Shown here: positions 1 to 64,000 of the stretch, in pieces | How positions within the stretch are numbered: position 1 is the stretch's first letter | Layout: each line of letters starts with the position of its first letter | Made by a program: the position numbers and the translations under genes | Origin: Peptococcaceae bacterium CEB3 | Lineage (GTDB): Bacteria > Bacillota > Desulfitobacteriia > Desulfitobacteriales > Desulfitobacteriaceae | NCBI GenBank assembly: GCA_001029295.1 | Contig: LDXJ01000064.1 | Span: 310,001-374,000 of the forward strand | Direction of reading: 5' to 3' | DNA: 64,000 nucleotides | Notes under the pieces: generated by a model | The model's input: the letters and a program-made list of their open reading frames with translations, nothing else | What the model was told of the DNA's origin: nothing | Databases searched by the model: none

Positions 1-1
1 A

Positions 2-118
2 AACCTAGTGCCCCCCATGATCGCCGCGGTGCGCGATTATGTCACATTGGGAGAAATCTGCGGCATCTTGCGGGAAGTGTTCGGTTCCTATGAGAAGGAT
101 AGTTTTGTCAGGGCTTAG
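2..118 (+). CDS. Methylmalonyl-CoA mutase large subunit, C-terminal end (partial)
   Basis: Only the last 38 codons lie in the window; the frame is open from base 2 to a TAG at 116-118. The translation contains [20 protein letters not shown] and ends with [15 protein letters not shown]. This matches the end of the substrate-binding TIM-barrel subunit of methylmalonyl-CoA mutase, where a PPIxEAVRAYAT-like stretch and a GEIxxxLRxVFG stretch are conserved. The B12-binding small subunit follows 11 bases downstream, which supports a split two-gene mutase. The identity is inferred from a short segment plus context. Confidence 0.8.
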
Positions 119-129
119 GGGGGCATAAG

Positions 130-534
130 ATGGAGAACCAGCGAAGAATTCGGGTTTTGGTCGGCAAAGTGGGATTGGACGGGCATGACCGGGGGGCCAA
201 AGTCATCGCTCAAGCTTTGCGGGATGCGGGAATGGAAGTGATTTACACAGGCTTGCGCCAGACGCCGGCCCAAATCGTGGAAGCGGCCCTGCAAGAGGAC
301 GTGCAGGTGATCGGGATCAGTATTCTGTCCGGAGCGCACAACCACCTTCTGCCGAAGATAACGGAGTTGTTGGCGGCGGAAGGAGCGGAAGACATCCCGG
401 TCATAGCGGGAGGGGTCATTCCTTATGAAGACCGCACTTTCCTGGAGAAGTCTGGGGTCAGGAGAATATTCAGCCCCGGAACCGCGACTACTGAAATCGT
501 CCGTTTTGTCCGGGAACTGGCCCGGCAGGGGTGA
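130..534 (+). CDS. Methylmalonyl-CoA mutase small (cobalamin-binding) subunit
   Basis: A 134-residue stand-alone B12-binding domain. It would combine with the large subunit encoded just upstream to convert (R)-methylmalonyl-CoA to succinyl-CoA. Residues 13-23 read [11 protein letters not shown], which contains the DxHxxG motif whose histidine ligates cobalt. A later ISILSGAHN and a GG-VIP stretch are also typical of this Rossmann-like domain. The length is that of the usual separate subunit. The ATG is preceded by a G-rich Shine-Dalgarno overlapping the end of the preceding gene, so the two are surely co-transcribed. No MeaB/ArgK-type chaperone GTPase gene lies in the visible part of the cluster. 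Confidence 0.93.
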
Positions 535-752
535 ATTGGCCTTTATCACTGATTTCAGAACATTGCTGCAAGAGAAAACTGAGATAGGCACTGGGGGATA
601 CTCCACACGTTCCCCGCTTTGCGGTGAGTGTCCAAACATCTTCATCTCGACCGTAGGGGTCGGAGCTTTATGCGCAGAGTATTGGTAAAATACGTGCCAA
701 ATCTAAATTTTTTCGAAAAATGACATCGTTTTCTGACGGGAGAGGAGTACTC

Positions 753-1172
753 GTGCAAGAGAAAGGTCAGTTCAAACCGGATCATCTGGATCATATCGGA
801 ATCGCCGTAGCGGATTTAGAGGAAGCCCTCAGTCTTTATGAAAGACTGGGCTTAACTTGCGAAGGCCGCGAGGAAGTACCCGGACAGGGAGTCAGTACCG
901 CTGCCCTGCCGCTGGGCGAGACCCGTTTGGAACTTTTGCAGCCTACGCGGGCGGACAGCCCAATAGGGAAGTTTTTAGCCCAGCGGGGACCGGGGGTGCA
1001 CCACTTAGCCTTGGCTGTGGAAGACATTGAGGGGAAGCTGAAGGAGTTGAAAGAGCGGGGGTTCCGGGTCATTGATGAAGAGCCGCGACCGGGAGCGGGC
1101 GGAAGCAAAGTCGCCTTTCTGCATCCCAAAGGAACCTTGGGGACCCTGATTGAGCTGGTACAACGTTCTTAA
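753..1172 (+). CDS. mce: Methylmalonyl-CoA epimerase
   Basis: A 139-residue vicinal-oxygen-chelate (glyoxalase/bleomycin fold) protein that interconverts the (S) and (R) forms of methylmalonyl-CoA. Two beta-alpha-beta modules are visible: LDHIGIAVADLEEAL near the N-terminus and VHHLALAVEDIEGKL in the middle. They carry metal-ligand histidines in the DHIG and HHLA positions, and a glutamate sits in the final TLIELVQ strand. The GTG at 753 is chosen because GGGAGAGGAG lies 5 bases ahead; an in-frame ATG at 720 has no ribosome site. It lies between the mutase and the carboxyltransferase. The 220-base gap on its 5' side shows no gene. Confidence 0.92.
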   Translation: MQEKGQFKPDHLDHIGIAVADLEEALSLYERLGLTCEGREEVPGQGVSTAALPLGETRLELLQPTRADSPIGKFLAQRGPGVHHLALAVEDIEGKLKELKERGFRVIDEEPRPGAGGSKVAFLHPKGTLGTLIELVQRS

Positions 1173-1210
1173 ACCTGTGCAGCGGGCCGGAGATAATGGG
1201 GGGAATACTT

Positions 1211-2758
1211 TTGAGCATTGAAAAGCAGTTGGAGGAACTGAATCACTTGCGGGAAGCGGTGAAGCTGGGCGGGGGACAGGCGCGCATCAAAAGACAGCAC
1301 GACAATGGCAAGCTCACGGCCAGGGAGAGGATAGAGCTGCTTCTGGACGAAAACAGCTTTGTGGAAACCGATGCCTTTATGAAGGGGGAAACAGGCGATT
1401 TTACTAAGCCGGACGTGGAGAATCTGGGAGAAGGGGTTGTGACCGGCTACGGCACGATTCAGGGGCGTTTGGTTTTTCTCTTTTCTCAGGATTTTACGGT
1501 GTTCGGAGGGGCGCTGGGCGAACTGCACGCGCGAAAGATCTGTAAAGTTATGGACCTGGCGGTAAAGGACGGGGCGCCCTTCATCGGCCTGAACGATTCA
1601 GGGGGGGCGCGGATTCAGGAAGGGGTAAACGCCCTCTCGGCTTACGGGGATATTTTTTACCGCAACACACTGGCCTCGGGGGTGATTCCCCAGATTTCCG
1701 TTATCATGGGGCCTTGTGCCGGTGGGGCAGTATATTCCCCGGCCATCACGGATTTTGTTTTCATGGTGGAACAAACCAGCCAGATGTTTATTACCGGACC
1801 CCAGGTGATCAAATCGGTCACGGGGGAAGATGTCAGTACGGAAGAACTGGGAGGTGCTCTGGCCCACAACAGGGTGAGCGGGGTCGCCAGTTTTATGGGG
1901 CGAAACGAAGAGGATACCCTGGAAATGGTCAGGCAACTGCTCAGTTATATTCCTCAAAACAATATGGAGGAGACTCCCTGGGTGGAGCCGGTGGCTTCGG
2001 TCGCCCAGGAGGACGAACTTCTGCGCATCGTACCCCTGGAGCCGACCCGGCAATATGATGTGCGGGATGTCATCCGCCTGACAGTGGATGGAGGAGATCT
2101 TTTTGAGGTTCACCAGTACTTTGCCCAGAATGTGGTGACTTGTTTTGCCCGCCTGGACGGCATCAGCGTAGGAATTGTCGCCAATCAGCCCAAATACCTG
2201 GCCGGTTGTCTGGATATTGACGGTTCGGACAAAATCGCTCGTTTTGTCCGCTTTTGCGATTGTTTCAATATTCCCCTAATTACTCTGGAAGACGTCCCCG
2301 GCTTTCTGCCGGGTACGGACCAGGAATACCGGGGGATCATTCGCCACGGTGCCAAAATTCTTTACGCCTATTCCGAAGCGACTGTTCCCAAAATCACGCT
2401 GATCTTGCGCAAGGCCTACGGAGGCGCTTACGTGGCCATGTGCAGCCGTTCCCTGGGAGCCGACGTGGCTCTGGCCTGGCCAACGGCGGAGATTGCGGTC
2501 ATGGGTCCGGACGGGGCGGCCAACATTATTTTCCGGGATGAGATCAAGAACGCCGCCGATCCGGCGGCTATGATGCGGCAAAGGACGGACGAATACCGGC
2601 AGAAGTTCGCCAACCCTTATGTGGCGGCTGCCCGCGGACTGGTGGACGACGTGATCGATCCGCGGGAAACTCGGCGGCGTTTGATCGACAGTTTGCACAT
2701 GTCGCTGCAAAAGCGGGAAACTCGGCCCAGAAAAAAACATGGCAACATTCCTTTTTAG
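1211..2758 (+). CDS. Methylmalonyl-CoA/propionyl-CoA carboxyltransferase subunit
   Basis: About 515 residues, the normal length of the 12S/PccB/MmdA carboxyltransferase. It moves CO2 between carboxybiotin and the acyl-CoA. Both crotonase-like halves are present: GGARIQEGV and GPCAGGAVYSPA in the N-terminal half, and LITLEDVPGFLPGT and RKAYGGAYVAM in the C-terminal half, the oxyanion-hole and biotin-binding regions of the family. TTG 1211 is preferred because GGGGGG lies 7 bases upstream; an ATG at 1196 is only 3 bases from its GGAG. A biotin carboxylase follows and no membrane decarboxylase subunit is seen. This favours an ATP-dependent propionyl-CoA carboxylase over a sodium-pump decarboxylase, although a transcarboxylase role is possible. 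Confidence 0.92.
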   Translation: MSIEKQLEELNHLREAVKLGGGQARIKRQHDNGKLTARERIELLLDENSFVETDAFMKGETGDFTKPDVENLGEGVVTGYGTIQGRLVFLFSQDFTVFGGALGELHARKICKVMDLAVKDGAPFIGLNDSGGARIQEGVNALSAYGDIFYRNTLASGVIPQISVIMGPCAGGAVYSPAITDFVFMVEQTSQMFITGPQVIKSVTGEDVSTEELGGALAHNRVSGVASFMGRNEEDTLEMVRQLLSYIPQNNMEETPWVEPVASVAQEDELLRIVPLEPTRQYDVRDVIRLTVDGGDLFEVHQYFAQNVVTCFARLDGISVGIVANQPKYLAGCLDIDGSDKIARFVRFCDCFNIPLITLEDVPGFLPGTDQEYRGIIRHGAKILYAYSEATVPKITLILRKAYGGAYVAMCSRSLGADVALAWPTAEIAVMGPDGAANIIFRDEIKNAADPAAMMRQRTDEYRQKFANPYVAAARGLVDDVIDPRETRRRLIDSLHMSLQKRETRPRKKHGNIPF

Positions 2759-2761
2759 GAG

Positions 2762-4291
2762 ATGAGGCAGTTGTTCAGCAAAGTCTTAGTGGCCAACAGG
2801 GGGGAAATTTCCGTCCGGGTGATCCGGACCTGCCGGGAAATGGGTCTTAAAACCGTTGCCGTCTATTCGGAAGTCGATCAGGCCGCCCTGCACGTGCGGC
2901 TGGCCGATGAGGCCGTGAAGACCCCGGGGGTGCGCGGTTACCTGGACATCGACTTTATGGTGGCCGCCGCTCTCAAGACGGGAGCCGAGGCTATCCATCC
3001 CGGTTACGGTTTTCTGGCGGAAAATCCGGAGTTTGCGACGGCCTGCCGGGAAGCCGGACTGGTTTTTATCGGGCCGGAGGCCCAGGCCATGGAGCGGATG
3101 GGAGATAAGGCGCGGGCACGAGAAAGCATGCTCGCGGCCGGGGTCCCGGTTACACCGGGCACGGAAGGAGTGCTGGAAAGCGAGGAGGAAGCGCTCCGCG
3201 TGGCCCGCCGGATCGGTTTTCCCGTTTTGGTCAAGGCGGTGGCCGGGGGCGGAGGCAGAGGGATGCGCCTGGCCTTGCGGGAGGGAGAACTCGGAGCGGC
3301 CTTGGCAGCGGCCCGTTCGGAGGCCCTTGCCTCCTTTGGCAACCCGCAGCTCTACCTGGAGAAATACCTCAGCGGCTGCCGGCATATTGAGGTGCAAATC
3401 CTGGCTGATAATTACGGTAATGCGGTTCACCTGGGTGAGCGGGAATGCTCCATCCAAAGACGCAATCAAAAACTGCTTGAAGAGTCACCTTCCCCGGCCG
3501 TTGACGACGCTTTGAGGGAAGAGTTGGGCAGGGTCGCGGTGACGGCTGCCAAAGCGGTAGGCTATCAAGGTGCCGGGACGATCGAGTTTCTCCTGGACAA
3601 GAACCGGAATTTTTATTTCATGGAGATGAACACGCGCATCCAGGTCGAGCACCCGGTGACTGAACTGGTCTCGGGGTTGGATATGGTCAAGGAGCAAATC
3701 CGGATCGCCGCCGGAGAGCCTTTGGGTTACAGTCAGGCGGACATTCGTCTCAGTGGTTGGGCCATGGAATGCAGGGTTAACGCAGAGGACCCGGTAACCT
3801 TCCTGCCTTCCCCCGGCCAAATCAGTTTCTGCCGTCTGCCGGGCGGGTTCGGCGTACGGGTAGATACCGCTGTCTTTGGGGGCGAAACCGTGTCCCCGTT
3901 TTACGATTCTTTGATCGCCAAAGTCCTGGTTCATGCCGGGACCCGCGACCAAGCCTTGCGCCGGATGAGGCGGGCGCTGGAGGAATTCGACGTGCGCGGC
4001 GTCAAAACCACGATCCCTTTTCATCTCAGAATATTGCTTCACCCCGATTTCCAAAGCGGGGAGTTCGATACCGGCTTCCTTGCCGAGAAAATGACGGAAA
4101 GCGCGGACGATGTTGTTTCGTCATCTGAGATGAACCCTGAACCCGAACTGGTGGCAGTTATCAGCGCGGCTCTGAGAATGTACGGGGTCAACACCGGGGA
4201 AGGGTGGGTCTTACGAAAAATCCGCCCCACAGGCAGGAACTGTTCTTCGTGGCGTTTGGCGGGGCTTTACGAGCGCATGGGAGGCATTTGA
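2762..4291 (+). CDS. Biotin carboxylase subunit with an extra C-terminal segment
   Basis: A 509-residue ATP-grasp biotin carboxylase that carboxylates the biotin carrier using bicarbonate and ATP. The pre-ATP-grasp [16 protein letters not shown] is at the N-terminus. The glycine-rich [10 protein letters not shown] loop, [19 protein letters not shown] and [13 protein letters not shown] motifs follow, the last two carrying catalytic and biotin-site residues. The family usually ends near residue 450. Here about 60 residues follow, reading [13 protein letters not shown], then VLRKIRPTG and [12 protein letters not shown]. That resembles the small OadG/epsilon-type segments of biotin-dependent decarboxylases. 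The ATG lies 3 bases after the carboxyltransferase stop. Confidence 0.9.
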
Positions 4292-4358
4292 AAAACCGCG
4301 GTGGCGGGGGATTTCTTTCCAAATAGGGCGGGAAAAATGGGTGGCGGAGGAGAGAGAT

Positions 4359-4694
4359 ATGAAAAAATTCAGGATTAAAGTCAACGGTCAGGAATATGAA
4401 GTCGAAGTGGAAGAAATCGGCCAGGAAAAGCCGAAGCAAGGGTCGTCTCCCAAGCCGTTTTCGTCCCAACCCTCGGCTGGGAACGGAAATATTGTGGCCC
4501 CGATGCCGGGTGTGGTGACAGCCGTCAAGATCAAGGCCGGAGATTTGGTCCGGAGCGAGCAACCTCTCCTAACCTTGGAGGCTATGAAAATGGAGAATGA
4601 AATTCCGGCGGACAGGAGCGGGGTTGTCAAGGAAGTCTTGGTCAAAGAGGGGCAGGGCGTTGGGGCCGGGGAACTGCTCGTGGTCATTGTCTGA
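4359..4694 (+). CDS. Biotin carboxyl carrier protein (biotin/lipoyl attachment domain)
   Basis: A 111-residue biotin carrier. The C-terminal 75 residues form a lipoyl/biotinyl domain beginning NIVAPMPGVVTAVKIKAGD. The biotinylated lysine lies in TLEAMKMENE, and the domain ends with a GELLVVIV strand. The N-terminal 35 residues, MKKFRIKVNGQEYEVEVEEI, match the usual leader of methylmalonyl-CoA decarboxylase gamma/PCC carriers, followed by a short Lys/Ser/Pro linker. ATG 4359 has GGAGGAGAGA at the right spacing; a GTG at 4341 in the same frame lacks a site. It completes the carboxylase set with the two preceding genes. Confidence 0.94.
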   Translation: MKKFRIKVNGQEYEVEVEEIGQEKPKQGSSPKPFSSQPSAGNGNIVAPMPGVVTAVKIKAGDLVRSEQPLLTLEAMKMENEIPADRSGVVKEVLVKEGQGVGAGELLVVIV

Positions 4695-4913
4695 GAACGC
4701 AGCTGCACCCAACCTGAAGCGGCAGAGGAGCGGGTCTCTGTTGGTCTGGTGAAAGGGGTAGTTCTTGGTTGCGTCTTGAGCCGGATTGTGCTATAAGAAA
4801 GCTTGTGAGGTGGGAACTCTTCATGAGTGTGGCAACTCTCAACAGAGGAGTTCCGCTTCCAAGGCGGGAGATGAGTACCGTCTGATTAATCACCGGGAGG
4901 TAAGAAAATAACA

Positions 4914-5666
4914 ATGAAAGCTTTATTCACCCTCACATCCAGTGAATCAAAACGTTTAATTGCTAAAGGGGTCAAGGCTCTGCCGGTCGTGAACAAGGCT
5001 TTAGCCGAACATACGGTCATTATTGCCGGGGGCACGACCAATGCTTTTGTGGCGGAAGAACTCCTCAGCCTGGAGGTAGCGGACAAGACAGCTTACACGG
5101 TGGGAATTGTCACTGAGGGTAAAACCGGTTTGAGTTCCGCTCCCAATCCTACCCATCCTTTTGTCGTGCAGAAAGGCCAGCCTTTGGCCATGCACTGGAA
5201 AGAGTACCTGCCAAACATACAGGCCGGTGACGTCTTTATCAAGGGAGGAAACGCCCTCGACCACACCGGTTTGGCGGCGGTTATGGTCTCCGACTCCGCC
5301 GGGGGAACCATAGGTCTGGCCCAGGGGATTCTGCTGGCCCGGGGAATCCCGCTAATCGTACCCATCGGCTTGGAGAAAATGGTGCCCGACGTGCGGACAG
5401 CCCTTGAGTTCTTGACTCCGCCCCTGGATGAGGCTTTGGGGCAAAAGGTCGGTCTGATTCCCATGCTGGGCGCGACCGTGGTTACGGAACTCACAGCTCT
5501 CGGTCTCCTCTATGGTCTCGAGGCGCAGGCCATTGCCGCCGGCGGCGTAGGGGGTTCGGAGGGTGCGGTTACCATTGCGGTCGAAGGGCCGGAGAACGAG
5601 GTCCGGCGGGCTCTCGAGGACATCAAAAGCTTCAAGGGGGAACCCCAAGTGAGGTACTTAGGTTAG
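4914..5666 (+). CDS. Conserved protein of unknown function
   Basis: A 250-residue soluble protein with no signal peptide or membrane segment. I do not recognise the family. It has Gly-rich turns (VIIAGGTTNAFVAEEL, VFIKGGNALDHTGLAAVM, VSDSAGGTIGLAQG) and ends with an ACT-like beta-alpha-beta stretch (AVTIAVEGPENEVRRALEDIKSF). The absence of frameshifts, the strong codon bias and a GGGAGGT site 15 bases before the ATG indicate a real gene. It lies 219 bases after the biotin carrier gene, so it may have its own promoter or be a late operon member. The 125 bases after it separate it from a convergent methyltransferase gene. The function is open. Confidence 0.75.
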   Translation: MKALFTLTSSESKRLIAKGVKALPVVNKALAEHTVIIAGGTTNAFVAEELLSLEVADKTAYTVGIVTEGKTGLSSAPNPTHPFVVQKGQPLAMHWKEYLPNIQAGDVFIKGGNALDHTGLAAVMVSDSAGGTIGLAQGILLARGIPLIVPIGLEKMVPDVRTALEFLTPPLDEALGQKVGLIPMLGATVVTELTALGLLYGLEAQAIAAGGVGGSEGAVTIAVEGPENEVRRALEDIKSFKGEPQVRYLG

Positions 5667-5791
5667 ACAGCGGACGGAGGTCAGCGGACAGGGGCCTGAG
5701 ACAAGCCCGGTATACGATGTAAGAGTTTGTTGCTCAGCTGCGAACTGTCCCCTGCCGGAGGCCTCGGGGGCGGCCCCTTTGATCCGGGAAC

Positions 5792-6976
5792 TCAGCCCCG
5801 CTGGTCAGTGGGGGACACCCGGCCGGAATCTTGTGTGCGCCTTTGGCTTTGCGGGCGCGGCCCGAAGAACTGGTAGTAGTGGCATTCCAGACGCCCGTTG
5901 TAGAGCTTGCGGCTTTTGTCCCAACGCCTGCCGATGTATTGTTCGGGTTTTCGCTCAGTGGTCAGAAAGTGCAGGGACCACGTGGTGAGATTGCGCCAAA
6001 CAGTCCCCAGTTCTTGGTAAAGAAGAGCAGCTTCTGTTTTTTCCCCCACCCGTTTTCCATAAGGAGGGTTGGTGATCAGGTGACCATAATCAAAACGCGA
6101 TCGCACTTGAGCGACCGGCAAACGCTGAAAATGAACCTGTTCCGCGAGTCCGGCTTCTTGAGCGTGAATCCGAGCCAAGCGCAGGGCATCGGGGTCAATG
6201 TCTGAACCGAATATACGGAGCGGCAAGGAAGGCTGCCACAGGTCCAATGCTTCCTGCCAGGCCTCCTGCCATAGCTGCTTGGGCAAGTTGGGCCATTGTT
6301 CGCTGACAAAACTGCGTTTTAGGCCCGGAGCCCGGTTTTGGGCTATCAAGGCCGCTTCCAGCGGAATCGTGCCGCTGCCGCAGAACGGATCCAGCAAGGG
6401 CTGTTCGGGTTGCCAATGGCTCAAGAGGACCATGGCGGCGGCCAATGTTTCCTTCAAGGGCGCCGGGCCGGCTAATTGGCGGTAGCCGCGTTTGTGCAGG
6501 CCGGCTCCGGAAGTGTCAAGGGTGAGGGTGGCTGTGTCCTTCAGTAAAGCGACTTCCACCGTGTAGCGGGGGCCGTCTTCGGGAAACCACTCTAGTTTAT
6601 AATTTTTTTTGAGCCTTTCCACGATGGCTTTTTTAACAATGGCCTGGCAGTCGGGAACACTGTGAAGTTGAGACTTGACTGATTTTCCTTCCACGGGAAA
6701 GAGCGCATTGGCAGGCAGCCATTCTTCCCAAGGCAGGGCCTTGGTTTGCTGAAACAACTCTTCGAAAGTCCGGGCGGAAAATTCCCCCATCTTGAGCAAG
6801 ACCCTTTCGGCAGTGCGCAGCCAGAGATTGGAACGGCACAGGCCCAGTTCATCACTTGTGAAGGTAACTCTGCCGTTTTCGGTGGACAATTGATCATAAC
6901 CCAGCTGCCGCAACTCCCGGGCGACGACAGACTCCACCCCGAAAGCCGAGGTGGCGATCAACTCGAGTTTGGACAC
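5792..6976 (-). CDS. THUMP-domain class I rRNA guanine-N2 methyltransferase (RlmL/YpsC-like)
   Basis: A 394-residue SAM-dependent methyltransferase. The order is N-terminal ferredoxin-like and THUMP RNA-binding region (roughly residues 1-155), then a UPF0020 methyltransferase domain. Motif I is LLDPFCGSGTIPLEAALIA, an acidic ribose-binding residue lies in FGSDIDPDALRLA, and the catalytic motif IV is ITNPPYGKR, as in N2-guanine methyltransferases that modify 23S rRNA. The length agrees with Bacillus YpsC-type proteins. It reads towards the propionyl-CoA cluster and away from the non-coding stretch at 7 kb. The exact rRNA position is inferred from family membership only. Confidence 0.9.
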   Translation of the reverse strand: MSKLELIATSAFGVESVVARELRQLGYDQLSTENGRVTFTSDELGLCRSNLWLRTAERVLLKMGEFSARTFEELFQQTKALPWEEWLPANALFPVEGKSVKSQLHSVPDCQAIVKKAIVERLKKNYKLEWFPEDGPRYTVEVALLKDTATLTLDTSGAGLHKRGYRQLAGPAPLKETLAAAMVLLSHWQPEQPLLDPFCGSGTIPLEAALIAQNRAPGLKRSFVSEQWPNLPKQLWQEAWQEALDLWQPSLPLRIFGSDIDPDALRLARIHAQEAGLAEQVHFQRLPVAQVRSRFDYGHLITNPPYGKRVGEKTEAALLYQELGTVWRNLTTWSLHFLTTERKPEQYIGRRWDKSRKLYNGRLECHYYQFFGPRPQSQRRTQDSGRVSPTDQRG

Positions 6977-7301
6977 GTAAGAGCACTCCTTTGTTGCAAG
7001 ATAACTTGTAAACCACTCAATTCATAACCCGTCATAACCCGTTCCCCTTGGGAGACTACTTCCCTCGACTTCTGAGTCATGATTTTTTCCCGGTCGGCAG
7101 AAAGCCCCCCTTTAGGATGTAATGGCGGAGAGTGAAGCACATAACATAGCATATAGGGGATCCGCTCTCTTGGCAAGCTGCCCGGACCGGCGCAGACGCT
7201 TAATCTCCCTATGGCAGAAACCGACAGAAGCCAGGGGATGCGGCTAAGCTTTTTGCTCAAAGGAAAGACGAAGAATATTGTTACGATAGCTTGTATACCA
7301 C
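6977..7301. other. Intergenic stretch, no supported gene
   Basis: This region lies between the divergent methyltransferase gene and the promoter at 7302. It should hold the methyltransferase promoter on the reverse strand. The only open frames are short, lack ribosome sites and have no recognisable motif. Confidence 0.5.
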
Positions 7302-7330
7302 TTGACAATGGGGTTTGGCGGAGAGATAAT
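7302..7330 (+). promoter_or_regulatory. Strong housekeeping promoter for a possible non-coding RNA
   Basis: A perfect TTGACA (7302-7307), a 17-base spacer and GATAAT (7325-7330) form a near-consensus sigma-A promoter. Transcription should start near 7337. No convincing coding frame follows before the terminator at 7738. Confidence 0.7.
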
Positions 7331-7336
7331 AGGATT

Positions 7337-7773
7337 ACAGATAGTGAAGAAGTTATACAGAGTCTTTTCCCGCAAAGTTCCTCCAAGTCAGTCTGTCCTG
7401 TGACGCGTTCGTTCAATCGTGGGAGATGTCAAAAGCCGGTTAGTCTTCTTCATGGCTCTCGGTGGTTTTTCAATTCAGTAGGAGGAAGCTGTAGAATTAA
7501 GCGAGAGGTCTGTCCAGGTTCGGTTGAAGTTGAATCAGTTCAGTCTTGAGGGTTTTGACAAGATTTTAACGAATCCCGTTGGCGTCGATGCTCCGTCCGG
7601 AGGAGCGAGTTTCCATTCAGCGATTCAGATTGGCCCCGTTTGGGACTCAGTGGATCACCGTGTTAAAGGTTCCCAAAGGTTCGTTTTTCATCTATCAGTG
7701 GTGGAGGAGCTTTGCGGGATTATATTTTTAGAAGTCAGGCCGTTTTGCCAGCGCAAAACGGCCTCTATTTTTT
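7337..7773 (+). ncRNA. Candidate non-coding RNA of about 435 nt
   Basis: The stretch is bounded by a near-consensus promoter and a strong intrinsic terminator. It contains no frame with both a start and a ribosome site that stays open, and the one long frame across it (7524-7862) runs through the terminator. Several local inverted repeats are visible, for example GCTCC-GTCCGGA-GGAGC near 7590. I looked for the diagnostic cores of tmRNA, RNase P RNA, SRP RNA and T-box leaders and found none. It could instead be the remains of a decayed gene. Confidence 0.35.
7738..7773 (+). terminator. Intrinsic terminator
   Basis: A perfect 11-bp stem, GGCCGTTTTGC (7738-7748) pairing with 7753-7763, closed by a CAGC loop and followed by TCTATTTTTT. 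It ends the candidate RNA transcript before the coiled-coil gene. Confidence 0.85.
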
Positions 7774-7864
7774 CTAAACTTAAGACTCCCACTTCTTCAA
7801 ATGGACAAAGAGAGGTTCAACATGGTAAGATGAATCTGAGAGGAAGAATATGGAGGGAGTAGGC

Positions 7865-8146
7865 ATGATTAATGAAGAAAAAATCCTAGCCCTTCTTGAA
7901 CAGTTACAGGAGGGACAGAAGCAACTGCAGGAAGGGCAAAAGCAGCTGGAAGAAGGGCAAAAGCAGCTGCAAGAAGGGCAAAAAAGGACAGATGAACGGC
8001 TTGACAGACTTGAGGCCGACATGAAGACTGTAAAGAAGAACACTAAGGACATTAAGCACAACTTGGACTATGTGTGGGAGGACATAAAGCGTATAGACAA
8101 CAGGCTTCAAAATCAGGAGGAAAAACTCGAAAGGCACGTCAAGTGA
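7865..8146 (+). CDS. Small coiled-coil protein with heptad repeats
   Basis: A 93-residue, highly charged and probably all-helical protein. Residues 13-40 are four copies of the heptad LQEGQKQ (one copy LEEGQKQ). A second coiled-coil stretch follows: RLDRLEADMKTVKKNTKDIK, then VWEDIKRIDNRLQNQEEKLERH. There is no signal peptide or membrane segment. ATG 7865 has GGAGGGA 6 bases upstream; the ATG at 7850 lies before the ribosome site and is rejected. Proteins of this type occur widely in Bacillota as hypothetical proteins. The function is unknown; the structure suggests oligomerisation. It lies between the candidate RNA and the FCD regulator. Confidence 0.7.
   Translation: MINEEKILALLEQLQEGQKQLQEGQKQLEEGQKQLQEGQKRTDERLDRLEADMKTVKKNTKDIKHNLDYVWEDIKRIDNRLQNQEEKLERHVK
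7901..7984 (+). repeat. Four 21-bp tandem repeats inside the coiled-coil gene
   Basis: Units at 7901-7921, 7922-7942, 7943-7963 and 7964-7984 each encode a QLQEGQK-type heptad. They differ mostly at synonymous or conservative positions, so they are likely old duplications kept by selection for the heptad register. Confidence 0.85.
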
Positions 8147-8255
8147 TCAAGGGAATTGAATTTTCATGATTAGAAGGCAAAGAGAAAGGAAGTATTGAAC
8201 TGGAGAAACAATAGAGGTATAATCAAGGTAGCTCATCCATGATGAGCGTCTGCGA

Positions 8256-8283
8256 TTGACCCAGAGTATTAATACTATGTAAT
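8256..8283 (+). promoter_or_regulatory. Promoter with a 12-bp palindrome for the FCD regulator gene
   Basis: TTGACC (8256-8261), a 16-base spacer and TGTAAT (8278-8283) resemble a sigma-A promoter upstream of the regulator gene. The spacer contains the perfect palindrome AGTATTAATACT (8265-8276), which is placed where an autoregulatory operator would act. Operator function is an inference. Confidence 0.45.
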
Positions 8284-8327
8284 AGTTTGTAAAGTAAGTT
8301 GCATGTCGATGTCAAGATGGAGTGGTT

Positions 8328-9056
8328 TTGTTGCCGGATGAATATGATGAAAAGTATTATTTTGAGATTCTCTCGATCTTAGAGGAGAAAACGCAGCCGT
8401 TCGGTTCAGGCTTACTGAGTCAATTGTTGCGTGAGAAGGGCTACGGGCTGAGCGAAGCTACCGTCGGGCGGGTCCTCAGTAGTATGGATAGACAAGGACT
8501 GACGAAAAAGCTCAATTTTCAGGGCCGCACGATCACAGACAAAGGTCGCAGTCGCTTGGAGCAGATGCGGGGTCAATATCGACGTCTAGCTGACGGGAAC
8601 CGGTTTGTTGAAACCCTGGGATCGAGAAAAAAGGAGGATCTTCTGGACGTACTTGTCGCACGTAAAGCCATTGAGCGTGAGGTAGCCCGCCTGGCGGCTG
8701 TCAACGCGTCTGAAGAGGACATCCGTAGAATGAAAGGGATCCTGCGGGAACAGCAGGAGTATTCAGAGGAACAGAAGCTGTCAGCGGAGCATGACACTAA
8801 GTTTCACAAATTGCTTGGAGAAGCCGCCGGAAATAAGGTTTTGGCGGTGGCTATGGATGTTATCAGGCATGATGCACAGCTCTCACCCATTCTGGAATAT
8901 ATTCGCTGCCAGGTAGGAGGCAAGCTGGTTGTGGACCACGCGGAGATAGTCAAGGCCATTGAGGCCCATGATCCGGATCGTGCCGAACAAGCAATGATCC
9001 ATCATGTGCAAGGACTGATCGATGATGTAGGGAAATACTGGAGCCGACTGACATAG
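8328..9056 (+). CDS. FadR/GntR-like transcription regulator with FCD domain
   Basis: About 242 residues. The N-terminal 70 residues look like a winged helix (ILSILEEK, LSEATVGRVLSSMDRQGL, then a wing with GRTITDKGRSRLEQM), closer to the RNase R/NrpR-type HTH than to a classic GntR helix. An all-helical FCD effector domain follows: LLDVLVARKAIEREVARLAA, HDTKFHKLLGEAAGNKV and DHAEIVKAIEAHDPDRAEQAMIHHV. The Asp and His residues in DTKFHKLL, DHAEIV and MIHHV are the usual metal or carboxylate ligands. TTG at 8328 or 8331 is best spaced from ATGGAG; GTG 8322 is too close to it. Its place just before the peptidoglycan-salvage island suggests control of that island by an organic-acid-like ligand. 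Confidence 0.8.
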   Translation: MLPDEYDEKYYFEILSILEEKTQPFGSGLLSQLLREKGYGLSEATVGRVLSSMDRQGLTKKLNFQGRTITDKGRSRLEQMRGQYRRLADGNRFVETLGSRKKEDLLDVLVARKAIEREVARLAAVNASEEDIRRMKGILREQQEYSEEQKLSAEHDTKFHKLLGEAAGNKVLAVAMDVIRHDAQLSPILEYIRCQVGGKLVVDHAEIVKAIEAHDPDRAEQAMIHHVQGLIDDVGKYWSRLT

Positions 9057-9337
9057 AGTGTTTTCATAACCGGAGCCGGCCGCCTTTGCCACTCGGTGAA
9101 AGTGGATTATTCGGATCAGAACGGGATAACGGGTACAGGCCTGTTGGAGGCAGATCGGATGTACTATTCAGAACGCAACTTGAACTTTATAGACGCGAGC
9201 ACGCCGGATCCCTTGAGGTGAATCGGACGTGCTCTTTGTTTAGGCAGTCATTTGGCAGCATGACCAATATTTACCGACAGCGGCCCAGAGATCTGTCAGA
9301 CTGTTTTCAAGTACGGAGTGCGTCTTCAGAACTTAGG
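9057..9337. other. Intergenic stretch with a terminator-like hairpin
   Basis: No gene is supported here. A 7-bp stem GAGCACG (9197-9203) pairs with CGTGCTC (9228-9234) around a partly paired loop. It is followed by TTTGTTT, so it may terminate the regulator transcript. Confidence 0.45.
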
Positions 9338-9355
9338 TGGTACAATTGTCAACAA
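9338..9355 (+). promoter_or_regulatory. Possible extended -10 promoter and FCD-type operator before namZ
   Basis: TGGTACAAT (9338-9346) has the TGnTAnAAT form of an extended -10 element. It overlaps TTGTCAACAA (9346-9355), whose TTGT/ACAA arms resemble half-sites bound by FCD-family GntR regulators. The FCD regulator gene ends about 290 bases upstream. Binding is an inference. Confidence 0.3.
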
Positions 9356-9408
9356 GGTTGAGAAACGGGCACGTTGAGTCTCAATGACCAAGAGAAGGAG
9401 AGAGGACG

Positions 9409-10557
9409 ATGGTTCGGCTGGGAATTGAGGAATTACTCACTAAACGAGTAGATTTGCTTCACGGAAAAAAGGTCGGTCTTGTTACGAACTACGCGGTTAC
9501 GGATGTTTGCCTCCAGCCGGTGATTCGTATTTTGGCCAGCTCCACCGGATGGCAGTTGAGCAAGCTTTTTGGTCCCGAGCATGGCGTAAGAATCAGTGCG
9601 CGGGAAGGAGAGAATGTCGATACGGGGGTAGATGAGGCTACGGGTCTGCCCGCAATTAGCTTGTATGGTCCAAACAAGAAACCGACTCCCGAGATGTTGG
9701 AGGACCTTGATGTACTGGTCGTCGACCTCCATGATATTGGCTGCCGATATTACACGAACATGAACACCGTGGCGTATTGCATAGAGGCTTGTGCGGAGGT
9801 GGGGCTGCCGTGTATCGTACTGGATCGACCTAATCCAATAGATGGTATTACCAGGGAAGGCAATATCCTCGACTTGGACTTCAAATCCTTTGTCGGTATG
9901 TATGCAATTCCGAATCGACACGGGTTGACCATGGGCGAGCTTGCTCTCTTCATGAATCATCTCCTCGTCGAACCTTGCAGTTTAACAGTCGTGCCTATGA
10001 CCGGGTGGGAACGACGCATGCTGCTCTCTGATACAGGAATTCCGTTTGTACCTTCGTCACCGAACACTACTGGCCTAGACATGTGTTTACTATACCCGGG
10101 GACGTGTCTTTTTGAAGGCGTAAACCTCAGTGTCGGTCGCGGAACTGCACACCCTTTTGAATACATCGGTGCTCCTTTTGTTGATGCCAATCAGATTACA
10201 GACTGGTTTAATCGGCAGGGGTTGCCGGGTGTCAAAGGACGCCCTGTTTATTTCTCCCCCTACTACTCCCAGTATAAGGGGGAGTTATGCCAAGGTATCG
10301 CTTTACACATCACCAATCGCAGGACGTTTGAGGCAGTGAAAACCGGCCTTATTTTACTGCAGGGTGTTGCAGAACTGTACGCCGACAACTTTCAGTTCTT
10401 GGGTCATGACAGGCTGGGTCGTGCGTTTATTGATTTGCTTGCCGGAGGACCAATCAGTGAATTTATCCAACAAGGCCACGTGTTGAATTATCTGGCAGAG
10501 TCAGCCGAGTCATTGGAGGTTTTCAACCAAGAAGTTCGACAGTTTCAGATTTATTAA
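9409..10557 (+). CDS. namZ: Exo-beta-N-acetylmuramidase NamZ (DUF1343, GH171)
   Basis: A 382-residue DUF1343 protein. Bacillus subtilis NamZ (YbbC) removes terminal MurNAc from the non-reducing end of peptidoglycan fragments. Conserved stretches are GKKVGLVTNYAV at the N-terminus, LFGPEHGV (residues 53-60), DVLVVDLHDIGCRYYT and the signature LDRPNP (residues 138-143). NRHGLTMGELA and SSPNTTG follow. The Bacillus enzyme is secreted, but no signal peptide or lipobox is present here, so this one should act in the cytoplasm on imported fragments. AAGGAGAGAGG precedes the ATG. It is the first gene of the salvage island, 21 bases before the AmiE-like gene. Confidence 0.9.
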   Translation: MVRLGIEELLTKRVDLLHGKKVGLVTNYAVTDVCLQPVIRILASSTGWQLSKLFGPEHGVRISAREGENVDTGVDEATGLPAISLYGPNKKPTPEMLEDLDVLVVDLHDIGCRYYTNMNTVAYCIEACAEVGLPCIVLDRPNPIDGITREGNILDLDFKSFVGMYAIPNRHGLTMGELALFMNHLLVEPCSLTVVPMTGWERRMLLSDTGIPFVPSSPNTTGLDMCLLYPGTCLFEGVNLSVGRGTAHPFEYIGAPFVDANQITDWFNRQGLPGVKGRPVYFSPYYSQYKGELCQGIALHITNRRTFEAVKTGLILLQGVAELYADNFQFLGHDRLGRAFIDLLAGGPISEFIQQGHVLNYLAESAESLEVFNQEVRQFQIY

Positions 10558-10578
10558 AAGTAGTCAGGATGGTGGGCA

Positions 10579-11643
10579 ATGAATTTTAACCAATCTAAGT
10601 TGAAACGGGTTGACGATTTTCTCGCCGGAGAAGTTCATGCTTTACGGCTACCCGGAGCCGCTTACGCCGTAGGTATCGGTGCGGAGGTAGTTCACCAAAA
10701 CGCGGTTGGGTACGCCGAGAATCGCAATGGCCAATGCCGATTAATGCGCTCCGATACTATTTTCGATCTAGCCTCCCTCACGAAAGTCACGGCGACCTTG
10801 CCGAGCATTTTGCAGTTGATAGATACCGGCCAAATTCGCTTGAACGATTCCGTCGGGCTCTTCATTCCACAGTTCGCCACCGGTGAGAAAGCAGGAATCA
10901 CCATCCGGCACTTGCTGACCCATTCCTCAGGGCTGATTTCAGGTCGCAAGTACTACGAATCAGCTTCGTCGCGTGCTGAAATCTTGGACCTCGTTCTTGC
11001 GGAGTCACCGCTGGTTCCACCTGATACCAAAGTCGTATATAGCGACATTGGGTTTATCCTACTGGCGCAAGTGGTGGAGGCAGTGACTGGTCAGCGAATT
11101 GATAGGTATGCACACGACCACATTTTTCGTCCTCTGGGTATGGATCAAACCACTTACTGCCCGTCATCACAGTTATGTGGAAAGATAGCTGCGACGGAGG
11201 AGTTTCCCGACATAGGCGTAAAAGTCGGCACAGTGCATGACGAAAATGCGTACACAATGGGAGGTATTTCAGGTCATGCAGGTTTGTTTGCACCCCTATC
11301 CGACATGGTGACGTATATTCAAATGTGGTTGAAAGATAACCCGGTACTGTCCGAAGCCGTTCGCAAGGCGGCGGTTAAGTGTTACACACGCCACCTGGAC
11401 GGCCGTCGTGCTCTGGGGTGGGTTTGCAGAGGTGACGGTTATGACCATACAGGGGACATGTGGCCGGACACGACGGTTGGACACACTGGCTTTACCGGTA
11501 CAAGTTTAGCTTTCGATCCCGTCTCGAAGCTTTGGATGGTTCTATTGACGAACGATGTCCACTATGGTCGCGAAAATAAGACCATTGTCCGCTTGCGAGG
11601 GCGCGTTCACAATCTCGTCGCCGCAGCATTGACCAATCTGTAG
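10579..11643 (+). CDS. amiE: Serine hydrolase of the beta-lactamase family (AmiE-like MurNAc-L-Ala amidase)
   Basis: A 354-residue penicillin-binding-like hydrolase. The active-site SxxK is S66-L-T-K69 in FDLASLTKVTA. The second motif Y154-S-D is in VVYSDIGFILLAQ, and a C-terminal VGHTGFTGTS provides the HTG/KTG-like strand. In Bacillus the ybbE (amiE) product next to namZ and nagZ cleaves the lactyl-L-alanine bond of MurNAc-peptides, and the same neighbours are found here. No signal peptide is seen. The biochemical assignment rests on context; by sequence alone it could be another class C-like esterase or D-peptidase. Confidence 0.75.
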   Translation: MNFNQSKLKRVDDFLAGEVHALRLPGAAYAVGIGAEVVHQNAVGYAENRNGQCRLMRSDTIFDLASLTKVTATLPSILQLIDTGQIRLNDSVGLFIPQFATGEKAGITIRHLLTHSSGLISGRKYYESASSRAEILDLVLAESPLVPPDTKVVYSDIGFILLAQVVEAVTGQRIDRYAHDHIFRPLGMDQTTYCPSSQLCGKIAATEEFPDIGVKVGTVHDENAYTMGGISGHAGLFAPLSDMVTYIQMWLKDNPVLSEAVRKAAVKCYTRHLDGRRALGWVCRGDGYDHTGDMWPDTTVGHTGFTGTSLAFDPVSKLWMVLLTNDVHYGRENKTIVRLRGRVHNLVAAALTNL

Positions 11644-11896
11644 CTCCACTCAGCATCGGGCAAACCTGACGGGAGTAACACCTGCTCTCTGGCTCTCTGT
11701 TGAGAACAAAGCGGTGCGTTTTGAAATATGTTTTCGGTAGATAAGTCACATCAGTGAAACGAGATATTGACGAGTCTCCTGGGCCGCGGTAGTATAATCT
11801 CAAGTTAAACCTAGCGGAGGCTGAGTTGTCCAGAAAGTCTCATGACAAAGTCTCATCACACAGTGTTTGGTCCTATGTTCAACTGAGGTGATAAAT

Positions 11897-12853
11897 GTGG
11901 CATTATATATCGGTGTCGATGGTGGAGGAAGCAAAACAGAAGTCATGATTTTTGACGACGAATCGCGACAGATGGCATTGTCGTCGGGTCCCGCGAGTAA
12001 CCCAAACACGGTAGGAACCGAGAATTCGGTGGCAGCGGTGACGTCGCTTATCAACCAAGGGCTCGGGAAGTTAAACAGCACCGCAGAGCGAATTCGAGGG
12101 CTGTCGTTATGCATGGCAGGGGTCGATCGCCCCTCGCAAGCTCAAATACTGCATGGGCTTTTTCAGGAAAAGTACCCTGAAACCAGCGTGGAAGTGACAA
12201 ACGATGCCTTCGCTGCGCTGAGTGCCGGTACGCACGGTGAATCTGGCATTGTCTTGATTGCCGGTACGGGGAGTATTGCTGTTGGTGAGGGCCGAAGGGG
12301 GGATACGGCTCGCGCGGGCGGGTACGGAAATCTCGTAGGTGACGAGGGGAGTGGTTTTGACATTGGAAGACAGGGGTTAATGGCAGCAGTCCAGTACGTT
12401 GAAGGTCGTGGGGAAAAAACGGATTTATGGCATCTTGCGTCTGAATCTTTTGAGCTGCGTCATCCTTCAGATCTCATTCCAAGAGTCTACGATTCCGTAC
12501 ATCCGGTTGGAACAGTGGCTTCTTTCGCCAGATACGTGTTAGAGGCGGCCCGTTATGACGAAGTAGCGAAGGGTGTCGTAAGGAATGGGGCCGAGAATTT
12601 GGCTCGGATGGTGGAGTCCGTACGGCACCAATTGCATGACGATGTTTCGAATCGGGTGGTGCTCTCTGGCAGCTTGTTGACTCAGTCTGAGATGCTTTAC
12701 GATCGTCTAAGGCTTTCACTTCAATCCGTGTTTCCACTGGCGAAGGCAGAGAGGCTTGCTGAACGCCCTTCCGCGGGTGCGGTCCAGCGGGCGCGTCGCC
12801 TCGTGAACCCAACGCTAAGCCCGGAATTCATCAGCGCGAGCCCGGCCTGTTGA
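11897..12853 (+). CDS. murK: MurNAc/GlcNAc kinase, BadF/NAGK family (MurK-like)
   Basis: A 318-residue ASKHA-fold sugar kinase. It has the phosphate-1 motif IGVDGGGSKTE (residues 5-15), the sugar-binding VTNDAFAAL, the phosphate-2 motif GIVLIAGTGSIAVG and the conserved GGYGNLVGDEGSGFDIGRQG loop, then VVLSGSLL for adenosine binding. Clostridium MurK of this family phosphorylates both MurNAc and GlcNAc at O6. With MurQ in the same island and no PTS permease, a MurNAc kinase is the expected missing step. GTG 11897 is chosen because GAGGTGA lies 5 bases upstream. A 253-base gap separates it from the AmiE-like gene and contains TATAAT (11793-11798), a possible internal promoter. Confidence 0.82.
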   Translation: MALYIGVDGGGSKTEVMIFDDESRQMALSSGPASNPNTVGTENSVAAVTSLINQGLGKLNSTAERIRGLSLCMAGVDRPSQAQILHGLFQEKYPETSVEVTNDAFAALSAGTHGESGIVLIAGTGSIAVGEGRRGDTARAGGYGNLVGDEGSGFDIGRQGLMAAVQYVEGRGEKTDLWHLASESFELRHPSDLIPRVYDSVHPVGTVASFARYVLEAARYDEVAKGVVRNGAENLARMVESVRHQLHDDVSNRVVLSGSLLTQSEMLYDRLRLSLQSVFPLAKAERLAERPSAGAVQRARRLVNPTLSPEFISASPAC

Positions 12854-12912
12854 CGGATTCCCTGATGGATGACAGAGTGATGGCAGAATAGTGAGAGAAA
12901 GGTTGTGATTCG

Positions 12913-14559
12913 ATGTTCGACGTGAAAAGTCGCTGGGGTCAACGTATTACCATGCGGGACGGTACCTCTGTAGCGGCTGACCTGTACATACCAAATACGA
13001 AACAATTAGTACCCGCCATTGTCATTCGAACACCATACGGCCGAAGCAGTGATGGTAACGTTGAGCAAGGGCGTTGGTTTGCCGCACGCGGGTGCGGGGT
13101 ACTCGTGGTGGACGTGCGCGGCCGCGGAGATAGTGAAGGTACATTTACACCATATCGTGGAGAGGCCCTTGATGGCTACGATACGATTGAGTGGGCAGCG
13201 ATACAGCCGTGGTGCGATGGAAATGTTGGGACGCTCGGAGGAAGCTATCTGGGGAAAATCCAGTGGTTGACGGCATTGACGCATCCACCCCACCTAAAGG
13301 CCATGGTACCTATCGTATCGCCGTCGGATCCGTTCGTGGAATGGCCAACAGGTATTCCTGGCCCCATGCACGCTTGCTGGCAGTTTCTCGTATCAGACAG
13401 GGTGTCACAAAACATAAGCCAGGTGAATTGGGAACAGGTGTATGCGCACTTGCCGCTGCTCACCATGGATGAAGCATCGGGCAGAGAGATGCCTTTCTGG
13501 CGGGAGCAGTTCGATCACAGTCAGCTGGACGACTGGTGGCGGCAAACCTGCTATCAGAACCGGTTTAATGAAATCGATCTGCCTGTCCTGCATATCTCAG
13601 GCTGGTATGATGACGAACAAATTGGCACCCCCTTAAACTTCTCCGGTATGACCAATCAAGCGCCAAGCGAAGGCGCCAGAAGGTCGCAGCGTCTGGTCAT
13701 GGGACCGTGGGGGCACAATGTCAATCTCTCGACACGACTGGGGGAGATCGATTTCGGGGAAGCGGCCCTTATCGACCTGCGAAGCAGAGAACTGCGCTTC
13801 TTTGACCGATGGTTGAAAGGTCAGACAAACGGGATCGATGAAGAACGCCCTGTATCCATCTTCATCATGGGGAAGAACCAGTGGCGTGAAGAGGCGGAAT
13901 GGCCCCTGGCCCGTACAGTCTACACGCCTATGTACCTTCACAGCAGCGGAAGTGCTAACAGTCGATTCGGCAACGGAACCCTTTCCATGGAGCCACCCAT
14001 GACAGAAAAATGGGATAGTTATCTTTATAATCCCAACCGGCCTGTCCCGTTTCTCACGGAACCGACATCCTCGCAAATCGGAGGTCCAGACGACTATAGC
14101 GCTGTCCATAGGCGAGACGACCTGCTCGTTTACACCAGTGAACCGCTGACGAAGGAACTGGAGGTAACAGGGCCTGTCAAAGCCTGCCTCTACGCGTCTA
14201 CGTCCGCTCCGGATACCGATTTCATGGTACAGTTACATGACGTCTGGCCAGATGGTTATACCCAACGCTTGTGTGACGGAATGGTCAGGGTTCGCTTTTT
14301 CAAGGGCATGGATGTTCCCGAACTTGTCGAACAGGGCAGCGTTCGTCGCTATGAAATAGACTGCTGGAACACAGCTCACGTGTTTCTGCCCGGGCACCGT
14401 ATCTGCGTGCACGTGGCTTCAAGCGCATTTCCCAAGTACGACCGTAATCAAAATACAGGCGAGCCATTGGGCTTGAGCAGTCATATCGAAACGGCTCTCC
14501 AGCGAATCTACCACGATGCGGAGCATCCGTCGTCCATTGTTTTGCCGGTGATATTCTGA
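12913..14559 (+). CDS. CocE/NonD (Xaa-Pro dipeptidyl-peptidase S15-like) hydrolase
   Basis: A 548-residue alpha/beta hydrolase with the order typical of CocE/S15 proteins. The N-terminal core starts MFDVKSRWGQRITMRDGTSVAADLYIP. The nucleophile elbow GTLGGSYLGKIQ has S111, and a helical cap follows. An acid residue and a catalytic histidine (MGPWGHN) come next, then a C-terminal jelly-roll (ELEVTGPVKACLYASTSAPDTDFMVQLHDVWPDG). Family members cleave Xaa-Pro dipeptides, esters or beta-lactam side chains. The context suggests an acyl or peptide bond in muropeptide-derived material. There is no signal peptide. It starts 59 bases after the kinase gene. Confidence 0.82.
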   Translation: MFDVKSRWGQRITMRDGTSVAADLYIPNTKQLVPAIVIRTPYGRSSDGNVEQGRWFAARGCGVLVVDVRGRGDSEGTFTPYRGEALDGYDTIEWAAIQPWCDGNVGTLGGSYLGKIQWLTALTHPPHLKAMVPIVSPSDPFVEWPTGIPGPMHACWQFLVSDRVSQNISQVNWEQVYAHLPLLTMDEASGREMPFWREQFDHSQLDDWWRQTCYQNRFNEIDLPVLHISGWYDDEQIGTPLNFSGMTNQAPSEGARRSQRLVMGPWGHNVNLSTRLGEIDFGEAALIDLRSRELRFFDRWLKGQTNGIDEERPVSIFIMGKNQWREEAEWPLARTVYTPMYLHSSGSANSRFGNGTLSMEPPMTEKWDSYLYNPNRPVPFLTEPTSSQIGGPDDYSAVHRRDDLLVYTSEPLTKELEVTGPVKACLYASTSAPDTDFMVQLHDVWPDGYTQRLCDGMVRVRFFKGMDVPELVEQGSVRRYEIDCWNTAHVFLPGHRICVHVASSAFPKYDRNQNTGEPLGLSSHIETALQRIYHDAEHPSSIVLPVIF

Positions 14560-14576
14560 ATTTTGATTTCAGTGTA

Positions 14577-14605
14577 TTGATAAACTAGTTGAAAAAGTAT
14601 ATCAT
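14577..14605 (+). promoter_or_regulatory. Promoter upstream of the sugar ABC transporter genes
   Basis: TTGATA (14577-14582), a 17-base spacer and TATCAT (14600-14605) lie 60 bases before the first permease gene. An inverted repeat GCCCA...TGGGC follows at about 14622-14640, near +20, and could be an operator. Confidence 0.5.
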
Positions 14606-14665
14606 GAAGGCGGGCACAAAGGCCCATAGTCATAGTGGGCATTGAAGTAATGGGGGTGGCAATCT

Positions 14666-15580
14666 TTGCGGAAAAAACGCTGGACTATCATTGTGAGTTT
14701 TCTGGCCCCGGGGTTCGTCCTGTACGTATTATTTATCATCTATCCGTTCCTCTCCAGTATCCGCTATAGCTTCTACAACTGGAATGGTGTGGGGCCACTT
14801 ATTGATTTTGTCGGATTGAAAAATTTTGCTTATGCGCTTTTTTCACATAATTTTGCACCTTTTTTTTGGCGAGCTATATTGCACAATCTATACTTCTTTG
14901 CTGTTACCATGATTCTAACCTCCGTTTTTGGGGTACTGTTGGCGTATTTGTTAGTTGCCGTTCACGAACGGACATCAAGATGGTTTCAGGTTATTTATTT
15001 CATTCCAATGGTCGTCCCGCCTGTAGTAGTTGCCTATGTATGGAGCATGTATTTAGAGCCGAATTACGGTGTGCTTCCACAGCTTCTGGAAGCACTTCAC
15101 CTCAACGCGTTAAATGTTCCGTTTTTAGGTAGTGCGGGATTAGCCATCCCAACAATTGCTGTAATCACAGCATGGGCTGGCATGGGTTTACCGATTCTCA
15201 TCTTCGTTGCCGCGATGATCAATATACCCGAAGAAATGATAGAAGCTGCAAGGGTAGATGGAGCAACACGTTTCCGAACCTTTGTCTCTGTCATCTTTCC
15301 ATTTATTAAACCGACTTTCTTAACGATCACCACGCTGATTTTTGTGGGTGCCTTTGGCGCATTTGACTATATCTTCATCATGGAGGGAACACAAGCCGGC
15401 CCCAACTACGCCACTGACGTAATTGGGACTCTGTTTTACCGAACAGCGTTTGGTGGATTCGGAACGACAGCGCAAAGCATGGGCCTGGCCACCGCGCTTG
15501 CGTTTTTGGGATTTCTCATTGTCATGATTGCGTCTACCATTCTCGTGCTACTCCAACGCAGTGCATCTAGAAATTTGTAA
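14666..15580 (+). CDS. Sugar ABC transporter permease (MalF/UgpA type)
   Basis: A 304-residue CUT1-family inner-membrane permease. About six hydrophobic segments are seen: near residues 8-28, 70-95, 105-130, 155-180, 205-235 and 265-295. The EAA-type loop reads EEMIEAARVDGATRFRTF, which docks the ATPase. The start is a TTG with GGGGGTGG 6 bases upstream. The next gene begins 14 bases after the stop. Placed between a MurNAc kinase and MurQ, it probably imports MurNAc, GlcNAc-MurNAc or a related amino sugar. No ATP-binding partner is encoded in this block, so a shared MsmX-like ATPase must act. Confidence 0.92.
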   Translation: MRKKRWTIIVSFLAPGFVLYVLFIIYPFLSSIRYSFYNWNGVGPLIDFVGLKNFAYALFSHNFAPFFWRAILHNLYFFAVTMILTSVFGVLLAYLLVAVHERTSRWFQVIYFIPMVVPPVVVAYVWSMYLEPNYGVLPQLLEALHLNALNVPFLGSAGLAIPTIAVITAWAGMGLPILIFVAAMINIPEEMIEAARVDGATRFRTFVSVIFPFIKPTFLTITTLIFVGAFGAFDYIFIMEGTQAGPNYATDVIGTLFYRTAFGGFGTTAQSMGLATALAFLGFLIVMIASTILVLLQRSASRNL

Positions 15581-15593
15581 AGAAGGTGTTAAT

Positions 15594-16415
15594 ATGCGGT
15601 TCAAGCGCCCCTACATTGCGTATATCATTCTGCTTATGTTTGCAATCGTGGCACTGTATCCCTTGGTTGACATGGTGTTTATGTCTTTTAAGGACCTCCC
15701 CGGAATTGTTTCTACACCGTTCAGCTTGCCGACAAAGTGGCACTTTGACAACTATTCCACGGCGTGGATTCAAGGGAACTTGTTCTCGTACTTAATTAAT
15801 ACCGCGATAGTCTCTGTAGCATCAGTGATCATTGTCATTTTTTTCTCGTCAATGGCTGCCTACGTTATTGCTCGTTTCGAATTTAGGGGCAACCAATTGA
15901 TCTACCTGATGTTTCTGGCGGGTCTGGCTCTTCCCATCCAAATGATGGCTGTTCCGCTGTACATTCTTATGAAACAGCTTTACCTTCTGAATAACCTGTT
16001 GTCCGTAATACTGATTTATTCCGCAAGCGGATTGTCGTTCAGTGTTTTCTTACTGGTGAACTTTATCCGCAGTGTACCTAAAGACCTCGAGGAATCAGCA
16101 TTTCTGGATGGTGCTTCATATTTCCAGACCTATTGGCACGTAATTTTACCGTTAATTCGTCCGTCTCTGAGCACAGTGGCAATTCTCAACTTCATTTCCG
16201 CGTGGAATGGGTTCTTTTTTCCGCTTATTTTACTCAATGATCCCAATCGAATGACAGTGGCAGTTGGTGTTCTCTCTTTTGTTGGTCAATATTCAACTCA
16301 GTGGAATCTATTACTGCCCGCTCTCGTAATTGTAATCCTACCCACCATCATCGTGTTTGCTATCGCATCTCGGCAGTTCATTCGAAATCTTACTGCTGGT
16401 GCCGTCAAGATGTAA
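15594..16415 (+). CDS. Sugar ABC transporter permease (MalG/UgpE type)
   Basis: A 273-residue second permease of the CUT1 pair. It has the N-terminal membrane segment IAYIILLMFAIVALYPLVDMVFMSF, further helices near 75-105, 110-140, 145-170 and 185-215, and the ATPase-docking loop PKDLEESAFLDGASYFQTYWHVILP. ATG 15594 follows AGAAGGTG; an upstream in-frame start inside the previous gene is not used. It is translationally close to the first permease (14-base gap) and to the binding protein, which follows 60 bases later. Confidence 0.92.
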   Translation: MRFKRPYIAYIILLMFAIVALYPLVDMVFMSFKDLPGIVSTPFSLPTKWHFDNYSTAWIQGNLFSYLINTAIVSVASVIIVIFFSSMAAYVIARFEFRGNQLIYLMFLAGLALPIQMMAVPLYILMKQLYLLNNLLSVILIYSASGLSFSVFLLVNFIRSVPKDLEESAFLDGASYFQTYWHVILPLIRPSLSTVAILNFISAWNGFFFPLILLNDPNRMTVAVGVLSFVGQYSTQWNLLLPALVIVILPTIIVFAIASRQFIRNLTAGAVKM

Positions 16416-16475
16416 GGTTATTACCGGCTTGGGAATCTCTCAATGTCCGGATTACAATTAAGGGGGAGAAAGTTT

Positions 16476-17795
16476 ATGAAAAAAGGGAAGTCCTTGGTCT
16501 TAACTGCCGCCGCACTCGCTATGGCAGCCATTGGGGTTCTTACGGGTTGCGGAGCAGGTGGTGGTTTGCCAACTGTCACCGTTTGGTCCTGGCGTTCACA
16601 GGACGCAAATCTGTGGAAACAGGTTCAGCAAGGTCTTAATGCCAAAGGTGAGAAGGTTAACATCCAATTTCGGCCCATCAATTCAACAAATTACGACGCA
16701 GTTCTTCAAACCGCCATGGATGGTGGGCAAGGGCCAGATGTTTTCTACGCCCGGGCTGGAACAGAAACTCTCGATTATGCGGCAGCCGATATGATTAAGC
16801 CCTTGGATAGCATCGTCAGCCTCTCAAGCATTAATTCTGCATCCCTCCACTCCGGGGTACAGTGGAATGGCAAGACTTATGGTGTTCCCTTTGCAATTCA
16901 AACGATGGAGGTATTCTATAACAAAGACATCTTTAAGCAATACGGTTTATCTGTGCCAAAGACTTGGCCGGAGTTCATCCACGTTTGCCAGGTACTTAAG
17001 GGCAAAGGCGTCACCCCAATTTATACTATGGGGCTCCAAGGTTGGATGTTGGCGCTCAATTTTGATGAAGTGGGCGCGACTATGCTGGGTGACACATTCA
17101 CTCAACAACTGGTCAACAAGCAAGTAAACTACAGTGACCAGCCGTTCGTTGACGCTCTTGGCAAATACCAGTCACTCGCCCCCTATTTTGAACCTAATTT
17201 CCAAGCAGTTGGTTCGGCTGGGAACGAGCAGGAAACTCAGTTTGCCTTGGGAAAATCCGCGATGGTAATGGACGGGATTTTTGACGTGCCGACCATTCAG
17301 AAATTTAACCCTAACATCAACATGGGCGCTTTTCTTATTCCGCCGGCAACATCCAGTCAATCAGAGAAAATTGATTGGTACCTAGATGGCGACATTTGCC
17401 TGAATAGCAAGATTGCCAACCCTGCCGAGAAGAAAGCAGCTGAAGAACTCATTGCCTTCACGGCGACCAAACAGTTTGGTCAAGACTTTACCGATATTGC
17501 CGGTGAAATTTCGCCGATTGCAGGTGTTCAAGTGCCTGCCAAGTATCCGTTGTCTGTGCAAGCATACCACTGGTATCAAACGGCTCCAATCAATCCTTTG
17601 TTTGGGATTCGCAGCCCAATGGATACGCAACCTCCGACTCCGATTAACAAACTGAGTAAGAGTGGAGTCGCTAACACTAACGGCATTTTCACGGCGGAAC
17701 AGAAGGTGCTGGTGCCGCTTCTTACCAGTAAAATAACGCCAAAAGAAGCTGCGGATGAGATTCAACAGACAGTGTCTTGGTATTTTAAGAAATGA
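16476..17795 (+). CDS. Extracellular sugar-binding lipoprotein of the CUT1 transporter
   Basis: A 439-residue family 1 solute-binding protein. The N-terminus MKKGKSLVLTAAALAMAAIG is a signal peptide ending in the lipobox LTGC, so the mature protein is lipid-anchored. VTVWSWRSQDANLWKQV, FNKDIF-like YNKDIFKQYGLSVPKTWPEF and EAADEIQQTVSWYF are typical of this family. ATG 16476 has GGGGGAGAAAG upstream. It should capture the substrate for the two preceding permeases. The ligand is inferred from the neighbours: MurNAc, a GlcNAc-MurNAc disaccharide or a muropeptide. Confidence 0.9.
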   Translation: MKKGKSLVLTAAALAMAAIGVLTGCGAGGGLPTVTVWSWRSQDANLWKQVQQGLNAKGEKVNIQFRPINSTNYDAVLQTAMDGGQGPDVFYARAGTETLDYAAADMIKPLDSIVSLSSINSASLHSGVQWNGKTYGVPFAIQTMEVFYNKDIFKQYGLSVPKTWPEFIHVCQVLKGKGVTPIYTMGLQGWMLALNFDEVGATMLGDTFTQQLVNKQVNYSDQPFVDALGKYQSLAPYFEPNFQAVGSAGNEQETQFALGKSAMVMDGIFDVPTIQKFNPNINMGAFLIPPATSSQSEKIDWYLDGDICLNSKIANPAEKKAAEELIAFTATKQFGQDFTDIAGEISPIAGVQVPAKYPLSVQAYHWYQTAPINPLFGIRSPMDTQPPTPINKLSKSGVANTNGIFTAEQKVLVPLLTSKITPKEAADEIQQTVSWYFKK

Positions 17796-17931
17796 GTGGA
17801 GCGTATTAGACTGCTGCAGCGAAGGACACCACCATTAGGAAGACTGATGTTGTACGGCTGTCAGTCTGGCTTAGCTTAACTATGACCAGAGCAGTGAACT
17901 ATCTAAGAATCGAATTAGGAAGTGTGTTGAC

Positions 17932-18870
17932 GTGGAAGGCATTTGGAAGTTAAAGACTGAGCAATCACATCCGAAGTACGCTGACCTGGACATCCGTACA
18001 ACCCGGGATCTGCTCATGATGATGAACGAGGCGGACCAGACGGTTCCAATGGCTGTCTCACAAGTTCTACCAGCCGTCGAACGTGCCGTAGATCTGATAG
18101 TCACCCACCTTAAACGCGGCGGAAGATTAATATACATCGGAGCCGGAACTAGCGGTCGAATCGGTGTATTGGATGCAGCCGAGTGCCCACCGACCTTTCG
18201 TACCCCTCCGGGCCAGGTCATTGGCTTGATAGCAGGCGGACGCGAGGCAATGTTTGAAGCGGTAGAGGAGGCTGAAGACAGCTCAACCAACGCTCGCGCT
18301 GACCTTGAGAAGCTTCGCCTCTCTCCGGATGACGTGGTGGTGGGCATCAGCGCAAGCGGACGGACACCCTATGTTGTCAGTGGGCTCAAGTATGCGAAGA
18401 GTGTCGGAAGTAGTACGATTGCGGTGAGTTGTAATCCCCATGCTGTCGTCAGCCAGCATGGGGACGTGCCAATCGAGGTCTCGACGGGGCCTGAGGTGCT
18501 GAGCGGTTCCACCCGTCTCAAGGCGGGAACAGCAGAGAAGCTGATAGTCAATATGCTAAGTACCGCAAGTATGTTCCGGCTGGGCAAGGTCTATCACAAC
18601 CTAATGGTAGATCTGAAGGTTACCAACGCGAAGCTCATGGAGAGAGCCAAGCACATGGTAATGACGACGGCAGATGTGGATGGCCAGGTAGCGGAGCGCG
18701 TCTTGAAACAAGCAAATGGTCATGTGAAGACGGCCATCCTCATGGCCAAAACAGGCGTCGACAGAGCCACGGCCGAAACCAAACTCGCCGACGCGGACGG
18801 CATACTTCGAATTGCCTTGGGCGAAGTGAATAACCCTAAGAAGGGCGCGCAGGTCACTATTCAGACGTAG
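17932..18870 (+). CDS. murQ: N-acetylmuramic acid 6-phosphate etherase
   Basis: A 312-residue SIS-domain enzyme that removes the lactyl ether from MurNAc-6-phosphate to give GlcNAc-6-phosphate and D-lactate. The signature IYIGAGTSGRIGVLDAAECPPTF occupies residues 67-89, with the catalytic E84. A second conserved acidic region, FEAVEEAEDSS, carries E115, and VVGISASGRTPYV is the phosphate-binding loop. The C-terminal helical bundle (NAKLMERAKHMVMTTADVD) is also conserved. The start is a GTG with TTAGGAAG upstream. This gene anchors the island as a MurNAc pathway. A 136-base gap separates it from the binding-protein gene. Confidence 0.96.
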   Translation: MEGIWKLKTEQSHPKYADLDIRTTRDLLMMMNEADQTVPMAVSQVLPAVERAVDLIVTHLKRGGRLIYIGAGTSGRIGVLDAAECPPTFRTPPGQVIGLIAGGREAMFEAVEEAEDSSTNARADLEKLRLSPDDVVVGISASGRTPYVVSGLKYAKSVGSSTIAVSCNPHAVVSQHGDVPIEVSTGPEVLSGSTRLKAGTAEKLIVNMLSTASMFRLGKVYHNLMVDLKVTNAKLMERAKHMVMTTADVDGQVAERVLKQANGHVKTAILMAKTGVDRATAETKLADADGILRIALGEVNNPKKGAQVTIQT

Positions 18871-19070
18871 ATCCTCATGCCGCAAAAGTGTCACCGACAG
18901 AGCATGCAAATAGTTGCCAGGCTGCACAAGCGGAGCGAACCGTCCGAGCTGAGGAGCGCGCAGCCGCAAGCTGCGAGTATCCGAAATTCTCCAACGAAGA
19001 AAAATGGGGTCCTATCTAGAGTTAAACTCTAAGAAATCGGTCGTAAGATTGCACGTCAGGAGGTCGAAAG

Positions 19071-20138
19071 ATGAGCCGCATTGTTCAAACCGAAGTCAAG
19101 ACCGTCGAACTCTCACTAAGCACACCGTTTCACACGTCTTTGCGCTCCGCCTATTCTGTGATCGATGTCCGCGTTACCATAGAAACTGATGATGGGATTC
19201 GAGGTGTAGGCTCAGCGTCGCCGACGGCAAAAATTACGGGTGAAACTACGGAATCTATTAAAGCCGCGATCTCTAACTTTGTGTTGCCAGCGCTTCAATC
19301 CATCGATCTCGATGACGAAGTGGCTGCCTTCGAAGCCATTCAGAAGTCAATCGTCCTAAATAACGCTGCAAAAGCGGCAGTGGACATTGCCTTGCACGAC
19401 GCTTACGCAAAGCGTCGTGCGGTGTCATTGGCACAGTATCTCAATCACCGCGACTTGTCCGAGTTTGAAACGGACGCAACCATCAGTCTGAATACGCCCT
19501 CTGCTATGGAAAACCAAGCACTGGAGTTGGTCGGGGCGGGATTTCGCTCCCTAAAAATAAAGCTCGGAGGCCGGGATGACCGGGACATAGAGCGTGTCAA
19601 ACGAATACGTCAGGCGCTAGGCAGGGACGCGGTTCTTCGCGTCGATGCTAACCAAGCTTGGGGGGTCAAGGAAAGCCTTCAATACATCGATAAGTTAGCC
19701 CCACTCGGAGTGGAGTTTGTCGAACAGCCCGTCTACCGCAAAGATTTGCTGGGCCTTCGCGAGGTGACCAAGCACAGTGCTCTTCCCATTGCGGCAGATG
19801 AGAGCGTATTCGATGCTTACGATTTGAACCACATACTGTTTCTCCAGGCGGCGCACATTATCAATTTAAAACTAATGAAAACTGGCGGTCTCTACCCCGC
19901 AAAGGAGATGATCAAGACCATTCAAGAGGCTGGTCTTGACTGGATGGTCGGCAGTATGATGGAAGGGCCGGCATCTGTTGTCGCGGCAGCGACCTTGGCA
20001 GTCGCCTTCGATAGTCGCTATAAGGACTTGGACGCCGCCTATTTTCTTGGGAACCAGGAAGCTGCGGGTGGTCCCGAATATCGAAATGGTAAACTCATAG
20101 TTGGTGGCGGTATTGGCTTGGGGGTTGCGTATCATTGA
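19071..20138 (+). CDS. L-Ala-D/L-Glu epimerase (enolase superfamily)
   Basis: A 355-residue muconate-lactonizing subgroup enzyme that epimerises L-Ala-D-Glu from murein peptides to L-Ala-L-Glu, so ordinary peptidases can finish it. The acid-base lysines are K162 and K164 in LKIKLGG. Metal ligands are D192 (LRVDANQAW), E218 (FVEQPV) and D243 (AADES), and the second general base is K267 (INLKLMKTGG). The length and the D-E-S sequence fit YcjG/YkfB-type dipeptide epimerases. CAGGAGG precedes the ATG. It lies 200 bases after murQ; nothing is seen in the gap. Other dipeptide specificities are possible. Confidence 0.9.
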   Translation: MSRIVQTEVKTVELSLSTPFHTSLRSAYSVIDVRVTIETDDGIRGVGSASPTAKITGETTESIKAAISNFVLPALQSIDLDDEVAAFEAIQKSIVLNNAAKAAVDIALHDAYAKRRAVSLAQYLNHRDLSEFETDATISLNTPSAMENQALELVGAGFRSLKIKLGGRDDRDIERVKRIRQALGRDAVLRVDANQAWGVKESLQYIDKLAPLGVEFVEQPVYRKDLLGLREVTKHSALPIAADESVFDAYDLNHILFLQAAHIINLKLMKTGGLYPAKEMIKTIQEAGLDWMVGSMMEGPASVVAAATLAVAFDSRYKDLDAAYFLGNQEAAGGPEYRNGKLIVGGGIGLGVAYH

Positions 20139-20202
20139 TTTACCAAAAACTTAGCAAAAACTTAGTTGCTATTAAGCTCTCAGCAAAAAGTAGGTGTTTT
20201 CC

Positions 20203-21060
20203 ATGTTATATATGCCTGGTGGCGGCCTCGTAAGATTAAGGGAATCAGTAAATGGGCTGCCAGAGTCAGAGGCCAAGATAGCCCGATACATTCTTCACCA
20301 TCCGGCCGAATTCGTGAACATGGCGGTGCAAGATCTATCTCGGGCCAGCCACAGCAGCCCTGCGGCCGTTGTCCGCTTGTGGAAATCTCTCGGTTTTGAC
20401 GGTTATCAAGACTTCAAGTTGCGTGTGGCGAGCGATTTGCAAACCAATCCCCAAGTGCAATACGTAGAGCTGTCTGGCGACTATTCCTTTGGCAGCATCC
20501 TGCATTCTGTAGAGGACAGCAACATCCAGTCCATTCAGAACACTCTCCGCCTCCTGCGCGAATCCGATGTGAAAGCGACTGCAGAGGCACTGCGAACCGC
20601 AAGACAGACGGTGACGATGGGTGTGGGGGCCTCAGCAGTTGTCGCGGATGACATAGCGCAAAAACTAATGCGTATTGGCCTCCCCGTGAGCGCCGCCCAC
20701 GACTTTCACCAGGGGGCCACACTTGCAGCGCAGATTCATGAAAAGGACGTTCTTCTCGCTGTGTCATATTCAGGAACTACTACCGATGTAATCGAAGTTG
20801 CTGAGATTGCCAAAAGCGGTGGAGCGAGAATTATCGCGCTCACGCGGTTCGGTAACACGCCACTCAGTCGGCTGGCTGACATTTGTCTCTGTGTTAGTGC
20901 CGTAGAACCGAAAGTCCGAGTAGCGGCAACGGCCTCAAGAATCTGTGCGCTGGTGATCGTAGACATCGTCTTCATGGATGTTGTCAACCAGGACAAAGAG
21001 AGGGTTTACTCTGCTTTAGAAGCAACCAGAAATGCCATAGTACGACACAAGGTGGAGTAG
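20203..21060 (+). CDS. murR: RpiR/MurR-family transcription regulator
   Basis: About 285 residues. An N-terminal RpiR helix-turn-helix domain (residues 10-80: SVNGLPESEAKIARYILHHP, NMAVQDLSRASHSSPAAVVRLWKSLGFDGYQDFK) is followed by a SIS sugar-phosphate domain (residues 120-255: GVGASAVVADDIAQKL, LLAVSYSGTTTDVIEVAEIAKSGGARII). Its Bacillus and E. coli relatives repress MurNAc genes and respond to MurNAc-6-phosphate. The start is uncertain: ATG 20203 has TAGGTG at good spacing, and GTG 20194 and ATG 20212 are alternatives. It ends the first half of the island and probably controls it. Confidence 0.85.
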   Translation: MLYMPGGGLVRLRESVNGLPESEAKIARYILHHPAEFVNMAVQDLSRASHSSPAAVVRLWKSLGFDGYQDFKLRVASDLQTNPQVQYVELSGDYSFGSILHSVEDSNIQSIQNTLRLLRESDVKATAEALRTARQTVTMGVGASAVVADDIAQKLMRIGLPVSAAHDFHQGATLAAQIHEKDVLLAVSYSGTTTDVIEVAEIAKSGGARIIALTRFGNTPLSRLADICLCVSAVEPKVRVAATASRICALVIVDIVFMDVVNQDKERVYSALEATRNAIVRHKVE

Positions 21061-21394
21061 TTATGAACTTAATTCTTCACGATTGGCCGGCCCGGAACCC
21101 GTATGAGGGATATCGACCAACTCGGAATGAAGGAGGTGATTTCCAGAGGCCTTGAGATCACCGGACGGGGAAGGGAGGATTAGGGTTTCGACCGGTGTTC
21201 AGTTGCAGGCCTGCGTGGTCAGAGAGTGGTGAAGCTGAATATTTAGGGGGAAACGGGTACTTAGGAAGAAGGATATGCCAGGAGTCTTTTTGAAGGAAGA
21301 AAGAAGAATTTAGCCTATAAGCAGCGATTAGAAAGTAATGGGAATTAACAGAATCGCGAGAATTAAAGTTAAATGCGATAAGGAGGGATGACTC
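21061..21394. other. Intergenic stretch between murR and the peptide transporter
   Basis: No credible gene is present. AAGGAGGTG (from about 21130) precedes a 15-codon frame, too short to support as a gene. The final 60 bases are A-rich and should carry the promoter of the peptide-transport operon, but no clear -35/-10 pair is seen. Confidence 0.4.
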
Positions 21395-23218
21395 GTGAGA
21401 CGTTATGGGATCAAATTGGTCAAATTGGTTGGGGTGGCAGCCCTCTCATTGGCTTTGTCTGCCTGTGGCTCCACAACAACGACATCCAGCACCAGCACAT
21501 TTACGACCGTGGATGAGTATCACCCCATCAGCGCGGGCGCTCCGTACAATCCTTACAACCCTAATGGCAACACGTGGTTGGGCTACGATCAATGGCAGCT
21601 CGCCTGGTTCACCAACTCGGTCACCAATCCTGACAGCTTCATTCCGGGTTTGGCGGCGTCCTGGACTACCAACGCCGCCGGCACCACTGTCAGCGTCACC
21701 CTTCAGCCCAATGCCAAGTGGTCGAACGGTCAGCCGGTGACGGCGGAGGATGTCAAGGCGTCGTTTGCACTCGCCTTCACCCAGGGCAACGCCCAAGCCT
21801 TTGACCTGGGCTCCATTACCGTGCTCAACAGCCATCAAGTACAATTCAGCCAACTGCCTGGCGACCACTACAACCTCTTTCTCCACCAGCTGTTGCAGCA
21901 GACTATGGTGCCGGCCTCAGAATTCGCGCCTATCCTGCCCAAAAACATTTGGTCCATCATCAACACGGCGCAATATGCTGGCACGAATTCTACCAAATTG
22001 TCTCAAGCCAAGGCGGCCGCCGATCAGCTGACGGCGATCGGAAAGCGCGTCACGGCCTACGCGCCTCCCCGTTCAAAAGATCTGTCCGCGGGTCCCTTTG
22101 TGCTGAAGAGCCTCAATCCGGGTGAAGCCATCTTGGAAAAAAATCCTGACTTCTACGCTGCCAAGAACGTCCACGTGCAAGAGGTGGAAATGCGTAACTA
22201 CACGGGTAACCAGCAGATCTGGAACTATCTCGAGAGCGGCCAATTGGACTACGGCCCATACACCTCCATGCCCACCAACATCCTCGACCAGATTCTGAAG
22301 ACCAAAGGCAACCAGAAAGTCGTCACCCCGTCTGTGGTCGGCGCTGCGCTCGCCTTCAACGAGAACATCTATCCCTACAGTATGACGAAAGTTCGTCAAG
22401 CGCTGGCCTATGTGATTGACCGCAGCCAAGTGCAGAAAGTGGCCGAGCCGGTCAGCGGCATTCCAGCCAAGTACCAGACGGGCATGATTGATACCGCAAC
22501 GAAGGAATGGATGAGCCCCTCCCAGCTTAGCCAATTGAATACCTACCCGACCGACCTCGGCAAAGCCACGCAACTGCTGACCTCGGCAGGATTCAAGAAA
22601 GTGAACGGCCAATGGCGGATGCCAAACGGCAAGCCTTGGACCATCACCATCTACGCCGTGAACGGATTTAGTGACTGGATCGCGGCCGCCAAGGTCATCT
22701 CGAGCGAGTTAACCAACTTCGGCATCCCCGCTTCCCCCAGCATTGTCTCCAGTTACTCGCAGGAAATCCAGAACCAGGACGATGGGCAATATGCTGTCTC
22801 GTTTTACTTGGACGCCTTGGGACCCATCCCTCAAAACGCTTTTAGCCGCATTTACGGAAAGGCGGACGGCTACGACTTGGTGGGCACAAACCTGGTGCAT
22901 TATCCGCCGAGCGCTCATGGTAAGGGCAACTTCATCGACTTGCCGACCGAAATTCCCACCGCGAGCGGCCAAATGATTACGCCGGGCGTGCTCACCCAGG
23001 AGCTGACCCAGATGTCATCGGCTTCCCAGGAGCGGCCGATCGTGGCCCAACTGGGGGAAGTTACCGATCAGAATGTGCCCGTCATTACGCTTTGGGATTA
23101 TACCAACGTACAGTTCATCAGTACGTCGCGGTTTAAGAACTTCCCCGTGCACCAAACAGGCCTGATGGACAATCCTGCCGGGGTGTGGATGTCGCAAGGA
23201 TACGTCACGTCCAAGTAG
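21395..23218 (+). CDS. Peptide/muropeptide-binding lipoprotein (SBP family 5)
   Basis: A 607-residue family 5 solute-binding protein. The signal peptide MRRYGIKLVKLVGVAALSLA ends in the lipobox LSAC, followed by a Ser/Thr-rich linker. LAASWTTNAAGTTVSVTLQPNAKWSNGQPVTAEDVKASF is the family signature. The start is a GTG with AAGGAGGG upstream. It opens a complete five-gene Opp/Dpp-type importer. Since murR lies upstream and a GNAT-PIG-L-NagZ set downstream, the expected ligand is a murein peptide or muropeptide, but the sequence alone does not prove it. Confidence 0.92.
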   Translation: MRRYGIKLVKLVGVAALSLALSACGSTTTTSSTSTFTTVDEYHPISAGAPYNPYNPNGNTWLGYDQWQLAWFTNSVTNPDSFIPGLAASWTTNAAGTTVSVTLQPNAKWSNGQPVTAEDVKASFALAFTQGNAQAFDLGSITVLNSHQVQFSQLPGDHYNLFLHQLLQQTMVPASEFAPILPKNIWSIINTAQYAGTNSTKLSQAKAAADQLTAIGKRVTAYAPPRSKDLSAGPFVLKSLNPGEAILEKNPDFYAAKNVHVQEVEMRNYTGNQQIWNYLESGQLDYGPYTSMPTNILDQILKTKGNQKVVTPSVVGAALAFNENIYPYSMTKVRQALAYVIDRSQVQKVAEPVSGIPAKYQTGMIDTATKEWMSPSQLSQLNTYPTDLGKATQLLTSAGFKKVNGQWRMPNGKPWTITIYAVNGFSDWIAAAKVISSELTNFGIPASPSIVSSYSQEIQNQDDGQYAVSFYLDALGPIPQNAFSRIYGKADGYDLVGTNLVHYPPSAHGKGNFIDLPTEIPTASGQMITPGVLTQELTQMSSASQERPIVAQLGEVTDQNVPVITLWDYTNVQFISTSRFKNFPVHQTGLMDNPAGVWMSQGYVTSK

Positions 23219-23269
23219 TTCGAACAGGGCCGGTCTCCAAGACCGGCTCCGGTTTTAGGAGGAAACCCC

Positions 23270-24262
23270 ATGCGTGAAGCGATACGCCTCATTAAGCGGC
23301 TGATTGGCGGCGCGTTGATGGTGCTGATCGTCGCTACCTTTACCTTTTTCTTAGTGCGTCTGATGCCGGGCAATCCGGTGCAGGCCGCATATAACACATT
23401 GATTACCCGCGGAATGACCCCCGTTCAGGCTGCCAATGAAGTTCGGGTTATGTACGGATTCATGCCGCACGAGTCGCTATGGGCACAGTACGTGCATTAT
23501 TTGAATCAACTGATTCACTTCAACCTGGGTCAGTCCATTTCCTATGAGGGCGTCAGTGTCCTCCACATTGTGCTTAGCGCGGCTCCCTGGACCATTACCT
23601 TGGTGTTGTCCGGCGTGGTGGCCAGTTTCCTTCTGGGCGTTACCGCAGGCGTGGTGGCCGCCATGAAGCGTTCCAGCGGTATGGGCAGTGTGCTCACCGT
23701 GAGCGGGTCACTGCTGCACGGCATCCCGCAATTCGTGATGGCGCTTTTGCTCGCCTTTGTCTTCACTACTCTGTGGCCGATATTTCCCTTTGGGGCGCCT
23801 TACGGCGGGGCGTTGACCCCGGGCTTTAACCTGCCGTTTATCGGATCCTTGGCTTTTCATGCCGTCCTGCCGGTGGTGGCCTACGCGCTCTCCAGCTACG
23901 GTGGCTGGCTCCTGACGATGAAATCCAGCGTCGTTTCCGTCATGGGCGATGACTTTGTGCTGGCTGCGGAGCTGCGCGGGTTGAAACCCTCCATTCGCTT
24001 TGGCTATATTGCCCGAAACGCCATCCTTCCGCTGTTCACCATCTTCGCGCTGTCTCTAGGTTTTATGTTCGGCGGGTCGGTGTTCATCGAAAACATCTTT
24101 GACTACAACGGCCTCGGCAATTTGCTTTTGACCAGTATCAACAACCGCGACTATCCTTTGATGACTGGCGCCTTCTTGCTCATCACCATCGCCGTGATTT
24201 TGTCAAACATTGTGGCCGACTTCCTGTACACAGCTGTCGACCCCAGGATTCGGAGGCCCTAG
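23270..24262 (+). CDS. Peptide ABC transporter permease (DppB/OppB)
   Basis: A 330-residue membrane protein. The N-terminal helix GGALMVLIVATFTFFLVRLMPGNP is the typical DppB start. Further helices are near 105-130, 140-165, 185-215, 245-275 and 290-315. The ATPase-contact loop reads LAAELRGLKPSIRFGYIARNAILP. AGGAGG precedes the ATG, 51 bases after the binding-protein gene. It pairs with the DppC-type permease that starts 2 bases after its stop. Confidence 0.94.
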   Translation: MREAIRLIKRLIGGALMVLIVATFTFFLVRLMPGNPVQAAYNTLITRGMTPVQAANEVRVMYGFMPHESLWAQYVHYLNQLIHFNLGQSISYEGVSVLHIVLSAAPWTITLVLSGVVASFLLGVTAGVVAAMKRSSGMGSVLTVSGSLLHGIPQFVMALLLAFVFTTLWPIFPFGAPYGGALTPGFNLPFIGSLAFHAVLPVVAYALSSYGGWLLTMKSSVVSVMGDDFVLAAELRGLKPSIRFGYIARNAILPLFTIFALSLGFMFGGSVFIENIFDYNGLGNLLLTSINNRDYPLMTGAFLLITIAVILSNIVADFLYTAVDPRIRRP

Positions 24263-24263
24263 C

Positions 24264-25178
24264 ATGACTGCACGCACACCAAAAAATAATGCGGCCCCCC
24301 AGATCCCGCCCATCCATGGCGAGTCCTTTCTGAGAATGTCTTGGCGGGTCATCAAAGCCAAGCCCACACGGGTGATCGGTCTGGTCATTATCGTCGTCTT
24401 CGCCTTGATGGGTATCTTCGGTCCCCTGCTCTATCCGCACAACTTGCCCATTAACCCCAATGCCATCTATGCGCCGCCCAGCCTCAGGTATCCGTTAGGC
24501 ACCGACTTTGAGGGAACCAGCAATTTGGCGCTGGTGATTACCGGCGCACGCTATGTCCTGTTTGCTGCCCTCATGGCGGCCCTTTTCACGGTCGTGTTTG
24601 GCACTGGCATCGGCCTCTTGTCAGGGTATCTCATTGGAACTACTGACACCGTTTTGATGCGCATCACCGATTTCATCCTGACCATCCCCGGTTTCCCGCT
24701 TTTGGTCGTCCTGTCGACGGTATGGAATTTTGGACAGCCGGTAGCCATGGGGTTCGTTCTGGGAATCACCGGCTGGGGCGGATTGGCGCGGGCCGTACGC
24801 TCACAGACCCTGTCCCTGCGTGAACGCGGGTTTATTGAAGCTGCGCGCGGTTTGGGACTCCCAGGGTGGCATATTGTGTTCTTTGAGATTCTCCCCAATA
24901 TGGGACCGTACATTGCCATGAATCTCTTGGTCTCCATCACAGGCGCTATTTATGCGGAAGTAGGCTTGTTCTACCTCGGAGTCGTACCGTTCCACGTCAA
25001 CAACTGGGGCGTCATGTTGAACCTGGCGGTGTTCACCGGAGGTGCCATGGAGAGCGCCAAAGCGCTCCCGTACTTGCTGTCCCCGCTGGTTGCCATTCTA
25101 CTCTTGACATTAGGCGTCGTGCTGTTTTTAGACGCCTTGGACGAGATTTTTAATCCACGGTTAAGGGAGGCCGCATAA
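24264..25178 (+). CDS. Peptide ABC transporter permease (DppC/OppC)
   Basis: A 304-residue membrane protein with a 45-residue cytoplasmic lead and about six helices. The DppC-type loop YPLGTDFEGTSNLALVITGARYVLFAAL and the EAA loop RGFIEAARGLGLPGWHIVFFEILPN are clear. ATG 24264 has GGAGG 7 bases upstream. Its stop overlaps the next start as TAATG, showing translational coupling to the first ATPase. Confidence 0.94.
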   Translation: MTARTPKNNAAPQIPPIHGESFLRMSWRVIKAKPTRVIGLVIIVVFALMGIFGPLLYPHNLPINPNAIYAPPSLRYPLGTDFEGTSNLALVITGARYVLFAALMAALFTVVFGTGIGLLSGYLIGTTDTVLMRITDFILTIPGFPLLVVLSTVWNFGQPVAMGFVLGITGWGGLARAVRSQTLSLRERGFIEAARGLGLPGWHIVFFEILPNMGPYIAMNLLVSITGAIYAEVGLFYLGVVPFHVNNWGVMLNLAVFTGGAMESAKALPYLLSPLVAILLLTLGVVLFLDALDEIFNPRLREAA

Positions 25179-26182
25179 TGAACGCCTCAGAACCTTACAG
25201 TGCTGCCGTCGGTGCCGGGATTACGATCCGAAATTTGACGGTGACCTACCACACCGATCGCGGCATATTCCCCGCCTTGAAGGATGTCTCTCTGGACATC
25301 CGGCCCCAGACCATCACGGGTTTTATCGGAGAATCCGGATCGGGCAAGACTACCTTGGCCATGGCGATAATGAACGCTATCCGCACCCCAGGACTCATTG
25401 CCAGTGGGTCGATTTACACGGACGGAGTAGGGGATGTCCTGAAGCTACAAGGGGAAAGTCTCAGGCGCGTCCACGGTCAGCATTTTGGCTTCGTTTTCCA
25501 GGCATCCTCCAACTCGTTGAATCCGCTCAAGCGCATCGGTGCCCAGCTCCTCGATTTGGGCCGCTCGCACGGCATCAAGGATCCTCGGATATTGCTGAAA
25601 GAGGCCCGGGCCCTGGCCGAGCGCATGGGGATGGACGGAGATCGCGTGCTAACTTCGTATCAACACGAACTGTCAGGTGGTATGCGTCAGCGGGCTGGCA
25701 TTATTTTTGCCTTGGTCCTGAGGGCTAAAGTGGTGATTCTGGACGAACCCACCACCGCTTTAGACATGCTGTCACAGCAGGCAGTGCTCGAAATCATCCG
25801 TCAGATTCATGAGGAGCGTGGCCTGACCAGCATCATTATCACCCATGACATGGGGGTGATGGCCGAAATAGTTCAGCGCGTAGTGGTTCTCTACGCGGGC
25901 CGGGTGGTCGAAGAAGGTCCAACCCAAGATTTGCTCCAGCGGCCGCGGCATCCGTATACTAAGGGCCTCATTGACGCCATTCCCCGCATTACCGGAGATC
26001 TGGCCGAGGCCAAGCCACTCGCTGGGAGCCCGCCGGATTTGGCTACCGTCCCCACACAGGGATGCGTCTTTCGAGATCGCTGTTCGCTGCGCCGGCCAGT
26101 GTGCGATCTCGTCGAACCTCTGGCTCAACCTGCCCATGGGGATGGGTTAGTCACTTGTCATGGAGTGAATGCGCATGATTGA
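25178..26182 (+). CDS. Peptide ABC transporter ATPase (DppD/OppD)
   Basis: A 334-residue ABC ATPase. Walker A is GESGSGKTT, the signature is LSGGMRQRAGI, and Walker B VVILDEPTTALD is followed by the switch histidine in IITHD. The C-terminal oligopeptide extension has the cysteines usually associated with an iron-sulfur cluster (GCVFRDRCSLRRPVC...VTCH). It works as a heterodimer with the following gene. The start overlaps the previous stop (TAATG). Confidence 0.95.
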   Translation: MNASEPYSAAVGAGITIRNLTVTYHTDRGIFPALKDVSLDIRPQTITGFIGESGSGKTTLAMAIMNAIRTPGLIASGSIYTDGVGDVLKLQGESLRRVHGQHFGFVFQASSNSLNPLKRIGAQLLDLGRSHGIKDPRILLKEARALAERMGMDGDRVLTSYQHELSGGMRQRAGIIFALVLRAKVVILDEPTTALDMLSQQAVLEIIRQIHEERGLTSIIITHDMGVMAEIVQRVVVLYAGRVVEEGPTQDLLQRPRHPYTKGLIDAIPRITGDLAEAKPLAGSPPDLATVPTQGCVFRDRCSLRRPVCDLVEPLAQPAHGDGLVTCHGVNAHD

Positions 26183-27185
26183 AGTCAAACACTTGGTCAA
26201 AACTTATCCTGCCCGCGGTGGGATCTTAAAACAAAAGCCAGTGCAGGCGGTCAAAGGCGTAAGCTTTGTTCTTCCCGATGCCGGCGCTGTGGCCTTCATT
26301 GGCGAGTCTGGCTGTGGAAAGACCACCATCGGCCGCATTCTCACGGGATTGGAAAGCTATGATTCCGGGGAAGTTCTCTATGACGGAGTCAATCTAACCC
26401 GGTTGCCGTCGGCCGAGCGCCGGGAGAAGTTGCGAAAGGTGCAATTGATTCAGCAAGACCCGTATGCAGCCTTGAATCCGTCACGTACGATCGCCAAAAC
26501 GTTGATGGCTCCTTTGGCCCTTGAAGCCAAGCGTCAGCAAAAGTCCAAGGCGTGGATGGCATCGCGGGCACGGGAGGTCCTGGCGCTGGTGGGATTGAAC
26601 CCCGAGGTCGTTTTGCCTAAGTACCCGCATATGCTGTCGGGGGGTCAACGGCAGCGGGTGGTCATCGCCCGCGCCTTGACCGTCGAGCCGGATGTGTTGG
26701 TGGCTGACGAAGCCGTGTCCATGATCGATGTGTCGCTGCGGCTGGGCATTTTGAGTTTGCTCCTGGAACTTCGCAACAAGCACGGCATTGCGATACTCTT
26801 TATCACCCACGATGTAGCAGCGGCTCGCTACGTAGGACAGGACGGACGCGTCTGTGTCATCTATCAGGGAGAAGTCGTCGAAGAGGGGGTCACAGATGAC
26901 CTCATTCAATCGCCGGTACATCCATACAGCCAAGCCTTGCTCAGCGCAGTGCCGGTCCTGCGGGGCTTGGAGGCTCCCGGGCCGGACCGCTACATCCCGC
27001 TGGGAGAGTTCCAGCAGGATGAAGGCACAGCTTGCCGGTTTGCTCCGCGATGCCGATATGCCGAAGAGCGCTGTCGCACGGAAAAACCGCGGACCGTGCC
27101 GTATGGAAATGGTGGCCACAGGCACAGGTGTCACTTCCCTGTCGCGCGGCGGGTGGTTGCGGAACCGTTGGAGGTGAATTCGTAA
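26175..27185 (+). CDS. Peptide ABC transporter ATPase (DppF/OppF)
   Basis: A 336-residue ABC ATPase. Walker A is GESGCGKTT, the signature is LSGGQRQRVVI, and Walker B is VLVADEAVSMID; an alanine replaces the usual proline after the glutamate. The C-terminal extension again has a Cys-rich stretch (ACRFAPRCRYAEERCR). ATG 26175 is 7 bases from GGAGTG; ATG 26169 is the alternative. It overlaps the preceding gene by 8 bases and the following GNAT gene by TAATG. Confidence 0.94.
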   Translation: MIEVKHLVKTYPARGGILKQKPVQAVKGVSFVLPDAGAVAFIGESGCGKTTIGRILTGLESYDSGEVLYDGVNLTRLPSAERREKLRKVQLIQQDPYAALNPSRTIAKTLMAPLALEAKRQQKSKAWMASRAREVLALVGLNPEVVLPKYPHMLSGGQRQRVVIARALTVEPDVLVADEAVSMIDVSLRLGILSLLLELRNKHGIAILFITHDVAAARYVGQDGRVCVIYQGEVVEEGVTDDLIQSPVHPYSQALLSAVPVLRGLEAPGPDRYIPLGEFQQDEGTACRFAPRCRYAEERCRTEKPRTVPYGNGGHRHRCHFPVARRVVAEPLEVNS

Positions 27186-28285
27186 TGAGTTTTACCGTAC
27201 GAATCGCAGAACCCCACGACCTAGATCAGATTGCTAGGCTCTCGGACCGCGTATTCCGATCCAAGCGCACTACCCATATGGCGGAGGAATTTCCCCATCT
27301 TTACAGTCCGCACAACGCCCGTCATTGGTTCGTGGCGGAGGACGGCGGCCAAATACGCAGCATTATCGGTGCTATGGTGTGGCCAGCTGTCATTGCCGGT
27401 GCCCGAACGCGGGTAGCCAGTGTCGGCTCCGTGGCCACCGATCCCGATTACCGCGGTCAAGGGCTCGCGAGCCGTCTCTTGTACCTCGCGCAGTCGCAGT
27501 TAGCAGCTGAAGCGGTGCGCCTCATGCTAATCTCGGGTGACCTGCCTTTATACCTCAAATTTGGAGCCCGGTCGATTGGCCGCGTCGACTGGTATGCTCT
27601 TCCGCGCAATCTGGCGGTCGCTGGCCGCTACAGCATCCGTCCGATCGACCCGCAGGACGACGCGGCAATCGTCGCTCGTCTCTATCAAACCCGTTCGACT
27701 CGGTTTGGGCGGACACTGGCCCAATTGCGCGCTATGCTCGTCGCCCAGCCTATCACCCAGGTGGAACGAGGGGTCAAAGTGGCGCTCCTGGTGTTGAGTG
27801 ACGGCGTCCCCGTCAGCTACCTGATCCTGAACCATCGCCCGTTTCAGGGGGTCGGTGCCAGTCGGCTGAGCGAGTGGGCCGGGGATCCCAAAGGGGTGCT
27901 CCATGCGCTCACGCAAGTGAGCGATTGGCCGGAGCAAGGGATCCGCATTCCCGTGCTTCGGGAAGATTTGGCCATGCAGGGGACCTTGTATCCCTTAAAG
28001 CCCGACCGACGGGGCCCCGTTTCCTGGCTCGTCAAAGTGATTGACGGTGTGGGACTTGCCTCAGACTTAGCCCCTATCGGGACCGAACAGGCAGCTCAGC
28101 CACCCCGCGTGCTGCTCACGGCGCCGGATACCTATGCGGTTGAGTTCAACGGCCAGCGCTGGGTAGTTAATGCCGCGGAACTGACCGAGTGGGTGTTCAG
28201 TGAGGAGACCGCCTATCGGCCCGTACCCTTGGAGGCGATTTGGCCACTGCCGAGCCTGTGGCCGGAAGGTTTGAACTACATTTAG
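27185..28285 (+). CDS. GNAT-family N-acetyltransferase (about 40 kDa)
   Basis: A 366-residue protein whose N-terminal 150 residues form a GNAT domain. The acetyl-CoA loop is VASVGSVATDPDYRGQGLASRLLYLAQ, matching R/Q-x-x-G-x-G/A. The remaining 200 residues have beta-strand-rich repeats (RGPVSWLVKVIDGV, YAVEFNGQRWVVNAAELTEWVF) like the second and sterol-carrier-type domains of Eis-like acetyltransferases. Translational coupling to the ATPase gene (TAATG, GGAGGTG upstream) ties it to peptide uptake. The substrate is unknown; a free amino group of an imported peptide or amino sugar is plausible. Confidence 0.82.
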   Translation: MSFTVRIAEPHDLDQIARLSDRVFRSKRTTHMAEEFPHLYSPHNARHWFVAEDGGQIRSIIGAMVWPAVIAGARTRVASVGSVATDPDYRGQGLASRLLYLAQSQLAAEAVRLMLISGDLPLYLKFGARSIGRVDWYALPRNLAVAGRYSIRPIDPQDDAAIVARLYQTRSTRFGRTLAQLRAMLVAQPITQVERGVKVALLVLSDGVPVSYLILNHRPFQGVGASRLSEWAGDPKGVLHALTQVSDWPEQGIRIPVLREDLAMQGTLYPLKPDRRGPVSWLVKVIDGVGLASDLAPIGTEQAAQPPRVLLTAPDTYAVEFNGQRWVVNAAELTEWVFSEETAYRPVPLEAIWPLPSLWPEGLNYI

Positions 28286-28368
28286 GACCTTTAGCAGGCT
28301 TTTGGCACCGCGTGTTCGCGCGCACAGAGAATACTTCGACCAAAACTTGTCACAACAGGAGGATTGTG

Positions 28369-29313
28369 ATGATTCGCACCTACCATAGCGGTGATGAAGC
28401 CGCATTCATCAAGACATGGAATGAGTCCATGCCAGCGGACGGCATTACGGAAAAGGTTTTCATCAGTCGCATTCTCGTTGATACCAACTTCGATCCCGAC
28501 GGCATCTTGCTTGCCGAGGAAGAGGGCCGCATTGTCGGGGGCCTGGTGGCCATTGTCCGCAAAACCCCCATGTCGGGGACCGACTTGGAGCCGGCAAGTG
28601 GCTGGATTACGGCCTTTTTCGTGCGGCCGGATGCCCGTGGGCGCGGTATTGGGCGGGACCTCATGGACGCTGCAGACGGGTTTTTTCGGAACCGCCACCG
28701 CACAACCGTCTACTTTGCCTCCTACACTCCTAACTATTTCGTGCCCGGCATCGATCGAGATCAATATCCCGCGGGTGCCGTGCTGTTGGAGACGGTCGGA
28801 TTTGCCAAACTCTATCAATGCGCAGCCATGGACAAAAATCTGGTGGGATTTGTCATCCAGGATGATGTCCGACGGGTAGAAGTCGCACGGCGTGAAGAGG
28901 GCTACGTGATTGAAAACCTTGCTTTACCGTATGTATCCAACCTCATCGGCTTCACCGACGAAGAATTTGATCCTGACTGGACCCGCGCCATCCGCGAGGC
29001 ATTGAAGAGCGGAGTGCCCCTGTCGAACGTCCTCATTGCCCGTCATGGCGAAACCGTAGTGGGCTTCTGCATCTTTGGTGGATATGATGGTGTGGGCGAG
29101 CGCTTCGGACCTTTTGGGGTCGCCGAATCTTTGCGCGGCACTGGATTGGGCAAAGTGCTGCTGTACCGTTGCCTTGAGCAAATGCGGCACGTCGGGCTTC
29201 ACACAGCCTGGTTCCTATGGACTGGCGAAAAAGAGGCCGCTGGGCACTTGTACCTCCGAGCCGGTTTTGCCGTGACCCGGCGATTTGACGTGATGAAGAA
29301 AATCTTAGCGTGA
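28369..29313 (+). CDS. Tandem GNAT-domain acetyltransferase
   Basis: A 314-residue protein with two GNAT domains. The first (residues 1-160) has ITAFFVRPDARGRGIGRDLMDAA. The second (residues 175-314) has FGPFGVAESLRGTGLGKVLLYRCLEQM and ends with AGHLYLRAGFAVTRRFDVM. Both acetyl-CoA loops are intact (ARGRGIG and LRGTGLG), so either half could be catalytic. ATG 28369 has AGGAGG 6 bases upstream. It lies 83 bases after the other GNAT gene and overlaps the next gene region. The role is unknown; it probably acts with the PIG-L deacetylase and NagZ. Confidence 0.82.
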   Translation: MIRTYHSGDEAAFIKTWNESMPADGITEKVFISRILVDTNFDPDGILLAEEEGRIVGGLVAIVRKTPMSGTDLEPASGWITAFFVRPDARGRGIGRDLMDAADGFFRNRHRTTVYFASYTPNYFVPGIDRDQYPAGAVLLETVGFAKLYQCAAMDKNLVGFVIQDDVRRVEVARREEGYVIENLALPYVSNLIGFTDEEFDPDWTRAIREALKSGVPLSNVLIARHGETVVGFCIFGGYDGVGERFGPFGVAESLRGTGLGKVLLYRCLEQMRHVGLHTAWFLWTGEKEAAGHLYLRAGFAVTRRFDVMKKILA

Positions 29314-29327
29314 AAGACGGAGAACGG

Positions 29328-30035
29328 ATGGTGAAGATGAAGATTATGGCTATCGGCGGCCACGCCGGCGACATGGATCTTACGGCGGGCGCAACACTTG
29401 CGCAGGCAGTGATGGATGGACACGAGGTGGTGCTGTTTCACCTAACCCTGGGGGAAAAGGGACACCCTACACTGTCCGCTCAAGATTATGCCAAGCAAAA
29501 AATTGAGGAGGCGCAGGCTTTCGCCGCCAGCATTGGCGCCAAAGCGCGGTTCCTGGACTACGGGGACGGCGAATTGCCGGTCAACGACGAAGTCAAGTTC
29601 CAAGTGGTGGATGTGATCCAGGAAGAGAAGCCTCAGGTGCTCATCACCCACTGGAAGAATAGCATCCACAAAGATCATGCCAACACGTACCAGATTGTGG
29701 AGGACGCGGTATTTTATGCAGAAATCAAGGCCTTTGAACGAAGTCAGCCGCCGCACGGAGTGGGCCGCACCTATTATGCGGATAACTGGGAGGACCCCTT
29801 TGGCTACAACCCCGATGTGTTTGTCGGGATTCGTGAGGAAGCCTATGAACTCTGGCTGAAAGCGGCATCCCATTATGCCTATGCTCGTGGTGAAACCGGC
29901 TTTCAATTCCTTGAATACTACAAGGCGCTTTTCCACGTGCGCGGCTTGCCGCACGGATTTCCCCGCGCAGAAGTCTTTGCTCGCCCTGTCTGGTCCCGCC
30001 AGGTGCGGCTCAACTCTATTGCGGAAAGAGGTTAG
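29328..30035 (+). CDS. PIG-L/LmbE-family N-acetylglucosaminyl deacetylase-like protein
   Basis: About 235 residues with the LmbE fold. The usual AHPDDE zinc motif appears in a variant form, GGHAGDMD, keeping H12 and D15. The second ligand motif is intact in THWKNSIHKDHANTY. Family members de-N-acetylate GlcNAc-containing molecules. Beside NagZ and two acetyltransferases it may remove an acetyl group from an amino sugar or an acylated peptide. ATG 29328 has GGAG 5 bases upstream; GTG 29310, overlapping the previous stop, is also possible. The variant zinc motif leaves some doubt about its activity. Confidence 0.8.
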   Translation: MVKMKIMAIGGHAGDMDLTAGATLAQAVMDGHEVVLFHLTLGEKGHPTLSAQDYAKQKIEEAQAFAASIGAKARFLDYGDGELPVNDEVKFQVVDVIQEEKPQVLITHWKNSIHKDHANTYQIVEDAVFYAEIKAFERSQPPHGVGRTYYADNWEDPFGYNPDVFVGIREEAYELWLKAASHYAYARGETGFQFLEYYKALFHVRGLPHGFPRAEVFARPVWSRQVRLNSIAERG

Positions 30036-30078
30036 CATGACATATTTGCTCAATCGGTAAACGACAGGAGGATGTCTC

Positions 30079-31677
30079 ATGACGGACGAAGAAGACCTGA
30101 GACGACGGATTGGCCAATTACTGGTCTTCGGGTTTGACGGGCTCACGGTCCCGGAATATGTAGCGGATCTAATTCGCACTCATTATCTGGGCAACATTAT
30201 TCTCTTTTCCCGTAATGTCTCCACCAAGGAGCAACTGAGCGCACTTACCGATCATCTTCAGAGTCTTGCCCAGGAATCCGGTCAGGAGATGCCGCTCACC
30301 ATTTCTGCCGACCAGGAAAACGGCATCGTGCGCCGCCTGCCAGAGGACATTCCCGTCTTTCCCGGCAATATGGCGTTGGGGGCCACCCATTCTCCGGAGG
30401 ACGTCTATCGATCCGGTGTCCTGACTGGGCGCCTGCTGGCCAACTTGGGTATCAACTTCGACTTGGCTCCGGTGCTGGACGTTAACAACAATCCCGCCAA
30501 CCCGGTGATTGGCGTTCGGTCATTGGGCGATGTCGCGGAGACGGTGGCGGAGTTGGGCGTCCGGTTCATGCAAGGCCTGCAGTCCCAAGGAATCATAGCC
30601 TGCGGAAAGCACTTCCCGGGGCATGGTGATACCAACGTGGACTCGCACTTGGACCTGCCCAGTATTGCCCATGACCGGCTTCGTCTTGAGAGTGTGGAAT
30701 TGGTACCGTTCAAGGCGGCTATTCAGGCTGGCATCGACTCCATCATGACGGCTCACGTGGTCTTCCCGGCGGTGGAACCGGAGAAAATTCCCGCGACTCT
30801 CTCCTACCGCGTCCTCACTTCCCTGCTGCGCTACGAACTTGGCTTTGCCGGCGTGCTGACTACGGACTGCCTAGAAATGAATGCCATTTCCGCGACGGTT
30901 GGGATCGGTGCCGGAGCTGTGCAGGCCTTAAGGGCGGGTGCCGACATGGTCATGGTCTCGCATCACCTCGATCGGCAACTCGCGGCCATCGACGCCATCG
31001 TCAGTGCGGTTCGACAGGGAGATCTGGCGGAAGCTCGCATCGAAGAAGCCTATCAACGTGTTCAAGCTCTGAAGGCCAAGCGGCTGGGGGCGACCGCCCG
31101 CGAGGAATGGGCCCCGTTGCTTCAGGCAGCCAAGGCGGTACAAGTCGACTTGTCTCAACACGCTGTTACCGCCCTGCGGCTGACGCCCGCGGCCCAGCCG
31201 ACCAAGGACAGCCTCGAAAAAATCGCGGTGCTGGTCGACGAAACCACGCCGCTGATGGCGGCAGCCGGCGGAGGCGGCCACCATCCCTTAATCAAAGATG
31301 CCCTCGCGACGGTGTTTCCGGGACTGGAAGTGCAGGAGTTTCTGTTCCCCTCGGTCTTTGACTGCCAGTCTGAGGAACAGTTATCCGCGTTGTTGGCACA
31401 ATATGATGCCGTATTGGCCGGCATCAACGGGACACGCAATACGCGTTACCTGGAGTTTGTCAAAGAATTGGCCGCAAGGCCTATTCGCCAGGCCACGCTG
31501 CTCTTGAGAAGTCCCTACGATGCCCTGCATGTGAAAGACGCGCCGAACCTCTACGCACTCTACGAAGATACCCCTTGGATGGCTGAAGCAGCCATTCGGT
31601 CTCTCTTCGGCGAGGGAGCCCAGGGCCGGTTGCCAGTCCACATTTCCGAGGACTTCCCCAGGGGATATCGCGTCTAG
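30079..31677 (+). CDS. nagZ: Beta-N-acetylhexosaminidase, GH3 family
   Basis: A 532-residue NagZ that releases GlcNAc from GlcNAc-MurNAc(-peptide). The catalytic dyad loop KHFPGHGDT (residues 177-185) carries the acid/base H182 and D184, and the nucleophile is D263 in TTDCLEM. A second C-terminal domain of about 170 residues is present, as in the two-domain Bacillus enzyme. That enzyme is secreted, whereas this one has no signal peptide and should be cytoplasmic. AGGAGG lies 9 bases before the ATG. It is the last gene of the transporter operon, followed by a terminator. Confidence 0.92.
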   Translation: MTDEEDLRRRIGQLLVFGFDGLTVPEYVADLIRTHYLGNIILFSRNVSTKEQLSALTDHLQSLAQESGQEMPLTISADQENGIVRRLPEDIPVFPGNMALGATHSPEDVYRSGVLTGRLLANLGINFDLAPVLDVNNNPANPVIGVRSLGDVAETVAELGVRFMQGLQSQGIIACGKHFPGHGDTNVDSHLDLPSIAHDRLRLESVELVPFKAAIQAGIDSIMTAHVVFPAVEPEKIPATLSYRVLTSLLRYELGFAGVLTTDCLEMNAISATVGIGAGAVQALRAGADMVMVSHHLDRQLAAIDAIVSAVRQGDLAEARIEEAYQRVQALKAKRLGATAREEWAPLLQAAKAVQVDLSQHAVTALRLTPAAQPTKDSLEKIAVLVDETTPLMAAAGGGGHHPLIKDALATVFPGLEVQEFLFPSVFDCQSEEQLSALLAQYDAVLAGINGTRNTRYLEFVKELAARPIRQATLLLRSPYDALHVKDAPNLYALYEDTPWMAEAAIRSLFGEGAQGRLPVHISEDFPRGYRV

Positions 31678-31707
31678 GCTAGCCCAACAAGTCGCATCTA
31701 ATGCAAC

Positions 31708-31733
31708 GGTCCCGTGAGGGACCTGTTTTTTTT
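31708..31733 (+). terminator. Intrinsic terminator after nagZ
   Basis: GGTCCC (31708-31713) pairs with GGGACC (31718-31723) across a GTGA loop, followed by TGTTTTTTTT. It marks the end of the peptide-transport/nagZ operon. Confidence 0.88.
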
Positions 31734-31814
31734 GAGCTCATGTGTTAAAGCAGGAAAACTGCCCTTCTGTGCAGAAGAATTGAGAAAGCGTTATTGTGGA
31801 AGGGGAAGGAAAGA

Positions 31815-33431
31815 ATGGATCTTGAATTCACAGGCAAGATCTACACCTTGACGGGGAGTGAGCCGGTCGACTCGATGATTGTGAGGGACAAGCAGATTGT
31901 CTATGTTGGCCCAAGGGTGCATGGGATACCCAGGGAAACAGTTGATTTGGCTGGAGCTACCATGCTGCCCGGATTTGTAGACAGCCATGCTCACCCTCTG
32001 TGGCTTGGCCTCTTGCAAAAACAGATCCGCACCAATCCCCCTTTTGCGAATAGTCTTGACGAATTTCTAAGTGTAATAGGCGAAAGCGCACGAGGGGTTG
32101 CGAAGGGGCAGTGGCTCTTGGGCGGAGGATTTGATGAGTCCCAATGGAGTTTACCCCGGCTGCCGCAGAGGCAGGAGTTGGATCGCGTTTCAGGAGAACA
32201 TCCTGTATTGATGATGCGAGCCTGTGGACACATCGCGGTGGTGAATTCCTTGGCCCTTAAATTGGCGGGTGTTACGGAGGACTCCGTCGACCCTCAAGGA
32301 GGAAAAATAGTTCGCCATGAGGGGGTCTTAACCGGAGAACTGCAAGAGTCCGCCATTCAATTAGTGAGCCGGTGTGTACCCGAGCCAAACCCTTCGGTTG
32401 CGGCGAGTGCCATTGTCGATGCGAGTAACTATCTTGCCTCTCGCGGTATAACAAGCGTATGCGACATGGAATGCGGAGATGGCTCGCACGGGGAATGGGA
32501 TTTGTATAGTGAAGGCTTACGCACAGGCAGCTGGAAGCAAAGAGTCGGCATTTTCATAGTTTTCGAGTGGTTTAAGGCCAGCGGCCAGTTACCGCTCATC
32601 GAGCCGGAAGTCAGGCAAGACTTGAAACTGCTTGGTCTGAAATTGTTTGCCGACGGGAGCATTTCGGGACATACGGCGGCTTTACACGAACCCTATTTAC
32701 ATGACGGGGGCAGGGGGATAATGCGGCTGGGCGAAAGTGTAATCGTTGAAGCGGCGGGCGCGGCTTTAAGTCACGGGCTGAAACTTGCGGTCCATGCCAT
32801 GGGGGATGCGGCCATTGATCAGGTCGTCACAGCATTATCGAGATGGGGGGGTCAGGGTGGTGACAGCTTCACAATAGAACACGCTGCCTTGCCGACGACG
32901 TATGCGCGGGAGATGATGGCCAAACATAAGATTGGGGTAGTAACGCAACCCATATTCACGTATGCCGAGATTGAATCGTACTTAAATGGACTCGGACCCG
33001 AGCGCACGTTTAACTCCTACCCGATACGATCCCTCAAAGAACAAGGCATCAGAGTTGCCCTGTCCTCAGATGCCCCCTCCACCGCTCACGCTGACCCGGC
33101 AAATCCCTGGTTAGGGATCAAGATGGCCACAGGCCGGCGTGCAAGCACGGGTGTGGCCCTGTCCAGTGACGAATGTATATCTTTAACCGAAGCATTAAGG
33201 AGCTATACGGAGATTGGTGCCGCGGTAAGAGGCTTTGAGAATTGTGGCCGCCTTTTGCCGGGATATGCTGCCGACTTTTCTCTGTGGGACAAGGATCCTT
33301 TCAAAGAAGGTCCGGCTGGCATGCCAGACGAGGCACTTGCAACCTATAGAAATGGAGAGGCCATTCATTCCGGTAAGACCTGGACAGCATACCGGGAGAG
33401 AGGGTATTTTTCTGACCAAGCAAAAGATTAG
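31815..33431 (+). CDS. Amidohydrolase of the YtcJ/amidohydrolase 3 family
   Basis: A 538-residue metal-dependent hydrolase. The N-terminal beta-sandwich leads into LPGFVDSHAHPL, the HxH metal motif. KLFADGSISGHTAAL, AVHAMGDAAIDQV, FTIEHAAL and ALSSDAPSTAHADP give the remaining His/Asp ligands. The C-terminus returns to the sandwich (GRLLPGYAADFSLWDKDPF). Relatives hydrolyse N-acyl or N-formyl amides, but the substrate is not predictable. ATG 31815 has AAGGGGAAGGA upstream. It has its own transcription unit after the nagZ terminator and lies 80 bases before the M20 gene. Confidence 0.87.
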   Translation: MDLEFTGKIYTLTGSEPVDSMIVRDKQIVYVGPRVHGIPRETVDLAGATMLPGFVDSHAHPLWLGLLQKQIRTNPPFANSLDEFLSVIGESARGVAKGQWLLGGGFDESQWSLPRLPQRQELDRVSGEHPVLMMRACGHIAVVNSLALKLAGVTEDSVDPQGGKIVRHEGVLTGELQESAIQLVSRCVPEPNPSVAASAIVDASNYLASRGITSVCDMECGDGSHGEWDLYSEGLRTGSWKQRVGIFIVFEWFKASGQLPLIEPEVRQDLKLLGLKLFADGSISGHTAALHEPYLHDGGRGIMRLGESVIVEAAGAALSHGLKLAVHAMGDAAIDQVVTALSRWGGQGGDSFTIEHAALPTTYAREMMAKHKIGVVTQPIFTYAEIESYLNGLGPERTFNSYPIRSLKEQGIRVALSSDAPSTAHADPANPWLGIKMATGRRASTGVALSSDECISLTEALRSYTEIGAAVRGFENCGRLLPGYAADFSLWDKDPFKEGPAGMPDEALATYRNGEAIHSGKTWTAYRERGYFSDQAKD

Positions 33432-33511
33432 AGTAGCTCTAAGCAACCTGGAGAAATATCATATGGTCAAAATCTCAAAGGGACGTGCTGAAAATAGAGG
33501 AGGAGATCATC

Positions 33512-34705
33512 TTGCCGGAGATCGATTACCTATCGCAAGCTAAGGAACTTAAAGAGGAACTGGTAAGGATAAGACGGGACATCCACATGCATCCCGAACT
33601 GGGTATGGAGGAGCACAGGACCTCCGCCCTGGTGGAAGCATACTTGCAATCGTTGGGCTTGGAAACGAAACGAGTGGCAGGCACGGGGATTATCGGAATA
33701 TTCGGTGGCGTGGGCGCCGGAAAGACGGTGGGCCTCAGGGCGGATATGGATGCCCTGCCTCTTTCCGACGAGAAGAAAGTGGAGTATGCCTCCTGTGTTC
33801 CCGGCAAGATGCATGCCTGCGGCCATGATGCCCATACGGCCTGCCTCCTGGTGGCGGCGAAGCTCCTGACCCAGTATCAAGCAACACTTCCCGGTCATAT
33901 CAAATTCTTTTTTCAGCCGGCAGAGGAGACGGATGGTGGCGCCCTCCCCATGATCGAGGAGGGGGCCATGGAGTCCCCCCACGTGGACGCGGTGTTCGCC
34001 CTCCATTGCGATGAGAGCATCGAGGCTGGCCAGGTCGGAGTTACTCACGGTCAGACAAACGCCGCCGCCGACACCTTTGAGGTGATTATTCACGGTAAAA
34101 GCTGCCATGGGGCGGCACCACACGAAGGAATCGACGCCATTGTGGTGGTGGCCCAGGTTATTAATGCCTTGCAGAGTATTGTAAGCCGCAACGTGGACCC
34201 GGTTGACTCGGTCGTGGTGACCATCGGTATGCTCCGGGGAGGCTACAAGGAGAATATCATTGCTGACCGGGCGGAACTATCCGGAACGATCAGGACGCTC
34301 TCTCCCGTCACCCGGGAAATTGTGAGGGAGCGGGTGGAACGGACCATCAAGGGAGTGGCCGGGGCCATGGGCGCCAGCGCCGAAGTCAGACTCACCCGCG
34401 GCTACCCGTGCCTTATCAATGACCGTTCCATGGCCGATCTCGTAGTGGCCACCGGTAAAAAGGTGCTGGGAGAAAACCACGTCGTTCTAGATAGCAAGCC
34501 CAGCCTGGGAGTGGAGGATTTCGCCTACTTCCTGGAAAAGGCGCCGGGCGCCTTCTTCCGCCTGGGAGTCAAGAATGAAAAAAAGGGCATTGTCCATCCC
34601 GCCCACAGTAGCCTGTTCGACATCGATGAGGACGCTCTGCCGGTTGGCGCCGCGATGATGGCGCAGATTGCCACGGCATACCTGCAAAACAGTGCCAGGG
34701 GCTGA
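33512..34705 (+). CDS. M20-family metallo-amidohydrolase (aminoacylase/peptidase)
   Basis: A 397-residue M20D-type hydrolase. The N-terminal HMHPELGMEEHRTS, GLRADMDALPL, KMHACGHDAHTA and FFFQPAEET stretches hold the binuclear metal ligands and the catalytic glutamate. The dimerisation/lid domain follows. VEDFAYFLEKAPGAFFRLGV and PAHSSLFDIDEDALPVGAAMM close the catalytic domain. Family members remove N-acyl groups or cleave short peptides. TTG 33512 is chosen because AGAGGAGGAG lies 6 bases upstream. The context suggests processing of acylated or murein-derived amino acids. Confidence 0.9.
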   Translation: MPEIDYLSQAKELKEELVRIRRDIHMHPELGMEEHRTSALVEAYLQSLGLETKRVAGTGIIGIFGGVGAGKTVGLRADMDALPLSDEKKVEYASCVPGKMHACGHDAHTACLLVAAKLLTQYQATLPGHIKFFFQPAEETDGGALPMIEEGAMESPHVDAVFALHCDESIEAGQVGVTHGQTNAAADTFEVIIHGKSCHGAAPHEGIDAIVVVAQVINALQSIVSRNVDPVDSVVVTIGMLRGGYKENIIADRAELSGTIRTLSPVTREIVRERVERTIKGVAGAMGASAEVRLTRGYPCLINDRSMADLVVATGKKVLGENHVVLDSKPSLGVEDFAYFLEKAPGAFFRLGVKNEKKGIVHPAHSSLFDIDEDALPVGAAMMAQIATAYLQNSARG

Positions 34706-34902
34706 GATTTCCCTTGATAGTAATGCTGTCCCAATTTTAATCGGTGAGTCAAGCACAGAAATTGTTAAGATGTCGGAGGAACATTCTGTCCTCAAGTGTG
34801 AACCAGATTGTCAATTCTCTCCAGGAGACAAGATAGAGTTCATTGCGTAATGGTAAAGCCGAGCTTGTGCTTGATATACCTGCCAGAGGAAGTTTTCGTT
34901 AA
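34704..34902 (+). pseudogene. Remnant of the C-terminus of a D-threonine-aldolase-like PLP enzyme
   Basis: Right after the M20 stop one frame reads EISLDSNAVPILIGESSTEIVKMSEEHSVL, then PGDKIEFI before a TAA at 34848-34850. A second frame, shifted by one base, reads GKAELVLDIPARGSFR to a TAA at 34900-34902. SEEHGxL, PGDxIxxIPxH and a terminal ARG-F/K stretch characterise the C-terminus of D-threonine aldolase/alanine racemase-like proteins. The loop between the halves is missing, and no N-terminal domain is present. This looks like a decayed gene, probably for D-amino acid use. The recognition is from memory of family motifs. Confidence 0.45.
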
Positions 34903-34996
34903 AAGGGGTGGTCCGACGCGCGGGAAGCAAATATAACGCGTATTCGAGGAAACTCGCTCATTAACTTTAATATCAGAAGGAGCTGATTTTACTACG

Positions 34997-35938
34997 ATGA
35001 TCAAACCGAGAGCGCTTAAAAAAGGAGAGACGATCGGTCTAGTTGCCCCATCCGGTCCGATTCCTGAACCGGAAATAGTTGACAGCGCGGTAGCTAAGGT
35101 TCAGGAATTAGGATTTAACGCAAAGGTCGGGAAAAGTTGCCGCGAGACTTATGGATATCTGGCTGGCAGTGACGACCTTAGGGCTAATGATCTAAACGCG
35201 ATGTTCGCCGACCCAGTAATCTCTGGTATTATCTGTGTGAGGGGTGGTTATGGAGCGCCGAGGATTCTCGATAAATTGGATTACAGGACTATCGCAAGAA
35301 ACCCTAAGGTATTTGTGGGTTACAGTGATATCACCAGCCTTCACGTTGCCTTTAACAAAATGTGCGATCTTGTAACATTTCATGGGCCTATGGTAACGAC
35401 CGACATGCTTACTGATTTCGATGATTTCTCGAAGGATAGCTTTCTGAAGGCAATTACCACAAGCGAATCGCTGGATATGGTGGCAAATCCTCCAGGTGAG
35501 CCGATCAAATGTCTCACGAGAGGAAAGGCAAGCGGTCCCATCGTCGGTGGCAACCTTTCACTTATTTCGGCATTAATGGGTACTCCCTATGAGATAGATA
35601 CTAAGGACAAGCTTCTACTTCTTGAAGATATAGATGAGTATCCTTACCGTGTGGATAGAATGCTGACACAGCTTAGATTGGCGGGGAAGTTTGCCCAATG
35701 CAGCGGAGTGATAATTGGTGATTGGAATCACTGTGTTCCTGAAGAAGGCAAACCTAGTTTGTCCCTAATGGATCTCTTCGAAGGAATTATTGCCCCTTTT
35801 GGAAAACCTGCTATCTACAATTTGAAAGCCGGGCATTGCCGGCCAAAAATGACCGTTCCGTTTGGCGTAGAAGCAATTCTTGATGCAGACAATTGTACGC
35901 TTTCTATTAAGGAGAGTGCAGCCGAGCCGAGTATTTAA
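34997..35938 (+). CDS. ldcA: LD-carboxypeptidase (S66 family, LdcA/MccF-like)
   Basis: A 313-residue cytoplasmic serine peptidase that removes the terminal D-alanine from murein tetrapeptides. The N-terminus has GLVAPSGPI. The nucleophile S110 lies in VFVGYSDITSLH, the Glu of the Ser-Glu-His triad is expected in LLLLEDIDEYPYRVDRML, and the catalytic His region reads NLKAGHCRPKMTVPFG. The length agrees with LdcA. AAGGAG lies 14 bases before the ATG, a long spacing, but no better start is seen. This gene adds the peptide-trimming step to the salvage route. MccF-like immunity activity is an alternative. Confidence 0.9.
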   Translation: MIKPRALKKGETIGLVAPSGPIPEPEIVDSAVAKVQELGFNAKVGKSCRETYGYLAGSDDLRANDLNAMFADPVISGIICVRGGYGAPRILDKLDYRTIARNPKVFVGYSDITSLHVAFNKMCDLVTFHGPMVTTDMLTDFDDFSKDSFLKAITTSESLDMVANPPGEPIKCLTRGKASGPIVGGNLSLISALMGTPYEIDTKDKLLLLEDIDEYPYRVDRMLTQLRLAGKFAQCSGVIIGDWNHCVPEEGKPSLSLMDLFEGIIAPFGKPAIYNLKAGHCRPKMTVPFGVEAILDADNCTLSIKESAAEPSI

Positions 35939-35944
35939 AGCCAG

Positions 35945-37171
35945 TCAAACACGTAAACAGAACTTCTTGTGTAATGTTTGGACGGCCGCTACCATGTCTT
36001 CCTTGTGTACCAACACCCTGATAGAAGTGTGTGAATCCGCCAGTTGGAGAATCGTTACCCCCGCCTCGGCAAGCGCATCTACCATCTGTGAAGTTATACC
36101 GGGGACGTTACTAATTCCCGAACCGACGATGGACACCCGGGCACAACTTGTAACGATTCCTGCTTGAAAGCCTAAATTCCGTAGGATGTCGAGAGCCTCG
36201 GAGGCAGCCTCTCCTTGAACAGTATAGAGTACGGCGGTACGTTCTTCACGGACGAAGTCAATGCTAATATCGGCAAGGGCCATCGCTTTAAATATCTTTT
36301 CGCTCATCAGACGATGATCTTTACCATCTCCTTTCTGGACCCGAAGTTGCGCGACATTAGGTGTATGCGCTATTCCTGTAATGGTACGGTCTGAGGTAAT
36401 GCCCTGTCCCGTCTCCCGAGCCGGGTATATGTGTGTAAGCAATGTTCCCGGTCCATCTGAAAAGGTCGATTTGATTCTCAGCGGGATATTTCGTTGCATT
36501 GCAATTTCGACAGAACGTGGATGGATGACTTTTGCCCCTTGGTAGGCCATTTGGCATATTTCATTAAAGGTCACAGTATCTATTGTCTGCGCATCTTCTA
36601 CAATTCGGGGATCCGCCGTCATAATTCCCTCAACATCGGTGTAAATATCGATTGCGTCCGCATTGAGGGCGACTCCCAGGGCGGACGCAGTAATATCACT
36701 CCCGCCTCTGCCAAGAGTCGTGATTTGGCCGTCTTCTGTTATACCTTGGAAGCCGGTGACGACCACTATTTTGCCTTGGGCCAGTTGATCCATGATTTTA
36801 CCGGGCTCTGCTCTTATAATTCTGGCGTCCCCAAACTTATCATCTGTAATAATCCCGGCCTGCCATCCTGTAAAAAGTGTTGCATCATATCCTAGATTAC
36901 TTAATGTACTTACCAAAATAGCCCCTGAAATCACTTCCCCGCAACTTATTAAAAGGTCGGATTCACGGTTGGATAACTCGGAACAGATTCCTCTTACTAT
37001 ACTTAGAAAAGTGTCAGTTGCGTATGGATCCCCGGAGCGACCAATTGCAGAGACGACAATAACTGGAGAATATCCGCTATGAACCGCGTCAGAAACTTTT
37101 GAGGCCACTATTGCTCTTCTTTGTGCCGTAGCCACGGAGGTTCCGCCAAATTTCTGTATCAGAATTCGCAA
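35945..37171 (-). CDS. lysC: Aspartate kinase
   Basis: A 408-residue aspartokinase, the first step to diaminopimelate, lysine, threonine and methionine. The N-terminus is LRILIQKFGGTSVA, followed by VVSAIGRSGDPYATD and TLGRGGSDITASALGVALNADAIDIYTDVEGI in the kinase domain. Two C-terminal ACT domains (VAQLRVQKGD...ISIDFVREE and ARVSIVGSGISNVPGI) should bind the feedback amino acid. TTG 37171 is chosen because GGGGG lies 8 bases upstream and this gives the standard 408-residue length. The longer open frame to 37408 is leader sequence. It is transcribed against its neighbours and its stop lies 6 bases from that of ldcA. Confidence 0.92.
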   Translation of the reverse strand: MRILIQKFGGTSVATAQRRAIVASKVSDAVHSGYSPVIVVSAIGRSGDPYATDTFLSIVRGICSELSNRESDLLISCGEVISGAILVSTLSNLGYDATLFTGWQAGIITDDKFGDARIIRAEPGKIMDQLAQGKIVVVTGFQGITEDGQITTLGRGGSDITASALGVALNADAIDIYTDVEGIMTADPRIVEDAQTIDTVTFNEICQMAYQGAKVIHPRSVEIAMQRNIPLRIKSTFSDGPGTLLTHIYPARETGQGITSDRTITGIAHTPNVAQLRVQKGDGKDHRLMSEKIFKAMALADISIDFVREERTAVLYTVQGEAASEALDILRNLGFQAGIVTSCARVSIVGSGISNVPGITSQMVDALAEAGVTILQLADSHTSIRVLVHKEDMVAAVQTLHKKFCLRV

Positions 37172-37408
37172 CCCTCTAACCCCCTTTTCCCGGTTCGATT
37201 TTGCTTGCTCGCCTGTCTGCCATGACACGCCATCCCGGACTTCAGTTTGTAGGGCGGTTTTGCATGTCATGAAGAGAACCCTTTTCATTACACAAAAGGG
37301 AACTGCGGAGCGGTATAGGTTGTGAGTTCCACTGCAATATCCCCGGAACGCCAGGAGCGCTTTGGAATCGGTCCCCCGACTATGTAAGCTCCCAGCCGTT
37401 AGTGTCAA
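37172..37408 (-). promoter_or_regulatory. Promoter and structured 5' leader of lysC
   Basis: On the reverse strand a perfect TTGACA (37408-37403) and a weak TACATA/ACATAG -10 (about 37380-37386) give a leader of about 200 nt. It contains CATGACATGC (37271-37262) pairing with GCGTGTCATG (37230-37221), and CCCTTTT/AAAAGGG (37279-37300). The leader could regulate lysC by attenuation. The conserved core of the lysine riboswitch was looked for and not found. Confidence 0.4.
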
Positions 37409-37697
37409 TAGGCTGCCACGTGACTTCCTTTCGACTCAGTTGCTCATGTTCTTTTCACAGCAGTGTCCCATTGACTACTAATCCAGTATATGAGAAGCTG
37501 GGGAGAGCAGTTACAGGATACATTTTGTCTGGAGCACCAAATTGTTGGGGAAATTTCTCGGGTTCCCAAGGGCAGACGGGCCTTCTCACCTACAATCATA
37601 AGGTTGACGCAGGCGCTTGCCGTCACTGACTTGACAATTCACCCCGTTGGGACCGTAACATCGACGAGCGGAAGCTTTTTATCTACAGGAGTAGAGG

Positions 37698-38270
37698 ATG
37701 GACAAGGAAATTAATTACCTCAATAGAATTTACGAAAAAAACCCTACAACTGGGAACTACGTCGTGGAAATATCCCTCAGCAAATACGAAGATGTTTTCA
37801 ACGGGTGGGACCACGCTGACTATAAAAAAAGGGATCTTGATCCCCAGCTCACATTTTTCTTGGAAAGATGTTTTAGTGAAATACCTCTAAATCACGCTGT
37901 AGAAATATGTTTTTATCTGCCGACCGAAGAGCGGGATCGAGCTAAAGAAAAGGTTATCACTAGCTGTATCGACACATATTATGGATTCTATGCCTATACT
38001 GAGGGCAAGAAAATATACAAGTCCTACCAAAAAACACTGTTGTATATAATGGCTTCATTCATGTTTTTAACAGGGTCGTTCTTGATAAGGAATGACGCCG
38101 GGAATGTTCTTGTTAACACTTTAATTCAAGGGGCGACGGTTGGTGGTTGGGTATTTCTGTGGGAGGCACTGTCGCTTGTCTTCTTTCGAATGGAGGGTAA
38201 AGCCACTACTAAGAAAATATATGAGAAGTTACACACCTCGCCCATCTATTTCAGGCACATGTTTTCATAG
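37698..38270 (+). CDS. Hypothetical membrane protein with two transmembrane helices
   Basis: A 190-residue protein of unknown family. Residues 1-110 are soluble and hydrophilic (IYEKNPTTGNYVVEISLSKYEDVFNGWDH, FYLPTEERDRAKEKV). Two hydrophobic helices follow at about 113-132 (TLLYIMASFMFLTGSFLI) and 140-162 (LVNTLIQGATVGGWVFLWEALSL). A short charged tail ends it. AGGAG precedes the ATG (37698) at about 12 bases. It is divergent from lysC, separated by a 289-base gap, and starts the block that leads to DUF3870, DUF4438 and DppA. It may tether a cytoplasmic sensor or enzyme to the membrane. Confidence 0.65.
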   Translation: MDKEINYLNRIYEKNPTTGNYVVEISLSKYEDVFNGWDHADYKKRDLDPQLTFFLERCFSEIPLNHAVEICFYLPTEERDRAKEKVITSCIDTYYGFYAYTEGKKIYKSYQKTLLYIMASFMFLTGSFLIRNDAGNVLVNTLIQGATVGGWVFLWEALSLVFFRMEGKATTKKIYEKLHTSPIYFRHMFS

Positions 38271-38432
38271 ATCATGGAAGAAGCCGAAGAAGGGAAGGAA
38301 GAAGATAATAGCGAAAACTGGCGTAGGACGAGAGGATATTGTGCGAAGACGGAGAAATGGATGTTGGAGAAATGGATGTCGGAGAGTGGAAGAAGATTTT
38401 TGCGGAATGAGATAAGGGGAGGAGTAAGGGAC
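38271..38432 (+). other. Purine-rich spacer with short direct repeats
   Basis: This stretch is open in the frame of the next gene but is rich in GAA, AAG and GGA. It contains near-duplicates such as GAGAAATGGATGTTG/GAGAAATGGATGTCG (about 38350-38380). It lacks a ribosome site at its start, so it is treated as untranslated spacer, not an N-terminal extension. Confidence 0.4.
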
Positions 38433-38774
38433 ATGAAGTTTGGACCGAGCACAATGCTCATTACGGGCCAGGCAAAACCCAGTAAGGAAGACGTCATTTC
38501 CGTTGTCTACGAATCATTTTTCGTGAGCCTCATAGTAGATGGCGAAACGGACATTATTTTGGACGTAACCTGCAACACTATCCGAGATATGACGACGGAC
38601 TTTATCCGGTCGTTGATAGTTGGCCAAAACTTGATAACCGGAATTGATGACATACTGCGGGATATTCGCTGCCGATTTTTTGGGTTGGTACAAAAACCTT
38701 TAGTTGTGGCTTTGAAAGACGCGCACAACCGGTACGTGATGATTAAGAAGAAGGGGATTAAAGGGGATTTTTAG
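38433..38774 (+). CDS. DUF3870 domain protein
   Basis: A 113-residue protein resembling DUF3870: it begins with a beta strand (TMLITGQAKPS), then VVYESFFVSLIVDGETDIILDVTCNTIRDMTTDFIRSLIVGQNL and a C-terminal KPLVVALKDAHNRYVMIKK. There is no signal peptide. ATG 38433 is favoured because GGGGAGGAG lies 8 bases upstream. DUF3870 genes are known to me mainly as uncharacterised genes near amino-acid or purine catabolism loci. Here it lies upstream of an oxidoreductase, DUF4438 and DppA. The function is unknown. Confidence 0.7.
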   Translation: MKFGPSTMLITGQAKPSKEDVISVVYESFFVSLIVDGETDIILDVTCNTIRDMTTDFIRSLIVGQNLITGIDDILRDIRCRFFGLVQKPLVVALKDAHNRYVMIKKKGIKGDF

Positions 38775-39048
38775 CTGTTGACAGGAGGGGAATCATGCAG
38801 TATTATTCATATAAGTGAGAATCTTATTTATTGGTACTCGAAGGATCTCTTCGAATACTGAGATATGTAAGATCAAGATTTGCAACACGATTGCTACTCT
38901 TGGTCTTTTTTGTCGTTTTGGCTGGGTCGGGAGGTGGTAACAGCAGGGGGCGGTAATAGCAGGAGGGTAACAAGAGATAGAAGCTCGTTTTTCGTGAGCG
39001 TGTTTTTCGTGAGGCAGCACTACCAGCACTACATAGGAGGGGCATCAA

Positions 39049-40077
39049 GTGGCAGAAAAAGTAAAGGTCGTCCAGATGGGACTGGGTCCTATCGGAAACA
39101 GAGTGACGGAGATTTTAGCGGAAAGGTCCGACATTGAAATCATTGGAGCCATCGACAGCGATCCGGCGAAGGAAGGTCGGGATATCGGTCTCCTGGCAGG
39201 GTTAGCACCACAGGGGATCAAGGTCACGTCAGACGTGAATCAGGTTTTGGGTGCGAAGGACGTTGACGCGGTTATATTAACCACGACTTCGAGCTTGGCT
39301 AAGACGTACGATCAGCTCGTCAAACTGTTGCCATACGGAGTCAACGTGGTCTCCTCATGTGAGGAATTAAGCTATCCATGGGAGAGCAACGCGGAGTTGG
39401 CAAGGAAAATCGATGAGTTGGCGAAAGAACATAATGCTTCGGTCTTGGGGACCGGTATAAACCCGGGTTTTATGATGGATTTTCTGCCGATTGTTATGAC
39501 GGGGCTCAGCCGCAATGTCCGTAAGGTGGTTGTTGAACGGATCCAAGACGCGTCGTCCAGACGTCTTCCCTTCCGGGAAAAGATCGGAGCCGGCCTAACC
39601 CTTCGCAAATTTAACGAGAGAGTTAAAGAGGGCACGCTGCGCCATGTGGGTCTCAGTGAATCTGTCCAAATGATGGCTGGGAGCCTTGGCTGGAAGTTAG
39701 ACAGCACTGAGGATATTATTTCGCCCATCATGGCCGAACGACAAAGCCAAAGCCAAATCGAAACCGGAACTGAAACTGAAACTCAAGCTCAAGCTGCCGA
39801 ATCCGATAAAGTACTTGGTGTTCAGCAAATTGGTCGCGGTCTGGTCGGCGGTGATGCGATAATCACTTTAGTATTTCGTGCTGCCATCGGGGAGCCGAAT
39901 GCCAGAGACAGGATTGTTATCGATGGCACGCCGGCAATTGACTTGGTCATAAAAGGTGGTGTCAATGGCGACGTGGGCACGTGTGCCATTCTTGTCAACG
40001 CCATACCGGCGGTAGTCGAGGCCCGCGCGGGATTACGAACTATGGTTAATATCGTTCCACCCCGCTGTTTTCAGTGA
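39049..40077 (+). CDS. Dihydrodipicolinate reductase-like NAD(P)-binding oxidoreductase
   Basis: A 342-residue protein with an N-terminal Rossmann domain (VKVVQMGLGPIGNRVTEIL, then an acidic strand end IGAIDSDPAKEG). Its C-terminal domain resembles 2,4-diaminopentanoate dehydrogenase and dihydrodipicolinate reductase homologues (GTGINPGFMMDFLPIVMTGL, VVVERIQDASSRRLPFREKIGAGLT). The ligand is likely an amino acid. Residues about 232-250 are a low-complexity insert of Gln, Glu, Thr and Ser (QSQSQIETGTETETQAQA) encoded by hexamer-like repeats, unusual for the family. The start is a GTG with AGGAGGGG upstream. A 274-base gap before it contains TTTTTCGTGAG duplicates. Confidence 0.75.
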   Translation: MAEKVKVVQMGLGPIGNRVTEILAERSDIEIIGAIDSDPAKEGRDIGLLAGLAPQGIKVTSDVNQVLGAKDVDAVILTTTSSLAKTYDQLVKLLPYGVNVVSSCEELSYPWESNAELARKIDELAKEHNASVLGTGINPGFMMDFLPIVMTGLSRNVRKVVVERIQDASSRRLPFREKIGAGLTLRKFNERVKEGTLRHVGLSESVQMMAGSLGWKLDSTEDIISPIMAERQSQSQIETGTETETQAQAAESDKVLGVQQIGRGLVGGDAIITLVFRAAIGEPNARDRIVIDGTPAIDLVIKGGVNGDVGTCAILVNAIPAVVEARAGLRTMVNIVPPRCFQ

Positions 40078-40278
40078 AGAAATGGTTCGAAATTGAAGAG
40101 CTTACGCGAAAATTCAGGCTGGCGGCAGGAAATTTGCCCAGGAGTGGAGAACTTTGACAAGAGAACTTTGACACGCTCCTAATCTGGGTGAGGTGACACG
40201 TAGTAAATGGAGGGGGGAGTCAAGGGTAACTTTTGGCAATGAAAAGGCGTGACCTGACAGAAAAAAAGGGGGACGACA

Positions 40279-41139
40279 ATGCTGAGGACAAATAAGGACC
40301 ACCTAGTTATCCAATCGGTTATGGGTGAAATAGCCCATCCTCGTATGCAGAATCCCTTCTTAGTGGGGCAGGACGGTATTCCTCAGGTGTTGCCGGGGAT
40401 TGGTGCCATTACCTATAATATCGGCCTTGGCGATCTGGTTTTCGGTTGGGAATGTGATCACGTTGAGCCGGGTGTTTCAATTAGAAACCCTGATGACATT
40501 GAGAACACGGCCTTACTTACCTTGGCTTGCATTGGTAATGAGGCAAAAGTTATCAGCGGCGACGGCAAAGGTTTAATGGGGTTTGTAACCGGAGCTCATG
40601 CCGGCAGAGACAATACAATTCTTTATTTTGACAAAAAGGAACTTGGGAACTTGTCTGTAGGCGATAAAGTCCAGATCAAGGCCTTTGGGTTAGGGCTCAA
40701 GCTTCCGGACTACTCGGACATCAAAATGATGAGCTTAGACCCGGATCTCCTGGAAGCCATGCAGATCACGGAGGGCAACGGCTGCTTGGAGGTGCCGGTT
40801 GTGGCGACAGTACCCGCTTATTTGATGGGATCCGGAATAGGAGCGGGGGTTTCTCAAAAAGGAGACTATGATATTATGACCCAGGACCGGGGGACCATAG
40901 AGAGGTTGGGGTTAAACAAACTGCGATTCGGCGACTTGGTACTGCTGAGCGATTGCGACAATACCTATGGCAGAGGGTACCTTCGGGGAGCGGTTACCGT
41001 AGGTGTGATAGTGCACAGCGATTGTATTCTCGCCGGACATGGACCGGGGGTTGTGACGCTTATGAGTAGCAAGGAAGGAAACATCCTGCCTAGAATTGAT
41101 GAGAAAGCCAATATCGGTCGCTATTTGGGCCTGTGGTAG
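40279..41139 (+). CDS. DUF4438 domain protein
   Basis: A 286-residue soluble protein matching the DUF4438 family. The start MLRTNKDHLVIQSVMGEIAHPRM, the central GDGKGLMGFVTGAHAG and GDKVQIKAFGLGLKLPDY, and the C-terminal LRFGDLVLLSDCDNTYGRGYLRGAVTVGVIVHSDC with HGPGV are characteristic. The function of the family is not established. GGGGGACGAC precedes the ATG. It lies between the oxidoreductase and the M55 D-aminopeptidase. The 200-base gap upstream includes a 14-base direct repeat, GAGAACTTTGACA (about 40146-40173). Confidence 0.8.
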   Translation: MLRTNKDHLVIQSVMGEIAHPRMQNPFLVGQDGIPQVLPGIGAITYNIGLGDLVFGWECDHVEPGVSIRNPDDIENTALLTLACIGNEAKVISGDGKGLMGFVTGAHAGRDNTILYFDKKELGNLSVGDKVQIKAFGLGLKLPDYSDIKMMSLDPDLLEAMQITEGNGCLEVPVVATVPAYLMGSGIGAGVSQKGDYDIMTQDRGTIERLGLNKLRFGDLVLLSDCDNTYGRGYLRGAVTVGVIVHSDCILAGHGPGVVTLMSSKEGNILPRIDEKANIGRYLGLW

Positions 41140-41282
41140 ATAGCGCGGTCAACAGTGTTCATGTTTTCGGCGAGCAGCCGTGGGGCCCAGCGGGGATTCT
41201 TTTCCCTGCCGAGGAGACTAAGCAGGAGTATCCACCTGATAGAAGTGAGCCCAAACGGATGTGGCGAAACAGGAGGGACGGT

Positions 41283-42098
41283 ATGAAGATTTACATTTCC
41301 GCCGATATGGAGGGGATTTCCGGTATTGTTGACTGGGAGTACACTTCCAGCGAAAGGTATGATTATAGCCGGGCACGCAAGCTGATGACCGGTGATGTGA
41401 ATGCGGCAATCCAAGGGGCTGTGCGCGCCGGGGCCGATCAAATTATCGTCAATGACTCCCACAATTCGATGAACAACATCCTTCTCGAAGAATTGCTGGC
41501 TCCTGCCAGTCTCCTGTCGGGGGCACCAAAAATGAACAGTATGATGGAGGGAATCGACTCAACTTGCGACGGTGTGGCCTTAATCGGCTATCACGCGATG
41601 ATGAACAGCACGGGAGTCTTAAACCATACCTTCAGCAGCTTGTCAGTTTATAGCTTAAAACTTAATGGAAGGGAGACAGGGGAGCTGGGTCTAAGCGCTT
41701 ACATTGCCGGGTATTTTAACGTCCCTGTGGTAATGGTTTCCGGTGATGACCAACTGTCTGAGGAAGCTCAGGCCTTTGTGCCCGGGGTTAAAACAGCTGA
41801 AGTCAAGGAGGCTAGGGGAAGGTTTGCTGCTATTTGCCGGAATCTGGCAGAGGCTAGGGGACTCATTGCAGATAGAATGTATGAAGCGATACTTTCCAGG
41901 AATAGCATCAAACCGGTTAAGATTGAAGGACCGGTAACTATTGAAGTTGCTTTACAAAACGGCGCCATGGCCGATGCGGCTCAGATTATGCCGGGTGCGG
42001 AAAGGGTCGGATCCACGACGGTGCAATTTACCGCTCCGGACATTTTGGTTGCTTACCGCGCTTTTCGTACGATAACCAGCTTAGCCTCACACGCGTAG
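41283..42098 (+). CDS. dppA: D-aminopeptidase DppA (M55 family)
   Basis: A 271-residue zinc peptidase that removes N-terminal D-amino acids from peptides such as D-Ala-D-Ala. Metal ligands match Bacillus DppA: D8 and E10 (ISADMEGISG), H60 (VNDSHNSM), H104 (LIGYHAM) and E134 (NGRETGELG). ATG 41283 follows CAGGAGGGACGG; the in-frame ATG/GTG codons further upstream lie in a stretch without a site. It joins DUF4438 as the end of this block. The substrate type links the block to the peptidoglycan-salvage genes. Confidence 0.92.
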   Translation: MKIYISADMEGISGIVDWEYTSSERYDYSRARKLMTGDVNAAIQGAVRAGADQIIVNDSHNSMNNILLEELLAPASLLSGAPKMNSMMEGIDSTCDGVALIGYHAMMNSTGVLNHTFSSLSVYSLKLNGRETGELGLSAYIAGYFNVPVVMVSGDDQLSEEAQAFVPGVKTAEVKEARGRFAAICRNLAEARGLIADRMYEAILSRNSIKPVKIEGPVTIEVALQNGAMADAAQIMPGAERVGSTTVQFTAPDILVAYRAFRTITSLASHA

Positions 42099-42298
42099 GA
42101 GCCGGGGGCCGTATATTCCACCTCAATTCATCTACATGCGTCAAAGTAAGGTTTTCAAGGCAGGCCCAAATAGGGGTACCTTTAACTGTATCCTCCTTGG
42201 GCACTATGTTCAAAGTTCGGAATTTTTAGTTTAAGGAACAGTAACGGCATGGTCAGGATGTGTACGTGTGCCTGCGGGAACAAAAAGGGGGAACAAGA

Positions 42299-42880
42299 AT
42301 GGACAAGCTCAAGGCAAAAAGGTCAGCTCTGATCAAAATGCTGGTGGTTTCTCTGGTGATCGTCACCGCGCTAATCGGGTGCGGACAAAGCAACACTCTT
42401 TCTTCCCAACAATCAGCCGACAGCAATCGGGCTCCTCAAAAAGGCGGAGTGTTCAAGACGTGGATGCAAGATGATCCCAGGAGTCTGGATCCCGCTCACT
42501 GCGGAGATATTCCGTCATGGGATATCCAGATGAATATTTATGACGGATTGTTAAAGTGGGATAAATCCGGTCAAAAGATCATTCCCGACCTCGCGGTGGC
42601 TATGCCAACAGTCAGCAACGGTGGCCTAACCTATACCTTCCGGCTGCGTCAGGGGATTAAGTTCCAGAACGGAGACCCATTCACGGCGGACGATGTCGTC
42701 TATTCGATTAACAGACTGGCCTCAAAGAGTATCGCTTCCGAAGGGGAGTCTTACTACTCCATGATTAAAGGTATGGACGACGTGTTTAACGGCCGGGCGA
42801 CGACGGTCTCAGGTGTGGTCAAGAAAGGTGAGTACACTGTTGAGTTTGATTTGAACCAACCGACCCGCACCTTCCTTGAC
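42299..42880 (+). pseudogene. Peptide-binding lipoprotein, N-terminal fragment broken by a TnpB element
   Basis: About 194 codons of a family 5 binding protein. The signal peptide has the lipobox LIGC, then GGVFKTWMQDDPRSLDPAHCGDI, DLAVAMPTVSNGGLTYTFRLRQGIKFQNGDPFTADDVVYS and YTVEFDLNQPTRTFLD. AAAGGGGGA precedes ATG 42299. The native frame ends at the insertion point (42880), and three more codons from the element give a TAG at 42890-42892. The C-terminal part lies beyond the element at 44583. Together they have about 350 residues; the family has 500-550, so roughly 150-190 codons of the middle are gone. Confidence 0.85.
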
Positions 42881-43026
42881 CATAAGGCTTAGCCGCATGC
42901 CCCTGGATTTATCCATGGGGTAAGGCATCGGAAATACATGAATCCTTAAAAAGTGTCTTCCATAACAGGTAACTTGGTAATATAATCTAGGTAGAACTTA
43001 TATTCGATGAAGGAGGTGAAATAGAA

Positions 43027-44550
43027 ATGAAGGCGAATATCAAAAAGTCTGAATCATTCGTCTGCGAAGTCCCCCTACGGGTTTCTGAGACCCATGCAAA
43101 AATCCTTAATGCCCGCTTTGAAGCGGCTCGGCAGATGTATAATGCCCTTTTAGGCGAAGGCCTGCGCCGGTTAAGTCTCATGCGTCAGTCCATAGCTTAT
43201 AATCGAGCCAGGGCCATCCCTCCAACCGATTCCTTACGGCAGAATGAGCGTTCCAATCTCTTTAAGCAAGCCAGGGATACCTATGGGTTCTCGGAATACG
43301 CACTTTCACGGTACGCAACCCAAGTACGGGATTCCTGGTTGGGTGAGCACCTAGATGCCCATACCGTTCAGAAGTTAACCAAGCGGGCTTTCAGCGCTGT
43401 ATCACGGGTAGCCTATGGCAAGGCCAAGAAAGTTCGGTTCAAAGGGAAACGCAGGCTGCACTCGGTCGAGGGGAAAAGCCAGGGTTCGGCGATAAAGTGG
43501 AAAGAGGATCAGGTCGTATGGTCTGGAATCAGTCTTCCCCTAGTAAAAGATGCTCTTAAAGATCCTGTCATCGCTTACGGGTTGTCCCACCGGGTAAAGT
43601 ACGTCCGACTTGTTCGACGGGTTATTAACGGCAAAGACCGGTTTTATGCTCAACTAGTTTTAGAGGGCAAACCGTATCAAAAGCCGGAACACATACTCGG
43701 GACAGAGATTGTGGGCCTAGACATCGGGCCTTCGACCCTTGCTCATGTGGGCGAGACACAAGCGGCGCTCACAATGTTTTGCGAACCGATTGTACGTAAT
43801 CACCGGGAGATCCGGCGGCAGCAGCGGCATATCGATCGGCAGCGGCGGGCTAATAATCCGGATTGCTACGATGAGAAAGGCCGGGCCATCAAGGGCCAAC
43901 ATCCCAGCAAGAAGAGTCGCCGTATGAAAGCGTCTCTGGGGAAACTATCAGAGATGTTTCGCAAAGAAGCAGCTTACCGTAAATCATTGCACGGACGGTT
44001 AGCGAATCAGATACTGTCCGTGGGGATTAACATAAATACCGAAAAGCTCTCGTACAGAGCTTTCCAAAAAACCTTTGGCAAATCAGTGGGAGTGCGTGCT
44101 CCGGGCATGTTTGTCGAAATACTTCAACGCAAGGCTGAAAGTGCTGGCGGCGGAGTTTATACATTCAACACCCGGACAACCGCATTATCTCAAATGTGCC
44201 ACTGTGGAGAGAAACACAAGAAGCCGCTGAAGCAGAGAGTCCACGAATGTACGTGCGGGGTCGTGATGCAACGGGATCTCTACAGTGCGTATCTCGCCCG
44301 GTTTGTCAAAGACGATGTTCTCCACGCAACCGAGGCAAGTTTGGCTTGGTCAGGTGCGGAATCGCTCCTGCGGGCGGCGTGGAGGAATTCACAACAACTT
44401 GCGAGTGGCAGGGCCGTCCCTGCCTCCTTCGGAGTCTTTCGGAGTCAGAGCGAGTCGTCCGAGAAAGAGGACTTGGTTGAGCGTAAGAGTTTGGATGTTG
44501 TAGCTTTCGAGCGAGAGCCAATCAGAGCGCAGTCAATTGTAGGTTCTTAG
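43027..44550 (+). CDS. tnpB: RNA-guided nuclease TnpB (OrfB family)
   Basis: A 507-residue TnpB. The RuvC catalytic residues appear intact: D232 in VGLDIGPST, E339 in NINTEKLSYRAF and D417 in QRDLYSAYLAR. The zinc-finger cysteines are C391, C393, C408 and C410 (CHCGEKHKK...HECTCG), slightly different from the usual CPxCG. The N-terminal 200 residues are the basic wedge/REC-like RNA-binding region. A promoter-like TATAAT (about 42979) and AAGGAGGTGA precede the ATG. The C-terminal 90 residues extend beyond RuvC III, and their DNA probably doubles as the 5' part of the guide RNA. It is larger than typical TnpB proteins (about 400 residues). Confidence 0.9.
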   Translation: MKANIKKSESFVCEVPLRVSETHAKILNARFEAARQMYNALLGEGLRRLSLMRQSIAYNRARAIPPTDSLRQNERSNLFKQARDTYGFSEYALSRYATQVRDSWLGEHLDAHTVQKLTKRAFSAVSRVAYGKAKKVRFKGKRRLHSVEGKSQGSAIKWKEDQVVWSGISLPLVKDALKDPVIAYGLSHRVKYVRLVRRVINGKDRFYAQLVLEGKPYQKPEHILGTEIVGLDIGPSTLAHVGETQAALTMFCEPIVRNHREIRRQQRHIDRQRRANNPDCYDEKGRAIKGQHPSKKSRRMKASLGKLSEMFRKEAAYRKSLHGRLANQILSVGININTEKLSYRAFQKTFGKSVGVRAPGMFVEILQRKAESAGGGVYTFNTRTTALSQMCHCGEKHKKPLKQRVHECTCGVVMQRDLYSAYLARFVKDDVLHATEASLAWSGAESLLRAAWRNSQQLASGRAVPASFGVFRSQSESSEKEDLVERKSLDVVAFEREPIRAQSIVGS

Positions 44551-44582
44551 AACCCCCTGGCTTTAGCCATGGGGAGATTCAG
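44400..44582 (+). ncRNA. Predicted omega (reRNA) guide scaffold of TnpB
   Basis: In IS200/IS605 elements the guide RNA is made from the 3' end of tnpB through the right-end hairpin, and its guide is the flanking DNA. The hairpin at 44554-44574 is visible. The 5' limit is a guess from known scaffold lengths. The guide would begin at about 44583 in the broken binding-protein gene. Confidence 0.5.
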
Positions 44583-45056
44583 ATGCGCAACGTCTTGGCA
44601 GCCAATCTCCAGTCTCAGTTGGCTGCGGTTGGGATCAAAATCAAATTGAACGCCGCGCCTTTCCCCAAATATCTTGAGGTGAAGGGAAAGGGCAACGCAG
44701 ACCTATTTTTCGGAAATTGGATACAAGACTACCCAGATCCTGACGATTTTCTGAACATCCTGTTCAATAGCAACCAGATTCCATCCAACAACAATGTCTG
44801 CTATAGTAACCCGGCTGTGGATAAACAACTCAATTCGCTCGCTTCGGAAACAGATCTCCAGAAAGCGATTCCGGGGTATCAGGCGGTGCAAAAACAAATC
44901 CTTTCCGATGCCGCGATTACGCCGCTCTACTATCCCAAAGGGTACTACCTTGTGCAACCTTGGGTCCATAATGCGGAATTGAATCCCGCCTACCCGTATT
45001 TCTATTATCTGACCATGTGGATTGACAAGGGAGCTGAGAAGGCCGCCACAAAATAG
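44583..45056 (+). pseudogene. Peptide-binding lipoprotein, C-terminal fragment
   Basis: The last 157 codons of the broken family 5 binding protein: NLQSQLAAVGIKIKLN, then ADLFFGNWIQDYPDPDDFLNILFNS, YSNPAVDKQLNSLASETD and a terminal PLYYPKGYYLVQPWVHNAELNP. It has no ribosome site of its own. The frame would continue that of the N-terminal fragment if the element were excised cleanly. No permease or ATPase genes follow, so this binding protein was already an orphan or lost its partners. Confidence 0.85.
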
Positions 45057-45244
45057 GTGCTGTATAGTCAGGAAGGAGTGCCTCGAAACTCAAAGGGGTA
45101 CCCCTTCCCCATACTATATCCGCAAGCTTTCAAAGAATACTTGTGTGGTGGACAATGCTGGCTTGACCCAGAACGTGGCGCAAAATGCCGTATTCATCTC
45201 ATGGGACAAAGAGGAAAAAATAACAAGGTTTTGCAAGAAACCTC

Positions 45245-45273
45245 TTGCTAAACGGATTCAAGTCAGATATAAT
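45245..45273 (+). promoter_or_regulatory. Promoter of a very small transcription unit
   Basis: TTGCTA (45245-45250), a 17-base spacer and a perfect TATAAT (45268-45273) lie 46 bases before the 33-residue open frame. The preceding bases 45057-45244 show no supported gene. Confidence 0.6.
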
Positions 45274-45319
45274 ACTAATATTACCGTGAAAGGAATGGTG
45301 TAAGAAAGGAGGAAAACGC

Positions 45320-45421
45320 ATGAGCCAAAACGAAAAGAAGGTCATTGAGGCCATCTTGGCTTCGGTCGGCTTAGAACATCTTCAGCCGACAAGAGATGCG
45401 CGTTCGGGGAAAAATAATTAA
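45320..45421 (+). CDS. Small peptide of 33 residues, unknown
   Basis: The frame runs ATG AGC CAA ... TAA and encodes a helical peptide beginning MSQNEKKVIEAILASVGLEH and ending in a basic RDARSGKNN tail. AAAGGAGG (from about 45305) is placed well before the ATG. A promoter lies upstream and a strong hairpin downstream, so it looks like a dedicated unit. A second site, CTGGAGGAG (45424-45432), precedes a six-codon frame MNPEQL at 45443. I do not recognise either. A leader peptide or small regulator is possible. Confidence 0.5.
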   Translation: MSQNEKKVIEAILASVGLEHLQPTRDARSGKNN

Positions 45422-45462
45422 TCTGGAGGAGATTATTTTAAAATGAATCCTGAACAATTATG

Positions 45463-45499
45463 AAAGCGAGTTCCTTGCGTGTGAGGAACTCGCTTTTAC
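45463..45499 (+). terminator. Intrinsic terminator or attenuator hairpin
   Basis: A perfect 13-bp stem (45463-45475 with 45484-45496) with an 8-base loop, whose 3' arm ends in CTTTT. It overlaps the stop codon of the six-codon frame, which is the arrangement of a leader-peptide attenuator. It is also A-rich on its 5' side and could work in both directions. Confidence 0.75.
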
Positions 45500-45672
45500 A
45501 TAGGTCCCCGGCTTCGGTGGCGGCGATATCGGGAATGGTACATATTTTAAGGAGACACAAACACAAAGGCATGATCTCAGGGCGAAATTTGCGGCTTTCG
45601 CGCGGGCGAGCTTTCGTTCTGAGCGGGAGCTCACAGGGTGCTTACCTGTCGTGCCGACGAAGGGAGTCGAGT

Positions 45673-46251
45673 TTGATCATGGAGCATTTAGTTTTGGGGA
45701 TAGCGGGCAGCCCACGCAGAGAGAGTAACAGTACCTGGCTTTTGGAGCAAGCGATGCGGGAAGTAAGAGAGCGGGGGCAGCGGACGGAGACAGTTTATCT
45801 CTCCAAACTCAACTTCTCGCCCTGCCGGGGGTGTGGGTCCTGTGAAAGCAGCGGGCAGTGTGTAATCAGGGATGACATGCAGGCACTGCAGCAGAAAATC
45901 TTGGCGGCCAACCGGATCGTTGTAGCCGCCCCCATTTTCTTTATGGGTTTAAATGCCCAAACGAAGGCAATGATTGACCGAATGCAGCCGTTTTGGGCTC
46001 AAAAATACCTGTTACATACCGTAGTCGCGGATCGGACAAAAAGACGCGGCCTCTTTATCTCAACCGCCGGAACAAAACTGAAAGATGTCTTCGCTTGTGC
46101 CCGGAAATCCATCCAGGTATTTTTTAACATGGTTGAGGTAGAGTATGGGGAGGAGTGTCTTTTTCCCGGCGTTGACAAAGCGGGCGAGATTGTCGGGGTA
46201 CCTGGGGCGGCGGAGAGGGTTCGGGATGCGGTCACCGGTTTACTGAGCTAG
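45673..46251 (+). CDS. Iron-sulfur flavoprotein-like NAD(P)H-dependent FMN reductase
   Basis: About 192 residues with a flavodoxin-like fold. GIAGSPRRESNSTWLLEQA is the FMN phosphate loop. CRGCGSCESSGQCVIRDDM is the cysteine motif (CX2CX2CX5C) that in iron-sulfur flavoproteins binds a 4Fe-4S cluster. VVAAPIFFMGLNAQTKAMIDR is the flavin-ring region. It should transfer electrons or reduce quinone-like or oxygen-derived species in anaerobes. TTG 45673 is 6 bases after AGGGAG; ATG 45679 is the alternative. It follows the tiny unit and its terminator by about 170 bases. Confidence 0.85.
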   Translation: MIMEHLVLGIAGSPRRESNSTWLLEQAMREVRERGQRTETVYLSKLNFSPCRGCGSCESSGQCVIRDDMQALQQKILAANRIVVAAPIFFMGLNAQTKAMIDRMQPFWAQKYLLHTVVADRTKRRGLFISTAGTKLKDVFACARKSIQVFFNMVEVEYGEECLFPGVDKAGEIVGVPGAAERVRDAVTGLLS

Positions 46252-46345
46252 AAGCGGGGTTCGAAGAATCGCGGCTTGTCGAGCCTGAAGCAGGGTCCGC
46301 AGAATCACGGTTTTGTTGGGACAGAAGCGGGGTCCGCAGAATTTT
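46251..46345 (+). repeat. Two and a half tandem copies of a 36-37-bp unit
   Basis: Units begin GAAGCGGGGTTCGAAGAATC at 46251, GAAGCAGGGTCCGCAGAATC at 46287 and GAAGCGGGGTCCGCAGAATT at 46324. The period is 36-37 bases. They follow the flavoprotein stop and are not coding. Confidence 0.75.
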
Positions 46346-46508
46346 TGCCCTTCCCGGCGGCAAAGGAAGGATTGCTCCGGAAAAATATGCTATACTGTTG
46401 CGGAAAAGCTCTTTTTTGAGCACGTTCACAGCGCGTTCACCGCGCTTAGTTTTACCCCTAATTTTAAAGAGGTCTGGGGCATCACCCAAGGAAAGGAGCC
46501 GACACAAG

Positions 46509-48269
46509 GTGATTGAGGAGCGCTACCAATTATGGTCTACAGATCCTTATTTTGACAAGGAAACGCGAGAGGAGCTTCTGGCACTCTCGGACCCCGGGGA
46601 GATTGAGGATCGCTTTTATACGGATTTGGAGTTCGGAACCGGCGGCTTGAGGGGCATTATCGGGGCAGGAACCAACCGGATGAACAAGTATGTCATCCGC
46701 AAAACGACGCAGGGCTTGGCCGAGTACATAAGCGAGCACGGACCCGAGGCCAAAGCCCGCGGGGTGGTTATTGCCTGCGATTCGCGGCGCTATTCCTCCG
46801 AGTTTGCCCTGGAAGCCGCTTTAGTTCTGACTCGCAACGGAGTCAAGGTTCATTTGTTTGACGCCCTCCGTCCCACGCCGGAGCTGTCCTTTGCGGTGCG
46901 GTTTCTGCACACAGTGGCGGGTATTGTGATTACGGCCAGTCACAACCCGAAAGAATACAATGGTTACAAGGTGTACTGGGAAGACGGGGGACAGGTGCCC
47001 CCTGAACAAGCGGACTCCATCTTAGCCAAGATTGAAGCGCGTGAGAATTGGCTGGGTTTGGAGCCTATGGCTGAAGAGGAAGCGCTCGCCAAGGGACTCT
47101 TACATTATGTCGGGGCACAAGTCGATCAGGCTTATCTGGACAAAGTCAAAGGACTGGCGCTTCATCCGGATCTGCTGTGCGAGCACGGGCAGGAGTTGAG
47201 CATTGTTTACACTCCTTTGCACGGAGCAGGCAATGTGCCCGTGCGGCGAGCCCTGAGCGAATTGGGGTTCTCAGAGCTCTTTGTGGTCCCTGAGCAAGAG
47301 AAACCGGATCCGGAATTCACGACGGTGCCTTATCCCAACCCGGAAATCCCTTCGACCTTGGACCTGTCCCGCAAGTATGGAGAAGCGCGCCAAGCAGACC
47401 TTCTTCTGGCGACAGATCCGGATTCGGATCGCTTGGGTGTGGTTGCGCGCGAATATCCCGGCGGCCCCTACCGGCAGCTGAGCGGCAATCAGGCGGGTGT
47501 CTTTCTCACCTACTATTTGCTCTCCGAAAAAAAGAAACTCGGCCTTTTGCCTGAGAAAGCCCGGATCATTAAGACCGTAGCCTCTACGGATTTGGCGGAT
47601 GCGGTGGCCGAGGGATTGGGTGTCGGGGTCGAGAACGTTTTGACCGGCTTTAAGTTCATCGCCGAAAAAGAGAAAGAGATGGAAGAAGGCCAATGGGGTG
47701 TCTTTCAATTCGGCTTTGAAGAGAGCTACGGCTATCTGGCGGGGGATTTCGTCCGGGACAAAGACGCGGTCATTGCGGCTTCTCTCTTCTCGGAGGCGGC
47801 CCTTTACTACAAAATAAACGGGGAACGCACGATTTGGCAGGTCCTCCAGGAAATTTACGCCCGTTTCGGTCATTATAAGGAAGGACAGGAGTCCTTTCCC
47901 CTGCCCGGAAAAGAGGGGCGGGACGAGATGGCCCAGATCATGCAAACTTTGCGGGCAGAGGAGATTCTGACGATTGGCGGCTTGTCGGTAGAGCGGAGGG
48001 ACGACTACGAACTTCGGCAGGGAAGAGATTTGAAATCCGGAAAAACCTATCCCTTAGTCTTACCGAAGTCCAACGTCTTGCGTTTTTCTTTCGCGGGTGG
48101 CGGGTTTGTTATGGCTAGGCCTTCGGGGACCGAACCGAAGATCAAATTCTATTTTTCCGTGAAAAACGAGGATCCCAAGGCTCTGGACGCGAGCTTCGAA
48201 CGGGTGAGAAGCGAGTGGCTGGGACGAGTCCGAGCGATTCTGGCTCGGCTGCAAGGCGCACAAGGGTAA
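46509..48269 (+). CDS. Phosphoglucomutase/phosphomannomutase (alpha-D-phosphohexomutase)
   Basis: A 586-residue enzyme that interconverts hexose 1- and 6-phosphates. Four domains are recognisable: the substrate loop FGTGGLRGIIGAGTNRMN; the phosphoserine loop GIVITASHNPKEYNGYKVY; the metal loop LLLATDPDSDRLGV; and the sugar loop GFEESYGYLAGDF with the phosphate-binding RPSGTEPKIKFYFSV at the end. The length matches Bacillus PgcA-type proteins. GTG 46509 follows AAAGGAG; no ATG fits. It links sugar phosphates, including those from salvage, to cell-envelope precursors. It stands alone, with a 257-base repeat-containing gap in front. Confidence 0.93.
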   Translation: MIEERYQLWSTDPYFDKETREELLALSDPGEIEDRFYTDLEFGTGGLRGIIGAGTNRMNKYVIRKTTQGLAEYISEHGPEAKARGVVIACDSRRYSSEFALEAALVLTRNGVKVHLFDALRPTPELSFAVRFLHTVAGIVITASHNPKEYNGYKVYWEDGGQVPPEQADSILAKIEARENWLGLEPMAEEEALAKGLLHYVGAQVDQAYLDKVKGLALHPDLLCEHGQELSIVYTPLHGAGNVPVRRALSELGFSELFVVPEQEKPDPEFTTVPYPNPEIPSTLDLSRKYGEARQADLLLATDPDSDRLGVVAREYPGGPYRQLSGNQAGVFLTYYLLSEKKKLGLLPEKARIIKTVASTDLADAVAEGLGVGVENVLTGFKFIAEKEKEMEEGQWGVFQFGFEESYGYLAGDFVRDKDAVIAASLFSEAALYYKINGERTIWQVLQEIYARFGHYKEGQESFPLPGKEGRDEMAQIMQTLRAEEILTIGGLSVERRDDYELRQGRDLKSGKTYPLVLPKSNVLRFSFAGGGFVMARPSGTEPKIKFYFSVKNEDPKALDASFERVRSEWLGRVRAILARLQGAQG

Positions 48270-48426
48270 GGCAGCTCTAGGTTTGCCGCGCAAGCCCGAT
48301 AGGCGGTATGCCTGCAAGGTGCGCGGTCGCAGTTTAGTCATGTTACGGATTTTTTGGGGGAAACCTAAGTGCAGGTTTCTCCTCTTTTCTTTGCTCCTTT
48401 GCCGAAAAAAATTTTCCTTTAAGATG
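48270..48426. other. Intergenic stretch before the dnaJ promoter
   Basis: No gene is supported. A pyrimidine-rich segment (about 48370-48400) precedes the dnaJ promoter. Confidence 0.4.
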
Positions 48427-48466
48427 TCTGACCTTTATTGACCTTAACTCTGTGGGCGGATATAAT
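48427..48466 (+). promoter_or_regulatory. Candidate CtsR operator overlapping the dnaJ-clpB promoter
   Basis: TTGACC (48438-48443), a 17-base spacer and TATAAT (48461-48466) form a good sigma-A promoter. The -35 lies in TCTGACC-TTT-ATTGACC (48427-48443). The CtsR operator read on this strand is TTTGACC-NTN-TTTGACC, so each heptad matches at 6 of 7 positions with the right 3-base spacing. Repression by CtsR, induced by heat stress, is the expected control for clpB. The ctsR gene itself is not in the window. Confidence 0.65.
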
Positions 48467-48609
48467 AACCTTAGAGAAAAATCCCGGCGGGCAAAGATTT
48501 TCCGGTGGAGAAAGATTGTTGGAAAGCCTTGACGGTGTTTGTCTGATGGGCGTTGATAAGGGTCAGCGAGTTGAGATATTCGCGGAATTGAGTTTTAGGG
48601 GTGGTTCGT

Positions 48610-49593
48610 ATGGAGTTCAAAGATTATTACGCCATTTTAGGTGTCTCGGCCGACGCGGACGCAAAGGCGATTAAAAAAGCCTACCACCAATTGGCGAAAA
48701 AGTATCACCCGGATGTCAACCCGGGGGACAAGAAAGCGGAAGAGAAGTTTAAGGAAGTGACCGAGGCTTATCAGGCCGTGGTCGATCCGCAGAACAGGAA
48801 AAAATATGACGAGCTGCGTCAGAATTACCAGCAATGGCAAGCCCGCGGCGGGCGGGGGGACTTTGATTGGGACCGCTGGCAGGCCAGGCCGGAAGAAAGG
48901 ACTTACACCCGTACTATGTCGCCGGAGGAGTTTGCCGAGATCTTCGGAGACCTGGGAGGATCCGGCAGTTTTAAAGGCGGGTTTCAAGGAGCGGGATACT
49001 CGGATTTCTTTTCCACTATTTTCGGCATGGGTGGTGCCGAAGGCTTCAGGCCGGGTCCGGGGGCCAGGCGGAGGCGGCCGTATCAGGCCGGGCAGGATGC
49101 CGAGGCCGAAGTCCAGGTTACTTTGGAAGAGGCTTATCACGGAACGACTCGGATCATTGAGACCGGGAACAAGAGGATTGAGGCCAAGATTCCCAAAGGT
49201 GTGCGCACCGGTTCTAAAGTACGCCTGGCAGGGCAGGGAGGAAGCGGGCTGGGCGGTGCTCCCCGTGGAGATCTGTATCTGATGATCAGTGTGCTGCCCC
49301 ATTCCCTCTTTGAACGGGACGGGGACGACTTGCAGGTTGAATTTCCTGTGGATATGTACACCGCCGTGCTGGGGGGGCAGGTTTCCGTACCGACTTTAAA
49401 CGGCGAGGTACTTCTGAAAGTCCCGCCCCTGTCCCAGAGCGGGCAGAAGTTCCGCCTGCAGGGGAAAGGGATGCCAAAACTGGAACAGACTCGACAACAC
49501 GGCGATCTTTATGCCCAACTGAAGATCGTATTGCCTAAGCTGAGTGAAGAGGAGATTGCAACCCTGCGCACACTGGCGGACAAGCGGCACTAA
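48610..49593 (+). CDS. DnaJ-type co-chaperone (CbpA-like, no zinc finger)
   Basis: A 327-residue J-domain protein that stimulates DnaK. The J domain (residues 1-70) contains YYAILGVSADADAKAIKKAYHQLAKKYHPDVN with the HPD triad. A Gly/Phe-rich stretch follows (GSGSFKGGFQGAGYSDFFSTIFGMGG). Then come two C-terminal client-binding domains (VTLEEAYHGTTRII, KIPKGVRTGSKVRLAGQG, LQGKGMPKL). The CxxCxGxG zinc repeats are absent, so it is a class B/CbpA-type protein. ATG 48610 follows AGGGGTGG. It is probably co-transcribed with clpB. Confidence 0.93.
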   Translation: MEFKDYYAILGVSADADAKAIKKAYHQLAKKYHPDVNPGDKKAEEKFKEVTEAYQAVVDPQNRKKYDELRQNYQQWQARGGRGDFDWDRWQARPEERTYTRTMSPEEFAEIFGDLGGSGSFKGGFQGAGYSDFFSTIFGMGGAEGFRPGPGARRRRPYQAGQDAEAEVQVTLEEAYHGTTRIIETGNKRIEAKIPKGVRTGSKVRLAGQGGSGLGGAPRGDLYLMISVLPHSLFERDGDDLQVEFPVDMYTAVLGGQVSVPTLNGEVLLKVPPLSQSGQKFRLQGKGMPKLEQTRQHGDLYAQLKIVLPKLSEEEIATLRTLADKRH

Positions 49594-49614
49594 AGTATCG
49601 GCAGGATTACGGGC

Positions 49615-49722
49615 AGAGCCTCATGGCTGGCACGCTGCGAAATAGTCGGTAGAGCTTTATGGCTGGTACGATGTGAAATAGTCGGTAGAGCCTCATTGCT
49701 GGCACGATGCGAAACAGTTGGC
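49615..49722 (+). repeat. Three tandem copies of a 36-bp unit between dnaJ and clpB
   Basis: Units at 49615-49650, 49651-49686 and 49687-49722, each starting AGAGC and containing a variant of TGGCTGGCACGCTGCGAAA. There are no spacers between copies, so this is a minisatellite and not a CRISPR array. Each unit contains AGCC-TCAT-GGCT or a degraded form of it, so short hairpins could form in the mRNA. Confidence 0.85.
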
Positions 49723-49827
49723 GAACCGTTTCGGCCATACTGACGCTAAAAAACCCAGTGGGCCGGACTTCTTAGGGGGCTTTCGAGGCAGCCCGAAACC
49801 GCCGGCAGGAATAAGGAGGTTATGGAA

Positions 49828-52425
49828 ATGGCTTTTGATACAAACCGTTTTACCCAAAAATCCCAAGAAGCGATCATCAAGGCCCAGAATAGGGCGGAGA
49901 GCGCCGGCAATAGCCTGGTTGAACCCGAGCACCTGCTGCTCTCCCTGCTCGAGCAAGGGGACGGGGTGGTTCCCCAAGTTTTGAGTAAGCTAAATATCCC
50001 GACCGGGAGCTTGATCGCGAAAGTGAAAAGAGAAGTGGAAGGTTTCCCTCGCCAGAGCGGTGCCCAACCGCAACTCGGGCTCTCACAGCGCTTGAGAGAG
50101 GTCCTGGTAAGCGCGCATGACGAGATGCTCTCGTTCGGAGATGAATATGTCAGTACGGAGCACCTGTTGTTGGCTCTCCTGGCCAAAGCCGGCGGGGCGG
50201 TCCAACGCATCCTGAAGGAGAGTGGCTTGAACAGGGAAAACTTGCTCAAAGCCCTGCGGGAAGTGAGAGGGAGCCAGCGCGTGACCGGGGATAACCCCGA
50301 GGGCACTTACAACGCCCTGGAACAGTACGGCCGTAATCTGGTCGAGCAAGCCCGTAAAGGCCGACTCGACCCGGTCATTGGTCGTGATGAGGAAATTCGT
50401 CGGGTCATACAAATTCTATCCCGCCGTACGAAAAACAATCCGGTGCTCATCGGTGAACCCGGAGTAGGCAAAACCGCTATCGTCGAGGGCTTGGCCCAGC
50501 GCATTGTGCGGGGGGATGTGCCGGAGTCCGTCAAGGAGAAACAGGTGATCGCTTTGGACATGGGGGCTCTGGTGGCCGGCGCCAAATACCGGGGGGAATT
50601 CGAGGAACGCCTGAAAGCCGTTCTGAAAGAGATTCAGGATCGCGAAGACGTGATTCTTTTCATCGATGAACTTCACACCGTGGTGGGAGCGGGAGCGGCC
50701 GAAGGAGCGATGGATGCCGGCAACATGTTGAAGCCCATGCTGGCGCGCGGGGAACTGAGAATGGTCGGTGCTACTACCCTAGACGAATACCGCAAACACA
50801 TCGAAAAGGACGCGGCCTTGGAACGCCGCTTTCAACCGGTGATCGTAGGAGCGCCGACGGTGGAGGATACGATTTCCATCCTGCGCGGCCTCAAGGAACG
50901 CTATGAAACTCATCATGGCGTGCGCATCACCGACGCTGCCATTATTGCGGCGGCGGTTCTGTCAGACCGTTATATCAGCGACCGTTTTCTCCCGGACAAA
51001 GCCATTGATTTAATTGACGAGGCGGCTGCCCGGCTGAGGATGGAGATTACCTCCGATCCTTATCAATTGGACCAGATCAAGCGGCGGATCATGCAGTTAG
51101 AGATTGAGCGGGAAGCGCTGAAAAAGGAAAAGGACGAGGCGAGCCGGGAACGTTTGGGAAAAATCGAGCAGGAACTGGCCAATGCCAAAGAAGAGCGCAG
51201 TGCGCTGGAAGCTCAACTGCAGGGAGAACGCGGGATCTTAAGTCAAATTCAGCAGCTGAAAGAAGAGTTGGATCGTTCCCGCACCCGGATGGAGCAGGCT
51301 CAGGCTCGCCTGGACTATAATAAAGCCGCGGAACTGCAGTATGGGGTGATTCCGAAGCTGGAGAAAGAGTTGGGCGAAGCGGAAGGCAGGCTGAGGGAGA
51401 AAAAGGATTCCCTGTTGAAGCAGGAAGTTTCGGAACAGGATGTGGCCGAAGTCGTAGCCAAGTGGGCCCATGTCCCGGTGACCAAGCTGATGGAAAGTGA
51501 AATGGAAAAATTGGTGCAGATGGAAGCACGCATCCACGATCGGGTGGTCGGTCAGGATGAGGCGGTGCGGGCTGTGGCTGACGCGGTGCGGCGGGCCAGG
51601 GCCGGCCTGCAGGATCCGAACAGACCCTTGGGCTCGTTCTTATTCCTGGGGCCGACCGGTGTCGGCAAGACGGAGTTGGCTCGGGCCCTGGCGGAGTTTC
51701 TCTTTGATGACGAACAAGCCATGGTAAGAATTGATATGTCCGAATATATGGAGAAACACACCGTGGCCCGCTTGATCGGGGCGCCTCCCGGTTATGTCGG
51801 TTATGAGGAGGGGGGACAGCTGACCGAAGCTGTCCGTCGCAGGCCCTACAGCGTGATTCTCTTTGACGAGGTGGAAAAAGCTCATGCCGATGTCTTCAAC
51901 GTCCTGCTGCAACTTCTCGATGACGGTCGTCTTACGGACGGGCAAGGCCGGGTGGTGAATTTTAAGAATACGGTGGTCATTTTGACTAGCAATATCGCCA
52001 GTCCCGCCATTCAGGAGCTGACCGAGAAAGGCAAAGCGCAGGACGAGGTGCGCCATCGGGTGCAAGAGGAGCTGAGGCATTATTTTCGCCCGGAATTTCT
52101 CAACCGTCTGGATGAGGTGATCGTCTTCCATCCCCTGGGCCCGGAGCATATCAGTAAAATCGTGGAAATTCAGCTCGGGCTCTTGCGCAAGAGGCTGGCA
52201 GAGCGCAAGCTCACCCTGGAATTATCGCAGAAAGCGAAAACGAAGCTGGCTCAGGAGGGATATGATCCGGTTTATGGCGCCAGGCCCCTGAAACGCGTGA
52301 TTCAGCAGCGTTTGCAGAATCCGCTCGCCCTCAAGCTTCTGCAAGGAGAATTCCAAGAGGGAGCGCACATACGCGTCGATCTGTCAGCCGATGGGTCTTA
52401 CGAATTCACTTCGGCGAAATCTTAA
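49828..52425 (+). CDS. clpB: ATP-dependent disaggregase ClpB
   Basis: An 865-residue AAA+ chaperone that resolves protein aggregates with DnaK. The order is an N-terminal double Clp repeat (residues 1-145), then NBD1 with Walker A GEPGVGKT and Walker [10 protein letters not shown] long coiled-coil M domain follows (about 405-525, [24 protein letters not shown]). NBD2 has Walker [20 protein letters not shown] and sensor-2 GARPLKR. The presence of the M domain and the absence of a ClpP-binding tripeptide loop separate it from ClpC and ClpA. ATG 49828 is 8 bases from AAGGAGG; ATG 49822 is too close. Confidence 0.97.
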
Positions 52426-52694
52426 CTCCTGTCCGGTCTCAGCTCCCGTCAAGTCTTAATTCCCGCGCTTGGCAAGGATTTGAGACGGGGCTCCGCTCCG
52501 GTTCCGGTACCACATTTGAGTGTCCGGCAATGGCTCAGGGAAGGTCCGGTGCGTCTCTCCGCCCCGGTTCCGGTTTTTCCCGCAGGAACTGTCCGGGCCG
52601 GATGGTGGCGGATGCGCCGGTAAGAGGGTATAATCAAGCTTATCAGGGTACCATTAAGCTCGCGCGGGTATTATGAAACTGAGGGGGGCATCCT

Positions 52695-53081
52695 GTGGCA
52701 AAGAGCTCTACGATTCAGCTGGCGACCGGCAGCGGGAGATTCCGAATCTCCCTGCTCCTTTACGATACAGGCTCAGGGCTGCACGGGTTCCTGGTCGGGG
52801 GGGATAAACCGCATGTGGGCGGGGTGGTGTTAGCACTGCCCCGACCCAGCCTGAGCGGTCACGGAGTAGGTGTTGATTGCTACATTACCCCGGTTCCGGG
52901 CCACAAAGATACAGAGGTGGCTCGCCCCTTAGCGGAGAAACTTGCCCGTGTGCTCAACCAGGTGGTAGTCATCAGCGCCGGCATTCACTTGGAAAAGTTG
53001 AGTCCCGACGAACTGGTTCAAGTCGAAGAGGGTTGTGACTCGCTGGCTGTCCAAGCCTTGGCGGCGCTCAGGTCAAGCTGA
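52695..53081 (+). CDS. LpdD-like accessory protein of a UbiD-type decarboxylase
   Basis: A 128-residue soluble protein resembling LpdD/gallate-decarboxylase D subunits: it has GSGRFRISLLLYDTGSGLHGFLVGGDKPHVGGVVLALPRPS and PVPGHKDTEVARPLAEKLAR, and ends with a short helix. These small proteins accompany hydroxyarylic acid decarboxylases, and a UbiD gene follows 149 bases later. The start is a GTG with GAGGGGGGC upstream, and a GGTATAAT box (about 52625) may be its promoter. The 270 bases before it are GC-rich and hold no supported gene. The role, perhaps in prenyl-FMN handling, is inferred from context. Confidence 0.65.
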   Translation: MAKSSTIQLATGSGRFRISLLLYDTGSGLHGFLVGGDKPHVGGVVLALPRPSLSGHGVGVDCYITPVPGHKDTEVARPLAEKLARVLNQVVVISAGIHLEKLSPDELVQVEEGCDSLAVQALAALRSS

Positions 53082-53090
53082 TGCCAGCCG

Positions 53091-53158
53091 GCCTGCGACT
53101 CGGGATTCGGACAGCCTGCGACTCGGGATTCCGGACGGCTCACGATTTGGGATTTGGT
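53091..53158 (+). repeat. Tandem repeat of a 23-24-bp unit
   Basis: GCCTGCGACTCGGGATTCGG at 53091 is repeated almost exactly at 53114, with a degenerate third copy (GGCTCACGATTTGGGATTTGG) near 53138. It fills most of the lpdD-ubiD gap. Confidence 0.8.
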
Positions 53159-53229
53159 GTTGCAACCGGCCCGTCACTTGGCTTGGAGGGAATTGGGCGG
53201 CCGCGCCGCAGTAAACACGAGGTGAACGA

Positions 53230-55017
53230 ATGTTTCCGGATTTACGTACTTTCATCCAAAAGCTGCGCCAGGAAAAACTCTTGCTGGAAATTGAGGCTGA
53301 GGTCGATCCTTATTTAGAATTGGCGGAGATTCACCGCAGGGTGATTGAAGCGGCCGGGCCGGCTTTGCTTTTTACCAAGGTGAAGGGCAGCGATTATCCG
53401 GTTGTGACGAATCTGTTTGGTACGCGTCAGAGGGTTGACTTAGCCATGGGTCCGCAACCCGAGCGCCTCCTGGAGCGGGCGGCAGCCTCCGTGCCCAACC
53501 TGGTTCCGCCCAAACTGCCCCGGCTGTGGGCGGAGAGAAAGTGGCTGTTCCCGTTGACCCGGGTGGGCTTGAGAGATGTGACGCCGGCCAAAGCCCCGGT
53601 CTTGCAAGTCAAAGAGGACGGGGTCGACTTGCGCCGACTTCCCGTTCTCACGAGCTGGCCGGAGGATGGGGGGCCTTTTGTCACTTTGCCCTTGGTCTAT
53701 ACCGAGCACCCTCGGACACGCGAACACAACCTGGGCATGTACCGGATACAAGTCAAAGGCGCGGCCTTGACGGGAATGCACTGGCAGATCCATAAAGGGG
53801 GCGGGTTTCATTATTATGAGGCAGAGCGTCTTGGGGAGGACCTGCCCGTGACGCTTTTCCTGGGGGGGCCGCCTGCCCTGATTCTGGCGGCGATTGCCCC
53901 TTTGCCGGAATTTGTACCAGAACTTCTCTTCGCGTCGTCCCTCATGGGTGGGAAATTGGAGCGGGTTCGGGTGGAAGGTTCTTCCCACGCCTTGATTGCT
54001 CAGGCGGAATTTGCCATCTGCGGCAGAGTTCCGGCTGGGGTGCGGCAAGCGGAGGGGCCATTTGGGGACCATTACGGTTATTATTCCCTGCGGCATGATT
54101 TTCCGGTCTTTGAGGTACAGAAGGTTTACCATAGGAAAGACGCCGTTTATCCGGCGACAGTGGTGGGTAAACCGCGCCAGGAAGATTATTTTATCGGCGA
54201 GTACCTGCAGGCCTTGCTGGCTCCACTTTTTCCGCTGGTCATGCCGGGAGTCAAGGCCCTTTGGACCTATGCGGAGACAGGATTTCACTCTTTGGCCGCG
54301 GCGATTGTGCGGGAAAGTTATGCCCGTGAAGCCTTGACTTCCGCCTTCCGCATCTTAGGGGAGGGGCAGCTGAGTCTGACCAAGTTCTTGCTTCTCACGG
54401 ATGCTGAACTAAATCTTCGGGATTTTAAAGCGGTATTGGAACATATCCTAACGTGCTTCCGGCCGGAAACCGATTTCATTCTAATTCCCAATACATCCAT
54501 GGATACCTTGGATTATACGGGAAGGACGTTTAATCAAGGAAGCAAAGCGGTCATGCTCGGTTTGGGCGAGCCGCGGCGCGGTTTGGCGCACGATTATACG
54601 GGCGGGCCTATTCCGGGCCTTATGAGGGTGGAGCCTTTCTGCGCCGGTTGTCTGCTTTTGCAAGGAGATACTTATACAGCGGCGCCGGCTTTGCCGGAGG
54701 ATCTTCTCGCTTGGCTCAGGCAAATCCCGGCGGAGCGTTTCAACGCTTGGCCCTTGTTGGTACTCGTCGATGACTTACCCTCGGCTCAGACTCAAACCGG
54801 CTTTCTCTGGCAGGTGTTCACCCGATTTGATCCGGCCCAGGACATATACGCCCAGACAGAGGTGCGGCAGAACCGGGTCGTGCGGCGGGGACCGCTCCTG
54901 ATCGACGCCCGCATGAAACCCTGGTATCCCGGGGAGGTCGAGGCCGACCCGGAAACCGTCAAACTGGTCGACCGACGCTGGAGGGAATATTCCTTGCCAC
55001 ATTGGCAGCGGGGTTAG
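53230..55017 (+). CDS. UbiD-family prenyl-FMN-dependent decarboxylase
   Basis: A 595-residue UbiD-type (de)carboxylase. LPVLTSWPEDGGPFVTLPLVYTEHP, NLGMYRIQVKGAALTGMHWQIHKGGG and the cofactor/metal region AEGPFGDHYGYYS are conserved, followed by VVGKPRQEDYFIGEYL. It acts on an aromatic or alpha,beta-unsaturated acid and needs prenylated FMN made by UbiX, not found here. The protein is about 100 residues longer than E. coli UbiD, as in many clostridial paralogues. ATG 53230 follows GAGGTGA. LpdD upstream favours a hydroxyaryl-acid substrate, but menaquinone precursor decarboxylation is an alternative. Confidence 0.9.
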   Translation: MFPDLRTFIQKLRQEKLLLEIEAEVDPYLELAEIHRRVIEAAGPALLFTKVKGSDYPVVTNLFGTRQRVDLAMGPQPERLLERAAASVPNLVPPKLPRLWAERKWLFPLTRVGLRDVTPAKAPVLQVKEDGVDLRRLPVLTSWPEDGGPFVTLPLVYTEHPRTREHNLGMYRIQVKGAALTGMHWQIHKGGGFHYYEAERLGEDLPVTLFLGGPPALILAAIAPLPEFVPELLFASSLMGGKLERVRVEGSSHALIAQAEFAICGRVPAGVRQAEGPFGDHYGYYSLRHDFPVFEVQKVYHRKDAVYPATVVGKPRQEDYFIGEYLQALLAPLFPLVMPGVKALWTYAETGFHSLAAAIVRESYAREALTSAFRILGEGQLSLTKFLLLTDAELNLRDFKAVLEHILTCFRPETDFILIPNTSMDTLDYTGRTFNQGSKAVMLGLGEPRRGLAHDYTGGPIPGLMRVEPFCAGCLLLQGDTYTAAPALPEDLLAWLRQIPAERFNAWPLLVLVDDLPSAQTQTGFLWQVFTRFDPAQDIYAQTEVRQNRVVRRGPLLIDARMKPWYPGEVEADPETVKLVDRRWREYSLPHWQRG

Positions 55018-55030
55018 AGACGAGACCGTT

Positions 55031-55070
55031 GGGTTTTCTCGGGATCAAGGGTTTTCTCGGGATCAAGGGG
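55031..55070 (+). repeat. Tandem 18-bp repeat
   Basis: GGGTTTTCTCGGGATCAA occurs at 55031-55048 and 55049-55066, with a partial third copy after it. It lies between ubiD and the DUF2007 gene. Confidence 0.85.
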
Positions 55071-55141
55071 TTTCTCCGGACGAAGAGGTCTTTGGTTTGG
55101 GGCTGAAGCTTCCGTCCGGCGGGGGAAAGGAGCGCTGAGAG

Positions 55142-55612
55142 ATGGTTCAGGAAGCTGGATGGGTCTTGGTTTACGGGGTTGCCCAGGAGGTCGAGGCGGA
55201 TATTGTTCTGGGCCTCTTGCAGGAAGAAGGGATTCCCGCCCTCAAACGGTATCCGGGAGCGGGCGGGTTTCTCAAACTGGCTTACGGGCTGACCAGTGGT
55301 GTCGATATCTATGTTCCTGCTTCAGAGGCGGCCAGGGCCGGCCGGCTCCTGGCCGGCGGGATTGAGGAAAACGGACTTCCCGAGGATGGGCTTGGCGAGA
55401 AGGGGACTTCGAAGAGCGGGACTTCGAAAAGCGGGGCTCCGAAGAGCGGGGTTCCGAAAAGCGGGGCTGCGGAGAGTGGGCTTGCGGCTTCTATTCCCCC
55501 CGCCTCCGAGGCCGCGGGCCGGCGGGACGGGCGTTGGAAGTGGGCTATACTGGGAATGGTCGCCTTTTTAGCCCTTATTTTGCTTATTTACCGTAACGGA
55601 TTTCTTTGGTAA
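55142..55612 (+). CDS. DUF2007-domain protein with a C-terminal membrane helix
   Basis: A 156-residue protein. The first 75 residues form a DUF2007 (putative signal-transducing) domain with VYGVAQEVEADIVLGLLQEEGIPAL and VDIYVPASEAARAGRLLAG. A linker of five-residue repeats follows (GTSKSG, GTSKSG, GAPKSG, GVPKSG, GAAESG), then a single membrane helix at the C-terminus (WAILGMVAFLALILLIY). The linker is encoded by a 15-bp DNA repeat at about 55402-55482. GGAGCG precedes the ATG. The helix puts the DUF2007 domain in the cytoplasm at the membrane. The function is unknown. Confidence 0.8.
   Translation: MVQEAGWVLVYGVAQEVEADIVLGLLQEEGIPALKRYPGAGGFLKLAYGLTSGVDIYVPASEAARAGRLLAGGIEENGLPEDGLGEKGTSKSGTSKSGAPKSGVPKSGAAESGLAASIPPASEAAGRRDGRWKWAILGMVAFLALILLIYRNGFLW
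55402..55482 (+). repeat. 15-bp tandem repeats coding for (G-x-x-K-S) units
   Basis: Five near-identical 15-bp units of the form GGGACTTCGAAGAGC (variants GGGGCTCCGAAGAGC and GGGGTTCCGAAAAGC) form the linker of the DUF2007 protein. The number of copies may vary between strains. Confidence 0.8.
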
Positions 55613-55719
55613 TTATCGCTCAGAGGTTCTTGGACAAAAGGAGCGCTTTCCTTTATAATCTAAGAGAAGACTTTCACTGGATGGCCTCAGGCCAGAGCAA
55701 AGCAATAGGAAGGAAGTCC

Positions 55720-56268
55720 ATGGCAATGACAAAAGCGGATGAGCGGCCGGATAAACTAAGCCCTGATCGGCCCGTTCCCGAAATTGCGCAGGATTTGGGA
55801 CTCGTGTTGGGCGATATTCTCAAAGCCATGCACCGTCAATTCAAGAAGGAGTTCAATCGTTTCACTGGCGAAAGCGAGTTGACAGTTCCTCAGATTTTCC
55901 TCCTGCGCACGTTGGTGACCAAAGGTTCAATTTCCATTTCTGAGTTGGCCGAACATCTCAACCTGGCCAACAGCACCGTGTCGGGAATTGTGGACAGATT
56001 GGAAAGGGACGGTTTTGTGACCAGAGTGAGGGACAAAGAAGACCGGCGGATAGTCTATGTGGAACTGACGGAGCACGCGGCCCATTTTAGGGAACAGGTT
56101 CCCCGCTTTAACGAAAAATTCCTAGGAGAGCTTCTGCGGGGTGTTGACGATCAGACTCTGAGAGAAATGGCGTCTTCGTTCAGGCAGCTCTCCGACTTGA
56201 TTAAACGGTTCGAAGATAAAGACAAAGAAGGTCAAGGTAAAGAGAAAGGTGAGAAGGACCGCGCATAA
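55720..56268 (+). CDS. MarR-family transcription regulator
   Basis: About 182 residues. The winged helix is complete: LTVPQIFLLRTLVTKGSISISELAEHL, NLANSTVSGIVDRLERDGFVTRV and the wing RDKEDRRIVYVELTEHA, followed by a dimerisation helix. A charged Lys/Glu tail (DKEGQGKEKGEKDRA) ends the protein, and its DNA forms the upstream part of a terminator. ATG 55720 follows AGGAAGGAAG; ATG 55726 is the alternative. It is about 110 bases after the DUF2007 gene and precedes the small coat-like genes. The regulated genes are not evident. Confidence 0.88.
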   Translation: MAMTKADERPDKLSPDRPVPEIAQDLGLVLGDILKAMHRQFKKEFNRFTGESELTVPQIFLLRTLVTKGSISISELAEHLNLANSTVSGIVDRLERDGFVTRVRDKEDRRIVYVELTEHAAHFREQVPRFNEKFLGELLRGVDDQTLREMASSFRQLSDLIKRFEDKDKEGQGKEKGEKDRA

Positions 56269-56284
56269 AACGCGGTCTTTTTGC
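56257..56284 (+). terminator. Intrinsic terminator overlapping the marR stop
   Basis: GACCGCG (56257-56263) pairs with CGCGGTC (56271-56277), followed by TTTTTG. The TAA of marR (56266-56268) lies in the loop. Confidence 0.82.
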
Positions 56285-56333
56285 ACATCCTGAAAGTGTA
56301 AATTTTACATAAAACAGATAAGGAGGGAATCAC

Positions 56334-56543
56334 ATGCAATTCAACGACACGGAAAAAAAGAAGCTCCTGGATGAAGGAATGCTGACCCGTAGCTTGATCG
56401 AAAATGAAGTGGCTATGAAAAAATGCCTGCTCTACAGTGAAATGGCTCAGGATGCCTCCGTGAAGTCTTTCTTTAAAGAGCAAGCAAAAGGGTTGGAGGA
56501 TGTCAATAACTATATGAAAAACGGCATGGCGGCCGTTCGCTGA
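56334..56543 (+). CDS. Small helical protein, possibly spore-coat related
   Basis: A 69-residue, mostly helical protein: KKKLLDEGMLTRSLIENEVAMKKCLLYSEMAQDASVKSFFKEQAKGLEDV. It has no signal peptide. AAGGAGG lies 9 bases before the ATG. The next gene encodes a CotF-like protein 13 bases later, so the two are co-transcribed. I do not recognise a family with certainty; it looks like one half of a ferritin-like helical bundle, as in Coat-F proteins. Confidence 0.65.
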   Translation: MQFNDTEKKKLLDEGMLTRSLIENEVAMKKCLLYSEMAQDASVKSFFKEQAKGLEDVNNYMKNGMAAVR

Positions 56544-56556
56544 AGGAGGGTTGAAT

Positions 56557-56754
56557 ATGGCGAATTTCGCAGACTTGGATATGCTCTACGACTACGAAAA
56601 GGATGTGGCCAGCGCCGCGACCGGATTTATGACGTTCGCGACACGTGCCCATCACAAGGAATTGCGTGAACGCTTCGTGCGTATGGCCAACGAAGCCACG
56701 GATGCTCATGCCAAGGTGAGTGAGTTGATCACCAAGGCCGGAGGAATTGCCTGA
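56557..56754 (+). CDS. CotF-like small coat protein
   Basis: A 65-residue helical protein resembling the Coat-F domain: MLYDYEKDVASAATGFMTFATRAHHKELRERFVRMANEATDAHAKVSELI. The pattern of a Tyr/Asp-rich first helix and an ELRxxF-xxxxxEATxxH second helix is typical of spore-coat CotF proteins. ATG 56557 is 7 bases after AAGGAGG; a TTG at 56551 is rejected. The short length, about half of Bacillus CotF, suggests a single-domain version. Confidence 0.7.
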   Translation: MANFADLDMLYDYEKDVASAATGFMTFATRAHHKELRERFVRMANEATDAHAKVSELITKAGGIA

Positions 56755-56792
56755 CGGGGGCGCGGGGACAGTAAATCCCAGCGTAATAATGA

Positions 56793-56831
56793 CGAAAGGC
56801 GGAGAAATCTTCGCCTTTCGTCTTGTTTTTA
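56793..56831 (+). terminator. Intrinsic terminator after the CotF-like gene
   Basis: CGAAAGGCG (56793-56801) pairs with CGCCTTTCG (56812-56820), followed by TCTTGTTTTT. It faces the end of the reverse-strand membrane-protein gene. Confidence 0.82.
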
Positions 56832-56849
56832 TGTTTTGTCGTGTCGCTT

Positions 56850-57419
56850 CTACGGCCACCAGCCCGGTTGCATTTTGTCGGGCAGGTTGTCGAGGAGCAC
56901 TTGAGCAGCCTGATTTACCTTGAAGTACTGTCCGCCAAAACGGACGAGGCCGGAGTTGTCGTCGTAGGTCAAGGCGAAATCGGTCGCGGTATGGAAGCGG
57001 GAGGAGGCTCGATGTAGGACAAAATGTCGCACGGGATCGTCTGCCGCCATCTGGGGGTTTTGGGAGGCCGGAACCAGGCTTGCCGCCTCTAAATCCCGCA
57101 GCAAGTCCTGGGTCAGGGAGAAATTCGCGGTGAAACGCGGATGGGCCGGGTCGCCCGCCGGTATGTAACCGACAGCCGTGAAAGCGTGGGGATGCAGGGC
57201 CCGATTGGGAACGCCCAGGGTAGAAAAAGGACTTAACCAACTTTCGCGGTAGAGCCAGGGTGAAGCGGTCAGGCCCAGAAGTACTGCAAGAAGGATCAGC
57301 AGGCTTCCGGGTCTGAGTAATTTTTGCCGCACCTGCTTAAGCGTCGTCACCAGCTTAAGCCTCGCTGGGAAGCGACCTTTGGGTTTTTCGGTTTGGGGTT
57401 GAGGGCCGGACACGGGCAT
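56850..57419 (-). CDS. Hypothetical membrane-anchored protein downstream of a sigma factor gene
   Basis: A 189-residue protein. Residues 1-35 are basic and cytoplasmic, and one membrane helix follows (residues 36-54, PGSLLILLAVLLGLTASPWL). The rest is probably extracytoplasmic, with FTANFSLTQDLLRDLEAASLVP, FVLHRASSRFHTATDFALTYDDNSGLVRFGGQYFKVNQ. I do not recognise the family. It begins 33 bases after the sigma-factor gene on the same strand, with GGAGGTATT upstream. That arrangement is typical of an anti-sigma or sensor partner, but there is no zinc anti-sigma motif. Confidence 0.65.
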   Translation of the reverse strand: MPVSGPQPQTEKPKGRFPARLKLVTTLKQVRQKLLRPGSLLILLAVLLGLTASPWLYRESWLSPFSTLGVPNRALHPHAFTAVGYIPAGDPAHPRFTANFSLTQDLLRDLEAASLVPASQNPQMAADDPVRHFVLHRASSRFHTATDFALTYDDNSGLVRFGGQYFKVNQAAQVLLDNLPDKMQPGWWP

Positions 57420-57452
57420 GGGCCAATAATACCTCCTTCCGTCCGGGTGTGC

Positions 57453-58073
57453 TCAGCCGGCAGCTTGGCGGGAACGGCAGAGAGCGGTCTTGCGCCGGAT
57501 GCGCTGAATCGCGTTATCCAGGGACTTCGGTGTCAAGCCCAAGCGCCGGGATATTTCGCTTTGCCGCATTCCGGCCACGAAGTGGTATTTAAAAACTAAA
57601 CGTTCCAAATCGGACAAACCCTGGCTGAGATCCTTAATCAGGGAACGCGCTTCGTCCATGGCCACAACCGAGACAGCGGGGTCTTCGGCGTGCCCCACGA
57701 CGTTCAAAAAGCTTTCTTCGTATTCGTCGGACAGGGAATTATTGAGTGAAAAGGCTTCGTTTAAGTTCAGGTGTTTCAGGCGATTGTGGGCGCGTAAACT
57801 ATCGATCAGTTTGCGTTTCACGACCAAACGCAAAAAATGCAAGAAAGGGATCTCCGCCCCGGGTTCATAAGACAAAATGGCCTTATACAAGGCGAGCCTG
57901 CCTTCCTGTAGCAAATCTTCGTAGTCTGCCCGGGGAAGGAAGTATTTGCAGGCTATCTTGCGAATCTCCGGCTCGTAATAAACGATCAGTTCATTTAAAG
58001 CTTTTTCGTCGCCGGAGCACGCCGCCTCGAGCATCGCTCTTTCCTGTTCCTCATTCAACTTTGACGAAGACAT
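57453..58073 (-). CDS. RNA polymerase sigma factor, SigH-like
   Basis: About 206 residues. Region 2 contains YFLPRADYEDLLQEGRLALYKAILSYEPGAEIPFLHFLRLVVKRKLIDSLRAHNR, including the core-binding and -10 recognition helices. Region 4 reads LSDLERLVFKYHFVAGMRQSEISRRLGLTPKSLDNAIQRIRRK, a helix-turn-helix for the -35. Regions 2 and 4 and the overall length suit SigH/Sig-30-type alternative sigma factors of spore-formers. Position 58073 is chosen because AAGGAG lies 9 bases before that ATG; the frame also has ATGs at 58082 and 58097. It forms a two-gene unit with the membrane protein. Confidence 0.87.
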   Translation of the reverse strand: MSSSKLNEEQERAMLEAACSGDEKALNELIVYYEPEIRKIACKYFLPRADYEDLLQEGRLALYKAILSYEPGAEIPFLHFLRLVVKRKLIDSLRAHNRLKHLNLNEAFSLNNSLSDEYEESFLNVVGHAEDPAVSVVAMDEARSLIKDLSQGLSDLERLVFKYHFVAGMRQSEISRRLGLTPKSLDNAIQRIRRKTALCRSRQAAG

Positions 58074-58092
58074 AGCGCCCATCTCCTTGTCA

Positions 58093-58121
58093 AGCATACC
58101 CTTCTAGACTATTAGTGTAAA
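58093..58121 (-). promoter_or_regulatory. Promoter of the SigH-like gene
   Basis: On the reverse strand TTTACA (58121-58116), a 17-base spacer and TATGCT (58098-58093) lie just before the gene. The 5' untranslated region would be very short. Confidence 0.5.
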
Positions 58122-58239
58122 TTAAAACCCGGGGTAAAGACAAGAGACTTTTACTGGACGTACATACTTATTAAGGAATATATGGGTCAGTTTGGAATAT
58201 AGCTAATTGTTCGGGACCTAATTGATTGGCATATCCTGA

Positions 58240-58716
58240 TTACTTGGCATCCGTATTTAATGAACGGTAAAGATTAGCGGTTTCTATGGCCGTAACCGCG
58301 GCGTCAAAACCTTTGTTACCTGCCTTTGTTCCCGCTCTTTCGATAGCCTGTTCAATACTGTCTGTGGTAAGGACCCCGAAAATCACGGGCAGGCCGGTTT
58401 GCAGGGCGACATTGGCCACTCCCTTGCTCACTTCGCTGCTCACATAGTCAAAATGGGGGGTGGCGCCGCGGATTACGGCACCCAAACAGATGACGGCGTC
58501 ATAGCGCCGGGAAAGCGCGAGTTTCTGGGCTGTCAAGGGGATCTCAAAAGCCCCGGGCACCCAAATCAAATCAATCCGGTCCTCCCCAGCGCCATGCCTG
58601 CGCAAGGCATCGAGCGCCCCGCTGACCAGTTTATTGGTTATAAATTCATTGAAACGGGCGGCGACAATGGCAAAATTTAAGCCCTCGGCGAGCAGTTGTC
58701 CTTCATAAACCTTCAT
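58240..58716 (-). CDS. ribH: 6,7-dimethyl-8-ribityllumazine synthase
   Basis: A 158-residue lumazine synthase that joins the ribityl-uracil intermediate to dihydroxybutanone phosphate. Conserved stretches are [62 protein letters not shown] and the C-terminal [12 protein letters not shown]. The length is normal for the icosahedral enzyme. It is the last gene of the riboflavin operon, 21 bases after ribBA. Confidence 0.97.
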
Positions 58717-58737
58717 GTGACGACATCCTTTCTGTTT

Positions 58738-59940
58738 TCAGCGCACTTCATAGAGATAGTGTCCCATTTTGAGTTTCTTGGTTTTGAGATATTGGGCATT
58801 TTCCGGTTTGGCAGGCATTTCGATAGGCACGCGTTCCACAACTTCGAGTCCGTACCCTTCAAGCCCGACGATCTTGCGCGGATTGTTGGTCATCAGACGT
58901 GCCCTGGAGATGCCGAGATCCGCCAGGATCTGGGCGCCCACGCCGTAGTCCCGCATGTCCGGGGGAAAGCCCAATTCCAGATTAGCTTCCACGGTGTCCT
59001 TTCCTTCCTCTTGCAGCTTATATGCTTTCAGTTTGTTCATAAGGCCGATGCCCCGGCCTTCCTGGCGCATGTAGAGGAGAACTCCCCGGCCTTCCGCTTC
59101 GATCTGCCGCAGGGAGGAGGCAAGTTGGTCGCCGCAATCACAGCGCCGGGAATGAAAAACATCACCCGTCAGGCATTCGGAATGTACCCTGACCAAGACC
59201 GGTCGGCCGTCGGCCACATCCCCTTTGACCAAGGCAAGGTGGTCTTTCCGGTCTAGGAGACTGCGATAGCCTATGGCTTGGAAATCTCCGAAATCCGTGG
59301 GTAAATGAACGCTTTCCACCATCTCTACCAGTTTTTCGGTACGGCGGCGGAAGCGGATCAAATCCTTGATGGTGATGATTTTCAAGCCGTGCTTGAGCAC
59401 AAATTCCATCAGGTCCGGGACCCGAGCCATGGTTCCGTTTTCATTCATGATTTCGCAAATCACGCCGGCCGGTGTCAATCCGGCGGCTCGCGCCAGATCC
59501 ACCGCGCCTTCGGTGTGGCCGGCGCGGACAAGTACCCCGCCCGGGCGGGCCTGCAGAGGGAAAATGTGTCCGGGGCGACGCAAATCCGCAGGCAGACTGG
59601 CAGAGTCGCACAGGACTTTGACGGTGGCCGCCCGCTCAAACGCGGAAATTCCGGTGGTGCTGGTGGCAGCGTCCGCACTGATGGTGAAGGCTGTTCCATG
59701 CGGGTCGGTGTTTTGGGAGACCATGGGATCCAACTGAAGTGCTTGGATGCGTTCTTGCGTGAGGGGAACACAAATCAAGCCGCGGGCATGGGTCGCCATG
59801 AAGTTAATGGCTTCGGGAGAGACGTGGTCGGCAGCCATGAGAAGGTCTCCTTCGTTTTCCCGATCTTCGTCATCGACGACGACGATCATTTTTCCTGCCC
59901 GAATGTCCTCGATAGCTTCTTCGATCGTGTTAAAAGACAT
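58738..59940 (-). CDS. ribBA: Bifunctional DHBP synthase / GTP cyclohydrolase II
   Basis: A 400-residue fusion. The N-terminal half (1-200) is 3,4-dihydroxy-2-butanone 4-phosphate synthase, with [21 protein letters not shown] and [29 protein letters not shown]. The C-terminal half is GTP cyclohydrolase II, with the zinc cysteines in [21 protein letters not shown] and the guanine loop [10 protein letters not shown]. It supplies both branches of riboflavin synthesis. It lies between ribE and ribH. Confidence 0.97.
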
Positions 59941-59991
59941 GTTTTACACTCCTTTTCAGGTGAAATCCGAACGTGAGAGCGGGCGGCGATT

Positions 59992-60732
59992 TCAGAGAAA
60001 TCCGTGCTCGCTGAGGAAAGCAAGAGAGAGTTCCTTACTGGGCCGGGCTTCATTGGGCCTGCCTTCGTTGAGTCCGGCTTCATTGAGTCCCGCCTCGTTG
60101 AACCCGGCTTCAATGGAGTTGATGTTCTTGGAACCGGTTTCCTGCCTTGCCTGGAGAAATCTCTCTACGTATTTGCCGATGAGATCTGTCTCCAAATTGA
60201 CGCGGCTGCCTACACCTTTTTTGCCCAGGGTGGTCTCTTTCCATGTATGGGGAATGAGGGAAACAGAAAAGTTATTTTCTCCGACAGCGATGACGGTCAG
60301 GGAAATCCCGTCAACCGCCACGGAGCCGCGGGGCAGTATGTGACGCGCGAGTGCCGGTTCGGCCGCAATTTCGTAAACCCTGGCGATTCCCTTGGGTTCA
60401 ATGCGCGCAATCAGTCCGGTTCCGTCTATATGCCCGCTGACCAGATGGCCCCCCAGGCGGGACTGAAGCTGCAAAGCCCGTTCCAAGTTCACGTAGCTGC
60501 CCCGTTTCAGCTGGGCCAAATCGGTTTGGGCCAAGGTCTCGGCCATGACATCAGCCGTGAAGCCGGCGGTGCTTTGTTCAACGACCGTGAGGCAGACTCC
60601 GTTGACCGCGATGCTGTCGCCGATCCGTGTTCCCTCGAGAACTTTTTGCGCCCGCACGGTCAAGCGGGCCGATTGAGGCAGGACCTTGATCTTTTCGACT
60701 TGGCCCAGTTCTTCCGCAATGCCTGTAAACAT
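59992..60732 (-). CDS. ribE: Riboflavin synthase with a repeat-rich C-terminal tail
   Basis: A 246-residue riboflavin synthase (alpha type) that dismutates lumazine to riboflavin. Two similar lumazine-binding halves are seen: [15 protein letters not shown] and [19 protein letters not shown], with the active-site SFTL-like [25 protein letters not shown]. The usual length is about 215. The last 35 residues are an extra tail of repeats ([25 protein letters not shown]), encoded by 15-bp DNA repeats at about 60041-60118. ATG 60732 is better spaced from GAGGTG than 60735. The tail may be neutral expansion. Confidence 0.94.
60041..60118 (-). repeat. 15-bp tandem repeats at the 3' end of ribE
   Basis: About five near-copies of a 15-bp unit (plus-strand forms GAGTCCGGCTTCATT, GAGTCCCGCCTCGTT and GAACCCGGCTTCAAT) encode NEAG(F/L) repeats at the riboflavin synthase C-terminus. 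This is another example of the micro-duplications common in this window. Confidence 0.8.
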
Positions 60733-60746
60733 CATTCACACCTCGT

Positions 60747-61895
60747 TCAGAAGAGTGGGTTTCCCGGCGGGAAATGTCCCCGCCGGTTGGCAACATATCC
60801 CGTAACGTGGAGGTCGCCGGTTTCCCTGCTCACTTCGACCCGGGTCAAGTCAATCGCGTCACTCATCCGGGCCGCCGTGAATCCGGAGAAAGGGGAAGGG
60901 CCGTTGCCGCCGACGAATTTAGGGGCGAGAAAAAACTCAATCTTATCTAAGAAGCCGCCTGTCAAGAGCTGCCCTGCCAATCCGCCGCCCCCTTCGAGCA
61001 AAACCGCGGTCCAACCATGTATCGCCAGGTCCCGCAGCAGGGTCTCCAAGGGGACATAACGAGAGGTTTCGTATTGCCAGACTTCGACAGCCGGCAGGTG
61101 GCGCAGGCGTTCCACCTTGTCACGGTCGGCCGCGAAAGTGGTGGCGATAAGACAGGGTGCGGAAGGGGACGAGGAAAGCACTAAGGCATCTTCCGGCAAG
61201 CTTAGGGTACCGTCGACGACGAGACGGACAGGGTCTCTGCCGCCGGGAAGGCGACAGGTCAAGCGCGGGTTGTCCTGGCGCACTGTTCCGCTTCCGACCA
61301 TAATGACATCGGCAAGATTGCGCAAGCGGTGTGAGAATTCGCGGGATTGCGGGGAACTGACCCAGCGTGAGTCTCCGCTTTCGGTGGAAATCCGGCCATC
61401 TAGGGTCAGGGCTGATTTGTATGTCACGAACGGCAGCCCGGTTACGATAGACTTGAGAAAGACTTCGTTGAGCCGGCCGGCTTCAGCGGCCATAAGTCCG
61501 ACCTTGACATCGAGGCCGGCCGCACGTAAGCGTTCGATGCCGCGGCCGGCGACGAGGGGATTGGGGTCAGCCATCGCGATGACGACTTTTTGCAGCCCGG
61601 CTTGAATCAGGGCGTCCGCACAGGGGGGAGTCCGGCCATAATGTGAACAGGGTTCCAAAGTGACGTAAGCGGTAGCCCCCCGGCTTTGGCCCCCCGCTGC
61701 CGCCAGGGCATGAACTTCGGCGTGAGGGGTTCCCGCTTTGTGGTGGAACCCTTCGCCGACAATTTCGCCGTCACGCACGATGACACAGCCCACCATGGGG
61801 TTGGGGCGGGTCCTCCCTTCGGCCTGCTTAGCCAAGAGTAACGCCCTTTGCATGTGCTCGCGGTCTGACGGTGTAAAGACTGTTTCTTCGTTCAT
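60747..61895 (-). CDS. ribD: Bifunctional riboflavin deaminase/reductase
   Basis: A 382-residue RibD. The N-terminal zinc deaminase has PNPMVGCVIVRDGEIVGEGFHHKAGTPHAEVHAL and PCSHYGRTPPC (His and two Cys ligands). The C-terminal reductase has TYKSALTLDGRIS, DVIMVGSGTVRQDNPRLTCRL and LLEGGGGLAGQLL. It carries out the second and third steps of riboflavin synthesis. It is the first gene after the FMN riboswitch and its terminator. Confidence 0.96.
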   Translation of the reverse strand: MNEETVFTPSDREHMQRALLLAKQAEGRTRPNPMVGCVIVRDGEIVGEGFHHKAGTPHAEVHALAAAGGQSRGATAYVTLEPCSHYGRTPPCADALIQAGLQKVVIAMADPNPLVAGRGIERLRAAGLDVKVGLMAAEAGRLNEVFLKSIVTGLPFVTYKSALTLDGRISTESGDSRWVSSPQSREFSHRLRNLADVIMVGSGTVRQDNPRLTCRLPGGRDPVRLVVDGTLSLPEDALVLSSSPSAPCLIATTFAADRDKVERLRHLPAVEVWQYETSRYVPLETLLRDLAIHGWTAVLLEGGGGLAGQLLTGGFLDKIEFFLAPKFVGGNGPSPFSGFTAARMSDAIDLTRVEVSRETGDLHVTGYVANRRGHFPPGNPLF

Positions 61896-61963
61896 CGTGA
61901 TGTCACTTCCGTTTAAGCGAATTAAGCGAATTTGGCCTGCTCAGAAAGCCAAAGCCCCAGATG

Positions 61964-61991
61964 AAAAAAGCACCCGAAATCCTCCGGGTGC
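61964..61991 (-). terminator. Attenuator terminator of the FMN riboswitch
   Basis: On the reverse strand GCACCCG (61991-61985) pairs with CGGGTGC (61976-61970), followed by a six-T run (61969-61964). It lies about 45 bases downstream of the aptamer and before ribD, as expected for FMN-dependent termination. Confidence 0.85.
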
Positions 61992-62036
61992 CTGTAACGC
62001 AAGCAAGAAAACAAAGCCAACTGCTAAGCCGGCCTT

Positions 62037-62140
62037 CCCTCTTCCCATCCAGACTGTAACTGTCGGCTCCGGAATCACACCGGATCTGCCAAAACGGCTC
62101 GCGGGCTCTACCGCCGGTAAGGATTTTCACCTATCCCCAG
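62037..62140 (-). promoter_or_regulatory. FMN riboswitch (RFN element)
   Basis: The reverse strand contains the RFN consensus blocks in order: GGATAGGTGAAAATCC near 62132, TTACCGGCGGTA, GCCCGCGAGCC, then GTGATTCCGGAGCCGACAGT, followed by AGTCTGGATGGGAAGAG near 62037. With FMN bound, it would let the downstream terminator form and shut off ribD-ribE-ribBA-ribH. Confidence 0.95.
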
Positions 62141-62336
62141 AGGAGCAAAAAACCATATGTGATTGATGACTGACGAGATTATGCTTGGATAAGATTGACA
62201 AAATTGATGAGATATGTGATATGAGATTCATGAGATGTGACTCGTAACCTATAGGCACTTGGATGAATATTCATGTCGGCCTTATCTTAGATCAAATTTT
62301 TGTTTTTGGCAAGTCCCATGCTAAAGAGTTGCTTGC

Positions 62337-62936
62337 TCAAGAGTTGCGTTTCTCAGCCTCAGGCATGCTGCCCGGGGCAAGCTCGGGGTGGTCCGCCAAG
62401 AAGTCCTTTTGCAACATCCCCAGAAGAACCGCGTCACGGTATTGTCCCAAAACGTAGCGCGCCTCGCGCAGGCGGCCTTCAATCCGGAAGCCCACCTTTT
62501 CATAGGCTTTCAGGGCCCGGACATTTCCGTCCCAAGTGTCAAGTTGCAAGCGATAAAAGTTCCATTGGCGGAAGAGATACCCGGCCAGGGTGAATAGGGC
62601 GTCCGAACCATAGCCCCGGCTCCAGTAAGCTTTGTCCCCAATGGTGATAAACACGGTGGCTGAACGGGCAGGAATGTTCAGCTGACGGAAACCGGCGTAG
62701 CCGATCATTTTCTTATCGGCCGTCAGGATGGCATAACGGTATTCGTCCTTTAACCCGGCCCCGGCGTCTCCGGGTTCTAAAATGCGTTCGGCCAAAGCAT
62801 TCTTGCTGAACATCGTAGAGAGTGGCCAAGCCGCGTTGGCCCAGAAGTTGACTTCCTGGTCGTTGTACCAAGTCCGGAGGAGTTCCAGGTCAGTTTCTTC
62901 CAGCGGACGCAGATAGGTTTTTTCGCCTTGCAGCAT
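62337..62936 (-). CDS. GNAT-family acetyltransferase (RimJ/RimL-like)
   Basis: A 199-residue acetyltransferase similar to ribosomal-protein N-terminal acetyltransferases. It has LRPLEETDLELLRTWYNDQEVNFWANAAWPLS at the start, IGYAGFRQLNI, VFITIGDKAYWSRGYGSDALFTLAGYLF with the acetyl-CoA loop, and LQLDTWDGNVRALKAYEKVGFRIEGRLREA. The substrate is not evident. It lies between the riboflavin leader and the tRNA-Pro gene on the same strand. It starts with ATG after GGGGGTAAC. Confidence 0.87.
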   Translation of the reverse strand: MLQGEKTYLRPLEETDLELLRTWYNDQEVNFWANAAWPLSTMFSKNALAERILEPGDAGAGLKDEYRYAILTADKKMIGYAGFRQLNIPARSATVFITIGDKAYWSRGYGSDALFTLAGYLFRQWNFYRLQLDTWDGNVRALKAYEKVGFRIEGRLREARYVLGQYRDAVLLGMLQKDFLADHPELAPGSMPEAEKRNS

Positions 62937-63005
62937 TTCCCGTTACCCCCCAAAAAGATCACAACGGAGTCAAAACTCATCACAAGAGAGTCAAAACTCA
63001 AACTT

Positions 63006-63035
63006 AAAGGATCTCCGCAAGCCCGGAGATCCTTT
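63006..63035 (-). terminator. Intrinsic terminator downstream of tRNA-Pro
   Basis: A perfect 11-bp stem: AAAGGATCTCC (63006-63016) and its complement (63025-63035), with an 8-base loop. On the reverse strand it is followed by AAGTTT. It sits just past the tRNA 3' end. Confidence 0.75.
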
Positions 63036-63043
63036 ATTATCCA

Positions 63044-63120
63044 TGGTCGGGGCGACAGGATTCGAACCTGCGGCCTCTTGGTCCCGAACCAAGCGCGCTA
63101 CCAAACTGCGCCACGCCCCG
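63044..63120 (-). tRNA. tRNA-Pro (CGG anticodon)
   Basis: The reverse strand gives a full cloverleaf: acceptor CGGGGCG pairs with CGCCCCG, the D arm has GCGC-AGTTTGGT-AGCGC, and the anticodon stem is CTTGG/CCAAG with loop TTCGGGA (anticodon CGG). The T arm is CAGG-TTCGAAT-CCTG and the discriminator is A. The CCA end is encoded (63044-63046). It should read CCG codons. Confidence 0.96.
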
Positions 63121-63530
63121 TCAAACCGAACGAATATTATATTACCAAAGCGGAACAGAGGTGTCAAGGCTTCTGCCCGCCGTTTAACGGCCGAACCGAA
63201 GATTCTCTCAAGCACCCCGCAGATTCTTTAAGTACCTTGCGGAATATTTAAGCTTCCCGCAGATTCTTTGGGCACCCGGCATCTTTCACCAGCCCTTCGA
63301 CTATACGGTTTGGACTTTTTTGGCTATACTGTAGGGGACGGCCAAAAGCCAATCCGGAAGATGCCGAACATCCGGTCCGCCGCCGCAAGCAAGAAGTCAA
63401 GGCGCTGACGGTTCCGAGATGTCCGGGGGCCGGGAGAGATGCGGAGCCCGGCGTGCGAGGCAAACGGCTCAGGTGGTTGAACCGACCGGTGAGGATCTAT
63501 CGTGAATGTACACGGGGGAGAGGGAAGCTT
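63121..63530. other. Intergenic stretch with about 20-bp repeats
   Basis: No gene is supported. Near-repeats such as CGCAGATTCTTTAAGTAC and CGCAGATTCTTTGGGCAC occur between about 63220 and 63275. TATACT (about 63325) could be a -10 for degV, but no good -35 is seen. Confidence 0.4.
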
Positions 63531-64000
63531 TTGCGGAAAACGGCTGTGGTGATGGATTCTACCGGGTATTTGACCCAGGATATCCTGGAAAAGTTTCAAA
63601 TCCGGGTAGTTCCCCTCAACGTAACTATAGGGGAAGAAACTTTTGCCGAAACAGAGATCAGTACGTTAGATTTTCTGAGCAAACTCCGGCGAAGTTCCGC
63701 TTTCCCGACCACTTCCCAGCCTTCGGTCGGGGATTTCCTCAGAGTCTATGAGGATTTATTTGCCGCGGGGGCCGAGAGCATCGTCAGCCTGCACTTGTCG
63801 GAAGGCTTGAGCGGGACGGTAGTGGCCGCCCGCATGGCCCGGGATCTGGCGACAAAGCACGATGTGCACGTCCTTGACTCAGGAACCGGGGCCCTGGCTT
63901 TCGGTCTTTTGGCTTGGGCGGCGGCGGAGTGGGCCGAAGCGGAGGTCCCCGTGCAGCGGATCGTCGAACGCCTGCAGGAATTAAAAAGGGAAACGAGACT
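63531..64000 (+). CDS. DegV-family fatty-acid-binding protein (partial)
   Basis: The first 156 codons of a DegV protein, which binds fatty acids and, as FakB, supplies them to a fatty acid kinase. The start KTAVVMDSTGYLTQDILEKFQIRVVPLNVTIGEETF, the FPTTSQPSVGDFLRVYEDL loop and SLHLSEGLSGTVVAARMARD are typical. Relative to the usual S-T-S/A-D order, the ligand-contacting STGYL differs slightly. It starts with TTG, with GGGGGAGAGGG 6-7 bases upstream. It continues past the end of the window, and the downstream half is not visible. Confidence 0.88.
   Translation, partial: MRKTAVVMDSTGYLTQDILEKFQIRVVPLNVTIGEETFAETEISTLDFLSKLRRSSAFPTTSQPSVGDFLRVYEDLFAAGAESIVSLHLSEGLSGTVVAARMARDLATKHDVHVLDSGTGALAFGLLAWAAAEWAEAEVPVQRIVERLQELKRETR

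Follow-up and report, generated by a model that had tools for sequence, protein, structure and literature searches.

The window, the whole stretch of 64,000 nucleotides that was analysed from Peptococcaceae bacterium CEB3, contains between positions 9409 and 35938 of the + strand all the gene families from NamZ to LdcA, present and in order by Pfam and NCBIfam models (Table 1). A sequence-only reading had listed these families for a region of about 26 kb and each of the genes that it named was placed with these models. About 22 collinear genes belonging mostly to one pathway are packed into the 26 kb, an arrangement that is not due to chance. Three genes of the region had been left unnamed, and code for a CocE/NonD hydrolase, an Amidohydro_3 protein and an M20 peptidase. 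The FCD/GntR-type gene found directly upstream is, by its position, a possible regulator of the first half of the island. None of the genes annotated from 8322 to 37408 is a PTS gene.

The translations of NamZ, the AmiE-like protein and NagZ open directly with the catalytic domain, without a leader. In NagZ the GH3 N domain begins near residue 7, there is no signal peptide, and the translation contains the KHFPGHGDTNVDSH loop. The island NamZ has both GH171 domains (NamZ_N and NamZ_C) and is a predicted exo-muramidase of this family, while the AmiE-like protein, a putative amidase, is 33-36% identical to the genes at the AmiE position of both murP and ABC clusters. MurQ clears the curated equivalog cut-off of TIGR00274, and the best PDB match of the epimerase-family protein, 1jpm, is an L-Ala-D/L-Glu epimerase. 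The best solved-structure match of the kinase was 8zo3, annotated as a MurNAc/GlcNAc kinase (E 3e-40, 35% over 300 aa), ranking ahead of hexokinase and NAGK among the PDB matches. The proposed BadF/MurK-type kinase thus stands as regards family, judged by sequence alone, and affinity to 8zo3, with phosphorylation of MurNAc as its predicted activity; a kinase tree of few rows and long branches gave it no firm placement.

Table 1 Genes and features of the island and its upstream flank
Feature	Coordinates	Strand	Evidence and remarks
FCD/GntR-type regulator	8322..9056	+	Pfam FCD; directly upstream of island
namZ, exo-beta-N-acetylmuramidase family GH171	9409..10557	+	NamZ_N 240 bits, NamZ_C 145 bits; no signal peptide
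AmiE-like serine beta-lactamase-fold hydrolase	10579..11643	+	Beta-lactamase PF00144 203 bits; no signal peptide
MurK-like MurNAc/GlcNAc kinase, BadF family	11867..12853	+	PF01869 114 bits; start may be GTG 11897
CocE/NonD (S15) alpha/beta hydrolase	12913..14559	+	TIGR00976 452 bits
CUT1 ABC permease 1	14666..15580	+	PF00528; 62% to L077
CUT1 ABC permease 2	15594..16415	+	PF00528; 69% to L077; ORF opens 15528, likely start 15594
CUT1 solute-binding lipoprotein	16443..17795	+	SBP_bac_1; 59% to L077
murQ, MurNAc-6-phosphate etherase	17932..18870	+	TIGR00274 370.6 bits, cut-off 302
L-Ala-D/L-Glu epimerase family	19071..20138	+	NF041118 192 bits (below cut-off); PDB best match 1jpm, E 1.3e-62
MurR/RpiR-type regulator with SIS domain	20194..21060	+	HTH_6 and SIS
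Opp-type peptide-binding protein	21395..23218	+	SBP_bac_5 167 bits
oppB, oppC, oppD, oppF	23270..27185	+	PF00528, OppC_N, ABC_tran, oligo_HPY
GNAT, Acetyltransf_9 type	27185..28285	+	PF13527; ORF opens 27032, start inferred from translation
Tandem GNAT	28369..29313 (ORF from 28240)	+	Two Acetyltransf_1 stretches; partner of PIG-L gene
PIG-L/LmbE-fold protein	29310..30035	+	PF02585 83 bits; HAGD replaces HxDD
NagZ-type GH3	30079..31677	+	PF00933 291 bits; PRK05337 201 bits (cut-off 207, narrowly missed)
Intrinsic terminator GGTCCCgtgaGGGACC + T-run	31708..31735	+	3' of nagZ
Amidohydro_3 hydrolase, putative island member	31794..33431	+	PF07969 268 bits
M20 peptidase/amidohydrolase, putative island member	33485..34705	+	PF01546, PF07687
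LdcA-type L,D-carboxypeptidase (S66)	34997..35938	+	PF02016, PF17676

Proposed pathway and recurrence in NamZ neighbourhoods

Taken together, these genes quite probably serve to salvage fragments of peptidoglycan by importing them first, in an anaerobe of Gram-positive and spore-former type. The CUT1 system would import MurNAc-containing mono- or disaccharides, relying on a shared ATPase from another part of the genome (no ATPase gene for this set lies in the island), and the Opp system would import muropeptides or cell-wall peptides. Uptake by ABC systems, as had been suggested, agrees with the two importers and the lack of murP in the island, the substrates being putative. In the cytosol, NagZ would cut off the non-reducing GlcNAc and NamZ the non-reducing MurNAc, the AmiE-like enzyme would take the peptide off MurNAc, and LdcA and the epimerase would process the freed peptide. 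The MurK-like kinase may then produce MurNAc-6P (and GlcNAc-6P), MurQ would convert MurNAc-6P to GlcNAc-6P, and NagA/NagB, encoded on contig C53, would complete the breakdown of the sugar.

We have surveyed 80 NamZ neighbourhoods, and ABC-fed sets with murQ and without murP do exist: murQ was found without murP in 16 of the 80, most of which have ABC genes, a BadF kinase or AnmK. Only leaderless NamZ was present in 14 of these 16 neighbourhoods, compared with leader-bearing NamZ in 5/5 murP clusters (Fisher p 0.001 for NamZ leader against murP, a value uncorrected for kinship and with two pairs of the murP clusters congeneric). The surroundings of leaderless NamZ were also richer than the others in BadF (10/39 vs 1/41), AnmK (10/39 vs 0/41) and CUT1 permeases (16/39 vs 5/41), all three counts being likewise uncorrected for kinship. 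Locus L077 is a complete CUT1-fed set (nagB-nagA-anmK-nagZ-namZ-namZ-CUT1-amiE-murQ-murR-badF), and its transporter is 59-69% identical to that of the island, while L071 is an Opp-fed set (anmK-badF-amiE-GNAT-nagZ-namZ-murQ-murR-oppFDCBA). Actually, the same assembly was found across the phylum, in L077, L071, L029+L133, L092, L057, L072 and L020. The ABC-fed design is not unique to the island; the idea that a single ABC-fed assembly was new has to be given up in view of this recurrence and of the import-first processing with MurK already published for Clostridium acetobutylicum.

The two halves of the island and the PTS loci of the genome

The two halves of the island are separable. The sister species (G001) has neither the CUT1 genes nor the Opp half (best OppA match about 25% identity), its namZ is broken by an internal deletion (residues 118-327) and its badF has a frameshift, and because of this the parts of the island cannot be considered an obligate unit. 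The CocE/NonD hydrolase is kept there at the same place (84%), and the neighbour on the murR side is nagB/nagA/nagE instead of the Opp half. Among the promoters of the island a simple scan found no common dyad that might be a shared operator, and the promoter-like counts were those of shuffled sequence; given this and the terminator that follows nagZ at 31708-31723, the co-regulation of the halves is at most putative. It is conceivable, if rather doubtful, that two independent islands with different inducers happen to be adjacent, one a module for MurNAc sugars (namZ to murR), the other a module for peptide or amino-acid uptake (opp to ldcA) that includes NagZ by chance. The gene content of the sister species, the terminator and the missing common operator speak for such a division and leave the single pathway that had been claimed for both halves a putative one. 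However, NagZ, LdcA and the GNAT/PIG-L pair recur as partners of namZ and murQ in other genomes, and opp genes share clusters with salvage genes in L071, L092 and genome G425 (L029+L133), a co-occurrence that favours one pathway.

The description as PTS-free applies to the island and has to be rejected for the organism. Contig C43 carries mupG-murQ-regulator-Lac-family PTS IIB/IIA/IIC-GNAT-PIG-L, with the second murQ of the genome, and contig C53 carries nagE with nagA/nagB. None of the four EIIC genes in the genome (nagE, two of Lac/Cel type and one of mtlA type) is a MurP. The C43 locus provides a separate, PTS-fed MupG/MurQ route in the same organism. That it is the working MurNAc route, and the island a decaying and largely unused remnant, we consider improbable: the copy of the sister species is visibly decaying and the second route is complete, but the reading frames of the island within the window are all open and full length compared with the family models. 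Still less probable is the use of chitin or GlcNAc oligosaccharides, with CUT1 importing chito-oligosaccharides, a GlcNAc kinase and NagZ as a general hexosaminidase: the closest PDB group of the CUT1 binding protein includes chitin-oligosaccharide binders and the kinase family phosphorylates also GlcNAc, but MurQ (above its curated cut-off), NamZ, the epimerase and LdcA would be useless for chitin degradation and the CUT1 genes sit between namZ and murQ both here and in L077.

The GNAT and PIG-L pair

The PIG-L protein has HAGD instead of HxDD, the HxD1D2 motif becoming HAxD. The D1 residue, defined as the general base of LmbE/PIG-L proteins (PMC4101496), is gone, and the metal ligands are kept, H18, D21 and a downstream H being invariant or aligned in the subfamily alignment. 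The D1 position is occupied by G in the island protein and by G, A, L, M, F or V in 16/16 members of the subfamily, versus D in 8/8 proteins outside it. In a fold search GalB scored Z 28.1 and the deacetylases scored Z 28.0, a tie that does not separate hydratase from deacetylase. The tandem GNAT and the D1-less PIG-L recur together in loci for peptidoglycan salvage, in those of ABC type as well as in those of PTS type. To 5kf1/5kga, of glucosaminide acetyltransferase type, the tandem GNAT is only a distant match (E 1e-8), compared with E 3e-53 for L029:13116-14090. We take 5kf1 to be GlmA. As a GlmA ortholog the tandem GNAT is at best doubtful, on account of this weak match and of the separate GlmA-like gene that G425 has in addition to the pair. 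A muramic-lactam role related to the spore cortex found no support in the distribution of Spo0A, present in every HAxD genome checked but also in 345/398 sampled genomes, or of spore_pdaA, over the cut-off in 40/398 genomes and, among the HAxD genomes, in G425 only; these two distributions, by which the lactam idea was judged, do not refute it.

Tentatively, the tandem GNAT and the D1-less PIG-L might constitute a dedicated two-enzyme salvage step, different from the usual N-deacetylation and common to the ABC-fed and PTS-fed routes. In one form of this step an altered N-acyl group, muramic delta-lactam for instance, would be opened or removed by PIG-L, and GNAT would restore the N-acetyl for the kinase, NagZ and MurQ.

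Comparison with known salvage systems

The murQ-murR-murP-amiE-nagZ-namZ cluster of Bacillus has in common with the island the families MurQ, MurR-type regulator, AmiE-like, NagZ and NamZ. Bacillus-type clusters (L026, L028 and L097) contain murP and leader-bearing NamZ, NagZ and AmiE, whereas in the island there are ABC genes, a kinase and enzymes without leaders; both a MurP-type (Glc-family) PTS permease and leaders on NamZ, NagZ and the AmiE-like protein are absent from it.

The MurK, NagZ and GlmA genes of C. acetobutylicum presumably lie near ABC transporter genes too. Compared with them, the island adds a NamZ without leader, a CUT1 system of its own next to Opp, the epimerase and LdcA, and has the GNAT/PIG-L pair in place of a clear GlmA ortholog. 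In PMC4974736 the cleavage of muropeptides by this species is described as not extracellular, unlike that of B. subtilis, and according to PMC5790795 both MurNAc and GlcNAc are substrates of its MurK; both papers cite Reith et al. 2011 for the recycling of muropeptides inside the cell by MurK, NagZ and GlmA. The features shared with the island are import first, cytosolic cleavage, a BadF-family MurK and an unsecreted NagZ. The MurT-MurK-MurQ system of Tannerella forsythia shares the PTS-independent uptake of MurNAc and, after it, the action of a kinase in the cytosol and of MurQ (PMC5790795, PMC10465942), but uses the secondary transporter MurT in a Gram-negative organism, and its MurK is only distantly related to the island kinase (8ow9, E 1e-5, vs 8zo3, E 3e-40). 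The MurP-MupG-MurQ system of Staphylococcus aureus (PMC6262408) resembles the mupG-murQ-PTS locus of C43, which differs in having a Lac/Cel-family PTS IIB/IIA/IIC instead of the Glc-family MurP, plus GNAT and PIG-L.

These comparisons suggest two broad routes of Gram-positive type, digestion outside followed by PTS import, or ABC import followed by digestion inside, and the NamZ leader and the presence of murP would predict which of the two operates. One genome holds here both ABC-type and PTS-type routes for cell-wall sugars, with a GNAT/PIG-L pair attached to both. Should modified muropeptides prove to be the substrates of this pair, the way in which they return to metabolism would be explained.

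Gene content and proposed pathway

The genome of strain CEB3 comprises 5.3 Mb in 64 contigs, the window corresponding to C64 310001-374000. All the families named in the sequence-only reading of the island are indeed present on the forward strand. The first half runs namZ, AmiE-like hydrolase, BadF-family kinase, CocE/NonD hydrolase, two CUT1 permeases, binding lipoprotein, murQ, L-Ala-D/L-Glu epimerase-type enzyme and MurR/RpiR-type regulator, and is followed by oppA-F type genes, two GNAT genes, a PIG-L gene, a NagZ-type GH3, an Amidohydro_3 protein, an M20 protein and LdcA. The island MurQ scores above the curated cut-off of its family model. In translation NamZ (N-terminus MVRLGIEELL), the AmiE-like protein (MNFNQSKLKR) and NagZ (MTDEEDLRRR) are leaderless. 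No ATPase gene was found beside the CUT1 permeases and binding protein, and we assume that a shared ATPase encoded elsewhere serves them. The CocE/NonD hydrolase, perhaps an esterase, belongs to a type that is not known to act in peptidoglycan salvage.

From family, location and synteny we infer a pathway in which cell-wall fragments would be taken up by ABC import and cleaved in the cytosol by NagZ, NamZ and AmiE; a MurK-type kinase would act next, then MurQ and finally NagA/NagB, while LdcA and the epimerase would process the peptide part. The top solved-structure match of the island kinase was 8zo3, named as a MurNAc/GlcNAc kinase (E 3e-40, 142 bits, 35% identity over 300 residues), with hexokinase (2e-23) and NAGK (4e-21) weaker, and by this likeness it would phosphorylate MurNAc/GlcNAc. 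In genome G425 a kinase 44% identical to 8zo3 lies in a murR-murQ-amiE-namZ-nagZ-kinase-anmK cluster. The C. acetobutylicum MurK accepts both MurNAc and GlcNAc (PMC5790795). BadF/ROK-like matches number 13 across the CEB3 genome; two of them are ORFs of ~1,430 aa that each contain a pair of BadF domains.

Features of the window and of related loci (L010, L021 and L072, extracted loci; G000, CEB3; G001, sister species; G244, another genome; C, contig)
Feature	Position	Remarks
Salvage island	window 9409-35938	+ strand
CocE/NonD hydrolase	window 12913-14559	inside MurNAc half
CUT1 permeases, binding protein	window 14666-17795	
Tandem GNAT	window 28369-29313	
PIG-L without D1	window 29310-30035	
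Terminator	window 31708-31723	3' of nagZ
Aspartokinase-type (- strand), DUF3870, 2,4-diaminopentanoate dehydrogenase-type, DUF4438 genes	window 35945-41139	adjoining island; possibly amino-acid fermentation
507-aa protein, Cas12f1-like/TnpB domain	window 43027-44550	probably IS200/IS605-type TnpB
Second MurNAc locus	L010:7827-16450 (G000:C43)	mupG-murQ-PRD/sigma54 regulator-Lac-family IIB-IIA-IIC-GNAT-PIG-L; upstream BREX-type ATPase, helicase, panD-like genes
PIG-L without D1	L010:15764-16450	
First half in sister species	L021 (G001:C1:3182700-3202600)	
Polysaccharide-deacetylase-type gene	L072:8719-9318 (G244:C26:22718-23317)	between murQ and namZ of another salvage cluster

Modularity and a probable second MurNAc route

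The single genome available for comparison within the genus, the sister species, keeps the first half (identities to the island: murR 89%, murQ 83%, cocE 84%, amiE 85%), but with residues 118-327 missing from namZ, a frameshift near residue 144 of badF and no CUT1 genes between cocE and murQ. This is a decaying copy. The Opp half is absent there, the closest OppA match having ~25% identity. The island is modular, because the sister species has this damaged, CUT1-less first half and no Opp half. A terminator follows nagZ and a simple scan found no common dyad across the island intergenic regions; therefore one regulon over both halves is unsupported, and with the Opp half missing in the sister species the single pathway originally proposed is likewise unsupported.

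The label PTS-free, given to the island, does not extend to the organism. None of its four PTS_EIIC genes (nagE, above cut-off, two Lac/Cel type and one mannitol-type) is MurP. A second murQ (385 bits) lies on C43 beside mupG, with which its reading frame overlaps, and a Lac-family PTS, and nagE sits together with nagA (above cut-off) and nagB on C53. Because of these two loci, a PTS-fed MupG route and the ABC-fed NamZ route appear to coexist in one organism.

Recurrence in other genomes

NamZ is present in 85 of 398 genomes of a phylum-wide sample, and in 3 of 46 within the family. Among 80 NamZ neighbourhoods (each at most 20 kb), 16 had murQ without murP and five had murP. NamZ carried a leader in all five of the latter, and 14 of the 16 had solely leaderless NamZ (p 0.001, uncorrected for kinship). 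BadF kinase, AnmK and CUT1 permeases were over-represented around leaderless NamZ. One neighbourhood, L077, packs a complete CUT1-fed set closely together (nagB-nagA-anmK-nagZ-namZ-namZ-SBP-permeases-amiE-murQ-murR-kinase); its transporter subunits share 59-68% identity with those of the island. Another, L071, is Opp-fed. G425 has namZ-murQ-kinase-GNAT-PIG-L with opp genes, nagA and amiE 14 kb further, and G039, of the same family as CEB3, the run CUT1-namZ-nagZ-anmK-murQ-nagB-kinase-nagA. Given L077 and the 16 neighbourhoods, the ABC-fed assembly is not the novelty it had seemed. Import-first muropeptide cleavage, which the proposed pathway shares, is known in C. acetobutylicum, unlike B. subtilis (PMC4974736). 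Tannerella uses MurNAc independently of PTS and with a kinase (PMC5790795); its MurK-type chains match the island kinase only distantly (E 1e-5 or worse). We rate the island as a variant of already known import-first salvage. Our literature search, outside which most subscription papers fell, found no account of a dedicated ABC-fed NamZ set, nor of the PIG-L subfamily described below.

The GNAT/PIG-L pair

The first Asp (D1) of the LmbE/PIG-L motif HxD1D2 is the general base in characterised LmbE-like enzymes, and the acid in BshB (PMC4101496). All 16 members of the PIG-L subfamily to which the island protein belongs have G, A, L, M, F or V in its place, and 8/8 homologues outside the subfamily keep D, the split between both groups being fully supported. 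The subfamily retains the metal ligands. D1 is also absent (HSAD) from GalB, a hydratase that shares the fold. The AlphaFold model (pLDDT 89.6) matched GalB (Z 28.1) and deacetylases (Z 28.0) equally. Peptidoglycan-salvage genes share the locus in twelve of the 16 cases, PTS-type loci among them (C43, and L124 with murP + mupG); the other four, from a single family, adjoin GNAT outside salvage loci. All ten other sampled genomes with close matches (at least 43%) have NamZ, vs 85/398 overall, and 7 of 11 such matches lie within 10 kb of it.

The tandem GNAT is 46-52% identical to PIG-L-adjacent GNATs of other salvage loci and matches 5kf1/5kga weakly (E 1e-8), whereas a separate second GNAT of G425 reaches 3e-53 against 5kf1, which we take to be the C. 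acetobutylicum glucosaminide acetyltransferase GlmA. PMC4974736 cites the paper on GlmA. For the pair, our guess would be that muramic delta-lactam is opened and the product then re-acetylated, a reading that the distribution across the sampled genomes does not support. The GNAT/PIG-L pair is the part of the island worth following.

What the first reader, a model, noticed from the sequence alone, without database searches (positions are those of the whole stretch)
42881..44602. TnpB element with likely intact RuvC sites and a readable TAM and guide
TnpB keeps D232, E339 and D417 and has four zinc cysteines, but is about 100 residues longer than usual. Matching hairpins mark both ends. The left end abuts TTGAC, which predicts the TAM, and the flank from about 44583 predicts the guide. 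No TnpA is present, so TnpB has no partner here.
Basis: partly seen in the sequence, partly recalled or inferred. Interest (0 to 1): 0.6.

Follow-up and report, generated by a model that had tools for sequence, protein, structure and literature searches.

The report
TnpA-less TnpB element inserted after TGAC
This is an ordinary bacterial jumping gene that carries an RNA-guided DNA cutter (TnpB) and its guide RNA but has lost its own transposase; close copies and empty sites in a sister species fix its ends exactly and show its target motif is TGAC.

Summary
A 1702-bp IS200/IS605-type element (42881-44582) carries a TnpB with conserved D232, E339, D417 and four cysteines. Corrections: (1) the target motif, hence the predicted TAM, is the 4-mer TGAC; the fifth base of TTGAC is background. 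(2) The extra ~100 residues are mostly the ORF reading into the guide-RNA scaffold: synonymous divergence falls about fivefold from residue ~433, the RNA covaries, and residues 460-507 have no predicted fold. (3) TnpA is absent here and no cognate TnpA was found in the assembly, but relatives carry one directly upstream of tnpB: this is a TnpA-less derivative whose TnpB stayed under purifying selection. (4) This copy's flanks are not one empty site: about 630 bp of the interrupted solute-binding-protein gene is missing, apparently from one TGAC to a second, so left-end motif and guide come from two sites. The genus also holds dozens of 47-69-nt mini-elements with the same ends. Known kind; low to moderate interest.

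The parts
42876..42880 (+). Flanking target sequence TTGAC (core TGAC 42877-42880); predicted TAM type
   Evidence: TGAC directly before the left end in 46 of 63 rows; exact empty sites of two sister copies
42881..44582 (+). Whole TnpA-less IS200/IS605-type element, 1702 bp
   Evidence: Same length in copies C35 and C45; empty sites in A. acetoxydans place both ends of those copies
42900..42920 (+). Left-end hairpin (subterminal)
42981..42986 (+). TATAAT, possible -10 box of a tnpB promoter (weak: the consensus scan found no promoter)
43010..43019 (+). Ribosome-binding-site-like AAGGAGGTGA
43027..44550 (+). tnpB ORF, 507 aa; codons of D232 43720-43722, E339 44041-44043, D417 44275-44277
44323..44582 (+). 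Predicted guide (omega) RNA scaffold, overlapping codons 433-507 of tnpB; covarying helices from about 44371
   Evidence: covariation; synonymous constraint
44554..44574 (+). Right-end hairpin
44583..44602 (+). Predicted 20-nt guide of this copy (host flank)
42260..42892 (+). 5' part of the interrupted SBP_bac_5 solute-binding-protein gene (the ORF runs into the element)
44583..45056 (+). 3' part of the same gene; about 211 codons between the parts are missing relative to paralogues

Best explanation
A TnpA-less derivative of an IS200/IS605-type element. Inferred mechanism: a single-strand Y1 transposase acting in trans inserted it 3' of TGAC without target duplication; TnpB plus an RNA from the element's right end (scaffold about 44323-44582, guide from 44583) forms an RNA-guided nuclease that cuts TGAC-flanked matches to the guide, that is, the emptied site, and so favours retention or copying of the element. 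Shown here: boundaries, target motif, family, conserved catalytic residues, covarying RNA overlapping the 3' end of tnpB, purifying selection on TnpB, absence of tnpA. Inferred from family knowledge: RNA processing, nuclease activity and retention. In this copy the right flank was replaced by a deletion of about 630 bp, apparently between two TGAC sites of the host gene, so its guide points to the second site.
For: Family: NF040570 over cut-off; AlphaFold model (mean pLDDT 80.4) whose best PDB match is the ISFba1 TnpB complex 8iaz, with ISDra2 TnpB 8exa and the TnpB complex 8h1j also matched. Ends and motif: exact empty sites for both sister copies; TGAC before 46 of 63 left ends. Guide RNA: 52 pairs, 97.7% of cells paired, 14 pairs changed on both sides, 0 of 500 shuffles as high on covariation score; slid controls have at most 3 such pairs. 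dS of window against A. acetoxydans is 1.07 in residues 8-420 and 0.15 in 421-507; synonymous changes 170.9 of 304.3 sites before residue 433 and 5.75 of 54.0 after (Fisher 2e-10). dN/dS 0.11 and 0.16 over residues 8-420 between the window copy and its two TnpA-less sisters. TnpA directly upstream of tnpB in relatives.
Against: No transcript, RNP or cleavage data. No consensus promoter was found in 42800-44800. The single-sequence folding z-score of the scaffold is weak (-1.35). No TnpA close to the family's own was found in the assembly (best 42% identity), so present mobility is doubtful. The guide has no TGAC-flanked match elsewhere in the genome at up to 3 mismatches, so there may be nothing for it to cut today.
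Confidence: 0.88

Rival explanations
1. Dead passenger: the element is a fossil whose TnpB no longer works; it persists only because the host gene is already broken.
For: No cognate TnpA in the assembly; no TAM-flanked target for the guide at up to 3 mismatches; host gene lost about 211 codons; many decayed pieces of the same family around.
Against: ORF intact in all 3 copies; catalytic residues conserved; dN/dS 0.11-0.18 between the copies; RNA scaffold kept (137-142 bits in all three).
Confidence: 0.2
2. The missing 630 bp is an assembly artefact: two copies of the element lie 630 bp apart in the gene and the assembler collapsed them.
For: The genome is in 64 contigs; both junctions look like TGAC insertion sites, which two insertions would give.
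Against: The three known copies differ by 5-7% of protein residues and were kept apart by the assembler; the contig is 586 kb. The missing piece itself was not searched for in the assembly.
Confidence: 0.15
3. The C-terminal extension is a functional protein domain rather than RNA read as protein.
For: Helix 434-454 is predicted with high confidence; the frame stays open in relatives; dN/dS of the tail is 0.57 rather than 1 against A. acetoxydans.
Against: Residues 460-507 have pLDDT under 50; synonymous divergence there is about fivefold lower than in the body; pairs covary across the same bases.
Confidence: 0.1

Closest known systems
ISDra2 TnpB and reRNA (Deinococcus radiodurans; PMC8612924, passages read)
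   Same: TnpB guided by an RNA from the right end; target of TnpA equals the TAM; insertion 3' of the motif without duplication; RuvC active site
   Different: TTGAT there, TGAC here; ISDra2 carries tnpA, this copy does not; TnpB 408 aa there (start of the abstract of PMC10821889 in the listing), 507 here
IS608 of Helicobacter pylori (TTAC target, as stated in PMC8612924)
   Same: Four-base target; more distant relatives of this family in Alicyclobacillaceae and Sulfobacillus abut TTAC
   Different: TGAC in this clade; no tnpA in this copy
Full IS605-type relatives: L053/L148 (Bacillota MAG SKS1.bin106) and L052/L131 (A. acetoxydans)
   Same: TnpB 82-85% identical; left end alike; right end alike in A. 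acetoxydans
   Different: They carry tnpA directly upstream of tnpB; in A. acetoxydans that tnpA has an in-frame stop, and the tnpB of L148's genome has one
PATE-like ends-only elements (PMC7290912, passages read)
   Different: Here dozens of copies, mostly 47-69 nt; the one published for Halanaerobium keeps 58 nt of tnpB and a 160-nt right end

Membership tests
TnpB RNA-guided nuclease | Family model match | tested here: met
   NF040570 114.2 bits, cut-off 100; PF07282 33.8 bits, cut-off 26.3
TnpB RNA-guided nuclease | RuvC D-E-D residues and zinc-finger cysteines | tested here: met
   D232 and D417 in all 11 rows and E339 in the 9 rows of the wider family in alignment A3; the two most distant rows are not aligned well at E339. 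The match of these residues to those of solved TnpBs was read from profile alignments only
TnpB RNA-guided nuclease | TnpB/Cas12f fold | tested here: met
   Model m99f0860ad4db against PDB: 8iaz E 2.9e-14
TnpB RNA-guided nuclease | Structured RNA at the right end, ending at the element boundary | tested here: met
   (comparative; expression not tested)
TnpB RNA-guided nuclease | RNA-guided cleavage next to the TAM | not testable with these tools
   Needs protein and RNA
IS200/IS605 element | Subterminal hairpins, insertion 3' of a fixed short motif, no target duplication | tested here: met
   the empty sites are those of the two sister copies, not of the window copy
IS200/IS605 element | Own Y1 transposase TnpA | tested here: not met
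   None in this copy or on contig C64; present in relatives. So it is a TnpA-less derivative, not a full IS605 element

The most novel reading that the evidence does not exclude
Guide switching in place: the transposase (or recombination between two copies) joined this element's right end to a second TGAC about 630 bp downstream, deleting the DNA between. The element kept its left flank but gained a new guide and a new protected target without moving.
Probability: 0.3. Interest if true: 0.5.

Novelty: new member of a known kind. Interest (0 to 1): 0.32.

Why it matters
It is a well-bounded natural test case: three TnpA-less TnpB copies of equal length, a sister species with exact empty sites for two of them, a covarying guide RNA, and a swarm of ends-only elements that give the target motif without an experiment. 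It suggests that TnpB can stay under purifying selection after tnpA is lost, and it gives a four-base TAM prediction (TGAC). If the flank deletion was made by the transposase, it would show how such an element can change its guide without moving.

Tried and rejected
Stand-alone guide RNAs acting in trans: a covariance model of the last 131-151 nt of 19 copies (R1) was searched in 41 genomes. All 6 matches over 130 bits (three in the own genome, one each in G001, G003 and G041) lie at the right end of an element of this family; a seventh at 116 bits is cut by a contig end. The remaining 9 of 16 matches are weak (27-50 bits); those I looked at in the own genome, A. acetoxydans and G041 are decayed pieces or mini-elements. 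No intact tnpB-less guide RNA was found.

Exaptation of the scaffold: the 5' half of the scaffold lies upstream of the same ABC-transporter gene in the own genome and in A. acetoxydans (L110, L207). That leader is clearly less conserved than the gene beside it, so I read it as a shared decayed remnant, not a conserved regulator.

TTGAC as a five-base motif: rejected. The mini-elements were found with queries that contained the TGAC, a small bias; the counting scan used only the element's own first 23 bases. The 63 rows are kept as scanned: they include one misregistered row (L166), one spurious row (L196), two overlapping rows (L182), a few pairs of orthologous sites, and at least two left ends (L151, L193) whose own hairpin was taken for a right end.

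Right end TTCAG: the scan required TTCAG, so it is not an independent count; all 19 rows of A2 end so, while the distant Methanoperedens copy L061 does not clearly do so. Related loci left out of A2: L053, L057, L059, L061, L152 and the duplicate L153.

phmmer against PDB found nothing useful with the single protein; the profile did.

ISTfu1, which I recall as having a TGAC TAM, was not found in the paper library; this stays recall. I also recall, without a call, that long TnpBs with this kind of tail are common; the plasmid search shows 36 records with relatives, all under 60% identity, the best one (Scytonema) matching to query residue 501.

Full report
What is there. The window is G000:C64:310001-374000, in a 5.3-Mb genome of the same genus as G001. 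G001 and the record NZ_LR746496.1, Acididesulfobacillus acetoxydans, have the same length and the same TnpB copy, so I call G001 A. acetoxydans. The ORF 43027-44550 encodes a 507-aa TnpB. D232, E339, D417 and cysteines 391, 393, 408 and 410 are present.

Ends. Two more full copies exist in the genome (C35, 95% identical protein; C45, 93%); all three elements are exactly 1702 bp. For C35 the A. acetoxydans genome reads CTCTTTCTGAC directly followed by GAAGCATCC, and for C45 GGAGTTGAC directly followed by TTTCAAGCG: left and right flank meet with nothing between and no duplication. For C45 only the right flank and a few bases of the left one are alignable. So the element starts right after TGAC and ends with TTCAG.

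Motif. Scanning the fetched loci for the left end gave 63 rows. The four bases before it are TGAC in 46 of 63; the base before that is T in 16 of those 46, against 188 of 554 TGACs in the window. The target is TGAC. Since in ISDra2 the TnpA target and the TnpB TAM are the same sequence (PMC8612924, passages read), TGAC is the predicted TAM. More distant relatives abut TTAC (4 of the 5 left ends that I read from Alicyclobacillaceae, Sulfobacillus and Bacillota MAGs at about 60% identity: L054, L055, L056, L067, not L060), so the motif changes between clades.

Guide RNA and the extra length. The last 250 nt of 19 copies were aligned. The consensus structure has 52 pairs; 97.7% of cells pair, 14 pairs have changes on both sides, and none of 500 shuffles reaches the covariation score; sliding the partners by 1 to 3 columns leaves 0-3 such pairs. 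The measure 'further pair types' did not exceed the shuffles (200 of 500 as high). This region overlaps tnpB. Between the window copy and A. acetoxydans, synonymous divergence is about 0.56 per site up to residue 432 and 0.11 after it (170.9 of 304.3 against 5.75 of 54.0 sites; Fisher 2e-10); dN/dS is 0.09 in residues 8-420 and 0.57 in 421-507. The AlphaFold model is confident to about residue 459 and disordered from 460 to 507. So a helix to about residue 459 may be protein, while the rest of the extra length is best read as guide-RNA scaffold translated by overlap. [quoted passage not shown]

TnpA. Relatives carry a Y1 transposase directly upstream of tnpB: open in L053/L148, and with an in-frame stop in A. 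acetoxydans. The three own-genome copies lack it. Of 7 Y1 matches in the own genome, 6 match the family's TnpA at 1e-5 or better, the best at 42% identity. The three TnpA-less TnpBs have dN/dS 0.11-0.18 over residues 8-420 between each other, so TnpB appears to have been kept by selection after tnpA was lost, and the TnpA-less form spread, presumably with a TnpA in trans.

The insertion site. The element splits an SBP_bac_5 gene. Four paralogues (one in the own genome, two in A. acetoxydans, one in G037) align to the left part up to TTGAC and resume at about 44583; about 211 codons, roughly 630-640 bp, are missing. One A. acetoxydans paralogue reads AATGAC directly before the position matching 44583; the other three read AATAGC, AATAAC and, in G037, no such motif, so the second TGAC is inferred from one of four. 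The simplest reading is a deletion from one TGAC to another, by two insertions and recombination or by the transposase joining the right end to a second target. An assembly collapse is not excluded. The guide has one other match in the genome at up to 3 mismatches, preceded by ATGA, not TGAC.

Mini-elements. The genus carries many ends-only copies. Of the 46 rows with a measured length, three are the full copies, 41 are 47-69 nt and two are longer (237 nt in L128; 256 nt in L182, an artefact of overlapping rows); at least two of the 41 (L151, L193) are left ends of longer elements misread by the scan. The own genome and A. acetoxydans each gave 22 matches to one such element, which was the limit of candidates scored. 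They resemble PATEs (PMC7290912, passages read).

Fold and distribution. PDB matches of the model are ISFba1 TnpB (8iaz), Cas12f and ISDra2 TnpB. Relatives under 60% identity occur in 36 plasmid records of 72,556 and 10 phage records of 50,697.

Verdict.

Noticed in passing
window 7199-7255, minus strand: A 57-nt ends-only mini-element of the same family, with slightly decayed ends, after TTTGAG.
   Followed up: partly
L098 1258-1359 (G000:C62): The left-end promoter-like and ribosome-site region of this element, without its terminal hairpin, lies just upstream of an ORF that looks like a MoxR-type AAA ATPase (name from memory); possible co-opted promoter.
   Followed up: no
L110 1142-1291 and L207 396-500: 5' half of the guide-RNA scaffold without ends or tnpB, upstream of the same ABC-transporter gene in the own genome and in A. 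acetoxydans.
   Followed up: partly
L054, L055, L056, L067 left ends: Alicyclobacillaceae and Sulfobacillus relatives abut TTAC instead of TGAC, while right ends stay alike: a motif switch within one TnpB family.
   Followed up: partly
G000, 30 places: The genome holds 30 TnpB matches from several subfamilies, many truncated: rich in IS200/IS605 material.
   Followed up: no
L101, L105, L112, L114: 47-48-nt elements with a single hairpin that serves as both left and right end; unclear whether these move or are deletion products of the 58-nt form.
   Followed up: no
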